64,000 nucleotides of DNA from NCBI GenBank assembly GCA_032358255.1, contig JAULBX010012652.1, positions 37,787 to 101,786 on the forward strand, read 5' to 3'. Under the pieces are notes generated by a model. It saw only the letters and a list, made by a program, of their open reading frames with translations, was not told where the DNA came from and searched no databases. A program made the translations under genes and the position numbers. The stretch is from Heterotrichella gracilis (lineage: Eukaryota; Sar; Xanthophyceae; Tribonematales; Xanthonemataceae). Of this stretch, positions 1-64,000 are shown piece after piece. Positions within the stretch are counted from its first letter, which is position 1, and each line of letters opens with the position of its first letter.

Positions 1-1
1 C

Positions 2-211
2 AAACAGAGAGCACCACCGCCCAAGCACAAATTGCCACCACCTTTCAAGAAGAAAACATCGCCACTGCCCAAGCGAAAAGCATTTCCACCCCCAAAGGCA
101 AAGCACCGGCCGCCACCACATCCACATCTTGGGAACCGTAAAAGATCGCTACCGCCCAAGATGAAGCGCTGGTCTCCGCCGCCACGATCCAAGCCGAAGC
201 ATGCCTTCTAG
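2..211 (+). CDS. C-terminal end of a Pro/Lys-rich basic protein (partial)
   Basis: An open frame runs in from the left edge and stops at TAG 209-211. The 69 visible residues are dominated by short PPPK, PPPF, LPPK and SPPPR motifs with many Lys, Arg and His. This resembles the low-complexity C-terminal tails of basic hydroxyproline-rich or extensin-like wall proteins, or a disordered nucleic-acid-binding tail. No start, signal peptide or folded domain lies inside the window, so the function is not determined. The codons after the stop show no such bias, which supports the stop being real. It could instead be an exon read in the wrong gene context, but a 70-codon open frame with repeated PPPK units is unlikely by chance. 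Confidence 0.45.
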   Translation, partial: KQRAPPPKHKLPPPFKKKTSPLPKRKAFPPPKAKHRPPPHPHLGNRKRSLPPKMKRWSPPPRSKPKHAF

Positions 212-1322
212 GCGCTGGACACCAGACCCTACATGTTACACCCTAGAAGCCAGGACGTAGGTGCTAGAAGTCAGTCCACAAATGCCAATCAAACCAAATT
301 ATGCCCTGTCTTTTTTGTGGTAATTGCAAAGAAGAACTGTAGGTTTACGGTCCCCTAGAGTTTGGCTTTGTGTTAGGGTTTGGGATGTGGTTTGCACAAC
401 CCTTTATTCCGGCCTGGGCATACTCAACTCTCGATCAGTTTTGCGCGTGGTTTGCTGCTGGAAACCTTTTAAATTAAATATTTCATTCACTTCTTCCCCC
501 CCATTTTCTTGTTTATCATTACGACGTGGAGAAGAGGCTCTCTTGTCACAGTAATCACTGCAAGAAATGCATTGTGGCGGGAGCAGTGGCAACAATTTGC
601 TGTTTTCGCAACCATTGCGAGCAGCGGTGGCCTTTATTAGTAGGCAAATGTGCTATATAAAAAAATCGTTGTCGTTCCTTATAAAGCTGTGGACATACCT
701 TTGCCTTGAAAGACTTTTTCAAGTCATTGCCGTTTTCATGTTGGTAACCATGAATGGAGGTGGTGGTGAGGCAAATTGGGGTATCCTTTTCTCAGCTGTT
801 TTACACGTGACACCAAAACCAGAATCCCGCACATCCAGGACGAGGTTTTGGTTATCCACTTACAAAAATGTTTGCCCGCTTTTTGCATGCCTTTTTTTGG
901 CTTCGACAATACCATGGTATTTCTCACGCTTTCCAAATGGTCATAGTAAACGTTGTTGTCAGCGTGGGTTGAGGATTGGGTACAAATTACTACTATCAAC
1001 GTTTTCGCAAGCTTGAAGAACTTGCAATTCTTACAAAAACAGTGCTGTATAATGCATGCTGGTTTTCCCTAATGTTTTTTTTTATTTTTTGTGTGCAGTG
1101 GCTTTGTATGTACTCTGCACTTACCTTGCCCATTGTGCCAATGGCCCGTCCATGCCACTTACTAATGATGCATCATGCCACTTGACAAGCTCAAGTTGAG
1201 AGTCTGGCAATATCCAAGGGCAGGCCATTTCCATGTGGCTGTTCAGCACTGATGCGTGAAGCCAGAACCAACCTGTTGTGTTATTTCGTGTAATAAGTAC
1301 TTACTGTATTTTGGTACTGCAG
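212..1322. other. Stretch without a recognised gene (212-1322)
   Basis: Several short open frames cross this stretch, but none has recognisable domain content. It should hold the 3' UTR of the Pro/Lys-rich gene and the upstream exon(s) of the RING-type exon at 1323, which I could not identify. A pyrimidine-rich run ending in an AG near 1098 could be a splice acceptor. Confidence 0.3.
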
Positions 1323-1464
1323 AATGACCCGCTGCTGTGAATACTGCCAGCGGTGTGCGTACTCTTGGGAGCAACGGCAGGCCGGGCACCAGGACTGCCC
1401 CGTGTGCCACAAGCCCTACGCCACCATTGTCCCCATCCAGCGGTCCAAACCTGGTCTCCAATAG
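1323..1464 (+). CDS. RING-finger C-terminal exon (partial gene)
   Basis: A plausible acceptor (AG 1321-1322) opens a frame ending at TAG 1462-1464. It encodes about 46 residues with the Cys pattern CCEYCQRC, about 15 residues, then CPVC. CxxC followed by CPVC is the second half of a C3HC4-type RING finger, usually an E3 ubiquitin ligase module. The first half (the first CxxC pair and the Cys-x-His pair) must come from an upstream exon that I could not find between 212 and 1322. The exon is therefore either the end of a spliced RING gene or a stranded fragment. The last 18 residues after CPVC are unremarkable. Confidence is moderate for the RING assignment and low for gene integrity. Confidence 0.45.
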
Positions 1465-3156
1465 CCAGAAAGGAACTTCCCAAGATATACAAGAATTAAC
1501 GTAAGAAGATGACAAAGTTTGACAACGGAGACACACATTTTCACACGTGGTACATCACGACAGTTTGTTAATCCAATCCCAGATCAAGCACAAAGAAGTA
1601 CCAAGCGAGGCCCTTCAAGAAGTCCAAGTTGGACATAGGTCAGCGACGCCTATCGATATCATGTACACCATAAAAGGAGCAGGATCAACTTGGAGCAGTA
1701 CTGTTGTCAGCGCCATGCACATCAGGCCAAACATCATGATGCTATTATAGTGATATGGATAATGTACTGTACGAGTGGACCAAGTGCAAGTTCATGATTC
1801 CATTTCTGGTGGTATGGTCTATCATGATCTGTAAGGGAATTTTGGAGAAAAAAATGCATATGCTGTGGATCTGTGATTGAAAATTTTCTAAGAGTGCCAC
1901 TTTAGTGGAGGGAACTTCCTTTCAGATCGCCTGATCGGTCAGCCGTTGATGACGTGCCATGCAGTATTTGTTGACAATTGTAAAACTGGCATTGTCCCTG
2001 TGTCAACATTTAAATTTCAATTGATACCCTAATAGGCTTGGCTCCCCAATGCCAAAGTAATCCTCATGACTTGAACTCCATGCTGGCCAAGGTTCCTTTG
2101 CCAGTACACAGATGTAGTACCTTTTTGCATGCCCTGTATGCTGGCAATGGCCTGGCATTGAATGCACCCGGGCAGCTTAAGAGGAGAAGGCCTGTGTAGC
2201 CTGTGCGTTCCGCTGACAGCCGTTCTAGCTGGTTGTGGTGCTTTAATGCGAGCCAATGGACCCCTAACTCCGCCTTGGTGCGTCCCTTTCTTTCTTTCAT
2301 AAAGTCATCATTGAATGCATTCTGCAGTCCGACATTCTGAGGATGGTGTTGCCAATCAGTGACTCTGTCATAATGCACTGCTAAGCCTCACTTGACACTG
2401 AGTGTCAAAATCAAATATACTTATATAGACGATTTTCTGGACCATCCATCATGGTGTGACGCCGTTAGAAAATCGTTCATATTTATTTCGAGTCTTTGTA
2501 GTGCACAGGTAGCACTGCCGCAGTGCTGTTACAAGTTGTTACCATCTCCCTTGCAAAATTGGGCAATGCCATAATATAATATGCCATAATGCATGCAGGC
2601 ATCTCCCTTGCAAAATTGGGCACAATGATTGCAGGCATTGAGTACACAGAGCGACTGGATAGTTCTTACTCACTACTTCAAGTTCTGTAACAGCAATCTA
2701 TGCAATCATACAGTATATGGATCATGTAGTATTGTACAACGTACTACAAGTACCATTATTGCATATTTACAGCATCGGCTTATTGCCTGTTGAACTTCAA
2801 TGATGATCAAATTACAGTCTGTGGTGACGAGTATTGCCTATGGAATCCAGTGCCGCCGTTACTGTAACGTTGGATGTGGCTGTAGCCTCTCTTGTAGTGT
2901 TGATGTGACCCAGCCCAGTGATGTTAACCACTGACTTGAAATATGACATCAGATGATATATTTAAATATCAGCTTTACACTGTATGCTTTATCTGAGATA
3001 TGCAGGACAGGACATGCATGCCTCTACCTAGCGTTTGGGGATCAAAATATCTGCCCCTGGTCACTCAATGGGACATACGACTAGAGTGACTTACAGCAGT
3101 ACCAGTTGCTCTGAGAGTATTTACGACAATGATGGACGTTGCATGGAAAGTGTATT
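1465..3156. other. Intergenic stretch (1465-3156)
   Basis: No coding exon recognised on either strand. It contains a 23-bp direct repeat (listed separately) and presumably the 3' UTRs of the converging RING-type and SPOUT1-type genes. Confidence 0.35.
2543..2622 (+). repeat. Pair of 23-bp direct repeats
   Basis: The segment 2543-2565 (starting CATCTCCCTTGC) is repeated exactly at 2600-2622, 57 bp apart. The spacer holds palindromic AT-rich sequence with two GCCATAAT units. It looks like a small tandem duplication in non-coding DNA. Confidence 0.75.
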
Positions 3157-6100
3157 TCATGCGTTTGCTGCTGCCAATGCTGGCTGCAGAGCCGCCAGCG
3201 ATATGAGCAGCGCCTCTTCTGTGCGTATGGTGCGGCTGCCCTGGGACGGGCAGGTGTTGATGTACATCTGGAAAAGGTCTTTGGGGTGTGTGGAGGCGGT
3301 GGATTGGTCAAACGAGGCCAGCTCCTCCAATCCCTGGGGACCTCCAAAGGCAATGAGAGCATGTCGAAAATTTGGAAGTTTGAATTCAGAGCCTGCAACG
3401 AAGAATTTTACAATTAAAAAAAGTACCAAACAATTTTGAAGGAGGAGATACAGTGCACATGTGCCTAGTCCCATCCATTCTATTGTTGCACTGCTCTTCC
3501 TGCCTTTGTGCTCCACAATTAAGACTCACTCGATGATCGCTTACCCAAAATAGTGGGTGCACTATACTAACAAGCCACTGATAGTCAGACCTGCTGCACT
3601 GCAAGAAAATATTTAAACACAGCAGGTGATCCCTGAGGGTTGATTAAGCAATCCACTGCTTCGACACCCACAATACTGGCACGCCGACAAAGCATTGTTT
3701 TCATGTGTGTAAATATAGATAAATGCACACATACATTACACAGTCGTCAGTTCTGGGCCTAAATGGAGGGGCCCATGCAATTTGGGTACGTTCTGGGTGA
3801 CAGCACGGCTATAATATATTATATCTTATTATCCTTGTCGTCCATTCCCAGGACAGATTTGAAATTACAACTTCAACTTGAATTTGTACATTGTTTGTAT
3901 AAATTCCGCATAAATGGGAAAGGTGGTCATCACAAAATCAGTCAAATGCTTAATCAGTCAAAATGTGTCCAACTGTCTGCATCAACCATGGTTTGCAGTT
4001 TTGTCCCATTCCATTGCACTCACCAACCACTTGCTGCCCATGCTCCGACGTCCCTAGCGCCAAATCATAGCCTTCTTGGTAGGGGCACTCCTTTAACAAA
4101 GCCCCCAAGCCGTTTGCGATGCGGGTGGTGTACCCCCAATACAGACCCCCATGCTGGCGGGGAGCAAATGGAGATGCCACCGAGCCTGGGGCAGGAAAGT
4201 CAGATCAGAGTCACAGGTTAGGTGTCAGAATGTCAAGATTATGGTATCGACGGTGGATGCCACCGAGCCTAGTACACACCGAGTTCAAGCCGCCTGCGAC
4301 AAGGCTGCTGGCCAGGTTCAATCTGTAGCATATGAATTGACTTCTTAAAGTACAGACATATTGTACTTGCCAACACGTTTAGCGTGTCCCTTTCAAACAT
4401 CTTTGGCAAATACTTTTCAACTGATGAAAAAAATGGTCACATGTTGTAACTTTGCCTCAGTCAAATGAGTTTCAATTCCGTTTGAAACTCAACCAAACTT
4501 CAATTTGAAGTTGTTACAAATCACTTTAGTCATCCCAACCAGTACTTTGAAAAAGTTTGATCAGTTCCAAAACTATTGAACTTTTTTTTGGGAACCATGG
4601 ATATCAGAGGTTCCAAAGCTCTCCTCAACCATGGAAACTTGATCCCCAGAGGTTTCCCATCAAACCCACCAGAAAACACCATAGACCCATCTGGCGCGGT
4701 GCTTGTGGTTGCCGATGCTCCCATCTCCATTGTCACTCGAGTGCCCTCTGGAACATGCTGACGGGGCGCAAAAGCCTCCTTATCCAGCCCCACATTTGCA
4801 TAGGATCCTGCCAGAGAGGATCTGCAAAATAGAGGCACATTTGAGGGTTGAGCCCAAGGGTTGAGACCATGCTGACTATGTTTTAAGGCCGGTGTCCCGG
4901 TGGGAGGAATATGCACCACTGGTTCAGGTATCCCTATTTCTATTTATTTACCTGGGTTCCATGACTTTCGTCAAACCTTTCATGCTACCAGTTTTAAAAT
5001 GACCAGAAAGATGCAGGCATCTGAGTACATATTTCATGCAAATGATGAAGATACTCGACCACCCAGTAAATTTCGGCTTCAAAACCAGGTGAGCATGGCT
5101 TGCTTTGCCTCATCCCAGTCCAATACCCAGGCATTGGCTGGAGGAAGGGATATCTATTATTGTTTCCAGTGTGGGAGATGGGTAATAGATGGGTAGCCAG
5201 CCAATCGATACTTTCTTGGTGTCGATTATGTAGGACAGGTGCAAGGAAGGAACATGTGTGGTGTTGCAAACATGGCATTATCCTGTTACATTGTGGCCAC
5301 CCCATTCCAGTAGGGGCACCACTCATTTGCCCGTGCGTGATGCATTTCTTTGATAATTAAAATAAGAACGCAAACTGTAAACATGCCCCATTTTCTCACC
5401 TTGTGACCACGCCTTCCCTGTAGGGGCACCACTCATTTGCCCGCATGTGGTGGGGGGCGTCAAGAGGAGGCAGCTGGCCGGCGAACCGGAGGTCATCGTG
5501 CACTGGAATAAGCGCCCTGCGGCAAAACAAAAATATTGTGTTTAATGAGGGAAACAAAGAACATACCTGGAACTTAAATGAGAAATAGAAAAGGGACATA
5601 GAGTAAGTTAACAAACGATACACCAGATACGTTGCACAGTCACAATTTGGAATCTCGTCAAACACGCAAGGCAAATAAAATCTCCACCTAGGATCGCAGT
5701 TTCAAGGATAGCAACACATATCATAGGAAATCCTGCTGTCTCGCAGGTTCCAACGCGTCAGGGACACACTGCAGGAATATGCAAGAACGGACATCCCAGT
5801 GGGGATTCACTGCAATCCCGCTGCAACCCATTTGGGACTCGCCCTTAGGTACATGGACATGTTCCGCTGTTTTGCTTGAGCAGAGCAATAAAATCTTGTA
5901 AATCTTGTATATGAAAATGAAATTCGAGTATGGTATATTAAAGACCTTTTTGTACACCTTCTGAGATATTGCGGGGTCTCCATGAACTGTAATATCCGAG
6001 CAAGGATGGCGGTGCCCCGAGAAATGGTACCGACGTCATCTGGCGTGTCATTCACCACTATCACTTCGTCGATGTTGAATATGGCAGCTGTGCGCGCAAT

Positions 6101-7280
6101 CTGCAGACAGAGAGGGTGTTAAAGCCATTCTCCGCCTGGCGATCGCCTAGGGCATAATCTTTAACAATGTGCGCTTAAATGTGTGGCTACACAACGTAGA
6201 GGCCACTGGATCTGGATGGTGATGGTAGTGCTGTTGGCGACAAAGATGGCAGTGGTGGTAGTGGTAACAATGTCGGTGTGGCGATGGCGTTTGTGGCAAT
6301 GGTGACTTGGGTGCAGCAAGTACCATATCTGCCACAGCCTTTGCACAGTCTTAGGTTATACCCACCACCACAAGGACAATCAACCCACTACAGCATGGAG
6401 GTCTACAAGTAAGCGGATGCACCTCCACCCTGGGGTAAAACGAAGCAGCGCTGATGGTTGCTATGGTCGTGGCCACGATGGTGGTTTCAGTTGCTGCACG
6501 TACCATTCCCGCCACAGCTGTAGCCAGCTCCATGCTCTGCGTGTTTTCTATTACCGACCCTGGAAGGGCGATGGACACAGTGGGAGGCCCCTGCCACCTA
6601 CACACAAGCACACACAAAATACACATTATATTTTAACACTATTCCGTTTTATTGCTTCAGTGTCAAAGGACTGCAGCTTTTGAACCCCACCCCGTTCAGC
6701 GCCACGCTTTGCACATGACGTCAGTGTTCACTAGCCATGGGCAACTTCTATAATTGCAGTGCAGTTAACAAGCGGCTAAGGGGGTTATCAAAGCAGTAAC
6801 AAAGAAAGCTTGCGATATACTGTGAATGTGGGAGCTGGAGGAGTAGTTGCAATTTAGACTGATTGACAACAGCACACTCTTGATTTAACATCATTTGGAA
6901 AAAGCTAGCTAGTTGTAGGACTTGCATGCTTCTACTTGTCGGCTTGTGTAAAGGTAGCAGGAGTTGCAACTTGGAGTGCTGCTGGATGGGCTCCAAGCAC
7001 GCCATTTATTGGAACCCAGCTGAACCACAACGACGCAAATGCTTGTCGAAGTTTGAATACTGTGTTTGAGAGGCGAGTCTGCAAGAAAGCGTGGCCGTCC
7101 AGATGCATGCATGCATATGCCATGGCAAGCCCATGCCCAAGGCAACCCGGATGGAAACGCGGGCTTAGGCATGGCAGCCTGCAAAACTTCACGTAGTGCA
7201 TTCTCTCACCCTGGTGTGGCCACAGTGACATAAGCGGAGGCGCGCCCCTGCTGTGGAGGCGCAGCGCCCACCACCGCCAT
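3157..7280 (-). CDS. SPOUT1: SPOUT1-type RNA methyltransferase (C9orf114/CENP-32 family)
   Basis: Seven exons read 7280-7210, 6597-6504, 6100-5958, 5516-5400, 4821-4670, 4185-4024 and 3392-3157, giving 975 nt or 324 residues with phases agreeing at every junction. The family is an alpha/beta-knot (SPOUT) RNA methyltransferase; human SPOUT1 is slightly longer. Family motifs run in order: TVSIALPGSV, QSMELATAVAG, IDEVIVVND, ARILQFMETPQYLR, LDAPHHMR, YREGVV, GLYWGYTTRIA, YDLALGTSE, FRHALIAFGG and the C-terminal knot NTCPSQGSRTIRTEEAL. The last block is the cofactor-binding trefoil region. The first exon (MAVVGAAPP) is inferred from a start codon, a GTGAGA donor and matching phase; unlike animal proteins it lacks a long Lys-rich head. 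Two introns carry copies of adjacent exon ends (see findings). The next gene on this strand starts about 1 kb away, so it is independently transcribed. Confidence 0.9.
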
Positions 7281-8314
7281 TGATATAATACTTCGACAAG
7301 TACACACTAGTGAGGACTGCTAAGGTTACACAACAACGCAACACGTATCTCGCAGTTTGGAGTTAGGTGGTATTGCGGAGCACGCCTATAAATACGTGTG
7401 AATCAAGTGGATTGGGGTGCACAGGGGGGTATAGTACCCCGGGTCTATATAGGTGCACCGGTACCCCTTAGCTGGGCCCTAATCGACACGGGCAGTGCCA
7501 TACACCCTAGAAAAGCGAAGTAAAAACCCTGGTATAGCAAAGCATCGTGTGAAATGAAGGTTGGGTTGGACCACTTCTTTCCTGGTGTTGCACGCTTGCC
7601 CCCCTGCATGCCTCCACAGTGCACATTCTACCTGTTTGCATACCTGGACCTGCCAAGGTCTGGGACCGCAAGGACCCCTGACAGGAGAGTCTCCACTGCG
7701 GACCCTGCACCCAAAACAAGCGATTGTGCACAGGTCTGCACCACGACACGATGCCCACATGCTGCAGCACCAAAGCATAGTTTTGTGATGCTTAGAAGCG
7801 CTGCATGTTTTACTTTTGCTCCACCACCACTGCGGTCTATGGTGGGCTAGTGAGCCACAAACTTAATGTCACATGGCCTGAGTCAATTCCAGGCTTGCAA
7901 ATGTTGGCTCGCAGCTTGGGGATGCACACCAGACATGGCCATTATCAACGCTGGAAAATACCTACTCCCTTGTACGGGTTGTACCCAGGATAGTATGAAG
8001 GTCATATATGGATATCTATTAAAATGTGTTGCTTTGCAACACTTAGATATGTAGCAGCTTTGTGTCACCGTCATGGGTCACAACCGCAAAGTTGGAAGGC
8101 ACAGGATGCAAACTGAACTGCCCAAGTGCATATAGGGACATCTGCAATGAACGCGCAACAAAAATAATATGTTCAGTACTGCAACATACACCCTAGAACA
8201 CCTGCAAAGTAAATGCAAAGATAAGGTGAATAAGGGTACTTTCAGGGCATAACACAGCTGCAAGTGTGCAACCAGATTCGGAACAGACAAGGTAGCAACG
8301 TGTACTGGCTGCAT
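7281..8314. other. Intergenic stretch (7281-8314)
   Basis: This holds the upstream region of the SPOUT1-type gene and the 3' flank of the armadillo gene, both on the minus strand. No further exon is recognised. The open frames here (for example around 7480-7850 on both strands) have no domain content. Confidence 0.35.
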
Positions 8315-11086
8315 CTAGCGCATCAGGAGACCTTGATTAGAGACCCAGTCGCTTATATACTTGTCCAGGACAGATATCTCCTGTGGGCTACCAATGCGCC
8401 AACCTTGGCGATGGGCCACTGCCACGAGTCCCAGCATCGCACCACTGCCTTTGCTGAAAATGGCATTGTAGCGGTGGTTACTTCCAATGCAAATGAGGCA
8501 GAGCGCGGCGGCCACCACTGCTTGCATTTCCAATGAGGCTGCACTCTTTCCAGCCGGTATGGCAAGCAGGCGCAATAGCGGCGGGACAACACCGGCAGCA
8601 ACCAAGGCCTCGCGGCATGCATTGGCAACCCCGGAGGTACCGGAAGACCCCTCCATAGCAAGGCTACATATCACAAAAGCTGCTATCATCTGCTTGTTTA
8701 CCATGTCCTCCTCTGATGAATGGCTGCCCAAAGCACGTACAAGTTGTTGAAGGATCCCGGGGGCTGTAACCACGACTGCACGGTGGCCTTCCACCCCAGT
8801 ATGTACAACCCTGCCTGATATACACAGCCCAAAAAGGAATAAACTTAATCAAACAAGCGGCTGAAGAATGAATCCGGGTAAACCCATTTGTATGCAAGAA
8901 AAAACAATTTTGTTCATCGTGACACAGGAATGAACGCACGGCAGTCAATAGACAGACAGATTGAAAGTACAAATGGACTTCATGATGGTCCATGTAAATA
9001 AATAAAAGGAGAGTAATATATACAGGGAAATTGGAGACAGCACAATGAATCCGATCATTAATGAATATTTTAGAAATCATGCAGCCATTCTTAAATTGCA
9101 CAAAGAGGCGGGCATTGCCCCTGTGGTCCAACAAATTTTCCCCTATCTGAAACCATCACTTCCAATAACAATAATCCACCAGCGCTTGTTGGGCATTCTT
9201 GTACGTATATATCCAAGGGCCAACCTCCAAGCGTCACCAGCGCCCCGGCAGCTATCACCGCATCAACATGCCGCCCGATGTCATCGCCCATCGCCAGATT
9301 GCTCAGTACCCCTGCAGTTTATTTATAAACACAGATGCTTACATGCAACAAAGAAAATGATATGCTTCCTTGCCATGGCCATCTAAACTAGCAGGTGTAG
9401 TAGATTAGTTCTGGTAGTACATGACCTGAGGAGTTAGTCATCCAGCACAACTGACAACAAACTAATACAAACTAGATGCAGAGCCTACTATCCATACCTG
9501 GGATCCCACTGCACTGCGCCGCACTGCAGGCGTGCAGCAGCTTGAGCAAGAAAATCCTTTGAGGGTTGACCCACTATGACAGTATGTGTATACAGCCTTG
9601 CCTGTATGGTAGCCGTATATACAGCATTTATATTTTAATGCTGTTTTAAATATATATAAAACAAGCCTTTTTTCAAAGATATATTGTTGTCCTCTCATTG
9701 AATGGAGAAGGGGGGGGTGTATGAGGTACAATACTGCCATACCACCATACCAGCCCAAGAGAATAGGGGGGGGGGGTAAAGGCACCATACCCCCATATCA
9801 CCATACAGCCTTATGAACATGTGGGGGGTACCTAAGGCACCATACCGCCATACCGCCATATCAGCCTCGAAAACTTGAACCCTAAAACCTAAAACCCTAA
9901 AACTTAAAACCCTAAACCGTAACCCTAAACCCTAAACCCTAAATCGAAACCCTAACAGGCACTTGACATGGGTGTCTTACAGGCACTGTATGGCTGTATA
10001 GCTGTATGGTGCCTAGGACCCCACCCCCCCATGTGGGGCTGGCATGATGCCTTCCCCCCCACTCCCATCCCCCCTACCCCTACCATACAGCCCTACTACC
10101 ATACTGATTTCAAACATGAAGATCAAAAGGGGGGAGGTGCAAGGCACCATACTGCCATATCACCATACTAGCTCCCCATGCCAGTATGGCACGCCAACAA
10201 ATATATTGAGTAACCGTATGGAAGCACACTGGCATACTGGATAAATACTGGGTACTTTTGATTTAAATACTGCCTCATTACCAGCTACCCTGTATACACC
10301 TACTGCTATACTGGGCCATTTGTCAATCCTTTGCATCACAAGGGGATCCCTCGAGTTTATGGCACAACCAATTAATAATCAGGCATCAAGTGCCTCAGGC
10401 ACTAAAGAACAGATAATGACTACCAATCGTTTAAACGCATGTTTATGATTACCAAGTGAACTAAGTGATGCGAGCAAGGGAAATAATAGTAGCCCATGGA
10501 CATGTGCCCTGACTTACCAGAATCTGAGACTGATAAGCTGAAAACGATACACAGCGCCAGTAATGAACTGCTTGGCACTGGATGTGCAAAGGTGACTGCA
10601 AGTCTGGATGTGATGTTAACATAACAGGCAGGCATATAACCAATCAACTTATAGGCAACTAATGCACCTTACCTGCAAGCTGGTATGCCGACAATCCAGG
10701 TATCCCTTTCTCGCTGCTGGTCATCACTTTCACGAGGTGCTCAGGCACTCCTTTGGCGACCATGGCACCAGCAGCCTTGGCCTTCCACTTGCCGGGTGCA
10801 CAGAGACCTGCCGCAACAGCAATGATGCCAAGCCTTGCTATGAATCCATTGGGCTCCCCAGCTCCCGTACGCAAATCTACATCATAAATGGAATATATAA
10901 GAATAAATTAAAGATAAAGGATGTATATTTCTATAGAAACATCATTCTGAAATAAAACTAAAAGTGGAATCTACAGAACTATATAAACTGCACCTGTATC
11001 TCCTCGGCTTCCCACAGACGAGCTTCCCATTGCTCTGGCAGAGCCTACAGGGCCAGATACAGTTTGGCGCGGCTGAGGAATCCTTG
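8315..11086 (-). CDS. Armadillo-repeat protein, copy 1 (5' end unresolved)
   Basis: Phase-consistent exons read 11086-10994, 10876-10673, 10595-10518, 9311-9225 and 8814-8315 (stop TAG 8315-8317). The N-terminal exon is basic and Ser/Gly-rich, probably disordered. The rest is helical with armadillo-type repeats, for example LSNLAMGDD, HVDAVIAAGALVTL, ILQQLVRALGS, AAFVICSLAMEG and ALVAAGVVPPLLRLLA. Armadillo repeats make a superhelical protein-binding scaffold, so partner and location cannot be told. The donor at 9225 (GTTGGC) is weak and that junction is the least certain. An upstream exon with the start codon is probably missing, since the first exon needs one extra base. Some repeats resemble the armadillo gene at 40-43 kb (ALVAAGxxP), suggesting an older relationship. 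The 1.2-kb intron 9312-10517 contains the telomere-like tract. Confidence 0.7.
9700..10330. repeat. CCATA-rich low-complexity block flanking a telomere-like core
   Basis: Lying in an intron of the first armadillo gene, this block repeats variants of 'ACCATACxxCCATA' on the left (about 9725-9868) and mostly the complementary TATGG forms on the right (from about 9985), with G- and C-runs. The phrase AAGGCACCATAC on the left and GTATGGTGCCTAGG on the right are inverted relative to each other across the telomere-like core at 9878-9956. It looks like an inserted or rearranged non-coding block. Confidence 0.7.
9878..9956 (+). repeat. Degenerate interstitial telomere-like tract (CCCTAAA)n
   Basis: About 79 bp of imperfect CCCTAAA/CCCTAAAA units, at least eight recognisable, with interruptions such as CCGTAA and ATCGAAA. 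CCCTAAA is the plant and Chlorella-type telomere unit. Here it lies inside an intron, far from any chromosome end that can be seen. Such tracts are usually left by telomerase-mediated break repair or fusion; that origin is inference. Confidence 0.85.
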
Positions 11087-12905
11087 CTGTAAAGGTTGTT
11101 GTCAGACTCCTGCTGGAACTGTCAGCTTTATCAACATCTATGTATATTGTTGAATACCAGCTTGCAGGTGAGGTGATAGGGCAGCAGAAGTGGTTGGGGG
11201 GGACAGCCGGCTGCAGGCACCAAGGGATGGGAACGGTCAGCAAAGTACCAACAGTCAAACACATTGTATATGCAACAACAATACTGTCAGTCCTGGTCCT
11301 CCTGTGAAGTCACAGGAAAGAAAAGGACTGTGACACTTAAGCTGTGCCAGCTGCGTGCAGCACATTGATGCAATATCATATTGCATCAATTGAATATGTG
11401 GTCAAAATAACCTATATGCAAACTAAAACAGCTAGCTAGCTAGCTACAATAATTTTAACACTCAAGCTTGGCTCATTGGTGACAATATCACTGCATAAAA
11501 TCTTTTAGGGTGATCGAGGTACAGGTGGAGGGAAGTGACAAGTGAATAACTCATTGTTTTGTGAAATTAATAGCATTGTCGGTACCATAATGCCTACAGC
11601 GCTGTCGGTACCATATGCCCTAGCTAGCAACAACCGAAGTTAACGAACAGGGATAAAAACAACGGTTCGTCTGTGTAGAGATATCTCTATGTGCGCACCC
11701 CAGATGCCGAGTTCCCCATTGTGGACAGTGAGGTGTGGCAAATTATTTCGTCTGCACCTTGCCAGAGTCCAGACCAGAGGACGATAGTAACTGAGTAATT
11801 GATATATTTTTCGCACAATTTTCAGAGTTCGACCAGATTTCCTGTGACAAAAACAAGGCTTTCCAGACTTTAAGACACATCAACGTTTTTTTCTCGAGGT
11901 TGTCGCACCGAGCTCGTCGGCACCACTGGGCACGAGGTGTCGCTCCCGGCGTTTCGCAAGTGGCACAACAGATGATGCCACGCACAGCTATTTGCAAGTG
12001 GATATCGATTTGTTGAAAGAAATGCATTTTGCCCATATCTTCTGTATGACGCTTTGCATTGAGGTCTTGTGAAGCTTGTGAAACATGGCAGTTACAAAGT
12101 ACAAGTGCCATCATGGCCAACATTAAGTTAATGTTGGCGCTGCTGGAGTGCTCCCATGCATGGCCAGCCTATTTGGTTTGCTACCACCATCTCCGTGCCC
12201 TTGATCTGGTCGGACCTAGATATCTTTATTCCATTTGTGTTGTGACTTCAGGTGGGTATTGGCAATCACATCTCTGACTATGTGGGAACAAGCTGGGAAC
12301 GTGTCAATTGGCATGTAAAGAATATGCAATACCTGCAAGTAAACCAATCCGTTGTTGCAGCCATTGCAATTAACCTGGACTTTTTACGCAACATATGATC
12401 TGAAGCATCAGCTTAACGTCCCTTGATCCTGAAACTCATTAAAAAAGAGATGCCCTGTAATTACTATTACCCATGGTTGCAATCGCCTGGCATGCTGGAA
12501 AGTGTACTGCCCATGCATGTCTGCGCAATTTGCTCTGCACCCCTGTGGCAATTGCTGCAGCAGTTCCTCATTTGGAAGGTGCATTATAATATACTTGACA
12601 AGATGCATTATAATATCCTTGATTCTGGTCCGCTCGAATAAATGAGTTTATATTTCTTTTTAAATAGCACATGCCGTGTTTTGCTAGAATTGCATATTCT
12701 CATATCTGTTTGTCCAGGACCATTCAAAATGTAGATGACGAGGGAAAAAAAATGTGTCTCACTAGACTTTTATCTGACGACTACAAAAGGACATCACCCC
12801 AACTTGAAATCATTGACAGGGTGATCATGACAGGCATATATACACAGTATTTGCAAATTAGTATCGGCTACAATATTGTTGTATGTGACCTGAGGAAGTA
12901 GATTG
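11087..12905. other. Stretch between two minus-strand genes (11087-12905)
   Basis: It should include the missing 5' exon(s) of the armadillo gene and the 3' flank of the SGNH gene. A 126-codon minus-strand frame (12123-11743) has no recognisable domain and I do not call it a gene. A (GCTA)n run lies near 11431-11446. Confidence 0.3.
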
Positions 12906-15900
12906 TTACTGAGCAAAGGACCCCAGCCTGTGTCTGCTGGCCACAAAATGATCACGGCGATCACATAGACCATCCAGCTCAACCTTGAGCAGCAGCGTGA
13001 AATCGAGTTGTATGGAGATAACATCAAACCAGTCATCAAAATGAATACCATCGCCTGTGGTGTTCATAGTTGGGTTGCACTTTGTGAGCTCGTTCAGGGG
13101 CACGATAGGCGCTCCTGGCCAGCCCTTGCGCCCGTTCTTGTGGCTTGAACCCAGCTCCCTCCACAGCACCTCATTCAGCTCATCAATTCCTTCATTGGTG
13201 ATGGGCTTGTTGTACGGCTTTATAAATAGCCAAGGGTGCGTGTACGTGGTGTCGTGGAACACCCAGCGAGGTGCCGGCTTCAGCTGTTGGGAAAGTTGCA
13301 CCAAGTATTGCTTCAAGAACTGCAGCTGCGCGGCATAGCTGGGTGGCCTGGGGAAGATTACATTGAATAAATAAGTTAGGTTTTATTCTGAAACCTTTAT
13401 TTCAAGAGAAAAGGACAGGAGATAGCAAGGAGTTGGATACTGCTCTCGTGCCAGGGCCAAATGCAAACAAGCTGCGCAAATAATGTCAAGTTACCAATTG
13501 TTTTTCATAATTACTATCTCATTTTTTTAAATTCTATTTATTTGTATTTCTAGTCGACAGTGCTCAACATTTTCACCAGCAGTTGAACTCAACACACAAC
13601 GCGAGATACCCAAATAATTATTTAATGACATGGTTCCTTTTGAAGTTATACACTATGATGTTGCATTTATTAGAACCCCGGTAAACCCCATTACATTAGC
13701 TGGGCCTGAAGGCAATAAGACGATGACGGCTGGGAGTGCCTTTCTGTTTGTTTTTTGTAAATCCCAATTGTAGCTAGGCCCCGCTTATTTGGGACCTGTG
13801 CAATGTCCCCTGCCTACTGTGTCCCCTACCTAGGGAAGATGGTACTGTACTGGCAGGCGGCCTGGTGCAAGCCGCTGGTCATGACCACCCCAGTTGGGGG
13901 TATCTCAGGGAACGTGTACTGGATGAGCTCCGTGATAACGTCAACGTACAGCCGGCGGAAGGCCCACGACATGCAGAAAGCAACCCGTCCTCCCTCCTTG
14001 GCACCTTGAAAGACCAGGGACACCCCCTTGGACACCTGGTCACCCGCCACCTCGTCAAACAGGGTGTACCTGCAACGGCAGCAAAATGAATTGTTGTGAG
14101 TGGCTTGGGTGGCGGCATATCTGGGAACGTATCCTAATGGAATCTACATGCTAAATTCTATCATACATGTGTGAATATATTACTTTATCCTGATAGGTTA
14201 CACTGCAACCCCAGAGCACCTAGAGCACCACTAGAGAATTGAGCCCCCTCGCAACTCTGCATACGTGACCCTGGCCAGAGCATGGACCTATTCCATCTGG
14301 CCCTGTACAACGCGCAGGGTATGAGAGTATCAGAATGTCTCTGCCTGGTGCTTACGCGACCGGATAGACTGTAACATGTTGGGAGTGCTGAATAACAATG
14401 CAGTGGTAGTACGTAACCTACTACCTGACTCGTCACCATACCAGCAGGAGTCCATGGTGGAGGTGTCATTGCAGCACATGAGGCGTGTGTTGTGCGGCTT
14501 GTACCACCGCCCCCCCCGCAGCCCCTCGCGCCGCATCCACTCCACCCCCTTGAGGATGCTGATGCCCCGCTCAAACCCAGCACGGCCCGAGGAGTCTGTG
14601 ATCCATGCATACCAGGTGCTCCGCCCATGACGCTCCACTATATTCTGCATGTTGCAAGAGGGGCTGAGGGTTTACAACTGGCGGGCTTACGTTTTAGGAC
14701 ATGCAACTTAGGGTTTAGAAATTAAAGGTGTTTTGGTGGGAGGTGTGCAACCCCATTCCATTTCTAGCCAAATTACAGCACGGCAGTAGTGATTGACACT
14801 GCCATTAAAAAGCCTTGCCTGGCACCTGGATACACAGCACATGACACATTTGGACTATCAGGCTTGTTGATAATGAACATGTAAACAAATCAGTACGTTG
14901 CATTTGTTATCAGCAATCCCACGCGTGACAGGCCCGTGGCAGCCCTTACCAAGCACACATGATCATAGTGTCAAGTATGCGAATCAAGACACATTCCCTG
15001 CACGGTGTGATTGTGGTATTCCATCAGAGATGCTGGGCTTGACCTAAACCGTTATATATTACTGCTGCATGTATGTTGAGACTCAAAGCCATCATGTGGC
15101 TGGCAGTTTCACAGCAATGACTCACTTGCAGTATGCCCGGCTTGTTGAGGTTGAGCATGCCAGGGCAGCTCTTGGTGCCTGACAGGGTGTCGGTGGTGTA
15201 AAGGGAGGCTATCCGGCAAGGGAGGCAGTCTGGACAAGAGAAGAAGGAAGTAAGCCGGGTGGGTATCAGGAGGGGAGGACGAGGGAAGAGAAAAGGCAAG
15301 GAGGAGGGGAAGGGACAAAGGGATAAACACGGGGAGAGGGGGAGAAGCCAAGAGGTGTGGGGGAATTAAAGGGGACAGGGGGAAGACAATTTCATGCATG
15401 CTTATTCTTACCAGGAGGACATGGGAAAGCTAAGGGCCAGACAAGCAGGCATGTTCACGTTGGGACACACAGCACTTCAGAGGCGGTATCAGACATGCCA
15501 AAACAGAGCTAAATGAAACGCACTGTGCAAGAGACGCCTGCTCATCTGGCTGCACGGCCAGATTATTTGAGGCTAGCAACCTCCAGACAGTGTTTATAGG
15601 CCATGGCGTGACAGTGGCATGCCATCTCTGTGTTCTAATGAAGCCTAATAGTGGTAAATCAGAGGTGCTATAATACAGTTTTGAGCAAATAGAACACCTT
15701 CACCACTGTGCCCGCAAAGCAGTGCTCGGCATAAAATGGCCCCCCTGTAACGGATGTTGGTAGTTACATGTACCTGTGGTCTACCCAGCATGCAACTCTA
15801 GGTGTGCATACCTTTTCTGGAATGATTAACTGGCGAAAGCGCAGCTTGACATGCCTCCTGAAATGCAAACGCACTTTGTGAGTAGCCAGTAAAAAAAACC

Positions 15901-17462
15901 ACAGCAAAATGCAGATTAGATGCAGGCCGCTGTAGGTCATACACTGTGCTACGAAAACCATCTGCGAGTCCTTTGCAAATCTGTCTAGCATGCTTGTCTG
16001 ACCCCACAGACTTTGCAAGGGCGCTCACCTGGTACTTGTGTCGATCCTCCTCAAGAGCAGATCCGCGGTCATCGCCCTCCACCATCAATCCCAGCAAACA
16101 GTGTAGGGTGCACACAAGCAAGGCCAGCTTTTTCCTTGAGAGTGTGCAGTGTCGACCCATAGCCATACAAGTTTGAGGACTATCTAGCTGTTCAGTATTA
16201 TCTGGTGTGGTCAAGGCCAGAAGGTATATGGCGCTGGGGTTGATAGTCCATGCGGGCACAGCGTGGATGTAACAAGCTTGCAAACATTTTGAAAACGTCG
16301 GTTGTGATATGCATACACTGCCAACCTTGAAGGCCAAAACACCTAGTGAAGTGGAACACGATTGCTATTTTTGTCGTGCAGTTATACCAGACCTTGCCAC
16401 GTAAGGGACGCAGTCAACTATTGGATGACAACGTGGCTGCTTGTCAGAGTTTTTCAGTTACCTCCTATCACTGCCTCCCGCTTGCATGTCTGACCAAATA
16501 CGGTGAAGGAACTAGCTATGGGTAAAACATGCATGCATTCTCGTCTCGCAAACTTGCTTACCATAGCCATACTAGCAAAGAGCAACAATCCAGCACCCAG
16601 TTCCACGTTATATCATCCTTCTTAGGTTCAAACACTACACTATATACACAAGTGTGGATATCTGCACGAATATATGCATGCATGTTGCAAGGGGTGGTAC
16701 GATATGTAATTGAGGCTTGCTTATCCAGGGCCTTATCCTGGGTTCTTATGAAAGCCCTGCCCTCTTGCTGCCAAATTGTAGTGCAGTTGTCGATACTCTT
16801 GTGCCGTGCGTACCCTGGTAAGAGGACCAGCGAAATTTACAGTCCGTCCTCCAGAGACGCTTGCAGCACTTGGCTCGTACCCAGCTGAAGCAAACCCGCT
16901 CCCTGAATTCCTCAATACTAGGAAGCCACTTGCCGCAAGGCCCTTTTTAAACCGTGGCGTGACAAGGCTACGATGGCGTAGTGCAAGCCTTGGTCGAGGC
17001 AACTTGATACCGCCCACCAGTGTGCCTAGCCCAAAGTGGTGGCTGGGAAGCTAGTGCAAGGGCACAGCTGCTCTAGCAATACCGTCCGGGTGAGTTGCAG
17101 CGATCTTACTTTTTTCAAGGTGACCTGTATGGCCTCGTTATGTTTGAGGTCCCTGTACCGACCCGTCCAGCCCATAAAATGCACATGCAGCCCACAACCT
17201 TGAGCCATGGAGCTAGCTAGGTCCACTGGGTGTTTTTCTCTCTTGCTCAGGTGTCTGTGCGGTGATTCAACCTCACGTGAACTGGGTGCAGTTGCACAGA
17301 ACCACGAGCCACCTCCTGCAGCCATGCTGCTAGCGCAATTCAGCAGCTCGCGGCAAGCCCTGCTCCACACACACTCCCCTCACCAACAAGCCCGAATGCA
17401 CACACTACCCACTCCCACCATGTCCTGCCACGCGCTGCCAAGATGTTCACCAGGAGCAACAT
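12906..17462 (-). CDS. SGNH/PC-esterase-type protein, probably secretory pathway (5' part uncertain)
   Basis: Well-supported exons read 15857-15812, 15229-15126, 14644-14418, 14069-13830 and 13347-12906 (stop TAA 12906-12908), with agreeing phases. A preceding exon ends at donor 16029. Family marks: a GDS-like block ITDSSGRAGFE (putative nucleophile Ser), a second block GVVMTSGLHQ, and a C-terminal DGIHF giving the Asp-x-x-His of the catalytic triad. This order is that of PC-esterase/SGNH proteins (NXPE, TBL and Cas1-like), which move or remove acetyl groups on glycans in the Golgi. Cys residues in CLPC and CCND suggest disulfides. A candidate first exon at 17462-17384 begins MLLLVNILAARG, like a signal anchor, but its links to 16029 are not resolved. 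The donor at 14418 (GTTACG) is weak. The intron 13348-13829 holds a LINE tail. Confidence 0.65.
13708..13758 (+). mobile_element. LINE 3'-tail fragment in an SGNH-gene intron
   Basis: Matches the shared LINE 3' end: GGCAATAAG, CGATGACGGCTGGGA, TGCC, then a short TTTG-type tail. It lies antisense to the host gene within the intron 13348-13829. Identified by comparison with the RT-bearing copy near 25.5 kb. Confidence 0.75.
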
Positions 17463-17690
17463 CAGCGAGACAATCGCTGGCGCCAGCACGGCTAGGTGTG
17501 GGGCCAGTGGGTATGGGCAGCCCACGTCCCGCACAGCTGGGCAGGGGCCTGCGCCAATTCCACCCAGTCGCTCTGCCAGGCTTGCATGGCAAGGTAGGCA
17601 CCTTGACCCTGCAGTGTTGCATCCGCCTGTCACCGCCTGCGCAGCCAGCCCCTAGCCAGTATTACCTCCAGGTTAGCCAGTGCAAGCACT

Positions 17691-20600
17691 GTGGCATGCA
17701 TCATATACAGCCTGTGCGCCCTTGCCGCCGTTGCATTCCCGCAAAAAATTGCAACTCGCAAAGCCCTCTGCTGGCTGATCAAACCCCCCATGCCTTTGCA
17801 GACCACGCCTGCTCGCCGGCCACTGGCGCGCGGCCCGGTGGCGCCCCGCGCTGAGATGTTTGACGGCCTGTCCCGCTCCCTCAGCAAGGCTTGGGACTCC
17901 ATCCGCAAGGACGGCAAGCTGACGGCAGACAACATCAAGACGCCGCTGAGGGACATACGGAGGGCGCTCCTGGAAGCTGATGTGAGTGCTGACACTTGTA
18001 GCGTGTGGTCCCCGGCTGGGATGTGCATTCTGTGTTATTGGCTGGCTGGCTTTGGCTGGCTGGCTGGCTGCAAAGCAGTACGTTGGACATGTATGGTTTG
18101 GTTTTGGGTTAATGTACATTACCCCAAATCCAAACCATGTATGCCAATTTCAAACAGGTATCAAACCAACAACTGATTGAACATGGACATTTATTCATCG
18201 GAGGTCAAAATTATATGGGCGTGCCCCCACCCCGCAGGTCTCCCTCCCCGTTGTGCGCCGCTTCATCTCCAAGGTGGAGCAGGGGGCGCTGGGTGTGGCT
18301 GTGACCAAGGGCGTGGCGCCTGACCAGCAGCTGGTGAAGGTGGTGTATGGCGAGCTGGTGGCGCTCATGGGGGGGGCGCAGGCGGAGCTGGTCCCCAGGG
18401 ACAACGGGCCGCAGGTCGGAGATAAGTCAGGGTTTTACTGACAACTAAATGAAGGTTACCTGAGTCTTGAGTCTCTAGGGAATATCAACACGCATGTGGA
18501 GACACGCAACCATTCATTACTTGGCTGTTCAGGATGGCATGCCAGCCCATATCAGCATGGACTGCAAGCGCATCCTCGTGCTCAATCATAGTGCAGGAAT
18601 TTTGTCTTAGAAAACTTCCGAATACGTTTTTAAGGCACATTTATGACATCGCAATTTCTTGGGTATTCGTATACGTGGTCCCATCCCATGCAAAGAGGTC
18701 TAGGGCATGTCTGGAGTTCACAGGATCTGCATTACGTACAGCAATCTTGCATGAAGCATGCTAACAGTACCACAATGACATGACATGTCACCTCCCAGCA
18801 ATAATGTATACGAATACATGACCATGGTTAGTGCTACACCATTGAATATGCTACAAATCTCCTGCAGGTCATCCTCATGGCTGGGCTGCAAGGCACAGGC
18901 AAAACCACCGCCTGCGGCAAGCTGGCGCTGTACCTGAAGAAGAAGAACTACAAGGTGCTCATGGTGGCCACGGATGTGTACCGGCCAGCAGCCATTGACC
19001 AGCTGGTGTCTCTGGGGAAGCGGATCGACGTCCCCGTGTTCGAGCTGGGGACGGGGGTGTCGCCACCGGAGATTGCCAAACAGGGGTTGGAGGCGGCGAA
19101 AAAGGTGGGTGTGGTGGATGAGGGGAATGAAGCATCACCCACCCGAGTGGTGGTGGGGTAAACTTGGGTAAGGGTAGGAGTGGGGACTTGGGTGCCGATG
19201 TGGTTGGTGGCACTGGAGGGTGGAGGGGGGTTGTAGAGGTGGGGAAGGGCAGAGGCAGTGCTGGTCTCTGATGTTTGTCTTACTTGGTTGCGATGAATGT
19301 CATGTAAGAAAGTTGTTATTGTTGAAGCACACTCGCGTGCCCATTGGCGATCCATTGCATGGAAGGTGGGTTATATCTGGCCCACTTTCTTGGGTCAGGT
19401 GCAGAGCGCATGCCAAGGATGCAGCTGCGGGCACGGGGGCCAAGGTTAAACTTAAATAGCCTGGTGTGCATGGGTTGGAATTTGATGCACTGTATGCTAT
19501 TCTTAATCTCTGGCAGGGGGGAAGCAAGGGCGTATGGGGTTGTTGTGTGTGCATTACTTAGTGTGTTTCTGTTGGGAGTATCATATCATGCTTACCTACA
19601 AGTATACAGTGGAATCCATAGACATTCCAGAACCAGTGGCAGCCAGGACCTTGTGTCCAAACACCACTGGAAATTGCACTCAAAATCCTCGACCATAAAA
19701 CCCTAGGAAAACCCTGAATATTGCACGTGACACCATCTGACACTGCCTTCCGTTCCACACCCTTACAGGGCAAGTACGACGCCGTCATCGTTGACACTGC
19801 GGGCCGCCTGCAAATCGACGAGGCGCTGATGCAGGAGCTGAAGGACACCAAGCAGGCTGTCAATCCCTCAGATACCCTGCTGGTGGTGGACGCCATGACG
19901 GGGCAGGAGGCGGCCAACCTGGTCAAGGCATTTGACAGCGCGGTGTCGATCACAGGTATGGGGGACAGGGTTGGGGATTAGGTATTGGTCTGCACTCACC
20001 GTGGGCCCAGTCAGGATGCGATCAAGCTGGCAACAGTTATGTGTCAATTGCAGTGAAGTATACTCATAGGAATCCAGCATTTTCCCTTTTATATTTTATT
20101 TTTTCTATTTCAGAAACACCTACTGAAGTTGAAAACTGTCATGCGTGTATTAACTTTTTCCATGAAATTGTTTAATAGAAATAAAATTAAGGTTGCAATT
20201 TTTCAAGGACCCAAATTGCAATTGCATGCCTTCTACTAACAAAATCACAAACAGCAATTTGATATGATTACCACGAAGACCAAACCTGTTACGTGCTGAT
20301 CCCCATGCTGTGTGGCCCAGGTGCCATCCTGACCAAGCTGGATGGCGACTCACGGGGTGGCGCTGCGCTGAGTGTCAAGGAGGTGTCCAATAAGCCCATC
20401 AAGTTTGTTGGCATGGGTGAGAAGATGGAGGCCCTGGAGCCGTTCTACCCAGAGCGAATGGCACAGCGAATCCTAGGTGAGCGATTGCAAAGAAACATGC
20501 CACGCTGCCTGTCTTCGGGCAAGCGTATTGGGTGATTGATTTTGAAATTGGCGGTGAGCTTTTACGGCACAGCTGGCTGGCAGGGCTCGCTTAGATGCAA

Positions 20601-22193
20601 AGGTGAACAGATGGTGTGGGATACCTTGTGCGCAAGGCTCACAACATGTCCAGCCCATTTTGCCAGGATGTCTTTCCTGCACCTGCTAGACTGGATAGTC
20701 CGGGGCCGGGGGGGGGGGGGGTATGCAGGCATAGGTGATGTGCTCACGCTGGCTGATAAGGACAAGAGTGCAATCAAGGAGGACATAGCTAAGCAGCTGA
20801 GCGCTTGAATATAAATTATGGTTGTAACATCTAGCATGGTGGTGTGCAGGCATGGGTGATGTGCTGACGCTGGTTGAGAAGGCTGAGAGCGCCATCAAGG
20901 AGGACGAGGCCAAGGAGTTGACCGCCAGGATGATGGCGGCCAAGTTTGACTTCAACGACTTTCTGAAGCAGTACAAGATGCTCAACAGCATGGGCAGCAT
21001 GGGGCAGGTCATGAAGATGGTGCCAGGTGGGTGTTGAGGCAGTTTAGGGTATCATTCTAGGGTTTTAAATGTAAATTGAAGAGGTAGCCCTCATCTCATC
21101 TCACACCCTCCATGTACACACCAACTGCAGCTGCTGTTTGCCACCCCCACCTTAAGTCAGATCCCAGCCGTAATCCCAGCCCTGACTCCTTCCTCAACCC
21201 GCCGCTCCCCACGCAGGCATGGGCCAAATCACCGACAAGCAGATGGCAGCTGCCGAGCGCCAGTTCAAGGTGTTTGAGAGCATGATCAACAGCATGACCG
21301 TGGAGGAGAGGGGCAACCCAGACCTCCTGGCAAAGTCACCCTCGCGGTGCGTTGGGGCTAGTGGGGTTTGGCTGTGCGGTTGCCACTGGAACAACCTAAT
21401 TTGCCAGCAAAGTTGCCCTTGCGGCTCGAGGGGACTGATGCTAGAGTAGCCTCTGGTTTGCTGTAGTGTTGACGCTGGTTTGCTGTAGTGTTGTGGTGTG
21501 GGTGTATTGGATTGTGGCTTTCATTAGGCTTTCAACGGATGTGTCAATGAGCTCCTGGTTGATTTCCTCCCCTTCCAGGCGGCGCCGCATTGCCCGGGGG
21601 TCAGGCAGGCAGGAGTCCGATGTGGCGGGGATGCTGGGCACATTCACGGGGATGCGCTCCCGCATGCAGGAACTTTCAAAAATGCTGGCCAAGGGTGGTT
21701 TGACAGGTAAGGAGGGGACCTGCACCCTCCCCCACCAGCATCAGCATCAATACGCCAGCGCCATCAGTACCGTCATCAGCATCATTGCAATCTGCTCAAC
21801 AACAACAGGCAACAAGAACAATGTTGCCAGCATGACCACTACCCCCAGCATCAATCTTGAGCCCTACACCATTCCCTCTGCATGCCAGATGAACCCATTG
21901 ATGATCGATTAAGTGCAGCTCTGTCCCGTAACCCTCGGCCCTGAACATAAACCCTGAACCATAATCAGACGTAAACCCCAACCTCCAATGGTCAATCTAA
22001 AGCCATAAAACTGTGAAAACTGCACCGTCAACCCATGCAACTCTCCCCTGCAGGCATGGGTGGCCCCTCCATGACCGATGACGAGCTCCTCAAGGCCACG
22101 CTGGCAGGGGCAGGCCCTCGCAAGGTGGCCAAGGGCAAGGTGCGGCGCAAGAAGGGGTCGCGCGCGCTGGCGGAGCTGAAGACCCTGCGCTGA
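17691..22193 (+). CDS. SRP54: Chloroplast signal recognition particle 54 kDa GTPase (cpSRP54)
   Basis: Nine exons: 17691-17981, 18238-18414, 18868-19104, 19769-19955, 20321-20476, 20850-21026, 21217-21346, 21579-21706 and 22054-22193; 540 residues with all phases agreeing. cpSRP54 binds thylakoid-targeted proteins, notably light-harvesting proteins, in the stroma. The first ~55 residues are transit-peptide-like (Ala/Arg/Pro-rich) before the N domain at [10 protein letters not shown]-domain motifs: [10 protein letters not shown]-loop, [26 protein letters not shown] and PFYPERMA. The M domain follows ([37 protein letters not shown]). The tail ends with a basic KVRRKK segment, where plant cpSRP54 contacts cpSRP43. 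An alternative start uses an upstream exon from about 17410 to 17594 spliced to 17806. A duplicate of exon 6 at 20729 is described separately. A TGTAA signal lies at 22583. Confidence 0.95.
18088..18143 (+). repeat. Imperfect intronic hairpin in cpSRP54 intron 1
   Basis: Arms of about 27 nt (18088-18114 and 18117-18143, each built around ATGGTTTGG or its complement CCAAACCAT) are inverted copies with about five mismatches and almost no loop. A (GGCT)n run lies just upstream at about 18041-18070. Role unknown. Confidence 0.7.
20729..20808 (+). pseudogene. Decoy duplicate of cpSRP54 exon 6 with in-frame stop
   Basis: This segment follows its own AG acceptor (20727-20728). It matches the first ~74 nt of exon 6 (20850 onward) at roughly 58 positions by hand alignment. 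It reads [19 protein letters not shown], then QLSA and TGA (20806-20808), against [19 protein letters not shown] in the true exon. The phase is correct for splicing from exon 5. Inclusion would end the protein just after the G domain and remove the M domain. No strong donor follows the stop. It may be a dead local duplication or a poison exon. Confidence 0.8.
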
Positions 22194-22649
22194 TGGGCAT
22201 CGCCTGGGTCTTTGGGGGGAGGGGGACTGGGCAGCTGCGGGACACCGATCGGATGGGGGTAGTTGCAGAAATGAGTCCCAACACATTGGCGGGGAAGGTG
22301 GGGGAGGAGGCTGCGTGCTGGGCAGTGTGGGGGAGGCTCAAGGTGCCAACGGGCTGGGTGTGGTGGTGGTGTGGGGAGCGGGCGATTGCGAGCGGTGGTA
22401 CAAGGCAAAAGCTTGCGGCATGGAGTTGGGGAATGCGCATGTTGGGGAGGGCTGGCTGAGGGGAAACGCAGCACGGTTGGTTCGTTGATAGGCGAGTTGG
22501 CATTGAGGAGGGCATTTGGAGGGGGGGAAGGGCAACACTGGCAATGAACCAATTCCAGTCGGCTTTCATTCAATACAATTTGTGTAAGACTGGATACCAG
22601 GGCCAGTAAGCTGAACAAGTGTTGACCTGCAACCCGACTGAATGTACCG

Positions 22650-22678
22650 CGTTGTGGTATTACGGTAATACCACAACG
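22650..22678. repeat. Perfect hairpin, 14-bp arms
   Basis: Arms CGTTGTGGTATTAC and its exact complement flank a single G. It lies about 460 nt after the cpSRP54 stop. It could be part of an RNA 3' end or the footprint of a small inverted-repeat element; similar TATTACGG words recur nearby at about 22781 and 22999. Confidence 0.8.
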
Positions 22679-23507
22679 GTTTTGTGGCATGGCCTGTGCA
22701 TCGCCCACGTTCAACTTGACAAGGGGTGTGAGATCTAACTTTGCCCACCTGTAACATCACTGTGACCTGTGCCACTTGTATTACGGTACTACATCTGATA
22801 CGGCCATTGTGACAAGACCTTGAAAAGCTCTTGGCAATGCAATGCAATGCGCTCTCAGCGTGTGAGCTGGCTCTGCCAGGGTGACTGAATGACGCCGGTT
22901 GCAGAAACTAGTGGCGTGTAGGGTATGAGGCATGGCATGCCTGGGGGGTTTAAACTAAATAAATGCTGCACGTTTCCAATTGGCTACCCCAGCACGGTAT
23001 TACGCCAATCCGATTGGGATTGAGGATGCACCCCCACATGTAATTTTGAAATGGGCGCCATGATTCATCAGTGATCAGATCCAATCATCGCATGCATGCC
23101 CCACATGCTCGCGCGTCCGACTGGGCCAGTAGCGACGCCGTTCACTACTACAACGCCAACTATTGGCGTGACGCCAACCGATCGCAATGCCATGCATGTA
23201 GTATCAGTAAATACATTTGGATACTGTAAATTAGTAACAAGACTGCGTTTGATTGTACTACCAGAGTCTGGACGGGTTGAGTCCCTGTCACTGTGCAGCG
23301 ATTTCGTACGTACGGTACGGTATCTAAGCTACAGGTGTGTGTGCTGTGATTTGAAATCGGTTGGGCGAACTTCTGGGCCAGTTTTCCAGGTCCTGGAGCA
23401 CTGGCAGTGGCGTCGCCGACAAGGTATCACTTCAGCAGCTTAGGGTTGCCAACGGATCGCCTTGGGTACGTTGGGCCAATTGGGCCAATTGGGTACGTTG
23501 GGCCAAC

Positions 23508-23553
23508 CGTTGACAACTCTTGAACCTTGGCAAGGTTCGAGAGTTGGCAACGG
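23508..23553. repeat. Imperfect hairpin (22-nt arms)
   Basis: Arms beginning CCGTTGACAACTC and ending GAGTTGGCAACGG pair at about 20 of 22 positions around a GGC loop. The preceding sequence repeats TTGGGCCAA units. The same motif family recurs near 62.1 kb, suggesting a dispersed small element. Confidence 0.65.
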
Positions 23554-23770
23554 TTTCTCAGAGGCCTCCTTCAAGTTGGAATAGTTGGAAGGTTGTTGCC
23601 ATGGCATGTGCCACCCGATACTGTATCGGCTGACCAAATTCCCGGGACAGTCGCCGACCCATGGCATGGGCTGAGCCTTTACTAGATAATAATAGCTAGT
23701 AGCTAAATGCACATGGTACTCGAGGGCTAACCAGTACGAGTCACATGGTACAACGTTTGCACATGTGCAC

Positions 23771-23816
23771 AGTGCCGGTGGCGGCTGGGGAATGCCTTTC
23801 TGTTTGTTTGTTTGTT
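23771..23816 (+). mobile_element. LINE 3'-tail fragment
   Basis: A short, diverged tail: GGTGGCGGCTGGGGAATGCC then TTTCTG and (TTTG)n. It lies upstream of the disabled small-gene copy at 24.07 kb. Confidence 0.65.
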
Positions 23817-24073
23817 ACAGTACTTCTGACGTTTTGTCTTGTTTTAATTTCATATCATCAATGGTTGTGCCAGTGAAGACCCCTTTCCCTAATTGGCAGT
23901 GTCACACAGCCTACACAGCCATTCCTCGGGGCTCCTTCACATCCATGTGCACAGCCCTCCCCATTCCCAACAACTTCCATCAGTGACACCAGTGCAGTTT
24001 ACCCCCTCCTATCCTTGCCCCTCAGCCCCACTAGCTCAACTAGCTCAACCCACAGTCCCAGCCTGGTCCAACC

Positions 24074-25310
24074 ATGAGGTTCCTCGCGGGCATCGTCAAC
24101 CACTTATCATCAGCGTCGTATTGGGCGTGCTGAGGCGCACCCGGGTAATCACGTGAGTGCATAGATTGAACGGTGGTGCTGAGGTAGGCCGGGGATAGGG
24201 TGTTGAAATTCAGCATAAGGCTTTCCAGCAGATCCCGTATATCCCATATGGTATGTCATGACATGGGAATCGATCGATTGATATTAATACCACTTGATAT
24301 TAATAGCAATTGCCATGGGTGAGGGTTATATGCCTGGCAGGGCCCTTTTAATCCTAGCTAGTGGCAATTACCACCGTCATGGAAGCTACGCAAATACAGA
24401 TATGGGAGTACTTGAACACTCTAGGTTTGGGAAGAGTGCCACGGCGTCCACACTGCTTAGATGTTCTACTTCCCTAACCTGGCAATATGCTACTGTTTTC
24501 CTTTCTCCAATGTGGTCGCTGTTGCCCCTCTTCATAATCTACCAAACACATATCACCCTACTCTCCCTGCCGTGCAGCCTCCACCCGCGCGTCATCAAGA
24601 ACGACACGGCCAGGGATATTGGTGGCTGCGGTGAGATCCTGTCCATATAAGCCCTAGCAGATTACCTAGGATCCTGTTGGTTTCAACCAATAATCCTATG
24701 AACCCTGCAGGTTTATAAATCAGCTGATTTATAAACCTATCCACTCCTGCCAACATGTTTGTGAAATTCAGGGCTGCACTAGCTGCACTCACTTGACCGT
24801 CAAAGAAGTCTGTGTCAGCATTGCCAGCAAGGTACACAACTTTTCACCTTTGTAACCCTAACGACCTCGCGGGATCACTCCCTGAGGATGTATCCTATTG
24901 GTTAGCTGTGGCCAGGAGTGAGAGGGAGATGACCTGTCCACCGGGGTCCCTCACGCACCCGTTCAAAAACAGGTTTGCGCAAGTTATGTAACGTATCGGG
25001 CCTTGATGTATTGTATGACTAGCCAGTAGAGTCGCGGGCCATAACATGTCGCCCTTTTTGTGCATTTATAATTTAATATGTATGTGCAGAGCATAAAAGT
25101 ACTAAGGCAACAATTTTCTGGTATATTCACAAGGACAATAAACATATCATTGGCACAATAATTTCTTAAAGAAATGTTCCCTCACCCTCTCAGGTGGACT
25201 TAGGTGAGGGCCTGACCAAGGTTCCGGAGAATGTGGTGCGCGCCTTACAGCCTCCGCAGCCTGCCACAGGGGGCGTGCACTTGACAGTCCATCTGGGAGA
25301 TGGCAACTAA
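24074..25310 (+). pseudogene. Frame-disrupted copy of the 75-residue small gene at 36.8 kb
   Basis: Three segments match the exons of the small gene at 36786-38669 in order and with the same splice-site positions: 24074-24152, 24578-24630 and 25194-25310. Shared protein pieces are the end of exon 1 (SVVLGVLRRTRVIT against SITLGTLKRNGIIT), exon 2 (PRVIKNDTAR against PRVIKNDMAR) and the start of exon 3 (VDLGEGLT against VNWGEDMS). From its ATG at 24074 exon 1 shifts frame by a small deletion and reaches a stop before the donor. Exon 2 is two bases shorter, so exon 3 would be read out of frame. The third exon keeps an open but diverged tail ending in TAA at 25308. I infer a pseudogene; use of an upstream start and alternative donors cannot be excluded. 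Confidence 0.7.
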
Positions 25311-25539
25311 GTAAAGCAAGTCAAATGGCTGCATATGCCTATCTATCTTAAGTCTTGTGATCCTTGTGGTCTATATTGTTTATGATCGAGTAACTGGGCC
25401 TACTACGGCTATGTAAATGGTGCCACTACCTGCCGCTATTGCCAGTGGGCAGTTGAGTGCTCAAGAGACCGCCAGGAATTACAGGGATGCTCACGCAGGG
25501 GCTGAAGGGGCTGATCAATGCTAGCTGGTCCATATAAAA

Positions 25540-26640
25540 CAACAACAAACAAAAGGCGTTCCAAGCCATCATCGGCTTATTGCCCTGTGTGCCCCTGAAG
25601 GGCACACATTTGGGACATATACATCAGATATATATCTTATACTAGTACCAGTAGAAAGTTGCATCATTGCAACTTTGCAGTCCTTACATTACAGTCCCTT
25701 GTCATTACATTCCAGTTTTGCCGGCTGGATATGTAAAATGCTGCCATTTGGTGCCGTACTGTGCCTTGGTACAGCTGCCAGGTAGTTTTGCGGCAAGCAT
25801 GGCCCGAGACTACCGGGACCTACACTGCCCCAAGCCACTGAGCACCATCATTACCAGTCTGCTGCATGTGGAGGGCGAATGCATGCCTTTGGAAGGCGTA
25901 CAGCCGTATTATTATTATTACACGCGTACCGGCAACAAAGCCAGATCAGCAATCAGCCTTGCACAAGCATGCGCCACCCGCCCCTGGAATTGCTTGTACC
26001 ATTTTGTGATGTTTCTCGCCTGCAAGTGACGAGAGCAGCCCTTGTGGCCCTGGGTGCTCCCCTAGACCGCTTCCCGACCAGCTGCCCAAACACCATACGC
26101 TTGGGTATTCTGTCGTCTGCCATACGTCCTAAATGCCCCAGCCATTTTAGCCTAATAACCCTGAGCTTTTCCTCAACTGAGGATTGCCTACATCTATCTA
26201 ATAATTCCGCATTCGTTATGTGCGCTAACCGCGAAACACCACAAATTGCCCTATTTTGAAAACTTTGCCCGATTTTGTAAAACTTCAAACCGCGACAGTT
26301 GTGTTTGAGTAATTGCCCAACTCGCCCACCCATACAGAAGGGTAGTAACGACTATTGCATTGAAAATGTTTATTTTTGTCCGCAAAGAGATGTGCCTGCC
26401 ATACCACAAGCAGGTCCGCAGCCCTGCAAATGCTGCGCCAGCCCTACTCAGCCGGTGCGCAAACTCAGCGTCCATCGTATTGTCATGCGAGAAGACACTA
26501 CCCAGGCAAGTAAACTTTCCCACTATTTCCACCACCTGCCCATCTAGAACAACCGCAGGTGTGTCCTGGGGGGCCTTAGATACGACCAAAATCTTCGCTA
26601 CAGCCGTATTGATTGGATTAAATGGATAGTCTGCTAGCTA
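25540..26640 (-). mobile_element. 5'-truncated LINE retrotransposon with reverse-transcriptase C-terminus
   Basis: On the minus strand a frame from about 26640 to 26251 encodes KFTCLGSVFSHDNTMDAEF, ISLRTKINIFNAIV and TLLYGWASWAITQTQL. After a frameshift near 26260-26280, a second frame to 25953 encodes VIRLKWLGHLGRMADDRIPK and RSRGAPR. This is the 'thumb' and C-terminal region of non-LTR reverse transcriptases found in many algal and animal LINEs. The catalytic palm (YADD) region is absent, so the copy is 5'-truncated and inactive. The 3' end (about 25625-25540) holds a GTGTGCCC stem-loop, a second stem-loop AAGCCGATGATGGCTT, then GGAACGCCTTTTG and a TTTG/TTG tail. That 3' end recurs at seven other sites in the window. 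Confidence 0.85.
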
Positions 26641-27885
26641 TGGTACATCCAGATGTGCAAAGGTAGTCCCAGGGACTGTTGGTTGACGCTGGCAGCCATT
26701 ATCAAAATCCAGTGAATATATTATTCATACTGTGCATATTGGCCATAAGCTACTTCCGCCAGGTAGCAAGGCACGCACCTGTATTAACACATATACACTG
26801 AATGTCAGCTGACCCCCCTTAACCCCCCTGTACGAGCACAGTTAACCCAGCCGTCCAACCGGGTGGGTTTTAGTATGAAAGCGAAAGCGAAACAAAAATA
26901 TATATTTTGTTGCCGGAGGAATTTTATTTTATAATATTCGGTGTTCTTTACGTTTCGCATAGGGGGGGAGATTGTACCTTTTATAAGGCCCCCCACTTGC
27001 TGCAGTGTATGCACTGGGAGCAGAACAACACTACTGCCTATACCTTGTGACCAGCGCAAGAGTATTAAAGGCTGTTTTCCGCTCAAGGGTCTTGAAGGTG
27101 CGCAAAACGTCGGACAGTTTTTGTCCGGCATTTACAACACTAGCCAACGTTAAGGCGTTGTGAAGCAAAACTGTTACAATTTCAACGCGTTGGCTACGCA
27201 ACAGACACCACAGCTGCAAGCCCAGTGCTGTCCATAGCATGCTTGTTATGCTGCCACTCGCGGCATGCCGGCCGGTTTTGCAACGCCGTTTCGCACATGA
27301 CATCGTCCAACGCTTACACAACACGTACCTACACCTGTTTTTCACCGTTATTGAAACACTTGAAGATATCGCTTCTACTGATACCAGTATCGATATCGTG
27401 CCACAGGGATCAAGGGCACAGTCCCTTGGAGAGGGCATACTACTATTGACACAACTAGCACGTCCTCACCTACCTCACCTAGCACACTAGAGGTTGCTGT
27501 CGACGTGCACGAGTCCTGATTTTCGGTGGGCTTCTTACACACTGTTTGCAAGCAGTGCTTCACAGCTTGTATACTAATGCACTTAACAGTCAGTGGCGTG
27601 TGCTTGGGTGGGCATGTTGTCCATCCAATGCAGCCCTGGGCCAGCATTAGAAAATGCGACAATCGCCCATTGGTGAGGTAGCACTGCAACCGTATCATTT
27701 GGAAGTGCCAACAGCAAAGACGGGGTTTTTCCAGCAGTTGTCAACGAACCCAGCAGGATCCAGCACCACCCCATCCATTTCACCAACCAGCTGCTGTTGG
27801 AGCCATTGAACCAACCAGCCATTCGATCATCCAACCAACCGCTGAATGCACCAAATACACCAAATCAACAACACCACCCACCCAC
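26641..27885. other. Stretch without a recognised gene (26641-27885)
   Basis: Several open frames of 100-135 codons exist on the minus strand (27438-27031 and 27131-26805), but I recognise no domain. It may hold the promoter and 5' exon(s) of the following membrane-protein gene, or further diverged transposon sequence. Confidence 0.3.
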
Positions 27886-30800
27886 ATGCACCAACCCACA
27901 CCCTCAGAAGCCCAGCTTGTTGCCACACTGGTAGGCGTGCGCAGCGTCTTGCTCTTGGCAGCTGTAGCTGCCACAGCATGGGCAACATATGCACCAGCTG
28001 CGTCTGCGCAGCGCCGGGAATGGGGGCCTAATGGGCAACAGAGGACGCCGTTCGAGCGGCAATTGAGACATCAGATTGGTACCTTGCGCTACTTGCGGAT
28101 CAGCACTATGTGTTGTCCCCAGCATCTGCATTGTACGCAGTAATTTGCATTGTAGTAATTGTAGTATTGTTCCAAACCACTGCAAGTGATGCTACTCTGC
28201 CTCGAGGATCAATGCTATGGGTGTTGCATCTGTTGCTGTGCTGTATGTGCTATTGTTGATGGATGAGTTTATGCTAAAACATGCTCATTGCACCTAAACC
28301 TTACCAGCTGGGTTTGTTGAATTTGGTTGTGTACTGACAAACTTGTTCAGCCGCTCATTGAGAAAATTTGGAATGCCTTGCAGATGCTTGAGGCCGCCAA
28401 GCGCCACACTCACTACCATTCAAAATCAGTAGTACATGCGTGGCGTGCGGCGCAGGCAAATCACCACGCGGTACGTGCTCCTGCTGCGCACCATTCTTTA
28501 TAACCTATACCAAATAATGTGCAAAGGCACTAAACCCAATGAACGGATATGTAGATGCCTTTGACCTTTGAGAAATCATTATTACAGTAGGTGCAGTTTG
28601 GTGATAAAAAAATTGCATTAGATGTTATAAATGAGCCCGGGTTGCTCCTCCTCACTGTCTCCAAATTCCTGAAATGATGTTTATGACTATATTTCAGGTA
28701 CTGTAAGTATGATTTATGAAAGTCATTTTGTTCTTTTTGGAACAATATGACGTACTACGTTTTGAAGGAATATCACGCTATGGGTGCATCCATTGTCATT
28801 TATTATGAATCCTGATCAGATTTGGATTACATATTATTAGAGGACTGTTGCCATCCTTCCAGCAACTGTTGTCTTTGAGTTGTCATATAATCATGGGTAC
28901 TGAGAGTATCTTAATATTTATAATATCCAAGGTGTAAAAGGTGGTTTTGCATTATTACCACAAGGGCAGCAACGGCAATGATTGTCCTACTTCCTCACAG
29001 CGCACCCTAGGAAGTAAACCGGATGATTTACTGAACTCGGGAATTTTAGACTAATGGCAAGGATCAAGCCCGGACATGTTACCTATGTTACCCCTTCAGT
29101 TGCGTCCCCCTGCCACTTGTATGCCTTTCACTACATAATGCCATAACAATGACAAGATGCCAGTAGTCATCTGCTAGAAAGAATTAGTAAATAGGCAGAG
29201 CGGTTGTAGAACCGGAGCATACCGGACAGGCATCCAAGAGCAGCATGTGCATAACATATGCCCAGCTAGCCCAGTCCAATGCACCTCCTTGCCTAGTCCA
29301 CTCTCCCTCATCTTGGCTTGCCCCCACCTTTCCTCCACGCGTAAAATAACCCACCTTACCTACCGACTTGGCTGCTACAACTGTAGCAGTCCCCCAGGTA
29401 CCCCAGGTCATTGCATGATGCCTACCACCAACGCTGTAGATACTACGAGGCATGGATTCCATGCATGGGTAAAACACCGCACCACAGCAACGTTTGTGGG
29501 GTTTAACCCTATTAACCCCACCCCTCCATCCCCATGTTTCACCTCACTACCACCTTTCACAGGATACCCCTCCCCTGCCGCCTTAGTTGCAACAAATTAA
29601 ATATTCCAGCAGCTGGCGCAGCCTCCAGCGCTCTATGCACCTAATGCACCGTGCGGTGCAAGAAATGGAAGATGCTGTTTCTAAAGACGTGAGCAATTTG
29701 AGGGCTCAAGCTAGTCAAGCTGCTCAAAATCGAGCCAGATCTGACAGATCTTACCGGGGTGTGCCTTCCCGTCCCACATTACCCAGCAACGCAGCCAGGG
29801 AGGAGATGCTGGCAGCACAGGAGGAGGCTGGGTGGGTGGTGTTGATGCTGACTGGTAAGCGAGCAATTCAAGTATGTCAATGAACAAACACAAGATCCAT
29901 GTATTATGTATACATGAAACACATCAAATGTAAAAACGAGCCGCGGAGTCCAGTCTATTGCATTATTTGCACAGTTACCTTGTGGGTTACCCGGGGTTGA
30001 TTAAAGTTGATGACAGCTTATACAGTTTATGCTGGTGACTGCTTTATAGCACGTCGGCGGTCTCAACATTCAACAGGCTAACCATACAACACAATTTCTG
30101 GCCAGCTTTCTGCTGCTGTGTTTGTGCATGCTCTTATGCCGTTCAGCTGCTGTTTCAAGGTGGTTCTATGTAGTATACTATCTAGTCTAGACCCAGGGCG
30201 TCCAAGTTTATTAACATAACAATAGATCGACAGCCTAAACCGCCACGCAGGTTTCAATAGCATTCTAGCTAGAATATGTTGTTACATTGACTCAAGGCGC
30301 AAGCGTGGAGTATTCTCATGTGTTCTTAGGTACTGTATCTACATTATCTTGCACTATGTCTCAATGTATTTTGTGGCCATCGGTACAGGTGCAGTGCTTG
30401 TGTTGGTGGTTATTCTGCGGCGCTTCAAACCGGTGGGTAGGAGAAACAGAGAGCAAGGGGGCCGCTGGGTGTATGACAGGTCAATGGGGGGTAAAAAGGT
30501 AGGTATATCCAACATGGTGGCTGGGAAGGAGTAGAGGGAGCTGCCTGCAAGTGGGCATATCACGAGATGAAAGGACCTTGACCCTATATACTGGCAAGGA
30601 GATGTAATCTTACATCCTCTTGAGGTGATTATTCCTGTAGCATCTGGATGCATGAGTATAGGGGTGTGGGGTATATCGACGTGGTTATGCTATCACCCTT
30701 TGGCCCCTGCTGTACCTGCTGAAGGCCATTCTCTTCATCTGACAGGCCCGAGTAACCCGATTCCGCACCCCATCAACCGTGATGAAGATCGCCACCGCAA

Positions 30801-33800
30801 CTGCTTACTATACTGCCTACCACCAGTGTTTGCCCATACCCCTTAACATATCCCCTTTCCTCAACCCACAGACCTTCGTCCCCGACTCGGACCCTGAGGG
30901 CATTGCTAGTCCCCCCATTTCATGGGATACATTAGATAAAAAAAATATCATCAAGGAAGTTAAGAACGCTGCTGTGGAGGCATCAGCCACTGAAGCCAGG
31001 TACATACTGTGATACTTGGACCTATTACTTCATTCATGAATTTAAATTGTTGAAGTTTATCAACAGTCTTCAATTCTGAATTGTAAGAGATATCTACTGT
31101 GAAGGTCCAAGGTTAAAACCACAAAAACTCAAACCCTGAAGATCAGATGTATTTGGGTTCAGCCATGTATCCTTCAATTTCCCAGCCATGTACCCTTCAA
31201 TTTAATTGGACATCTTGCTTTTGAAGTCCCATGCGTGACTTCCAAAGGCTGCCAACACTCCTGCCAACGCCAGTACTCCTGCCAGTGCCAAGCGAGTGTC
31301 TTATACCTGAAGTTCACAAATGCATACTTAAGCAACATGCTGGCCAATAAATGTGTGGCACATTTATTAAACAAGCCTTGGCCCTTGTACTCGGGCAAGG
31401 TACCTCCCAGCAATGGTAGCCTGGCTAACAGGTGTACAACTGGCTTAAATATTATTGCTTACATCATCCTTGCTTTGTAGGTCAGGTGCGGGTCAGGCTA
31501 GTCAGGCACATGAGCAGGCTGAACCTCAATGGTGGGAGGAGCCACGCTTAACAAGGGTATCGCAGACGTACAAAATGGAGGTGGGTGACTGTGCACGATA
31601 TGCACGACTTGAAAGCTGTTAAGAGCAGATAATACATGCGTGCCAGTTGGGACCATTAGTTGAAGTGTACTACCAACTGTTGAATTGGTTGCTCCCAACC
31701 AAACAAACAGAATGGCATTCCCAGTTATTATCAGCGGATTGCCTTGTGTGGCTCTGAAGGATTTGGAATACTCTAGGCACATGTGGCAGTGTGGACACAT
31801 TTCGGGCAGTATTGTATATACCATGGATAGGAGATGAGAAATAAGTCTTGCAAGCTCGAGACATCAGAGAATAGAGTAGGATAATGTTGCTGCCAAACCA
31901 GACTAATAGCATGCAGCTTGTTCCTCACCATCTGCTAACTGCATGTATAAAGCTGCACTACCAAAACAATACCGTTTCACAGTAGAAGGTCCATTCTCAC
32001 TTGAGATGTATTTGGTACATTTGGCACTTGCTTATAACGTTGCAATTCATGTTCAAAATCATTCGCCCATCTCCAACTTTGTTACAGCCTCAAATCATTT
32101 GACAGAGTCCCAGACTCTGAGTGAGCCTGTATGTACAGTTTCACCTAAGTATCTTACCATATGTGAGTCTGAGACTTGGTAACGTGACCCTTTGTCATCC
32201 ACCCACCCGCAGTGCCAGCAACGCGCAAGAGGCAATCCTGAAGGATATCCAGGATGCCAAGCTGCTACGGGGACAGGACTGCTCAACATCAACGCTGGTG
32301 CAGCTCAGGCAGACATGTCAGGTGGGTGCATTCATGAGGGGTCATATACCCTCCATAACAACAAATTTAAATACAAATCCTGATCACCTGAGTATTTTTG
32401 GGCATGCTGGCATGCTGACTCTCTCCTCGCCTGCCCACACCCTCTCACCTCCGCCAACCCTTCCTTCCTGCAGGAGGGCAGCGTAACAGCAGAGATTACA
32501 TCATGAATGCATCTTCAACAAGGGTTGGAAGTACAATAATTTATGCATGAAATGTATATGACATCCCGGCCTTATTGCAGGAGGGCGGCGTGAGCGTAAG
32601 GCCTGCCACTGCCCCGGGTGGTGAAAACATCCTGAGGGCGGGGACGGAGGCAGCACTACAAGCTGCGATGGAACAAAATAGTGGCACCCTAGGGGGCATG
32701 TCTCCGCGTGTATTTGTTGCAGGCCTGTCACGGGATTTGGGTGAGAATATGTTTTGCATGCGTATCTGTTTCTGGCCTGTGCAGTCCTGGGATGTGAATT
32801 GGTAAGATTTATCAATATATATAGTTTTCAGGGGTATATATTCAGCTTGTCGTTTGCACAAGCCTGATGTGAGATCTGGGAGAGTGGCGTTAGCAGGGAG
32901 TGGGGGAGTTGAAGGAGTAGAAATAGTGACCCCTCGATTGTGTTGACTGACACCGGGTCTTATTCTTAGATCAAGTAAAGCAAACCAGTCAAGGATTTAA
33001 AGTAATTAGGGTGCATGTATGACACAGTATGCCACATCTGTCTATACTGCTACTCTGTACCCCCTGCCTGTAGTGGTCTGTTGCCATATTTTGGCAAAAG
33101 TGTGTTGAGAAAAACATTGGTTCATTTCTATTACAGGGTTTCAGGAATGTTTTTATCGAAAGAGGTCCTTCACATCTTGTATCTCCGTCACAACAATTTC
33201 CCCAAAATAGGTTAGACCACAGATCTGTATTGAGAGCCAGCAGCGCCTGTGCTGTGCCAGGGTGTGAACCTCCATCCCAGTCATTGGGGCTTGGCTAGGT
33301 TAGATAGATCACCTGCAGCTAAATTAGCCCTACAACCTGTACCCGCCTGCTACCTGTGCGTCAACCCTCAGCTGAACCTCAAAACCTCGAACCAAAATTA
33401 AGCAGTTATAATTATATACATCACACCTAAACATGGTCAATGGTGCGATTCGTGTGGTTAGTGCCATTGACGTGATTGCTTGCCACACCTGCTGTCTATG
33501 TGACAGTTTGTGCTTGTCTTTCAAGGGCATAATTGGTGCTTTTTTCACACAAATGAGCGTTCTCTCCTCCTCAATTGCACCTGAACAAATGATTGTGTTC
33601 ATCACCATTTGTTGCAATATAGCATGCCATTAATTTCCATCACTACCATCCCCTGGTAGCACCAAAAAGCATCCTGCAACACCAAAGTGGTGGTCTTGAA
33701 GACCCTCCTTAATAAGACTTTTCAATCTTGTTGTACCTGATTTTCTATATCAATGATTCAGAAGGCCAGTAGTTTGTACACGACTGCACCTGATCCCATC

Positions 33801-34973
33801 CCCAGGTATACCAAGCGGTCGCGCCATTGAGATTATCACCGGTGCTGTTGCGTCGAAGGCGCGCGGTATCCTCATTTCTGCCTGTGCCGCGCACGGGAAA
33901 TACGACTCAGGGGAGGTGCTGCAGGAGCTTCTGCGTTTGGCGGGGCTGTTGGACAAATTCCCACTCCCGGCAGGGTCACCACACGCAGCCATCATCGCCA
34001 CAGCCATTGCCAAGGCAGCCACGCTGGAGTTCAGGCAGGTGAGTATATCTTGCATGTATTGCATGTGTCTTAGTTATAGAGTTATAAAGACTTGGATTTA
34101 CAGGATTTTGCCATCCAGAAAGCCTGATGTTTATTGTTTTAAGGGTCTATTCCAGTTGAATATTTCACGGCTAATACGGCTGGTTGAGCTGGAGGTGGGG
34201 CAAGTTGGCAAGTGGGGCAAGCTAGCTGGAAAGCATCAGTTGTAAAGAAGTATTAATTATAAATCAACGCAAACTTTTGGAAACTTTCATTGGAAGACAC
34301 CTGTGCCCTGTAACTTGAGCGCGGATTTGCTCTGCACCGTCTCCCGGGGTCCTGGAAACCACCCGTTCCCGGAGTGGCCTATGGCAAGAAATTGCAGCAC
34401 CGGGCACCCATCATCTATTATTGTATTTATGTAAGACACTCGTGCAAAATGCCGGGTGTTTTGTACAGCAATGCTGACAATCCTAATATATGAGGCTGCT
34501 AGCTATTGGGCTATTAGGCAGCCTCAACTTGATAGATTAGAGGTTATCCAATGTATCTGCTAAGAGCTCTGTGTGGTGTTTCAGGGTTGGCACACACAAC
34601 CCAATTTGTTTCTTGGCTTATACAGGGCTTGCGGCGGACCTTCTGTGGCTGCAGCAGTGGTGCACTTTCATAATACATCCCTTGAATTCAGATAACTAAT
34701 TATCTGAATCATGTCTTCACTCTAGAAGTCCAATAATATTGTTGCTATTGTTGCTATACAAATGATTTGTTCTTCATCTTTGCCTTCAAAGTTTGCAAAG
34801 CGGAGACCCAGTACAAGCTTCTATTTGGTATGAATGTTTTTGTTCCCTTCTGTTTGCAGGCCATCTTCTTTGCCTTTGGCACCTTGGAGCCCAGCGCAGC
34901 AGCGATTGTGGCAGAGATGCTGGGATTCAATCCAGAGTTAGTCATGCCCCAACTGGCGGAGCGCCTGAAATAA
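27886..34973 (+). CDS. Membrane protein of unknown function, plant-like (multi-exon)
   Basis: Exons supported by splice sites and phase: 28351-28470, 29629-29831 (or 29854), 30330-30498, 30872-30999, 31481-31580, about 32213/32253-32321, 32581-32740, 33806-34038 and 34860-34973 (TAA). A likely first exon starts at 27886 with a hydrophobic stretch SVLLLAAVAATAWATYA; its junction is unresolved. Order: an N-terminal hydrophobic segment, a helical region (SMHLMHRAVQEMEDAVS), a transmembrane segment (VAIGTGAVLVLVVILRRF), then GGRWVYDRSMGGK, a Trp-rich PQWWEEP segment, LLRGQD plus QLRQTCQEGGVSV, and a C-terminal helical domain (EVLQELLRLAGLLDKF). The GGRWVxDRSxGGK and QLRxxC elements recall an uncharacterised plastid membrane protein of plants; this is from memory and unverified. 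The 31580 to 32213 junction phase does not fit unless the acceptor at 32253 is used. An exon copy with a stop precedes the exon at 32581. Confidence 0.65.
31694..31762 (-). mobile_element. LINE 3'-tail fragment, diverged
   Basis: On the minus strand: CTTCAGAGCCACACAAGGCA, ATCCGCTGATAATAACTGGG, AATGCCATTCTGTTTGTTTGG. Same order of blocks as the other copies, more mutated. It lies antisense in an intron of the membrane-protein gene. Confidence 0.7.
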
Positions 34974-35904
34974 TACAATAGCTACTTTCCGGTCCTTGTC
35001 TTCGCACTCTGGAAAATGCGGGACACCCATATTTTTGTGGCGTGGGAAATAGTCCCCCACTTTTGGGGAGTTGGTAGGATTGCCAAAAGTGGAATTGACA
35101 AACAAAAGAGCACTATGATTTTACTACCTCCCTGCCAGTGCCGCTATGTCAAAATGCCTAAATATATTGGAATGCTACAATCTGCAATGTGACTTGATTG
35201 TCACCTGACTTTCATGGGACAGTGGTTACTTTGCGTGTGGTACTCTTTACTCTCAACCAATCCCTTGTCAGATTAATCAGATTCACTCCTAGTCACCTGC
35301 CGTAATTAGGCTCAAGTCTGTATCAAGTCAACATTTTCGGGGTGCCTCAAGAAGATGCCATTTCAATGCGCGCTAAGCCATCGCCATGCCAGGGAAGAGG
35401 CACAAATTGTTGTTTTTTCTGAGGCTGCTTTAGTTTTGGAAATTCCAATATGTCCCTCTTTGGAGAATCTAGAGAATCGCCCCTCATATCGCCACATGTG
35501 CATCATGGAAAACATGATGTATTCCAATGCCTCTCATCGCCATTTCAGAGCAGCCTACCCAGCCTGCTCGTCACATGCCAACCGCAGCCTGATTGAACAT
35601 CCTAGTATCAGTTACATGACTGCTGAATTCACCTGCCAATGCCATCATGGCATGATGACGGTCCCATCTCCTCCACTGTCAGGATGGTCCCATGATAGTG
35701 TACCCTAACTGGCGCTAAGTGTGATGTCATTATGATGCACATGTACTACATACAAAACGTTGAACGGTTGAAAAATGCTATAAGTTATGCTTGTGTGTTT
35801 GTTTGTATACTTATTAGTCACGTATATTAGCATAATATACGGTGTACCCCTGGCATGGGCGATCATGCTACTAGTGAGCACATGCTCATGGCGCGACCAC
35901 GAAC

Positions 35905-36020
35905 CTCACCTGACACGTCGTAGCGGCCCGGCCGGGCCGGGCGAGGCCGCGGTAGTCACACGGTGCCTCAAACCGGCAGCGCATGCAGATCGCGCAGACC
36001 CTACCTTTGTCGAAAAGAAC
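35905..36020. other. GC-rich block with a perfect palindrome
   Basis: In an otherwise AT-leaning intergenic region, about 115 bp are strongly GC-rich, including GGCCCGGCCGGGCC (35925-35938) and GCGCGCGC near 36021-36028. The composition differs sharply from its surroundings. It could be a CpG-rich regulatory island or inserted DNA; no gene is seen in it. Confidence 0.5.
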
Positions 36021-36254
36021 GCGCGCGCAGCTTAATTGACCGACGTGCGCATCCTGTCAGTCTGCCTTGGACTTCCGATCCTCCAAATGACTGTCATAAT
36101 GCTGTTATAAGGCTGTCAAACTTCCTGAAGCTCAAAAGGCAAGTACTAGTATATTGTAGTTGACTCGGAAGCCACGTTTATTAAAGTTTACAGCACTGAT
36201 CTATATCTGATTACAGATCTGCGCCGCCTGTACCACGTACATAACAAGTTATAA

Positions 36255-36298
36255 TTAATTACAGTGTCACATTGACAATTACAGTGTCACATTGACAA
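36255..36298 (+). repeat. Two tandem copies of a 20-bp unit
   Basis: The unit AATTACAGTGTCACATTGAC occurs twice in tandem with no recognised function; another partial ACTAGTGTCAAACTAG palindrome follows at about 36310. Confidence 0.7.
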
Positions 36299-36785
36299 GC
36301 TTTCGTTCACTAGTGTCAAACTAGTCAAACCTTTATTGCAAAGATAGCTTGGTTGCCCAAGATTGTTTGATACTACTTGGTAGGTGACTGGAGTCAGTCA
36401 GAGCTCGAGCCTAATGACGCACATTTATTAAAACACACTATTTACTTCAAAGGCATCAAAAGCTTTTGAAATATTCCAAAAAGGCCTGACCCTGGGGGAA
36501 GATTCCACTACATCATGTGCCACTATGTTAGTCAGACTAATATTCACATGCCAAAGCTGCCACCTGGTACACCTATGGCTTGTCAAATAACCATGAACAG
36601 TGCCATGCAGAACTTTCCATACCTAAATGCACAATCACTATAGCGATGTGCGCATTAGCTCAGCAAGGCCGGCCGCTGGGCATGGTACAACAAACTCACC
36701 CTTCACTTGTATTTGCTTCTAACAGAGTCCACTGCGTTGATAGCGCTCCTTCTTCATCCATATATCCCCCAGCCTTCTAGCAGCC

Positions 36786-38669
36786 ATGAGTTGGTTCATG
36801 TTCGCCGTCAAGAACGTGGTGCTCACCAGCATCACGCTGGGCACACTGAAGCGCAATGGGATAATCACGTGAGTAGGCTGGGATGTGGTTGGTATAGGGC
36901 GCTCTGGGTAGGGAGGATTGGGGAGTATAGTGAGGAGGCAAGGGTGTAAAGGGTGTTGAGTCACCCGCAATCACATGCAAGCAGGCATCACTCAATTGTC
37001 GCAGAGTGACTAATTTAAAATCAATTACCCAGAGTGTAGGTAGCCATGGCAGTTGTAAACAACATCCATTTTTTAAGTAATATCAGATAACAGGCAGCTT
37101 TGCATACTACTCAGTAATACATGAGTAGATATGTGTAAGATTGCCTCACAGGGCAATAAACCGATGACGGCTTGGAACACCTTTTGTTCGTTTGTTTGTT
37201 TGTATAAGAGGCTCACGCGGCTTCATGGTACATTAGGTTCACTTGCGTCACTAGAATCTATATAAACTGCATAACACTTGAAAGGTGCCCACTTTGCAAG
37301 TGGTGTAAGCGGTGCACTATTTAGCGACTATTCATAGCCTGCCAGATTTATATTGGTTGTTGATATTTTGCTTTCTTTAAGCTCAACTGGTTTCAAAATG
37401 GTCAGGTCAGCCCAGAGTTGCATTTTGTCAAACGAAGATCACAAAGGAACATTACATAGGGATTGTTTTGTTTTGCCTTGAGTAGGTGCTTACAGATTGT
37501 CTACGTAGCATACGTAGCGCTAGTATCGCCTACAATACCCCTATCCGGGATCTCCAGTGAATCAATCATAAACCCATGGCCCTGCCAAATACCATTCTCA
37601 TTACAAGCCACATTACCAAGGAATCTGTATGACTCTTCAGTGCATACAGTGCAGAATAACCAAACTGCCGAGCGCAAACTCACCATTTACCGCAAGCGCT
37701 CTCTCCATAATTTGTTGATTCATTAATTAGAGAATTGCAGTCTGCCTTTTCAGCAACAAATAGCAGTGAAAAAAGTGCACTGGAATCTTTGAACATTATC
37801 TAGCTGAACCGGTGTGAAATTCTGCATTCACCTTCAAAAATAAATTGTCGCTAGTAAACTCGCTGTGGACATTGTGGACTTAGTGTCCCTAATGTGTGCC
37901 CTTCAGGGGCACACAAGGCAATAAGCCGATGACGGATGGGCATGCCTTTTGTTTGTTTGTTTGTTTGTTTGTAAACTCGCTGCTAGACAGATATACTAGC
38001 CATAGTTGCCCACCTCCTTACGATACATACATAGACATAGCATCCTGTGTTACTGATCCCCCCCTGCCCTTACAGTTTCAACCCGCGCGTGATCAAGAAC
38101 GACATGGCAAGGGGGGTGCTCCTGGCAGCGGTGAGAAGTAACCCTGTGACCCTATGGACGTAACATGCTACACCCTTAGGAATAACATGACCAGATGGAC
38201 CAGAATGAGCGTTTCGTAGCCGGTGGTACCCTTGTAACCCTTGCGAGACGTACTTCGCCATGTCTTGCCTGTATCGGCCATTTTTTTATGGGTACTGCAT
38301 TTTTCCAAACCATGGCAAGGATGACAATGGTTCCAGCTGTCTCAGGCATTGGCGCCCACGGATAGTGTGACCACCGCCTGTGCAACCATCACCCTCAATG
38401 CCCAGTGTCCTTGACATTCCCCACCTCCTACCCCTAGCCTCCCACCTACCCTAAGTACCTGGCTCTTAATTGGAAACCCTCTGTCACTTTGCCAAATCGA
38501 TATTCTGTGACCCCACAAAATACTCATAACAGAAAAAAAAAAAAAAAAAACGTCTTACCATCCCCAACTCCCATAACAGGTGAATTGGGGTGAGGATATG
38601 TCCATCACTGGGGAGACCCTGGTGCGCACTGTGCAGGCAGAGATGAGGGAGATGGGGAAGCGCAACTGA
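36786..38669 (+). CDS. Conserved small protein (75 residues), function unknown
   Basis: Three exons, 36786-36868, 38076-38130 and 38580-38669, join in phase to 228 nt. The first exon encodes MSWFMFAVKNVVLTSITLG, a mostly hydrophobic N-terminal helix. Exon 2 encodes FNPRVIKNDMARGVLLAA, and exon 3 a charged C-terminus with TLVRTVQAEMREMGKRN. It may be a small single-pass or peripheral organelle-membrane protein, but I recognise no family. The start is the first ATG of the exon and has the same position as the ATG of the disabled copy at 24074. Conservation of exon boundaries and of PRVIKND between the copies supports this model. Intron 1 (1.2 kb) holds two LINE tails; intron 2 ends with an 18-A run (38533-38550) shortly before the acceptor. 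Confidence 0.7.
37147..37204 (+). mobile_element. LINE 3'-tail fragment in small-gene intron 1
   Basis: Blocks CAGGGCAATAAACCGATGAC, GGCTTGGAACACCTTTTG, then (TTTG)n. Same orientation as the host gene. Confidence 0.8.
37866..37972 (+). mobile_element. LINE 3'-tail fragment, longer copy, in small-gene intron 1
   Basis: Starts with GGACATTGTGGAC, as does the copy at 51811, then carries the GTGTGCCC/GGGCACAC stem-loop (37894-37914), CAATAAGCCGATGACGG, ATGCCTTTTG and a (TTTG)n tail. This is the second LINE tail in the same intron. Confidence 0.85.
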
Positions 38670-40154
38670 CTGTCATGTGCCACCCTCATGTGGCCGTCAG
38701 GACCGCTGGGGTGTGGAGGGCGTGCCTGCGTGGCGCATGGCCCTATTGTGCAATTGCTTGCTGCTGAGTAACCATGAACCTTCTACACCATCCACACCGT
38801 TGAAGGAGTCAACTGACACCACGCCGATAGCATCAATGCGTGCAGATGACTAGGGACACCTGTATATGCATGTATCAAATAGGTGGCACTGTATACACTG
38901 TAGGCACTGCATTTCTGATACATTTTGGGAACCATCTGAATGGAATACTGCTTTCAGCACTAACTTGGACAACTTCGAGCTGTCGTGATTATTGTAACGT
39001 ATACCCCATTCAAGAAAAACCACGAATATCGCAGCTGTTACAGCCATTCCAGTTCAAAAAACGCCCAAAATGGTCGAGCTAATCCACCCAAGCACTGGGA
39101 AATAAATTATTATGTACCGTTAAAAAGTAGTGTTATCATTAATAATTTCACCTATTTCACCTGCATATTTAGGGTGGATATTTGAGCTGCTGCAATCGTG
39201 CAATTGTTGATGGTCAAACCTTTGAAATGCAGGCAATTGCAATCATGTTCATGTACATATCCTTGCATTTAGTTGCAAATATATCCTTGAAGAAGCACTG
39301 CAAGCCAAGTTGTTGTTGCAAATTCCAGCGGAAACCTCTGTGTCTTACTAATAGATGGAAACCACTAATATGTGATTTGTGACTTAAATATGATCTAATC
39401 AATTGAGTCGATGTCAATTTTGAACACAGTGTGAAGAAATACTAAGGAATTACTGAAAATCAGGATTTATTCGTTTTTCCAAGGTTCTCGACTGCCTGTT
39501 AGCAGCAAACCCAAGTTCTCGACTGCCTGATATGCCTGGTGCGTACATCGTTTGAGTGTGGGTACAAGATTCCTCGTATAAGTGTGCGTCTTGTTGCTGT
39601 TCTACTCTATGGGCATTTTTTTGTTTACCTCGTGGCTCCTAGCACTACTTGACGCCCACTGCTTGCGCCAGGGAACATAACCAGGTACGCCAACCAAAGC
39701 ACGCCCTTGACGTCGTGTGTACGCCTGTTGTGGTTGCTTTAGAACGCACTGCTTGCTCTGGCCACCGTCTTTACCGTAATAAGCAGCCTGCTCCGTGGAA
39801 TACCCCAGGTAGTGAAACTATTGACTGTCCGACGCAGAATACACTTGCACTTGCATGGGACGCATGGGCAAATGGTCCTCCAAAACTCAGGCGTGTACCA
39901 GGTCAACCAGGATCGTTTGGCGCTTCTCGTTATACAGCACTACTTTAACAAGAACACGTTCAAGTGCCTGTTGATGCTGCTTTGGAAGTGCCCTTGTCAG
40001 CAGCACTTCCTGCGACAAAACCTGTGGTGCAGTGCCTTTTGGGAGGGGAAACAGCGATGTAAAAGTCTAGACAGTCTGTGTGCGTCCAGTAGACAGGCCT
40101 AGGCCAAAGTACAGGAAAGCCCAAGACCTCACCGAAATTCCTTTCACCCCACAG
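38670..40154. other. Intergenic stretch (38670-40154)
   Basis: It should contain the 3' UTR of the small gene and 5' exon(s) of the armadillo gene. Open frames at 39649-40100 are without recognisable domains. The word AAGTTCTCGACTGCCTG occurs twice near 39482-39530. Confidence 0.3.
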
Positions 40155-42907
40155 GACAAACACTTAGGACTTCTTGCTTGGCCGCGACTAGATGGAGTGC
40201 GTCATAAGGGCATCAGAGATGCACTGTCAGACGACGAGGTACGCACACAGCTTGACTTCTGACACTTTGCGGTGCATTTTTCAAATTAGAACTTGACCGC
40301 CAATTGCCTGGACAGTAGAATATCAGAGAGACTGACAATTTGGGAAAAGTATATACATGTCACCGCATCCTCTGAGATCTCTCGAACTAGGCCAGCTGTC
40401 GACCTATGAAGGTGGTTGTATTGACCAGTGATATACCCATAACCTTATGTTTTGAAGCCCATTTATGCCTAACCATAAAAAAAATTCTGAATGTCCTTAA
40501 CCTTAGGCTAGGTGTTTAATATCCTTAACCCTAGCTGCGGCATACCTTGGCAAATAACCGTAACCCTAACATTTTAAGCTCAAATATGCTTAACTTCAGG
40601 ATTTTGAGCTCAAATAATCTAAGCCATAACCACCTTCATAGGTCGACAGCTGGGCCAAGTCTTTGGCCTATTTTTCTCATCAAGCGCCTCGTTGAACAAC
40701 CAGAGTGCCTTGTATGGTCAGCTCCTCTTGGCTGCAGATTGTTGGTGCCAGTAAATGTCCACTTTCTTTGTCAACTACTGCTCATGATCATGATCTTCAC
40801 TCCTCGTACTACCTGCAGGCAACAGTGATCGGATGCATGCAGCTGTTGGTGACCCTGTTGGACTCTGCACACATGCTGCAAGCACAGGCTGCGCAGTGTG
40901 CTGGTGAACCAAGTGGGGCCAACTCCAGCGAACAGAGTGAAGTTGGGATGGTGATGAGCACATTCAGGCTGGTATTGGAGACAAGTGCAGGCCATCGATA
41001 CCGCGATGCCCTGGTGGCAGCAGGGGCACTTCCACACATCATTCGCGCTGTGTCCATGCACCGTGAAGAGTGCAGCACTCCTGCAATGGTGTGCATCTTG
41101 GCCTTGGCATGCAACTACCCTCCATCAGCGGGCCACTATCAGCAACCTATAGATTACAATCCAATCGACCATCGCCCTGCAGTCAGTGCATCAGGTGCAG
41201 TGCTAGCCCTGACAAAGCTAATAGCTGCGCCAGATTGCAGCCTGGAGCTGCGCAAGTCATCTGTCCTTGTGCTCCGACACCTAGCAGCCTTCAGTGAGGC
41301 AGACGCTGAAGCCATGGGTAACAGTGAATTGCTCAACGCAGTCCTTTATGCAATGCAAGCAGCTGACTCAGATGAGCAGCTCAAGGAACAGGCTGTGGCA
41401 ACATTCAGCCACATGGCACGCTCACAGGCATGCCATGACACAATTCTGGTGCACGACGTTGTCCCTGCGGTGGTCAATCTTCTGCAGAGGACAACTTCAA
41501 AGCAAATTAAGACCCATGCCACAATGCTACTGTGTCAGCTGGCATTGGGCACCTCAGCATGCATTGATGCGCTATTGGCAGCCAATGCGTTACCTGCATT
41601 GGCAAAGCGTGCAGCTCGTGCGCTGAAGGAAAGTGGTCGGCATAACCTCAAGCTAGGCTATGCTGTGCTGGGGTATCCTGACCAGCTACACCCACTTGTG
41701 ATCCCGACACTGGCAGCCATCCACAGGTTCTCAGCCCACAGCAAAGGCCGGTGTGCAGCTGTACATTGCAGGGAAACACTGGGTGCCCTGCTGCAGGCAC
41801 TGGACATCAGCCATGCAAAATGCAATGACCTTGCATTGCGCGCAATTTGCAATTTATCATGGATTCAACCTAGCGATGGGGGAAGTTGGCTACCCCAAGG
41901 CACGCCTGATCAGTGTGAGACACTTCTGGAGGATTGCGATATGCATGCTGGCTGGCAACTACTTCTGGGTGCTAGGGTGCTGCCACCTTTGCTGTGCCTG
42001 GTCAAGGCAGATGCTCCCAAGATAGGACTTACAGCTGTGGATGACACTCGCTGGCTGGCTCTTCAAGCCTTGTGTTGCCTCACCATGGCACTGCTGCTAC
42101 TTCACAGTACCAGCGTTCAGACCAGGCATATCAAGGACGAGCTGGTGCAGCAGGGGATCATCCCAGTTATGGTCCTGCTGATGCGCCAGGAGCGGGACGA
42201 TGTGCGGCAGATTTCCATGTGGATCCTGCAGCGGCTGGCCATAGGCACAAAGCAACGCTGTGATGCAGTCCGCAGTGCAATTGCGGAGGCATCTGGGGAG
42301 CAGGTTGCAAGGGACTTCTTTTGCTGGGACAACAAGGTACGCAAAACTTATCAAATAAATGTTTTTTTATTTGCATGGTATATTTAGGTTGGAAATATTC
42401 GTTTACCACACATAATGTGCATGCAGATATCTACATGATAAATAAATAAAACCTGTACTAACCCAGGTAATTGTAACATGCGCGTCATGTTGCCTATATA
42501 CATAGCTGTGCCCTTTTCTGTTATCCAGTACGTGGTAATAGCTATTGTTTCTGGCTTGTCAAAACTTATCATGAAAAAATGGATGTCTAGATAATTTTCT
42601 GTGGCTACAAATAAACGTGATCAATTGAATTCGCTGCACGCAGGACACTAATGCTACCACGAGTCCTGTCGATGCTGGCCATTGCTATGTTGGTGTTGCA
42701 CCACATCGTGCCAACCTACCGAGACCACTTTCAGAGGGGGCATCTAGGGTATCTGCACATGCTGGTACCCTGGTCAGCAGTGGACAACACTGTGACAATG
42801 CCAAGGCGAGCGCAAAGCATTTTAACATTATCTCAGGCTTTTCAAAACTCTTGGGAATCTCGGCCTGTATGTTGGGCCTCTTGTTTCTTAAGCACAGTAT
42901 GCAGTGA
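40155..42907 (+). CDS. Armadillo-repeat protein, copy 2, with C-terminal hydrophobic anchor (5' end unresolved)
   Basis: Exons 40155-40238, 40819-42336 and 42644-42907 (TGA) join in phase; at least one upstream exon with the start codon is probably missing. The large exon encodes about 506 residues of tandem helical armadillo repeats, such as ALVAAGALPHIIRAV, SSVLVLRHLAAFSEADA, QAVATFSHMARSQ, LVHDVVPAVVNLLQR and VQQGIIPVMVLLMRQERD. The last exon is Ser/Ala/Gly-rich and ends in ISACMLGLLFLKHSMQ, compatible with a tail anchor. Armadillo proteins are protein-binding scaffolds; membrane attachment by the C-terminus is inference. A decayed duplicate lies at 51.2-53.2 kb and supports the exon layout. 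A TGTAA polyadenylation-type signal lies at 43007, about 100 nt after the stop. The 580-bp intron before 40819 holds a 25-bp inverted repeat and telomere-like words. Confidence 0.8.
40393..40652. repeat. 25-bp perfect inverted repeat flanking a telomere-word-rich spacer
   Basis: CAGCTGTCGACCTATGAAGG plus GTGGTT-type ending (40393-40417) is the exact complement of 40628-40652. The 210-bp spacer contains CCTTAACCTTAGG, CCTTAACCCTAGC and CGTAACCCTAAC words. It lies in an intron of the second armadillo gene and looks like a small inverted-repeat element or an inverted local duplication. Confidence 0.8.
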
Positions 42908-44467
42908 CCATAGTGATTGTGCACTTACACTCAGACTCCCTGTGGACACACATGGCAAGATCCAGGCCGGAGACTGTGGGGCAAAGAAACTTGATCATTG
43001 AAGACATGTAATCAGGACATACATGTGGTTTTCTACAGTTACACGATTTTTTTTTTGGAGATAACAGGCACTATTTTGTAGCGCAATCAATAATGCAGTA
43101 TGTTACTGTTTACGATGAATAAATCAGTAATTGCCAACTTGTTTGCAGTTGGAGTCAGTTGACTTTTATGTTTTTTCCACGAACCAACATTCTGGCCAGT
43201 CCACCCTGGTTGCAGATGTTTATACTGGTCACTGCAGCTTGAATACCCACGATAACTTACATGTGTGATTTAGGCATACTGCCATATCGTCATAACATGA
43301 TATTGTTAGCTCCGCGCCCTGGGGCCCCAGGGGTCCTACAACACCGTGCCACCGTGGATCTGAGATGCCCTACACCATAACATCTCCAACTACTTAAACC
43401 CTAAAATATGTAAACTATGACCATATGCATACAGTCCAAAAGAGACTCTAGTTTACCTGAAATAGGGGGTAGGGGGTGGGGGAGGGGTGTGCATGAGACT
43501 GATTGAAGCAGGTTTTGTAGTTGGGAATAATTCTCTGCTACAAAACCTGTTGTAAGAGCCTCCTGCTCGCCCCCTCCCCCTCCCCCTCTCTTACCCACTC
43601 TCTCGTGCAGGGTCGCGCTTCAATAGGCTGCTTGCTGGGACTGTGGAGGTAGTCCATCCCCTGCATACAAGTTAAACACCCTGCTATTATTTGGGAAAAG
43701 GTTACGATAGGCAGCAGCGCCTGCGAAAACCCTGAATATATTTAATGACTCCAATTCCACTGGCAGCAGCAGTGAGCATGTGTGTGTACTGCTTGGGGTA
43801 GTGTTCCACCTTGGTATAGCACAAGCCGAATGAGACCGCCAGGACATATGTATTAGAGTTAAAAACTAGTATAATAATACACCAGTTGCGCCCCATAGGG
43901 ACATAGACTACACGCTGGGACTAGGGCACCATCCCTGCAGCGGAAGTATGAGAAGAGCAACGAGTTCAAATGCAAAGAAACCGCTTCGCAAGAAAAGATG
44001 TTAATCCCGGGGAAAACTCAAGTGGAAAGGCAATAGGCCGATGACGGCTGGGAATGCCTATTGTTTGTTTGTTTGTATGGATATGGGAATGTATGGAGTA
44101 ATCCCTAGGAGTCCCAAAACCGAGGATGAATCCCTGGAATCGAGACCACGGGAATAATGTGCTAGCTTTTCCGGCCGAACGAATAATGTTTTTATGAAAT
44201 ATACTTGCTTTGTGACTGTACGCTGTCTTTGATCTGTGTTGCATCTGCTTTGTTCTTCCCTAATCCCCTAGATCCCCCTTGTTCCACTCCTAGAGACTGC
44301 TTTACCGGTATGCACTTCTCTCAGATCTGTATGCTCGAGCTATCATCAGAATCGTCAGACCGTTTTGCCTGCTTACCCTTCCGCCCGCTCGTTGCACCTG
44401 CAACCATGATCAGGGTTCTTACATAAGCGTACACCTGATTCCAAGCACCTCACACCCAGAAGAAGTG
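42908..44467. other. Intergenic stretch (42908-44467)
   Basis: 3' UTR of the armadillo gene (its part around 43120-43240 is also present in the decayed copy), a LINE tail at 44027, and the upstream region of the fucosyltransferase-like gene. GGTTTTGTAG and CTACAAAACC near 43510 and 43541 form a short inverted repeat. No exon recognised. Confidence 0.4.
44027..44078 (+). mobile_element. LINE 3'-tail fragment upstream of the fucosyltransferase-like gene
   Basis: AAGGCAATAGGCCGATGACG, GCTGGGAATGCCTATTG, then (TTTG)n. It ends about 390 nt before the predicted start codon at 44468. Confidence 0.8.
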
Positions 44468-47400
44468 ATGGGCGACTCTCTCGGTCGTGGCCATGGCCCA
44501 GACTTATTGTTCCTGTTGCGCCTGGCGTGCTTCTTGCTAACGGTGAGCCTCGACCTTGCTTGGGTGCTGCCATGTCCTAAACGTCTTTGCTGGTATGTAC
44601 CGACCTTGCTCGTACGTACCGGCTGATATACCGGCAAAGGTGCAACAGTGCCCCTAGCGCTGTGCAGCGTGTGCAGAGTGTGCGGTCTGTGCTTGCAAGC
44701 AAATGCATATGGTGCACGGCCATGGTTCATAGCCACTGTCGAATGCTTGCAGATCCTACTTTGAGATCCTATGTACTGGCAAGCTTGACCGGGACATACT
44801 TGCAAACCACGGTTGCCCCGGGGCCGCTTTGTTAGAAATATGCCGCCTAGTCCTTGAAACCCTGTCGGCGTCGAAGGTGCCAACTCATATAGTTCAACGC
44901 CCGTCGCCCCATGCTTGTACGCCTTCATGAACGCTCAACCCACTCGATGTATAATTGGTGGGGACCAACTGTGTTGCAGGGGCAGGCACTGTCCATTTTT
45001 TTGTTGACTAATGTCCCTGCATGCATATACTTATGTGCATCCCTTAGACACGCTGTGTTTGAAATTCCCACCGATACTCTGCCTTGAGAAACGTTATAAA
45101 GTGCAGCTCATGCCCTATTTGTGTGTCGCCAAGAGCAGGCGACAGATGCGTTTCAAGACTCAGTGGACTGCCCAACGGGACCTATTTTACTCTGTGCATT
45201 CCTTTTCTCTTTTTCTCTTGGCCATGCATGGCCAGCACGCCCCCATATTGCCAGCTTGGCCATATACTATCTTCATTTTCCAAAACTTTGCATAAGTTAC
45301 AAGGATCACTTTGAAACCCTGCATCCCAGTTGCTGCAAGTTCAAGCGTTGGTGCTAAGGAAACAACCCAAAGCACCGCAAAACCCCACACCCCCACCATC
45401 GCAGGTACCTGCACACGGCCTTGAGCAGGTGGACAGTAACAGCGGCAAATACCTGTTCCCCATCCAGCTATTTGGTCCCAACAACCAATTTGCCACGTTT
45501 ATATCACATGCCTACTTGGCCAAAACCCTCAACCGCACCCTCATTTTGCCAGCTTTCATCAACCATTACAGTGTCGGGTAAGTGCGCGTTTCCTGTGGGG
45601 TGCAGTTAATCCCATCAACTGATAACAAACCCCGCGCTGTACACTTTGCAATCAATCTCCCTTAACCAGTCAAACTGCGCTTCCACCTTGGTGATGTTCT
45701 GCAACTGTGGTATTGAAAGGAAAGCGCAATCTAATGGAAGGCACTTGTGCAAGTGGTATGGCTTTTTGCTATTTTTGCGGGGAGGTACCATGTGCAGATT
45801 GACACTGAGTTGGGTTGTGCCACAGAAAAGCTGATGGCCAGTGGCATTTTGATTTCGAGGAAACCTTTGACAGGCAGGTGCTGCAACAGTATGTGGCCAC
45901 CGTCACAGTCGCAGAGCTGAGGGAGAGGGGTACGTCAGGACATACAGGAACCCTAAACCCTACACCACGAGTGAAGCAAAAGTTCATAAGAACTCAAGTG
46001 AAACGCTGGCTATAAGAAACACCTTTGCTTCAAAACTCCGTCAAATTGAAGACGGGTGAACCACAACCGGGAAGAAAGTGGGCACAAGAAATATTGCATG
46101 AGTTAGATGGCAATCAGTTCAGGGTAATTCTGTTCACTATTATGGTTGATACAAGCTTTGCCTCCTGCACCATGGAAGGCATACCCAACTATGATACCCT
46201 TGCTAGTTTTATGACGGGTGTGGTGTTCATGTGCTTTTATGTGTCCCTCCTGGCAGTCATTGCAAAGAGGGGTTGATGGCTTTGAATGGTAAAGTACCAG
46301 ACCTGTTCGGCCAGACCAGTACAAGTAGCATGATGCTTTTCTGGTGCAAATGCCACTTTGTTGCTAGATAACTATGCCCGTATTCATCACATAAATGTGT
46401 GGCTAGGTTGGCCGGCTACATTTGAAGTGGTTGTCTACTCGGACCACATCAACAAGGGTGTTGAAAAATCGCAAGAAGATCACTTTGCCTTCCACCTCAG
46501 AAATGCACCACACACAGTAAGTGCTCAAAAAACATCACAACAGATATAACAGACAGGCCGTGTAAGCGGAGGCCAATTAGTAATGTTTAAGTTTATACTA
46601 ATTTTATAAATAATATTAGCAGTGAAGTAAGTGAAGTGATGAACGGAATAAATATAAGAAATCATTGTTGGCCTTCAAACATGATTGTGGAAGGCTTGGC
46701 ATTCACGTTTACGTTACACCTCGTTTGATACGTGTGGCATGGCTCTGTTTATAACTCTTAAGTGCATGGTCGCAAGCATTTCCCCATAGAGTATGCAAGG
46801 GTAGAACAAATCATCCACCACGTTATCCAGTTGCAAGATTGCATCATGTGTCCACGTCAGTAATCGACATTCTATACATGGCCAAATCAGTTGAAGGTCG
46901 CATGTTGTTGCCAATATTTGCCAACTCGTTAGTGTATGGAACATTGATTGACTGTAGTAATTTTTGGTGCAGCCCTTGGCGCATTACATTCCCCTGGACC
47001 AGCTCATGTGCAAAGTACATCATCCTGAATTGGTGCCGGTTGTGATCGTCGCAGAAACTTCGGGTAGAAGGGGATGAGTGCTCGCTGACCGTGTTGGAGG
47101 CGCTGCATAATGTAACTGCCGGGCACCGCTATGTGGTACTAAGTAACATAGGGGTCATGATCATCAAGAAAATTTTTTCGGTTATCTTGGTAAGTGTAGC
47201 AAGTGTTGATATATCCTGCAATGTATTCAAACAAGGTAGGGCCTCTAGATGTAGCAAGCTAGGAAAGCTTAAAGATGCTGCCAGTTTGTTTGGAACTTGT
47301 GTTAGATATTTTGTGAGTTGAGCCCATTGCCCACCCACTACGTTGGCATTGGCCGATAACTTGGATAATTTCCTAAACAGAGCCCACTATGGCATATATG

Positions 47401-50188
47401 GCAATAGGCGTGCTTCTCAGTATGGTGGAAGTCTTCCAGTTGGCTATATTTAGTATATTTGAGATGAAGACGGTGGGGTAATGTGGCGGGTGGCATTAGT
47501 GGCATTTGTTTTGCACTACATATGACCACAAAAGCTCTTGGATACATGTAAACTATAATCACTATGCTGGGAATACTCCAAACCCAAAATCTCACATGGG
47601 TTGATCATGTGTATGTAGTGGATCTAGGTAATCTAAGAACTTCTATGATGGCGCTGGCAGTGTGCTGCCTTGCACTCCCCATTACATATGTGACCTAGCT
47701 TGATGGACTTCTAGCTGATGCGTTTCATGGTGTTGGCAGCCAAACTCCACCCACCCCAATGATTGCCACCAAGGCTTTTTTGAAGCTGCCAACCATATTG
47801 TGAAGGCGCCAGCTATAAAGGAAGCCGCTAAGAACTTCATACGGCTGATGTTCCCATTCCCTGCGTTGAGTGGATTAAGTGGACCGGATGGGATGCCATT
47901 TAACGCAAGTCAGAGCGCTTTATCTGAAAGCAGATATATTGCCTTCCATGTTCGGCCTTTTGGTACGGGCGACAGGTGCATGGATGATTGGGAGCGAGCA
48001 GCAGGTAATGTTTTTGGCTTAACAACATTGAAAACGTCTGTCATCCTCTGATTGCAATTCCATTCTTGTATGCTTATGCTTTGCCATATAAGATATAATA
48101 GATTTGTTTCATATGATTTGCATCAACCTGGAAGACTGCTAGTACTGAGCGCCGCTTAAGGCATTCTTTAGTGGTGCAGTTTGCATGGGATGCTCTAGGT
48201 GTTCAGGTTGTACTTGCCCCACAGGAAACAATCTGACGTTCATGGAGGACTGTACCCCGCCCAATTTGCACGCGACGCTGGCGGTTACATTGCAACAAGC
48301 CATAACAAATTACAACCTGAGCGTAGTCTTTGGGGTAGCCTCGCCAGGTATGTGCATTCATCAGTAATCTTAGTAAGCCACTTTCCGGGTCTTGATACCC
48401 CCGTGACCGCAGCAATTTTGGCTGAAAAGTGTGCTAATCGCCACACAGAGATCTCCGACTAAACACTGTTGTGACAATGTCGGAGGGATATCCATGTTTC
48501 CTAACTTGCTGAAATATGCGCGCATGAATGTGTGTCTTAAACAATAAACGCCATTTCTGTGGAGAAAATATATCATAAGAAAACATTGCTTCTGTTCAAT
48601 AAGGGGATGTGAATTATGACAGCATACAAGGGGTATACCTTTTCGGACCAGTTTTGTAGCCACAAGCATTTAGGTAATACATCAAGATCAGCATGTCAGC
48701 CTCAAAACATGCGACGCCAGCCAGTTTCCCCTCCATTTAGCACTGTATGCACCAGTTGCTGGATGTGCAACTTGAGGGTCTTGTTGGGAATATACGCATC
48801 CCTTGATTGCTTCAAACAAAGGCCCATAATCGAGTCTGGATTGGGTTATCTATTTATGCAATCTATTGGTAGATTAGGTAGGTTTGGCACTATACATCTC
48901 ATCGCAAGACCACAAAGTACCACACCACCCTCAACTCGTTGTATTTTCTATACATGTATCAATAAGTTACAGCAATACTGAGAGGGTATCGCGTGGTTAC
49001 TAGCATTGTGTCGTTGCAGCCATTAGACCAACAATCATGATGCTCCTTGAAAGGCACGGGGGCTTTCCTGCGGTCCACTGGCTCGACCCGCATGACACAC
49101 GCTTCCATTGGGGAAAGCAGGTGGGTGGTGAAGGCCATATTGGTATTGGTTTTTAATAGTCCCCTGGGTCAAGAAGAAATCACGCACAGTGTTGTCAACC
49201 TGCTTTGCTGCATAATTCAGGGGTAAATGTTTTAAATGTTTTCACCTCTGGCTACATAGCAAATTCCAGGATACAGTCAAGCAGCAATCCATCCTCCTGT
49301 GGGGCACCAAGCAGTAGAGCATAATGGGTGCGCGTATTCTAGGTGCATTCTCTAGAATGGAGTACATGATCATGGCCCATGAGCAGCATCAAGCTTGGCA
49401 GCCTCTGTAGGAAGCGTGCTGCCCAGAAGTGTGCCTTCACCAGATCAGCATTTTGCGCGCCCATCCTCATCTGCCTAGTGGATGTTGCCCAGCGTGTGTC
49501 ATGTATGTACATTGTAAGTGGAGACGACGGCAGTAATGCCAGTTTAGGGAAGTCGCAGAGCTCTGCTGCTGCTGTTCTGAATCAAGGAGTTGACAACATT
49601 GGCATTTATTTTGATTGCGCTCCCCTATCAAAAGCTTTGTTGGCAATATTGTGGAGATTGTGATTTGCCCCGATTCCTTGCAGATTCAAATCTGTATTTG
49701 GCAGCCCCTGTGGAGCAGGAGATTGCACCCATTGTCAGTGGATTTGTCCTCAAGGGCCAGAATATATTTTAATATATTCAAAATGAATGAACAAACCTTC
49801 TATGTGTATAACTTGACATGCTCCTTTTTTTTATCTTAGTTGTGAATGAATGTAGCCCTTTTGGCCTCACTTATATATGTTTGTTTTGGTCAGCGAGGTG
49901 AATTCTTGCAACAACACCTCCAACAGTCTAATGAGCCAGGGTTGGCTCCCTCATGACTGTCTCAAAATTCCTGTTTATATTTTCTACGTTTTCCTACAGG
50001 AGATCTCCGGTCGCGAGCGAGGCAGCCTGTACCTGGCAAGCTTGGTAGAGCAGGAAATTGCGGTCCATGCCAGTGTCTTCTTGGCATGCCCCCGCTCTAG
50101 CTTCACCACATCCATTCTGCGAGAGCGCCTGGCCATCTATCCAGATCGGCCCAACTTGGTGTACCCCAATGTGACGACGCCTTGGTAG
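44468..50188 (+). CDS. O-fucosyltransferase-like glycosyltransferase, signal-anchored
   Basis: Exons 44468-44542, 45330-45577, 45826-45929, 46368-46516, about 46969-47189 (disrupted or split), 47740-48004, 48225-48347, 49020-49120 and 50000-50188 (TAG). All phases agree except inside the fifth. The first exon begins MGDSLGRGHGPDLLFLLRLA, a signal peptide or anchor for the ER/Golgi. Family marks: YLFPIQLFGPNNQF and TLNRTLILPAF near the N-terminus, SRYIAFHVRPFG (the HxR motif of GDP-fucose protein O-fucosyltransferases), and the C-terminal LASLVEQEIAVHASVFLAC then SSFTTSILRER. The reaction would be fucose transfer from GDP-fucose to Ser/Thr or a glycan. In the fifth exon the frame PLAHYIPLDQLMCKVHHPEL must shift by one base to continue as ECSLTVLEALHNVTAGHRY near 47045-47065. 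This could be a 40-nt intron (47018-47057), an assembly error or a true break. An exon-9 echo lies at about 49676. Confidence 0.8.
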
Positions 50189-51180
50189 TGCCGGAATGGT
50201 ATGGTATGGGAAATAGTGCGAATTGGTATTGGGAGATAAACCCTAAATCCGGGATTACCTCACAGATATTAGGGTGCTTATGGCAACATATTTCAGAAGG
50301 GGAATTAAAGGTTATCATTGCGATCATCCAGCCTATGTCTGAGTATTGTTCGTCATTTATTGCTTTTGGTTTACTTCCACAATGTACTTTTGAGAGGACA
50401 CTGTTACAGTAACGGATGGTATCATCCCAGCGCCATGTACGTCATGGTATTAAAAACATCACGTGGGCCTTTTTCCCACCCCTGCATATAACTATCTTTG
50501 CTCTGATTTCAACTTATAAGAGGGGATATCAGGAGGGGATATTTGGACCAGTCATTTACACTTCACCTACACCACTTTTTTTGGAGCTCATGCATCCTCG
50601 GCTTATATGTTATTCAAATTTGCATTCTTATGATTTTTTTACACTCTAATCAACCTATTTTTTTGCCTCAGTACCCTACTGGCAGTGGTGATTAATGGTG
50701 ATCAGCTGTGTGTATACTTGTATTAATTGTATGCGCAATCAACTGTACTTACAGATATTACAACATGCGCTAGCTACATCGTCCACCTGGTCAACAACTC
50801 CAAATGCATGTAACCACGTTGTACAAATACAGTGATTGAACAACCATATCACAGGGTGCCTTGTGCCTTTAGCTACTTCCTGAGCAGCACCAGCAGCACT
50901 GCAAACTGTAGGGACCAGTGGATTTTTGTTTGTCGACTACTGATCTCCACTACCTGGCAGATGCAGGTCCCTGGCAGATGCAGTGTCCCGACACTGGTCT
51001 GACTAGTTTGTTGCATATATGTATACACAATTATTGGTGACTCACTGAGTTGAACTCAGCCATGCTTTCCTCTGCACACACGCGTGGCCCACCCAAGTGC
51101 CCACCCAGGGGTCCAGCCGGCTGCCCAGCATTCTGGCAAAATGAGTGAACCTAACTTAGCCAAAATGAAGTTAAAAATTA
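50189..51180. other. Intergenic stretch (50189-51180)
   Basis: AT-rich, with no exon recognised. It separates the fucosyltransferase-like gene from the decayed armadillo copy. Confidence 0.4.
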
Positions 51181-53210
51181 TGTACAGTGTACAGTGTACC
51201 AACGTTGGGATGGTGATGCCATTGAGCCTTTTCATGCTGGTATTTGAGATATAGGCCACCATAAAATGCCATGCATAAACAATTGTGTCCAATACCAACG
51301 TGGACGTGCTCATTGGTGATGACATCACTGACTGGTGACCATCCCGACTTCAGACGCTCAGCCCAAGGCTTGAGGTTAGCCGCTGTAGTATCGCTGGGGG
51401 CAATCACGTACGCACGCGATTAAATCAAGTTTCACGCACACACTTCAGTTTCAATTTTACTGAAGAATGCAGCACCGAGTGTTCATTACTATTCGCATTG
51501 TGGCCTCGGCATGCATCTACACTCTGAGGCGGCGCCAATGGGCAACTATCAGAACCCGTAAATCAATGGGTGCTGCTTCCCACAGGCAGTTTGACCCTGG
51601 GAGGGCTCGTAGTGACACTTTTATGCTCCCATCCTGCTTCCACACAGACCTTGCTGCTGCTGCTGTTGGTTTTTCCACCATATTTTCTCATGTCTCTAGT
51701 TTGAGACTTATTCACCCACTTCTGTCTTTGATGGACTCTATGTCTGTTGATATCTGATATGACAGACAGTCTCCAGTATGCGAGACTTATTTACTCACTA
51801 TACTGTTCATGACATTGTGGACGTTGAGTCCCAATGTCTCTAGGGGCACACAGGGCAATAAGCCGATGACGGCTTGGAACGCCTTTTGGTTGTTTGTTTG
51901 TTTGTAAATCAATTACTTTGCAATCGGATTGCAGCATGGATCTGCGCAAGTCACCTGTCCTGGTGCTCCAAAATCTAGCAGTATAGCCTTGTTCTCTGGG
52001 GGAGACTCCCCACAGAATGGGCAATATGTGCACCACACGTGTTTACTGTAACACATCGCTGCAGCGTTTGTCTAATTGAAGCTAGGTTACGCTGTGCTGT
52101 ATACCAGCTACACCCACTTGTGAGCCCGGCATATACATGTTCCATAGTGATTCTCATCTATCTCAGCCCACCACAAAGGCCGGTGTGCAGCTGTGCACTG
52201 CAAGGCAACCCCCGTGTGCAACGCTGCACGCATTTGACATCATCCATGCTTAATGCAATGGTCTTGCATTGCCCGCAATCTCCAATTTTATCATGGTTTT
52301 GGATTCAACCATGCGCTGGGGAATTTGATTAGTTTGAGGCGATTCTGGAGGACTGTAGTATGCACGCTGTGCAGCCATGGCTGGCAACTTCTTTTGGGTG
52401 CAAGGGTGCTGCCGCCTTTGCCATGCATGATCAAGGCCGCCTTGGGGCCCATTCGGGATGCTCCTATGATAGGACTTACATGTAGCTGTGAATGACACTT
52501 GCTACACTTGCTGGCTGGCTGTTCAAGCCTTGTGTCGCTTCGAGGTGATAGCATGGCACTGCTGCTGTAATAGCAGCTGTATGGCAAATAATTTGCCAGT
52601 ATAAGTGTTCGGACCAGGCGTGTCAAGGAGGAGCTGGTGCAGCAGGGGATCATCCAGGTCATGGTCCTGCTGACTGCTACTGCGCCAAGAGCGGGAGGAT
52701 GTGCGGCAGATTTCCATTTGGATTATGTGGATCATGCAGCGGCTGGCCAGAGGCACAAAGCAACGCTGGGATGCAGTCCGCAGTTCAATTGCGGAGGCAT
52801 CTGGGAGCAGGTTGCAAAGGACTTCTTTTTCAAAAGAAGGCTGGGACAACAAGGTACATACTGATCATTGATTACGTACTGTTCCAAAACTTTATGCTAT
52901 ATCACGTTGGAACTATTTACAAGATTTTACAAGATTTTATTTGACAGTCACATTCAGGGAGCCAACCCGGGGTCACAAGACTGTTGGGGGGGGGGACTAT
53001 TCTTTTACCACAAATATTTTTTTCCCATTGCAAATACTTACAATTAAAGCAACAAAAAGGTTGTTGACTGTGACCAACCCAGGTATGGTATTTTGTGCAC
53101 ACTTATAAGCAGTAATTGCCGATCTGTTCGTCTCTCACGAAACCAACCCCTTGGCAGTCCCTGGTTGCCAAACTTTATACTGGTCGTTGCACTTTGAACC
53201 TTTGCAGTCC
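51181..53210 (+). pseudogene. Decayed duplicate of the armadillo gene at 40-43 kb
   Basis: Blocks matching the intact gene appear in the same order. 51199-51250 matches about 40942-40988 (GTTGGGATGGTGATG). 51477-51560 matches 41075-41150. 51915-51985 matches 41228-41290 (CTGCGCAAGTCA, then CCTGTCCTGGTGCTCC). 52075-52330 matches 41650-41880. 52375-52500 matches 41945-42050 (GCAACTTCTTTTGGGTGC). 52600-52855 matches 42110-42336, including AGGACTTCTTTTTC. 53105-53205 matches the 3' flank at 43120-43235. Frames are broken by many indels and stops. The counterpart of the last coding exon (42644-42907) is missing, since only about 240 nt separate blocks that are about 780 nt apart in the intact gene. 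A LINE tail sits inside at 51811-51905. The duplication therefore covered at least 2.2 kb, including 3' flank, and is old. Confidence 0.85.
51811..51905 (+). mobile_element. LINE 3'-tail fragment inserted in the decayed armadillo copy
   Basis: Begins GACATTGTGGACGTTGAGTC, then GGGGCACACAGGGCAATAAG, a perfect AAGCCGATGACGGCTT stem-loop, GGAACGCCTTTTG and a (TTTG)n tail. Armadillo-like sequence resumes directly after it at about 51915, so it inserted after the duplication. Confidence 0.85.
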
Positions 53211-54692
53211 ACTGCCTTGATGAAAGGCCGTGAAGCCAGTGTCGCAAGCTTGGAAGCCCTTGTAAGTGTGTCACACCAACTCTTGGTTAGGTCTTCCACC
53301 AAAACCTACGACTTTATCCAGACCTGAAAGCCGCATGGGTGACATTCCATGCAATTAGACCAAAGTAGATTTCTGGTAAACGCGGCCACGTTGAAGCGGT
53401 TTCATGGCCAGTGATCCCGAGGTGAGGTGCTGGCCGCTGGGCTCCCCTGGTATACCTAGGTCTAGCCTGCGTTTGTCAAACGTAACAGCGTACAAGTTGG
53501 TTGCAAATGTGCCCACAAATAGACCGCATGGGAGGGGAGTGTACCAACCTGCTTTATATGCATGCATATGCATTCTTGGGCCCGCTCAACGGTCCTGGAC
53601 AGGTAACACCCGTCCCTTGGGTGCTTAGTCCGTGTATTGCTGGACGCAGACACATACACTTTGCTATCATCCTCTTGCTGTTCGCACTAAAACTACTGGG
53701 TGCAAGGCTTTGCTTGTGCCAGCCTTTTGTATGCCGTTGCCTTAGAGCATTGAGATGTGCTGAAATGCGGCGTGGGTTTTAATTTAGGTGCTCACCTGTC
53801 GCTTTTCATCTGCTTACCAATCTATTGTTTTATGTGGGATCTTTAGTCACAGCCCACTCTGGCTTGTCACAAACGGCGCAGAGCTTTCCTATGCTGGCGC
53901 TAACTTTACTATTTAAACGGTTTTAACGGTGTGACGTAGTTCCGATGGGTACACTAGGATGGGGACACTGCTTTAGGGTTGAGAGCACACTACCTTCACC
54001 CCCCACCTCCTCAGGGTCCCTCTCGACCTGCTTAATGAGCCTTGCAGTTCAGTTACGTTTTTCAGAAATAATAAAGAATAAAAATGGCGCTTCATATGTG
54101 AGGGAGTGGGCTACTGGGATGCTGGGGTTGAGGGTGTTTTGAACAAGCCAACCTTTTCCATTAGAAACCAGTGCAGGGCAAACGTTTCAGGAATATACAC
54201 TGGGACAAATTGGCAAGGTGCATCTGAGTTGTAGGTGAAGCTAATAAAAACGCTGGCTTGTGTTGGTCTGCCATTGTAAGCCCGAATCCACCCTGGCCCT
54301 GCCCTCCCTGGCAACACTTGCATACCCCCTCGCTCTGCAGGGCTAGGCGAAGCAGGCTGCCACCATTAATTGCTGCCCATGGCATGGGGACACAATAGGT
54401 GAAAGGCGGCCCCGTGTAACACGCCCTAGGCTAGCAACAATCTCAGCACAGGCACAAATGATGCAACTTTGGGCAGCAGCGTCCGTCAGCCACTGACTGC
54501 TACACTGGGTGGCAAATACAGCCACGGTGACTGGTGTTTGTCTTCTTTGATGTGGGTGCTGTCACACTGGTTACATAAGAAGGGGAGGCTGTACATCAGC
54601 TGCGACTGATCAAGACACCAGCCACGCTTCATTGCTGAGTATTCGTTCATCGCCGCCCTTCTTCTCTATTACACAATAGTGTGGCTCTTAAA
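53211..54692. other. Intergenic stretch (53211-54692)
   Basis: A short exon-like segment at 53210-53262 (AG acceptor, 18 open codons starting STALMKGREASVAS, GTAAGT donor) is not attributable to any gene. The rest holds the upstream region of the CASP gene with no recognised exon. Confidence 0.35.
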
Positions 54693-57600
54693 ATGTCTCT
54701 GACCCTCTCCGCCCTGACCACAAAGGGTTCCTCCCCGGGAGGCCACATGGATAACCCCCTTGCAAGCCCAACAGCCTCCGCAACAGCAGTCTTTGATTTC
54801 TGGAAAGGTAAGAGTGTTCGGGGCCGAGGTTTGCTTTTTTTGCACATATTGCATGGGGTTGAGGAAGGCAAGGATAGCTACTTTCAACTGATTATTGGGG
54901 GTCATGAACTGCCCTATACCTGGTACCTGGCTACTCTCAATTTGGTACCTAAAATGCGTGCTTTGATAGGGTGGATAACTCCCTTCTCGACATTTCATGC
55001 AGAATTTGACTTGGAGAGCTACCGCATCAAGCTGGATGAGGCGGGCATGGAGATAGCACAGAACCAGGAGGGGAGCGTGAAGAACAGGCGCAGGCTGGCG
55101 GACAGCACAAAAGGTGGGAACCACGGCAAGCGCCTAGCAAACCCCTACGATGCCCTACTTATGCGATACCCAAGCAACGCACTGCCAAAAAACCAGCCAA
55201 GGGAAAGATTTACTTTGGCAGACAGCATTTCAAGCAGCAAACTATAGCAGTCTAGAAAAAAATAGTCCCTGGCATCTTGTGACTTGGGGGATGAAGAGGC
55301 GATTACCTCCAAAGATACACCCTGGTCTCAGCCAATGTTTCCCTGTTTCCAGAGTTCAAGCGCGGTGCGGGGGCGGATGTGTCACGGGAGGTGGCCCCGC
55401 TGCTCAAGGCCTACCAGGAGGAAGTGGACAGGCTGACGGCGAGGTGCGGGGGGGTGGGGGCTTGGGACCTGCACAATCAAACATAAGTCCCTACTCTAGT
55501 ACATACCTCTAACAGCAAAGTCATGCAGTCCGACTCATACAGTATGACTATAGTCAGTGTGCAGTGACATCCTAAACCCGCTGCTTGAGCTGTAGCACGA
55601 GGAGGTGGGCAGGCTGACGGGGAAACCCTTAACACTTCTTCTTAAACCCTAACCGCATCTTGGCATTGCCGAGCCCAACTCTGATTCCCGGATTTTTGTT
55701 GCTCGCGCAGGGCTAAGTTCAGCGAAAGTGCGTTCCTTGACCTGTACCAGCGCCTTTACGAGGCCCCCGACCCCACTCCTGCGCTCACATCCGCACTGGT
55801 AAGGGTGTGGGGTTCTGGGAACCCTTTCGTGACCTGGTCCTGGTGGCTATGTTGAAATCGCAATCTTGTGAAGCTTCCCCAGTTATTGTCCAGTGAACTA
55901 CTCTGCCAAATGTCACTTAATGTTTGCATATCATTTACCATCTGTCTGCCCGGTTATTACCCTGGTATTACCCTCGGTATTGCCATTGGGATGGTCATCA
56001 CTGAAATTCCCCGCCAAATGCGTTGGGGTCTCTGGTTGTTTGCCAAGAAAGTCAGTGTAGTTGATTTATTTGTTCACTTGTTTTGTTTCTCCAGGAATCT
56101 GCGTCTCGCTCCGCTGGGCTTGAGGCTGAGGTGCGTCGCGTGTCCGCTGAACTGGCGGAGTACCAGAGCGAGAGCAAAACCCTAGTCAACCAGGAACTGA
56201 CCCTAAGGGGGCTGCAGGACAGGGTGCGCACGCTGGAGGCGGCGCTGGAGGAGAAGGTGGGTGAAAGGAAACGCGCAAGTGAGCGGCCATGATTTTCCAT
56301 GCATGGAGATGTGACACATGTGTCTGGAGGACTAATATATATATCCATGCACCCGCAAATGTGTGCACGGTGGAGGAATGCTCCACCCTTGTCCAGGCGC
56401 ACAATGCACAGCAGCAGCATGGGTTCCGCTCATGTGCACACACACACATTTGTATACAGGTATGGGAAAAGGTTGCAATTGCTGCAATCACATATCACAA
56501 TCACAGTCATCGCAGTCGGAGCTGAACCCATGCATGCGTGCAGGAGCGCACCCTTGTGGAGGCGCAAGCTGCCGCCGCTGCCGCTGAGAGCGAGCGGGCA
56601 ATGGTTGAGCTGCAGGAGCGGGAGGGGGAGCTGGCGGCGCAGCTGGCGGCGGCTCAGGCAAGTGCACGGGCATGGAAGTGTGGGGGTAGCTAGGGTTGCA
56701 ATGGGTGCGACAATCCCAAGATCTGTAGCTGGAGGGAGTTACCATGCTTGTCGGCATGAGCTGCGTGAATGGAAGCGCCTAGCAAGTGGGGATAGTTCAG
56801 GCAAGAGCGCGCATGTTGTGACCCCCAACCCCTACATCATGAAACCTCTCTTGTGTGGCACTCAAAAACTCTAAACTTGGGAACCCTGTAAGTGCAGGCG
56901 TCCCTCCAGGCCCTGCAGCGCGCGCACCACGCGGGTCAGAGCCAGCTGTTCTCGTGGCAGGAGAAGACAGAGGAGGAGCAGGTGTGCCCATACTACGCTT
57001 ATTAGATGAGACATTTGTGCAGGAGGGAAATCAATCCTCTGATCATAAATCATGATGCGCATGTGATGTGGAGACAGGCCTGGGCTGTTATGAGAGTGCT
57101 GTAAGTGTACCTGGGTTGTGTACCTGTAATTTTCCTTTTGCCACGCCCCGCCTTTGCAGGCCACCATGCGTGCTGCCCTGGAGATCGCAGGTGCGGATCT
57201 GGACAGGGCACAGTCTAGGCTGGCGGCACTGGAGGCAGAAAAGGTGTCATTGGTGGCACAGGTGAATGCCCCCTCATATGCATTAGTCGTTGTGTGGGGC
57301 TCCTATGGTGTGCTCTTTTGTCACACCGCTCATACTGTATCACATTTATACCCTGTTTGATCATTTTATAACCCATTTGCTGTATTGTGAGTTTCTGCTG
57401 CATTCTTTGCCACCCTGCTCCTTTCCTACCCCACTCTTTCCCTTTCCACAGTTGGAGGGCGGAGGTGGGCCAGGGGGTGCTAAGGAAGGGAGGGAGGGGG
57501 AGGCAGAGCTGCGCAGTGAGCTGTCATCAGCACGCGAGCTGGCATCAAAGCTGCGAGCAGAGGTGAAAACCGTCAAAACCCTGGGCAAGACCCCCCACCT

Positions 57601-60600
57601 TAAATATTCTCCGCAGAAACATTGCATAGGATTGAAAACCCCAAACAAAACCCTTGACGCTGTGCGCTGCGTTGCCAAGCTGCTCGTGACATGCGAGCAG
57701 AAAGAAAATAGCACGAATCCAAGGCAACCGAGTTTACATAGTGCAACGTCTGTTTGTCATCCGCATCCCCAGTGCCAATCATGGACCCCATTGAAGTCTC
57801 TGTGCTTGAGAGGCTTGCCCACGCGCGCCCTTTAGTTCGACATTTGACCAAAATACAAACGGAATATGTTGTAATTTGGCAACCGTTCCCGTGTTTCAGG
57901 TCCGCTCCCTGGTTGAGCGCCTTGACCACGAGCGAGCCTCCTGCGAGTCGCGTGTGAGTGCGGCCAGGGGGGCGCTGGAGGCGCAGGAGGTCAGGTGCAG
58001 GGCGCTGGAGGCGGAGCTGGCGGCAAGGCCCACCGCAAAACAGGTAAGGGGTGGAAATAGTGGTAGTAGTTACAAGTTGCACATGTCCAGGGTTTAATTG
58101 TGGTGGTTCTGGTCACATGGCTTGCCCTAGTTTAACAGTGTTGGTCAGAGAACGGGTGTTGAAGCACAATGGGTCCGGTGCGCTACGGGCACAGCTGGTG
58201 GCACGCCCCAGCGCAATACAGGCGTTGAGGGGAGGCGGTAATTGAGTTGACACACACCGGAAAATTCCCATTACAGCCGGTTGTCTCATGATGTGGATGC
58301 CGATTCGTGTGCACCTGCAAGATGCAAACGCTCCAAGGATGGGGTGGGGTGGGACATTGGCTTGTTTGAGAAACGATAGCAGACAGCTGATCGGCAATGC
58401 CCTCAATTGAGATCATATTGGTGACAAGTGCATGTGTGTGTCTCCCCAGATGGACGAGCTCCGGCAGCAGATCCGTGTGCTCCAGGCGGTGGGGGGGTAC
58501 GAGCAAGGGGGGGAGGGAGATGAGACAGGAGGGGAGGGTACGAGCACACATGGCTGAGCACACGTGGCGCCAGCAAAATGCCCGATTCCTCTTGGTTCGA
58601 ATTTGGTTAAAATTTGTTAAATCTGTTCCCTGTGAAGTATATTATAATATTGAAGTGTCACTTGCAATTCGGCACGTCTGCATAATGCTGCTTTTAAAGG
58701 AGTTTGTGCATCGTGCTAACTGCAGGCGCCACAAATCTTCAGGATACGCCATTTGAAATAAGAATGACGCATTCCAACGCATTGCCCAAAGGCTGCTCAG
58801 GCACAATGGAGTTGAGCTCGCCATTGCCTAAAATAGCAAATGCCACTCCATTAGGAGCCCTGCTCTTACATTACATTAAGGAAGGATGGCTCCAGTGTGT
58901 GCCCCTCCCCATGTCCTTTGTTTTCCCGCACCGCAGACCCCCTCCCCTCCCCCAAGGACGGCGTGTCCTCCCTTGAGGCCATGCTGCTGGACCGGAACAG
59001 GCACACGGAGCACGAGCTCACGGTGGCAAGGCTGGCGGCAGCGGCGGCGCAGGGTAGGGTAGTGGATAGGGTACTGCTATGATTGTTGTTGGGTTGGGCG
59101 GATTCCAAGTGGCGTGGTGCCGGTGGTGGCAAAGCTGTCAGGGATGCTTGCTAGGGTTAATGCACATGGAGTGAGGAACCCTACAGATAAATCCTCCAAC
59201 CCTGACCCTCAAATCTTAGCCTTAGAAACCCTAGACGTAAGACCCATGCTGCGCACAGGTGATGCCGAAGCAGCCACTTCCCGAGTCGCTGAGCTGGAGT
59301 CTGAGGTGGCGCGGCAGCGTGAGCTTATTGGCCGGCTGGAGGAGGATCTGGCTTTGGCTGAAGGGGGGGGTGGGGGCGGGGGAGAGGGCGTGCCAGGCAC
59401 ACCGGGCGAGTCGCCGGAAGTCCAAGGTGGGTTTGGCGTCGCCATGGTCAATTTTTGAGCAATTTTTGGTTGTATGCTTTCGGGAAACATGCTTTTGTGG
59501 GTGTGGAAGGTGGTTTGATGGGGTCTGGCTGTGATTGCCAGGGAGGAGGGGAGAGCGGGGTGGTGGGGTGGCTCGCCATGGCCAGGCGCAAATCATGTTG
59601 GATAATATACAACAAATGTAGTAAGGCGACAGAAAGTGTATTGCTCTGCTCACTCTGTCTCACTGCGCCTCGACTGTTGTATCCCCAGGCGGCGAGTCTG
59701 AGGGCGACGGCCGCACCATGGTTGCCGTGCTGTGCTCGCAGCGTGACCGCTTCAGGGCGCGTGTGAGGGAGCTGGAGGAGGACCTGGCAGCGCTGGGGGG
59801 GGCGGTGCAGCAGGTGCGCTGGGGATAGTTCCATGCATATTGTAGAGCTCATCGCTTTCACGGTTGGTTTCTGGGTTATTGGGTTGAATCCAGGATATTT
59901 TCAGGTGCGATCAAGAGTTTTTAGCTGGGTCTTGGGCAAACATTTATTCGTGACATGTGAGTGTAGCTGCAAGAAGACGACTTGGTGTGGTAGGGGGGGG
60001 CGGTGCACTGCTGAAATCCGCCCTACACATAGCCCCTAAACTAAATTTGAAACAAATACTTGCATGTGCGCACGCAATAGGGTGCAACTTCTTTCCTACC
60101 TCTTTCCTTTCTTTTTTTGAATTCGAAACCACGAGGGTGATGGTAGAGTGTGACAGGCATGGGGAGTCTGCACAAGGTACAGAATATTGGGAACCCGCGT
60201 AAAGCCCCTTTGTATCTTAGCATCCCCACTATCCCTACTCATTTCAATTTACAGCCGTATTTCCCAATCTGCACAGGCTCGCAAGGAGGCGCAGGCTGCC
60301 CGCCAGGACAACGTGGCGCTGGTGGAGCGGCTGAGGTTTGTGACGTCGTACCAAGCCAAAGGTGGGGAGAAGCGGGAAACAGCTATCAAAATGTGACATC
60401 ACAGAGATATGTTCATTGTGTGCAGAGGAGGGAGTGCTCCACCCCCTCTCAGTCGCCTTGCCACAGAAGTGACAAGTTGAGGGCATTTTGGTTGCTCACA
60501 AGCAGATTGACTCCGGGCTGTTGTGTATTGCGCGTGCAGGCGGGGAGGTGGATGCTGAGCTGGGCACCGCAGAGCGCAAGTACCAGAAGGAGTATGAAGA

Positions 60601-61182
60601 TAAGGTACGGGAGGTGCAGGAATGCACAGGGAGGGACATGCATAATACTGCAAAGTACAATTTTAATTGTGAAGTACCGCCCCTTTTATTTCGTCGAAAC
60701 TACCAGCAGTTGAACAAAAGCCCTGGGTATGTGCCATACTACAATAGCTATAGCCACAATTTCTTGCGCTGCGAGGCAAAATTTCGCATGTATTGCTTTG
60801 CTGTTACATTTTAACCCTGGTTTACGGTAAAAACAAAACTGGCGTATAGCTTTACTGGAAATATACAGAAAAATGTCCCACGTGTGCACAGGTGAATCCC
60901 TTCTCAGACTTCCGCACCCGCGAGCGCGAAGCCCGCCGCAAATCCATGGGCGTTGCGGACCGAGCCATGTACGCCCTGGAGAGGGTCATCTCCCGCTCGC
61001 AGCTGGCGCGCACACTCGTGTTCTTCTACTCCCTCTCGCTGCATTTGCTCATTTTTGCCCTGCTGGCCAAGTACAGCGCCAGGGGGAGCGAGCGGCTGCA
61101 CGCAGAGGCGCTGTGCCAGCACATGGGGGGCTCCCACCTTGAATCTGCTTTTGGGGCTGGCAACGGGACAGTGGACTACTAG
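54693..61182 (+). CDS. CASP: Golgi coiled-coil protein CASP (CUX1-derived family)
   Basis: Seventeen exons join in phase to 686 residues, the usual CASP length: 54693-54807, 55003-55113, 55353-55443, 55711-55798, 56095-56256, 56544-56657, 56898-56981, 57160-57261, 57452-57562, 57900-58043, 58450-58537, 58937-59053, 59259-59426, 59689-59813, 60277-60361, 60540-60604 and 60892-61182 (TAG). CASP is a tail-anchored Golgi golgin involved in intra-Golgi retrograde transport and tethering. Motifs in order: AVFDFWK, EVAPLLKAYQEEVDRL, SAFLDLYQRLYEAPDPTPAL, a long coiled coil, LEAMLLDRNRHTEHEL, LCSQRDRFRARVRELEEDL, PFSDFRTREREARRK and a C-terminal membrane anchor ARTLVFFYSLSLHLLIFALL. The middle is rich in Ala, Glu and Gly and poorly conserved, as usual. 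Intron 6 uses a GC donor (GCAAGT at 56658). Three degenerate exon copies lie in introns 3 and 10 and after the stop. Confidence 0.95.
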
Positions 61183-61700
61183 GCATATGCTTTAGGTAGA
61201 ATCTGGCATACATTAATTTCTGAATCAGGCATGAATCAGTGACATTTCGCCCACCTGGCAAAGTACAGTGCTAGTGGGGCAGGCGGTTGTATGCAGGGGT
61301 GCGAGCGCAGCTGCGTCACCTAGAATATTACAATCATAGTAAGACTGTGAATGCACCGTTCTTCCATCATGATGGACAAACATTTACTTGATCAGTTTGA
61401 TCAAGAGTTACCATTACAGGTGTAGCAATGCCATGGCATGCAAGTTATCGGATCGAATCGGATTTTTTGCAAGAAATATTCTCTCGATTTAGATCAGCTT
61501 CCACTGAAGCGGCTTCATGAAGGTATTCTTTAAAGAAAAGGAATGCACAAATTGTTATTGAATGTTGGACGGCAGTGTTAGGCCCCCCTGGGCCAGGTCA
61601 CCTTGGGCCACGCCTTGGCACATGGCAACAATTTGAAGTTGCATTAAATATATATTGCTTGTGAAGGCTGTGGAATCCATACGTACTGCGAAGTACTTGC

Positions 61701-61725
61701 AACGTTACGGGTGACCCGTAACGTT
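61701..61725. repeat. Perfect palindrome, 12-bp arms
   Basis: AACGTTACGGGT, a central G, then ACCCGTAACGTT. Followed by a second inverted motif, AGTACTGTATTAGTACT, at about 61747. Same size class as the hairpin at 22650. Confidence 0.8.
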
Positions 61726-62010
61726 ACTAATAGTAATACGGTACTCAGTACTGTATTAGTACTTCAGTGTATCATACCATAATGCCATGGGCCATAATAT
61801 GATAATATCATATCATCATATCCCTGACAAATTCCCCAGGGCCGGACTCAGTCTCAGTCTGAGAGGCTCAGAGGGAGGGCCTTTACGTTACAATAACCAT
61901 TGTGGCGTAACAGGGCTCTCATGTACATTACGTTACTTGCAGGCCAATAGATCTTGAACCTCAGCTCGAAGCTCCACTCAGTGCACCATGGGCCCCATGG
62001 GACATTCCAG

Positions 62011-62068
62011 AGATATCAATATGCCATGCCCCCAATGCATTGGGCCCAGGCATGGCATATTGATATCT
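62011..62068. repeat. Compound palindrome with 20-bp arms
   Basis: AGATATCAATATGCCATGCC (62011-62030) is exactly complementary to 62049-62068, and the loop itself contains the palindrome CCCAATGCATTGGG. Suggests a small inverted-repeat transposon remnant or a structured 3' region. Confidence 0.8.
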
Positions 62069-63008
62069 TGAAATATTTCCATATTATATATAATATATCA
62101 CTGACGTTGAACATAATGTATTGTCAACCGTTGGCCCAATGATTGTCAACCGTTGGCCCAATGTTGGTACCGGGTACCAACCAGTATCCGGATCTGCCAG
62201 ACATTGGATGCTCCAGGAGCATGGACTCAATGACTCAATGAGACATAAGTTATGTCACATGACGCAATTATATATTTCATAATGTATTGTATTATATTAT
62301 ATTAACCACGGTGCATCAATCATTATGGTTCTGAACCATTAATCATGAGATGCTGACAACAACAATTGTGATTAGTAACAGTGTTACAGTGGCACATAGT
62401 ACATAATAATTACACTTGGTCTGTTGTTCGCGAAATGCGAAGTGCCTTTTCCAACGGTGTGCAACATATACGAACATGTAAACCCACCTGTCAAGTGGAC
62501 CAGTGGCCAGCACGCTCTATTAGAACAAATGAAGTATGGCCATGGGCCATATCACGATGCGCAATTCACACAAAGCAAGAAGAAAAATGAGCTCCAAGCT
62601 TGGCATCATGATAAACAGACAATACAAGCTTGGACAAACAAACATTTTCAGCTTGGAGAAGTGTACCAGGCTGGTATGCATGCGTTTCTGCAGCTATGAC
62701 GCCCCAACCAAGTTGAACGCAGAGTCATTATTTACACACTGGGCACGCTCTGTTCAACTACTTGTAATACAGAACTCGGTAATTGACTGCCGTCTGAACA
62801 TCATATCTGATAGCACTTAGTGGTGGGCTCAATAGAAGCATCACCTTCATGGATAGTAGCTTGTGATGTGGCGGTGGTGCAATCACGCCGCTTTGCGTGA
62901 AGCATGTGGCCCATAAAGCCCCCATAAAGCCTTACGCAAGGCAGGACAAGCAGGCTTCAACCCTTAGCCACTAGGAACCATGCCTTTGCTCCAGCATCCA
63001 TGCCCAGC

Positions 63009-63820
63009 TCAAGCCTCCTCCACAACCTCCTTCGGCTCACTGCAAGGAGGGCAGAAATGCATAAAAAATAGATGAAGATGCCAATTGCTAGTGCCAGCAT
63101 CAGCTGAAAATGTTAGTATCATACGCTACAGCACAACAGATTGCCAGCCACCCCTGTGGCGTCACTGCTTATAATATCTCCACAGCGGCGGTTTCAACTC
63201 ATGTGTTACTGATTTTACAGAAAGTATTAATCTCTTTGGGACACGGGAGGCATAGGTGTGAGGGTGAGGGCATTACTGCAAGTAGATACTGTGTGACACC
63301 CATTCAGACCTGTAGACTTTTGAGTGTTGCAGGGCTGACTTCCATTTGCTTTGCTCACCTCTTGGCAGCACCTGGGCCGTAGAACCTCCAGTTGGACGCG
63401 TGCACACCATACACGATGTACACCGCCACTCCGATTGCCAGCCCCACCGCAAACCGGATGTAGTCCTCGGTGTATGCTCCGTAGCCGCCCACCAGCATCA
63501 CGCAGGCCCAGATCGAGCAGGATGGGATCCATGGCATCATGTAGCTAGGGATTTTGAACTTTCCGGGCACATGTTGGATGGGTATGGTGAGCTGCAAGGC
63601 AACAGATGAGCCATTTGGATACTTAGAACACTATAAAAAGGACAAAAGAAGCCATCCAGTAGAGACATAAACGCACAAGATTGAACAACAGTGGGAATGA
63701 GCATTGTGTAGCTTCACATGCGCCTTACCTGCATGGCAAGCGTGGTGGCTGCCCAGAAGCCAAGCGTTATCCAGAACCAGAGGGTGCCGGAGGTGGTCAG
63801 GCTGAAGTAGATGGAGAACC
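63009..63820 (-). CDS. Cationic amino-acid transporter (APC/CAT family), C-terminal part
   Basis: Three exons read 63820-63729, 63591-63359 and 63039-63009 (TGA), all in phase; the gene continues past the right edge. The visible part holds the last transmembrane segments: SLTTSGTLWFWITLGFWAA; then a short loop and PGKFKIPSYMMPWIPSCSIW, CVMLVGGYGAYTEDYIRFAV and LAIGVAVYIVYGVHASNWRF; and a soluble tail ending PKEVVEEA. The 'FKxPxxPxxP' loop followed by two helices and a YGxxxS ending is characteristic of CAT-type transporters for basic amino acids in plasma or vacuolar membranes. Substrate and membrane cannot be told from this part. A short acidic last exon is ordinary for the family. Confidence 0.85.
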
Positions 63821-64000
63821 CTGAGCAAGGGCACAAGCGACGTGAGGGTTGATACGTGTACGGTCGCGTGATGCTGATGGGTGCCGCGCACTATCCATGT
63901 CGATGGCGGTGGTCATGGTGATGGTTAGTTAGTTAGTTACATGCATTCCAGCAAAATAGCCAGATTAGCAGTCAGTCTTGCACATGCGGCGCCACGCAGC
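63821..64000. other. Right edge, probably intron of the transporter gene
   Basis: No coding exon seen. A (GTTA)n run occurs near 63923-63938. Upstream exons of the transporter should lie beyond the window. Confidence 0.4.

Follow-up and report, generated by a model that had tools for sequence, protein, structure and literature searches.

Degenerate copies of exon edges seem to recur in the neighbouring introns and flanks of genes in a 64-kb stretch of the Heterotrichella gracilis genome (the window; positions 37,787 to 101,786 of contig JAULBX010012652.1), which raises the questions of whether these echoes exceed chance, whether exons are what is copied, and which process leaves them behind. 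A sequence-only reading of the window had described them in six genes and had suggested a genome-wide process, such as local template switching or repair slippage. The phenomenon is real and bigger than first described, and repair, one of the sources considered in that reading, is the most likely cause.

Local direct repeats with an offset below about 400 bp are clearly above chance in the window. An ungapped diagonal scan (+5/-4 scoring, figures before filtering) yielded, per 1000 offsets, 66.7 segments with a score of at least 100 at offsets of 25-100, 80 at 100-200, 26.7 at 200-350, and 20 at 350-500, compared with 0.5 in the far-offset control at 2000-6000 and 0 at 15000-17000. Near offsets therefore far exceed far ones, contrary to what would be seen if exons matched their neighbouring introns no better than random sequence. 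Inverted pairs (spans 25-1000) numbered 8 segments scoring at least 100 versus 22 direct ones; they are fewer than the direct pairs yet above the far-offset level, and mostly short-span hairpins. A minisatellite at 9701-10168 and low-complexity stretches account for some of the direct segments. After filtering and masking of telomere words, 14 non-redundant pairs remained (offset <400, score at least 90), two of them from the minisatellite; pairs spanning the cuts at multiples of 10 kb, where the window was divided, are lost from this count. The chance level per 375 offsets, taken from offsets of 2-6 kb, is about 0.2 at a score of at least 100, 0.75 at 90, 3 at 80, and 15 at 70. The features of the window are given below, where percentages are identities, X is a duplicated stretch, and the names fucosyltransferase, membrane protein, CASP, and SGNH are taken over from the sequence-only reading.

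5280..5342, minus strand: SPOUT-type methyltransferase gene, duplicated segment, copy 1 (78% to 5390-5452, score 189)
5390..5452, minus strand: SPOUT-type gene, copy 2 of 5280-5342 (diagonal scan)
6310..6344, minus strand: SPOUT-type gene region, marginal copy (partner 6490-6524, 74%, score 94)
20717..20810, plus strand: cpSRP54 echo (pseudo-exon) of the next exon, in the upstream intron (78% to 20838-20931, score 281)
20838..20931, plus strand: genuine cpSRP54 exon start, linker (PDB SRP54/Ffh matches, query 6-68)
21042..21067, unstranded: telomere-like block, TTTAGGG sense, directly 3' of a cpSRP54 exon (one of 14 window blocks)
22103..22172, plus strand: second cpSRP54 case, doubtful, G-rich (partner 22321-22390, 61%, score 107)
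29325..29406, unstranded: left copy of a weak X - telomere - X (partner 29540-29621, 60%, score 113)
29499..29511, unstranded: telomere-like block between 29325-29406 and 29540-29621 (block list and letters)
32453..32486, unstranded: membrane-protein gene, exon-edge echo (partner 32560-32593, 76%, score 98)
49692..49744, unstranded: fucosyltransferase region echo (partner 50027-50079, 68%, score 112)
55396..55442, plus strand: CASP-like gene, exon piece (partner 55577-55623, 79%, score 145)
55577..55623, plus strand: CASP-like echo of 55396-55442, with CCTAAACCC before it and a telomere-like block (55623-55654) after it
57994..58055, plus strand: CASP-like exon end with GTAAGG donor (69% to 58172-58233, score 139)
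58172..58233, plus strand: CASP-like downstream echo of 57994-58055 (diagonal scan)
59759..59809, plus strand: CASP-like exon end; echo 59957-60007 partly low-complexity (67%, score 102)
61053..61086, plus strand: CASP-like gene copy (partner 61245-61278, 79%, score 107)

The clearest case lies in cpSRP54, where the echo at 20717 retains an acceptor-like GCAG and its frame runs into a stop. The exon that begins at 20838 carries the Pfam SRP_SPB domain further along, and the top PDB match (5l3r) marks the protein as chloroplast-type SRP54. The second echo proposed for this gene is doubtful at 22103/22321, and the pair 21330/21407 reaches an ungapped score of only 80; the flanks of the block at 21042..21067 showed no direct repeat (score 57). 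In the SPOUT-type gene, whose name rests on Pfam PF02598 matching neighbouring exons, the pair 5280/5390 stands and 6310/6490 is marginal, and the first echo described was not found, as no filtered pair scoring at least 90 starts within 3157-5279. The membrane-protein echo is likely, and that of the fucosyltransferase was recovered, its absence from the filtered list being due to the cut at 50000. CASP echoes hold at three places (55396/55577, 57994/58172, and 61053/61245), with a fourth (59759/59957) consisting partly of a G-run. The echo in the SGNH gene, proposed with a "perhaps", has to be withdrawn, since its ungapped score (77 for 13893/14108) is at the chance level.

The sample for the genome-wide analysis comprised 25 stretches of 10 kb and the window, 314 kb in total, with one bacterial contig left out of the rates. 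Pairs with low complexity or an internal period were excluded, and pairs were counted by the diagonal scan, as self-BLAST missed near-diagonal matches. We found 239 non-redundant pairs, and the 24 nuclear 10-kb stretches contain 224 of them in 240 kb, a density four times that of the window (14 in 64 kb). At least one pair occurs in 23 of these 24 stretches, and identities range from about 50% to 100%, in line with the proposal of a genome-wide and continuing duplication. In successive 50-bp offset bins, the pairs with a score of at least 100 number 12 (30-50), 42, 48, 44, 28, 13, 10, 6, 4, 1, 2, and 0, with 0.7 per bin in a far control at 2-4 kb, so that offsets of 50-250 bp are the commonest and the counts fall to background at roughly 450-550 bp. 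BLAST applied to these 314 kb (up to 400 bp, score at least 120), which undercounts short direct offsets and omits perfect-centre hairpins, found 1 separated inverted pair versus 49 direct ones. The copies are direct, local, and size-limited, as duplication by fill-in of staggered breaks would require.

The spacers between the copies are enriched in the genome's own telomere repeat, CCCTAAA/TTTAGGG. This is the terminal unit, arrays of CCCTAAA ending contigs C70 and C140; an exact 17-base telomere word occurs at 1206 + 1231 places (terminal arrays included) versus 1 + 0 for its reversed form. In the inter-copy space of 203 pairs, coverage by telomere words is 12.8%, compared with 3.6% for pairs placed randomly in their own stretch (maximum of 200 trials 4.9%) and 4.6% for pairs shifted by 400-1200 bp. 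Isolated pairs with a spacer of 12 or more number 73; the one inner half contains telomere words in 30 of them and the other in 24, while in the first 60 bp outside the pairs the counts are 10 and 15, and in the following 60 bp 16 and 17. Among 43 pairs with an identity of at least 0.88, 39 have a spacer above 8, and 27 of these contain telomere words (27% expected from random places).

The association was also seen when telomere sequence was the starting point. Of 24 blocks chosen by an exact telomere word alone and compared with 552 mismatched-flank controls, 8 had flanking direct repeats above the 95% level of the controls (1.2 expected), 6 were above the 99% level, and 5 above all 552 controls, versus 1 of 24 above the 95% level in inverted orientation. 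A larger set of 203 blocks, two of which lay too near an end, left 201 for testing: content-blind stretches (240 kb) supplied 142 of them, the window 14, and telomere-picked loci 45. Direct repeats with a score of at least 100 flank 81 of the 201 (mismatched flanks 0.8%, random places 10%), inverted repeats flank 1, and in 34 cases the copies abut the block (score at least 90; expected 0.3 from mismatched flanks and 3.8 from random places). Clean examples of X - telomere repeat - X are found in L044 (474-500, telomere 501-524, 525-551) and L045 (423-494, 497-528, 529-600). In the lipin gene of L017, LNS2 profile positions 3-60 fall in exon 6342-6521 and 61-104 in exon 7184-7315, and the sequence between these exons contains three copies of the first exon's end along with telomere words. 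The signal weakens outside the dense stretches: without the five densest, spacer coverage is 5.3% (92 pairs; a figure without a control of its own), and when the six densest are set aside, direct repeats flank 14 of 57 blocks and abut 5. In the window, telomere remnants in 10 spacers gave p values from 0.06 to 0.83, none individually significant, and of its 14 blocks only 2 have flanking repeats scoring at least 100 and none abutting copies scoring at least 90; the mechanism is therefore carried over to the window from the rest of the genome. The sequence-only reading had overlooked the telomere repeat between copies, which in the window is mostly decayed.

We propose, with a probability of roughly 0.58, that the echoes are repair scars left by staggered breaks, telomerase extension, fill-in, and end-joining. 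A staggered break in or near a gene, with nicks on opposite strands tens to about 200 bp apart, would expose overhangs whose fill-in turns the stretch X between the nicks into two copies. In most of the recent cases, telomerase would have put a few TTTAGGG units on an exposed 3' end beforehand, and end-joining would then yield X - telomere repeat - X with a duplication of 25-160 bp. Scars surviving in genes would be those in introns or over exon edges, where one intact copy maintains gene function, while its counterpart would decay along with the telomeric insert and leave a degenerate exon echo; some scars may have been reduplicated into small arrays. We infer the insertion as such from occupied sites in a single genome. 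The assembly encodes a telomerase RNA-binding domain and Ku domains, Ku being less certain than TERT because its best match has internal stops and the assembly includes bacterial contigs. At the only three clean priming-side junctions that could be read, 0, 4, and 2 bases are shared with the telomere register. A broader claim, that telomerase routinely repairs internal breaks and that such scars rank among the main origins of new intron sequence, is tentative, and we would sooner bet against it. If it held, introns would, gene by gene, be made up mostly of telomere tracts and defunct fragments of exons, and the genome would carry tens of thousands of scars (extrapolated from 24 stretches of 10 kb).

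Comparable events have been described in mammals, where short interstitial telomeric sequences, at about 220 loci in two reports, were inserted during double-strand break repair and were attributed to staggered breaks and telomerase (PMC2246262, PMC7215372). Deletion is the commonest outcome there and target duplication a minority one, seen at 6 of 130 loci in rodents, 4 of 25 in primates, and 3 of 66 in the horse, where another 2 show mixed changes (PMC2246262, PMC7215372). The genome studied here is similar in having internal telomere units, some with direct target duplication, and in an insert identical to the terminal unit and abutted by direct copies; it differs in the share of flanked blocks (81 of 201, with 142 blocks in 240 kb), although the mammalian loci were defined by an empty-site method, which precludes a strict comparison of the shares. 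As a telomere complex, CST would connect fill-in duplication with telomeric insertion. CST-guided fill-in of 3' overhangs by Pol alpha-primase produces small tandem duplications, overhangs down to 43 bases being sufficient (PMC8355091). That system likewise forms short duplications by staggered-break fill-in and end-joining, with a minimum near the length of many X here, but in the parts consulted it has no telomeric insert. In plants, Schiml and others reportedly obtained tandem duplications from paired nicks in 2016, with similar offsets of tens to hundreds of bp, but the breaks were induced, and a telomeric filler is not known from that work. The potato RdRp gene is reported to have gained an intron through tandem genomic duplication, exon segments being duplicated beside splice sites as they are here (PMC4974935), but the copies studied here mostly decay.

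An unlikely alternative is that telomere-like tracts came first and that a tract was copied together with its neighbour through slippage of the polymerase, template switching, or unequal exchange involving another tract close by. Small arrays of the form X-tel-X-tel-X (L005 8341-8530, L017 7672-8040; pairs within arrays are not independent) and the correlation between the numbers of pairs and blocks over the 24 stretches (Spearman 0.69) would fit this, as would telomere words outside the abutting copies, which a recombination model would also predict and which were found on the left in 12, on the right in 11, and on both sides in 6 of the 34 cases. Half of these cases (17 of 34), however, lack telomere words in the 20 nt beyond the copies, and in isolated pairs the word lies inside more than outside. 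Less probable still is ordinary small tandem duplication by break repair, with telomere words as one filler or bystander and no telomerase. For this speak the 94 of 191 pairs without a telomere word between the copies, the other filler in 12 of the 39 fresh spacers, the 4 of 43 fresh pairs almost without filler, and the sufficiency of 3' overhang fill-in (PMC8355091); the telomere words in 27 of 39 fresh spacers and the abutting copies speak against it.

We consider it very unlikely that the process prefers exons or that the echoes are retained as alternative exons. The coding score was computed leaving out one locus at a time, copies above 150 or below 30 bp being dropped, and gave 0.24-0.35 for three cpSRP54 exon stretches and one lipin exon and 0.00 for one intron. 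By this score the copies are modestly exon-enriched, mostly decaying, and the process is not exon-specific: 27% of single copies are exon-like versus 19% of random segments of the same length, and either copy is exon-like in 37% of pairs versus 34% expected, which does not support the earlier view of exons as the thing copied. A preference could be read from the exon-like copies at 16 of the 34 abutting blocks, from their share in pairs with telomere words (32%, versus 22% without), and from the shares by age, 22, 27, 35, and 27% from the oldest to the freshest class; the excess is no larger in old pairs, so that selection keeping exonic pairs recognisable does not alone account for it. In the 69 pairs with an exon-like copy, 33, 28, and 39% of differences fall on codon positions 1, 2, and 3, so that translation of both copies is not generally indicated; the constraint on both copies that marks mutually exclusive exon duplication was not seen over these pairs. 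An open-frame test for insertion inside exons, weak because its control was the best of six frames, revealed no difference from the control. AG/GT at the identical column of both copies, the pattern expected of intron gain by tandem duplication inside an exon, stood in 24 of 84 pairs, a count without control. One of the lipin echoes in L017 departs from its exon at six positions, every change being synonymous by eye, as in a retained alternative exon. Two early coding models, the first of which rated copies as exon-like as controls and the second more so, were discarded because most of the open frames in their training sets had arisen by chance.

A mobile element or introner family is highly improbable. 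Transposon target duplications are usually a few bases long, and introner inserts have a family sequence in common and short target duplications. The inserts studied here are indeed flanked by direct repeats, but by eye the listed cases have only the telomere unit in common, and duplications in the abutting set measure 24-157 bp. The likeness to introners lies in the repeated creation of intron sequence across a genome (PMC9860276). An assembly or haplotype-merging artefact, conceivable in a contig-level draft of 903 pieces, is practically negligible given 1 pair per 10 kb in the bacterial contig of the same assembly, 4 per 50 kb in E. coli K-12 under the same filter, and every degree of copy identity. 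Telo-boxes, which are regulatory elements, were set aside because they leave the flanking duplications unexplained.

Telomeric insertion with target duplication is already known as a minority event in mammals, and its present density in gene bodies looks new; a search of titles and abstract openings of open-licence papers found no description in an alga. With dense genic scars of all ages, break size, end processing, and telomerase priming would become readable statistically. Such a genome would offer a way to ask what confines telomerase to chromosome ends in other species and to quantify the contribution of repair scars to intron growth and false exons. Gene models here should be annotated with caution, as they may include decayed exon copies. 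On the coding strand of exon-like copies the telomere unit reads CCCTAAA in 32 and TTTAGGG in 16 cases, array pairs not being independent.

Local direct repeats are abundant in the window. A scan of all diagonals detected, before filtering, 66.7, 80, 26.7 and 20 direct segments with a score of at least 100 per 1000 offsets at distances of 25-100, 100-200, 200-350 and 350-500 bp, respectively, compared to 0.5 at 2-6 kb, the unfiltered counts including a contribution of the minisatellite at 9701-10168. Within 1000 bp, 22 direct pairs reached this score versus 8 inverted ones, many of which are short-span hairpins, and 14 pairs with an offset below 400 bp per 64 kb passed the filter. The excess of local copies of exon ends claimed by the sequence-only reading is thus confirmed by a strong excess of direct repeats at near over far offsets, and it extends beyond the window. 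Most of the echoes (diverged copies of an exon piece near their source) that it named in six genes are found among the direct pairs; the one in the SGNH gene (score 77) does not rise above chance, and the second in cpSRP54 is doubtful.

The window is one stretch of an assembly of 68.5 Mb in 903 contigs, which was sampled by 25 stretches of 10 kb (positions 20001-30000) from contigs picked by number only. Rates are based on 24 stretches (240 kb, one position per contig), the bacterial stretch L002 of contig C1 being excluded. This contig (894 kb, G+C 36%, Bacteroidota-like genes by eye) is a contaminant or a companion bacterium. The 24 stretches contain 224 filtered non-redundant pairs with an offset below 400 bp, pairs within arrays being non-independent counts, and at least one pair was present in 23 of them. 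In a comparison confined to bacterial DNA, the identical filter yielded 4 pairs per 50 kb for E. coli K-12 and 1 per 10 kb for the bacterial contig. Pair offsets have their maximum at 50-250 bp and reach background from about 450-550 bp. Since copy identities span about 50% up to 100%, the duplication process is both old and recent.

The sequence-only reading was right about local duplication but overlooked a telomere signature between the copies. Among 7-base words, AAACCCT shows the strongest over-representation in 19 of the stretches (13.9-fold over expectation), and the true telomere shares this unit, as seen from CCCTAAA arrays at the contig ends of C70 and C140. Telomere words cover 12.8% of the spacers of 203 pairs, compared to 3.6% for pairs placed at random in their own stretch (maximum 4.9% in 200 trials) and 4.6% for pairs shifted nearby; with the five densest stretches removed the coverage is 5.3%, the controls belonging to the full set only. 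Among 73 isolated pairs, telomere words occur in 30 and 24 of the inner halves, versus 10 and 15 of the outer 60 bp and 16 and 17 of the next 60. Telomere words on either side were equally masked prior to the search, so that the similarity of the copies does not come from telomere repeat aligned with itself. In the window, whose spacers are old, the remnants in 10 spacers are individually non-significant.

Pair-first selection was avoided by choosing 24 blocks by exact telomere word alone and aligning left with right flank. Against 552 mismatched-flank controls, eight blocks scored above the 95% level, six of them also above the 99% level and five higher than every control, versus one of 24 above the 95% level in the inverted comparison. 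Over all blocks, direct flank repeats score at least 100 in 81 of 201 (mismatched flanks 0.8%, random places in the same stretches 10%), and inverted ones occur at 1 of 201. In 34 of the 201 the copies abut the block, i.e. start and stop at most 12 bases from it with a score of at least 90, where 0.3 (mismatched flanks) or 3.8 (random places) are expected; here the medians are 57 bp for the duplicated stretch (range 24-157), 23 bp for the block and 93 bp for the offset. The 24 content-blind stretches alone gave 63/142 flanked and 26/142 abutting blocks, and 14/57 and 5/57 remained after removal of the six densest stretches. In the window, 2 of 14 blocks are flanked at a score of at least 100 and none of the 14 is abutting at 90 or more. 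The clearest structures are those of locus L044, where a pure telomere repeat of 24 bases is enclosed by 27-bp copies (24/27 identical), and of locus L045 (67/72 identical).

These scars, in which a duplicated stretch X lies on either side of a telomeric insert (X - telomere - X), are explained, with a probability of a little under 0.6, by staggered breaks, telomerase extension and fill-in before joining. A staggered break would open the DNA, telomerase would extend a 3' end, and the overhangs would be filled in before the ends are joined; the arrangement suggests that the telomere tracts originated by insertion. In 17 of the 34 abutting cases telomere words are absent outside X - telomere - X, the outcome predicted by this sequence of events. 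The genome encodes telomerase and Ku domains, the best Ku match having internal stops. In mammals, the same explanation was reached for those telomere insertions, a minority, that come with a duplicated target (PMC7215372, PMC2246262), and CST complex and Pol alpha are described to fill in 3' overhangs, yielding small tandem duplications (PMC8355091). Both processes would be combined in the present genome. Insertion of telomere repeat at a break together with target duplication is known as a minority event; the present genome shows a version of it that is dense and lies within gene bodies.

Recombination may be responsible for some of the cases, pre-existing telomere tracts duplicating their neighbours, a model which accounts for the arrays. 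The telomere word is missing between the copies in 94 of 191 pairs, and 43 fresh pairs include 12 with other filler and 4 with almost none; telomerase would therefore be one route among several. The general idea of local repair put forward from the sequence was correct.

The emphasis on exons held in part at most. A coding score, for whose training the stretch under scoring was left out, separated four exon stretches from one intron and classified 27% of copies versus 19% of random segments as exon-like; either copy was exon-like in 37% of pairs (34% expected). The share is 32% for pairs with and 22% for pairs without telomere words, and an exon-like copy is present at 16 of the 34 abutting blocks. 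From the oldest to the freshest age class it amounts to 22, 27, 35 and 27%, which does not support selection keeping exonic pairs alignable as cause of the excess. For this reason, a process preferring exons gains weight and staggered breaks with telomerase extension lose slightly; as an explanation it is nevertheless very improbable, and exons or genes may be modestly preferred. Over the 69 pairs in which a copy is exon-like, differences fall on codon positions 1/2/3 at 33/28/39%, near the expectation for one free copy, and the echoes are therefore mainly dead copies.

An example anchored by homology comes from the lipin gene of stretch L017. LNS2 profile positions 3-60 fall within an exon whose end is near 6521, and positions 61-104 within one that begins at 7184; between these exons the end of the first is present in three copies, accompanied by telomere words. 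By eye, the intronic echo at 6571-6637 has six coding differences from the exon, all synonymous, and no acceptor AG precedes it. On the coding strand of exon-like pairs from sample and window, the telomeric insert takes the form CCCTAAA in 32 cases and TTTAGGG in 16; selection is possibly behind this skew, as TTTAG could serve as false acceptor.

In the window, Pfam supports the names SPOUT-type methyltransferase and cpSRP54, PDB matches also supporting SRP54; Pfam had no match for two CASP segments, this name, like the remaining ones, being that of the sequence-only reading. At 20838, the true cpSRP54 exon corresponds to the conserved SRP54 linker GMGDVLTL. The frame of the upstream copy at 20717 hits a stop; if read, it would be a second instance of a segment present once in SRP54.

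Other repeats of the window are:
13709-13763, 23774-23816, 37147-37206, 37868-37968, 44027-44083, 51811-51910: dispersed repeat, about 40-100 bp long, that has a tail of TTTG repeats
25529-25617, 31696-31760, minus strand: further copies of this repeat
41650-42340, 52079-52857: 800-base element present twice (71% identity)
9701-9866, 10119-10168: 55-bp minisatellite
9870-9955: degenerate telomere-like array adjoining the minisatellite
62011-62068, 43471-43587, 23505-23555, 18083-18147, 24709-24738, 22650-22678, 11364-11390: hairpins or palindromes with 75-100% self-complementarity

Members of the TTTG-tailed family, which occur in either orientation, share about 72-93% identity and resemble a SINE or LINE 3' end, and the hairpins are possibly MITE-like. 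Shorter further matches lie near both copies of the 800-base element. ATGCATG and TGCATGC are 8-9-fold over-represented in the 19 nuclear stretches L003-L021.
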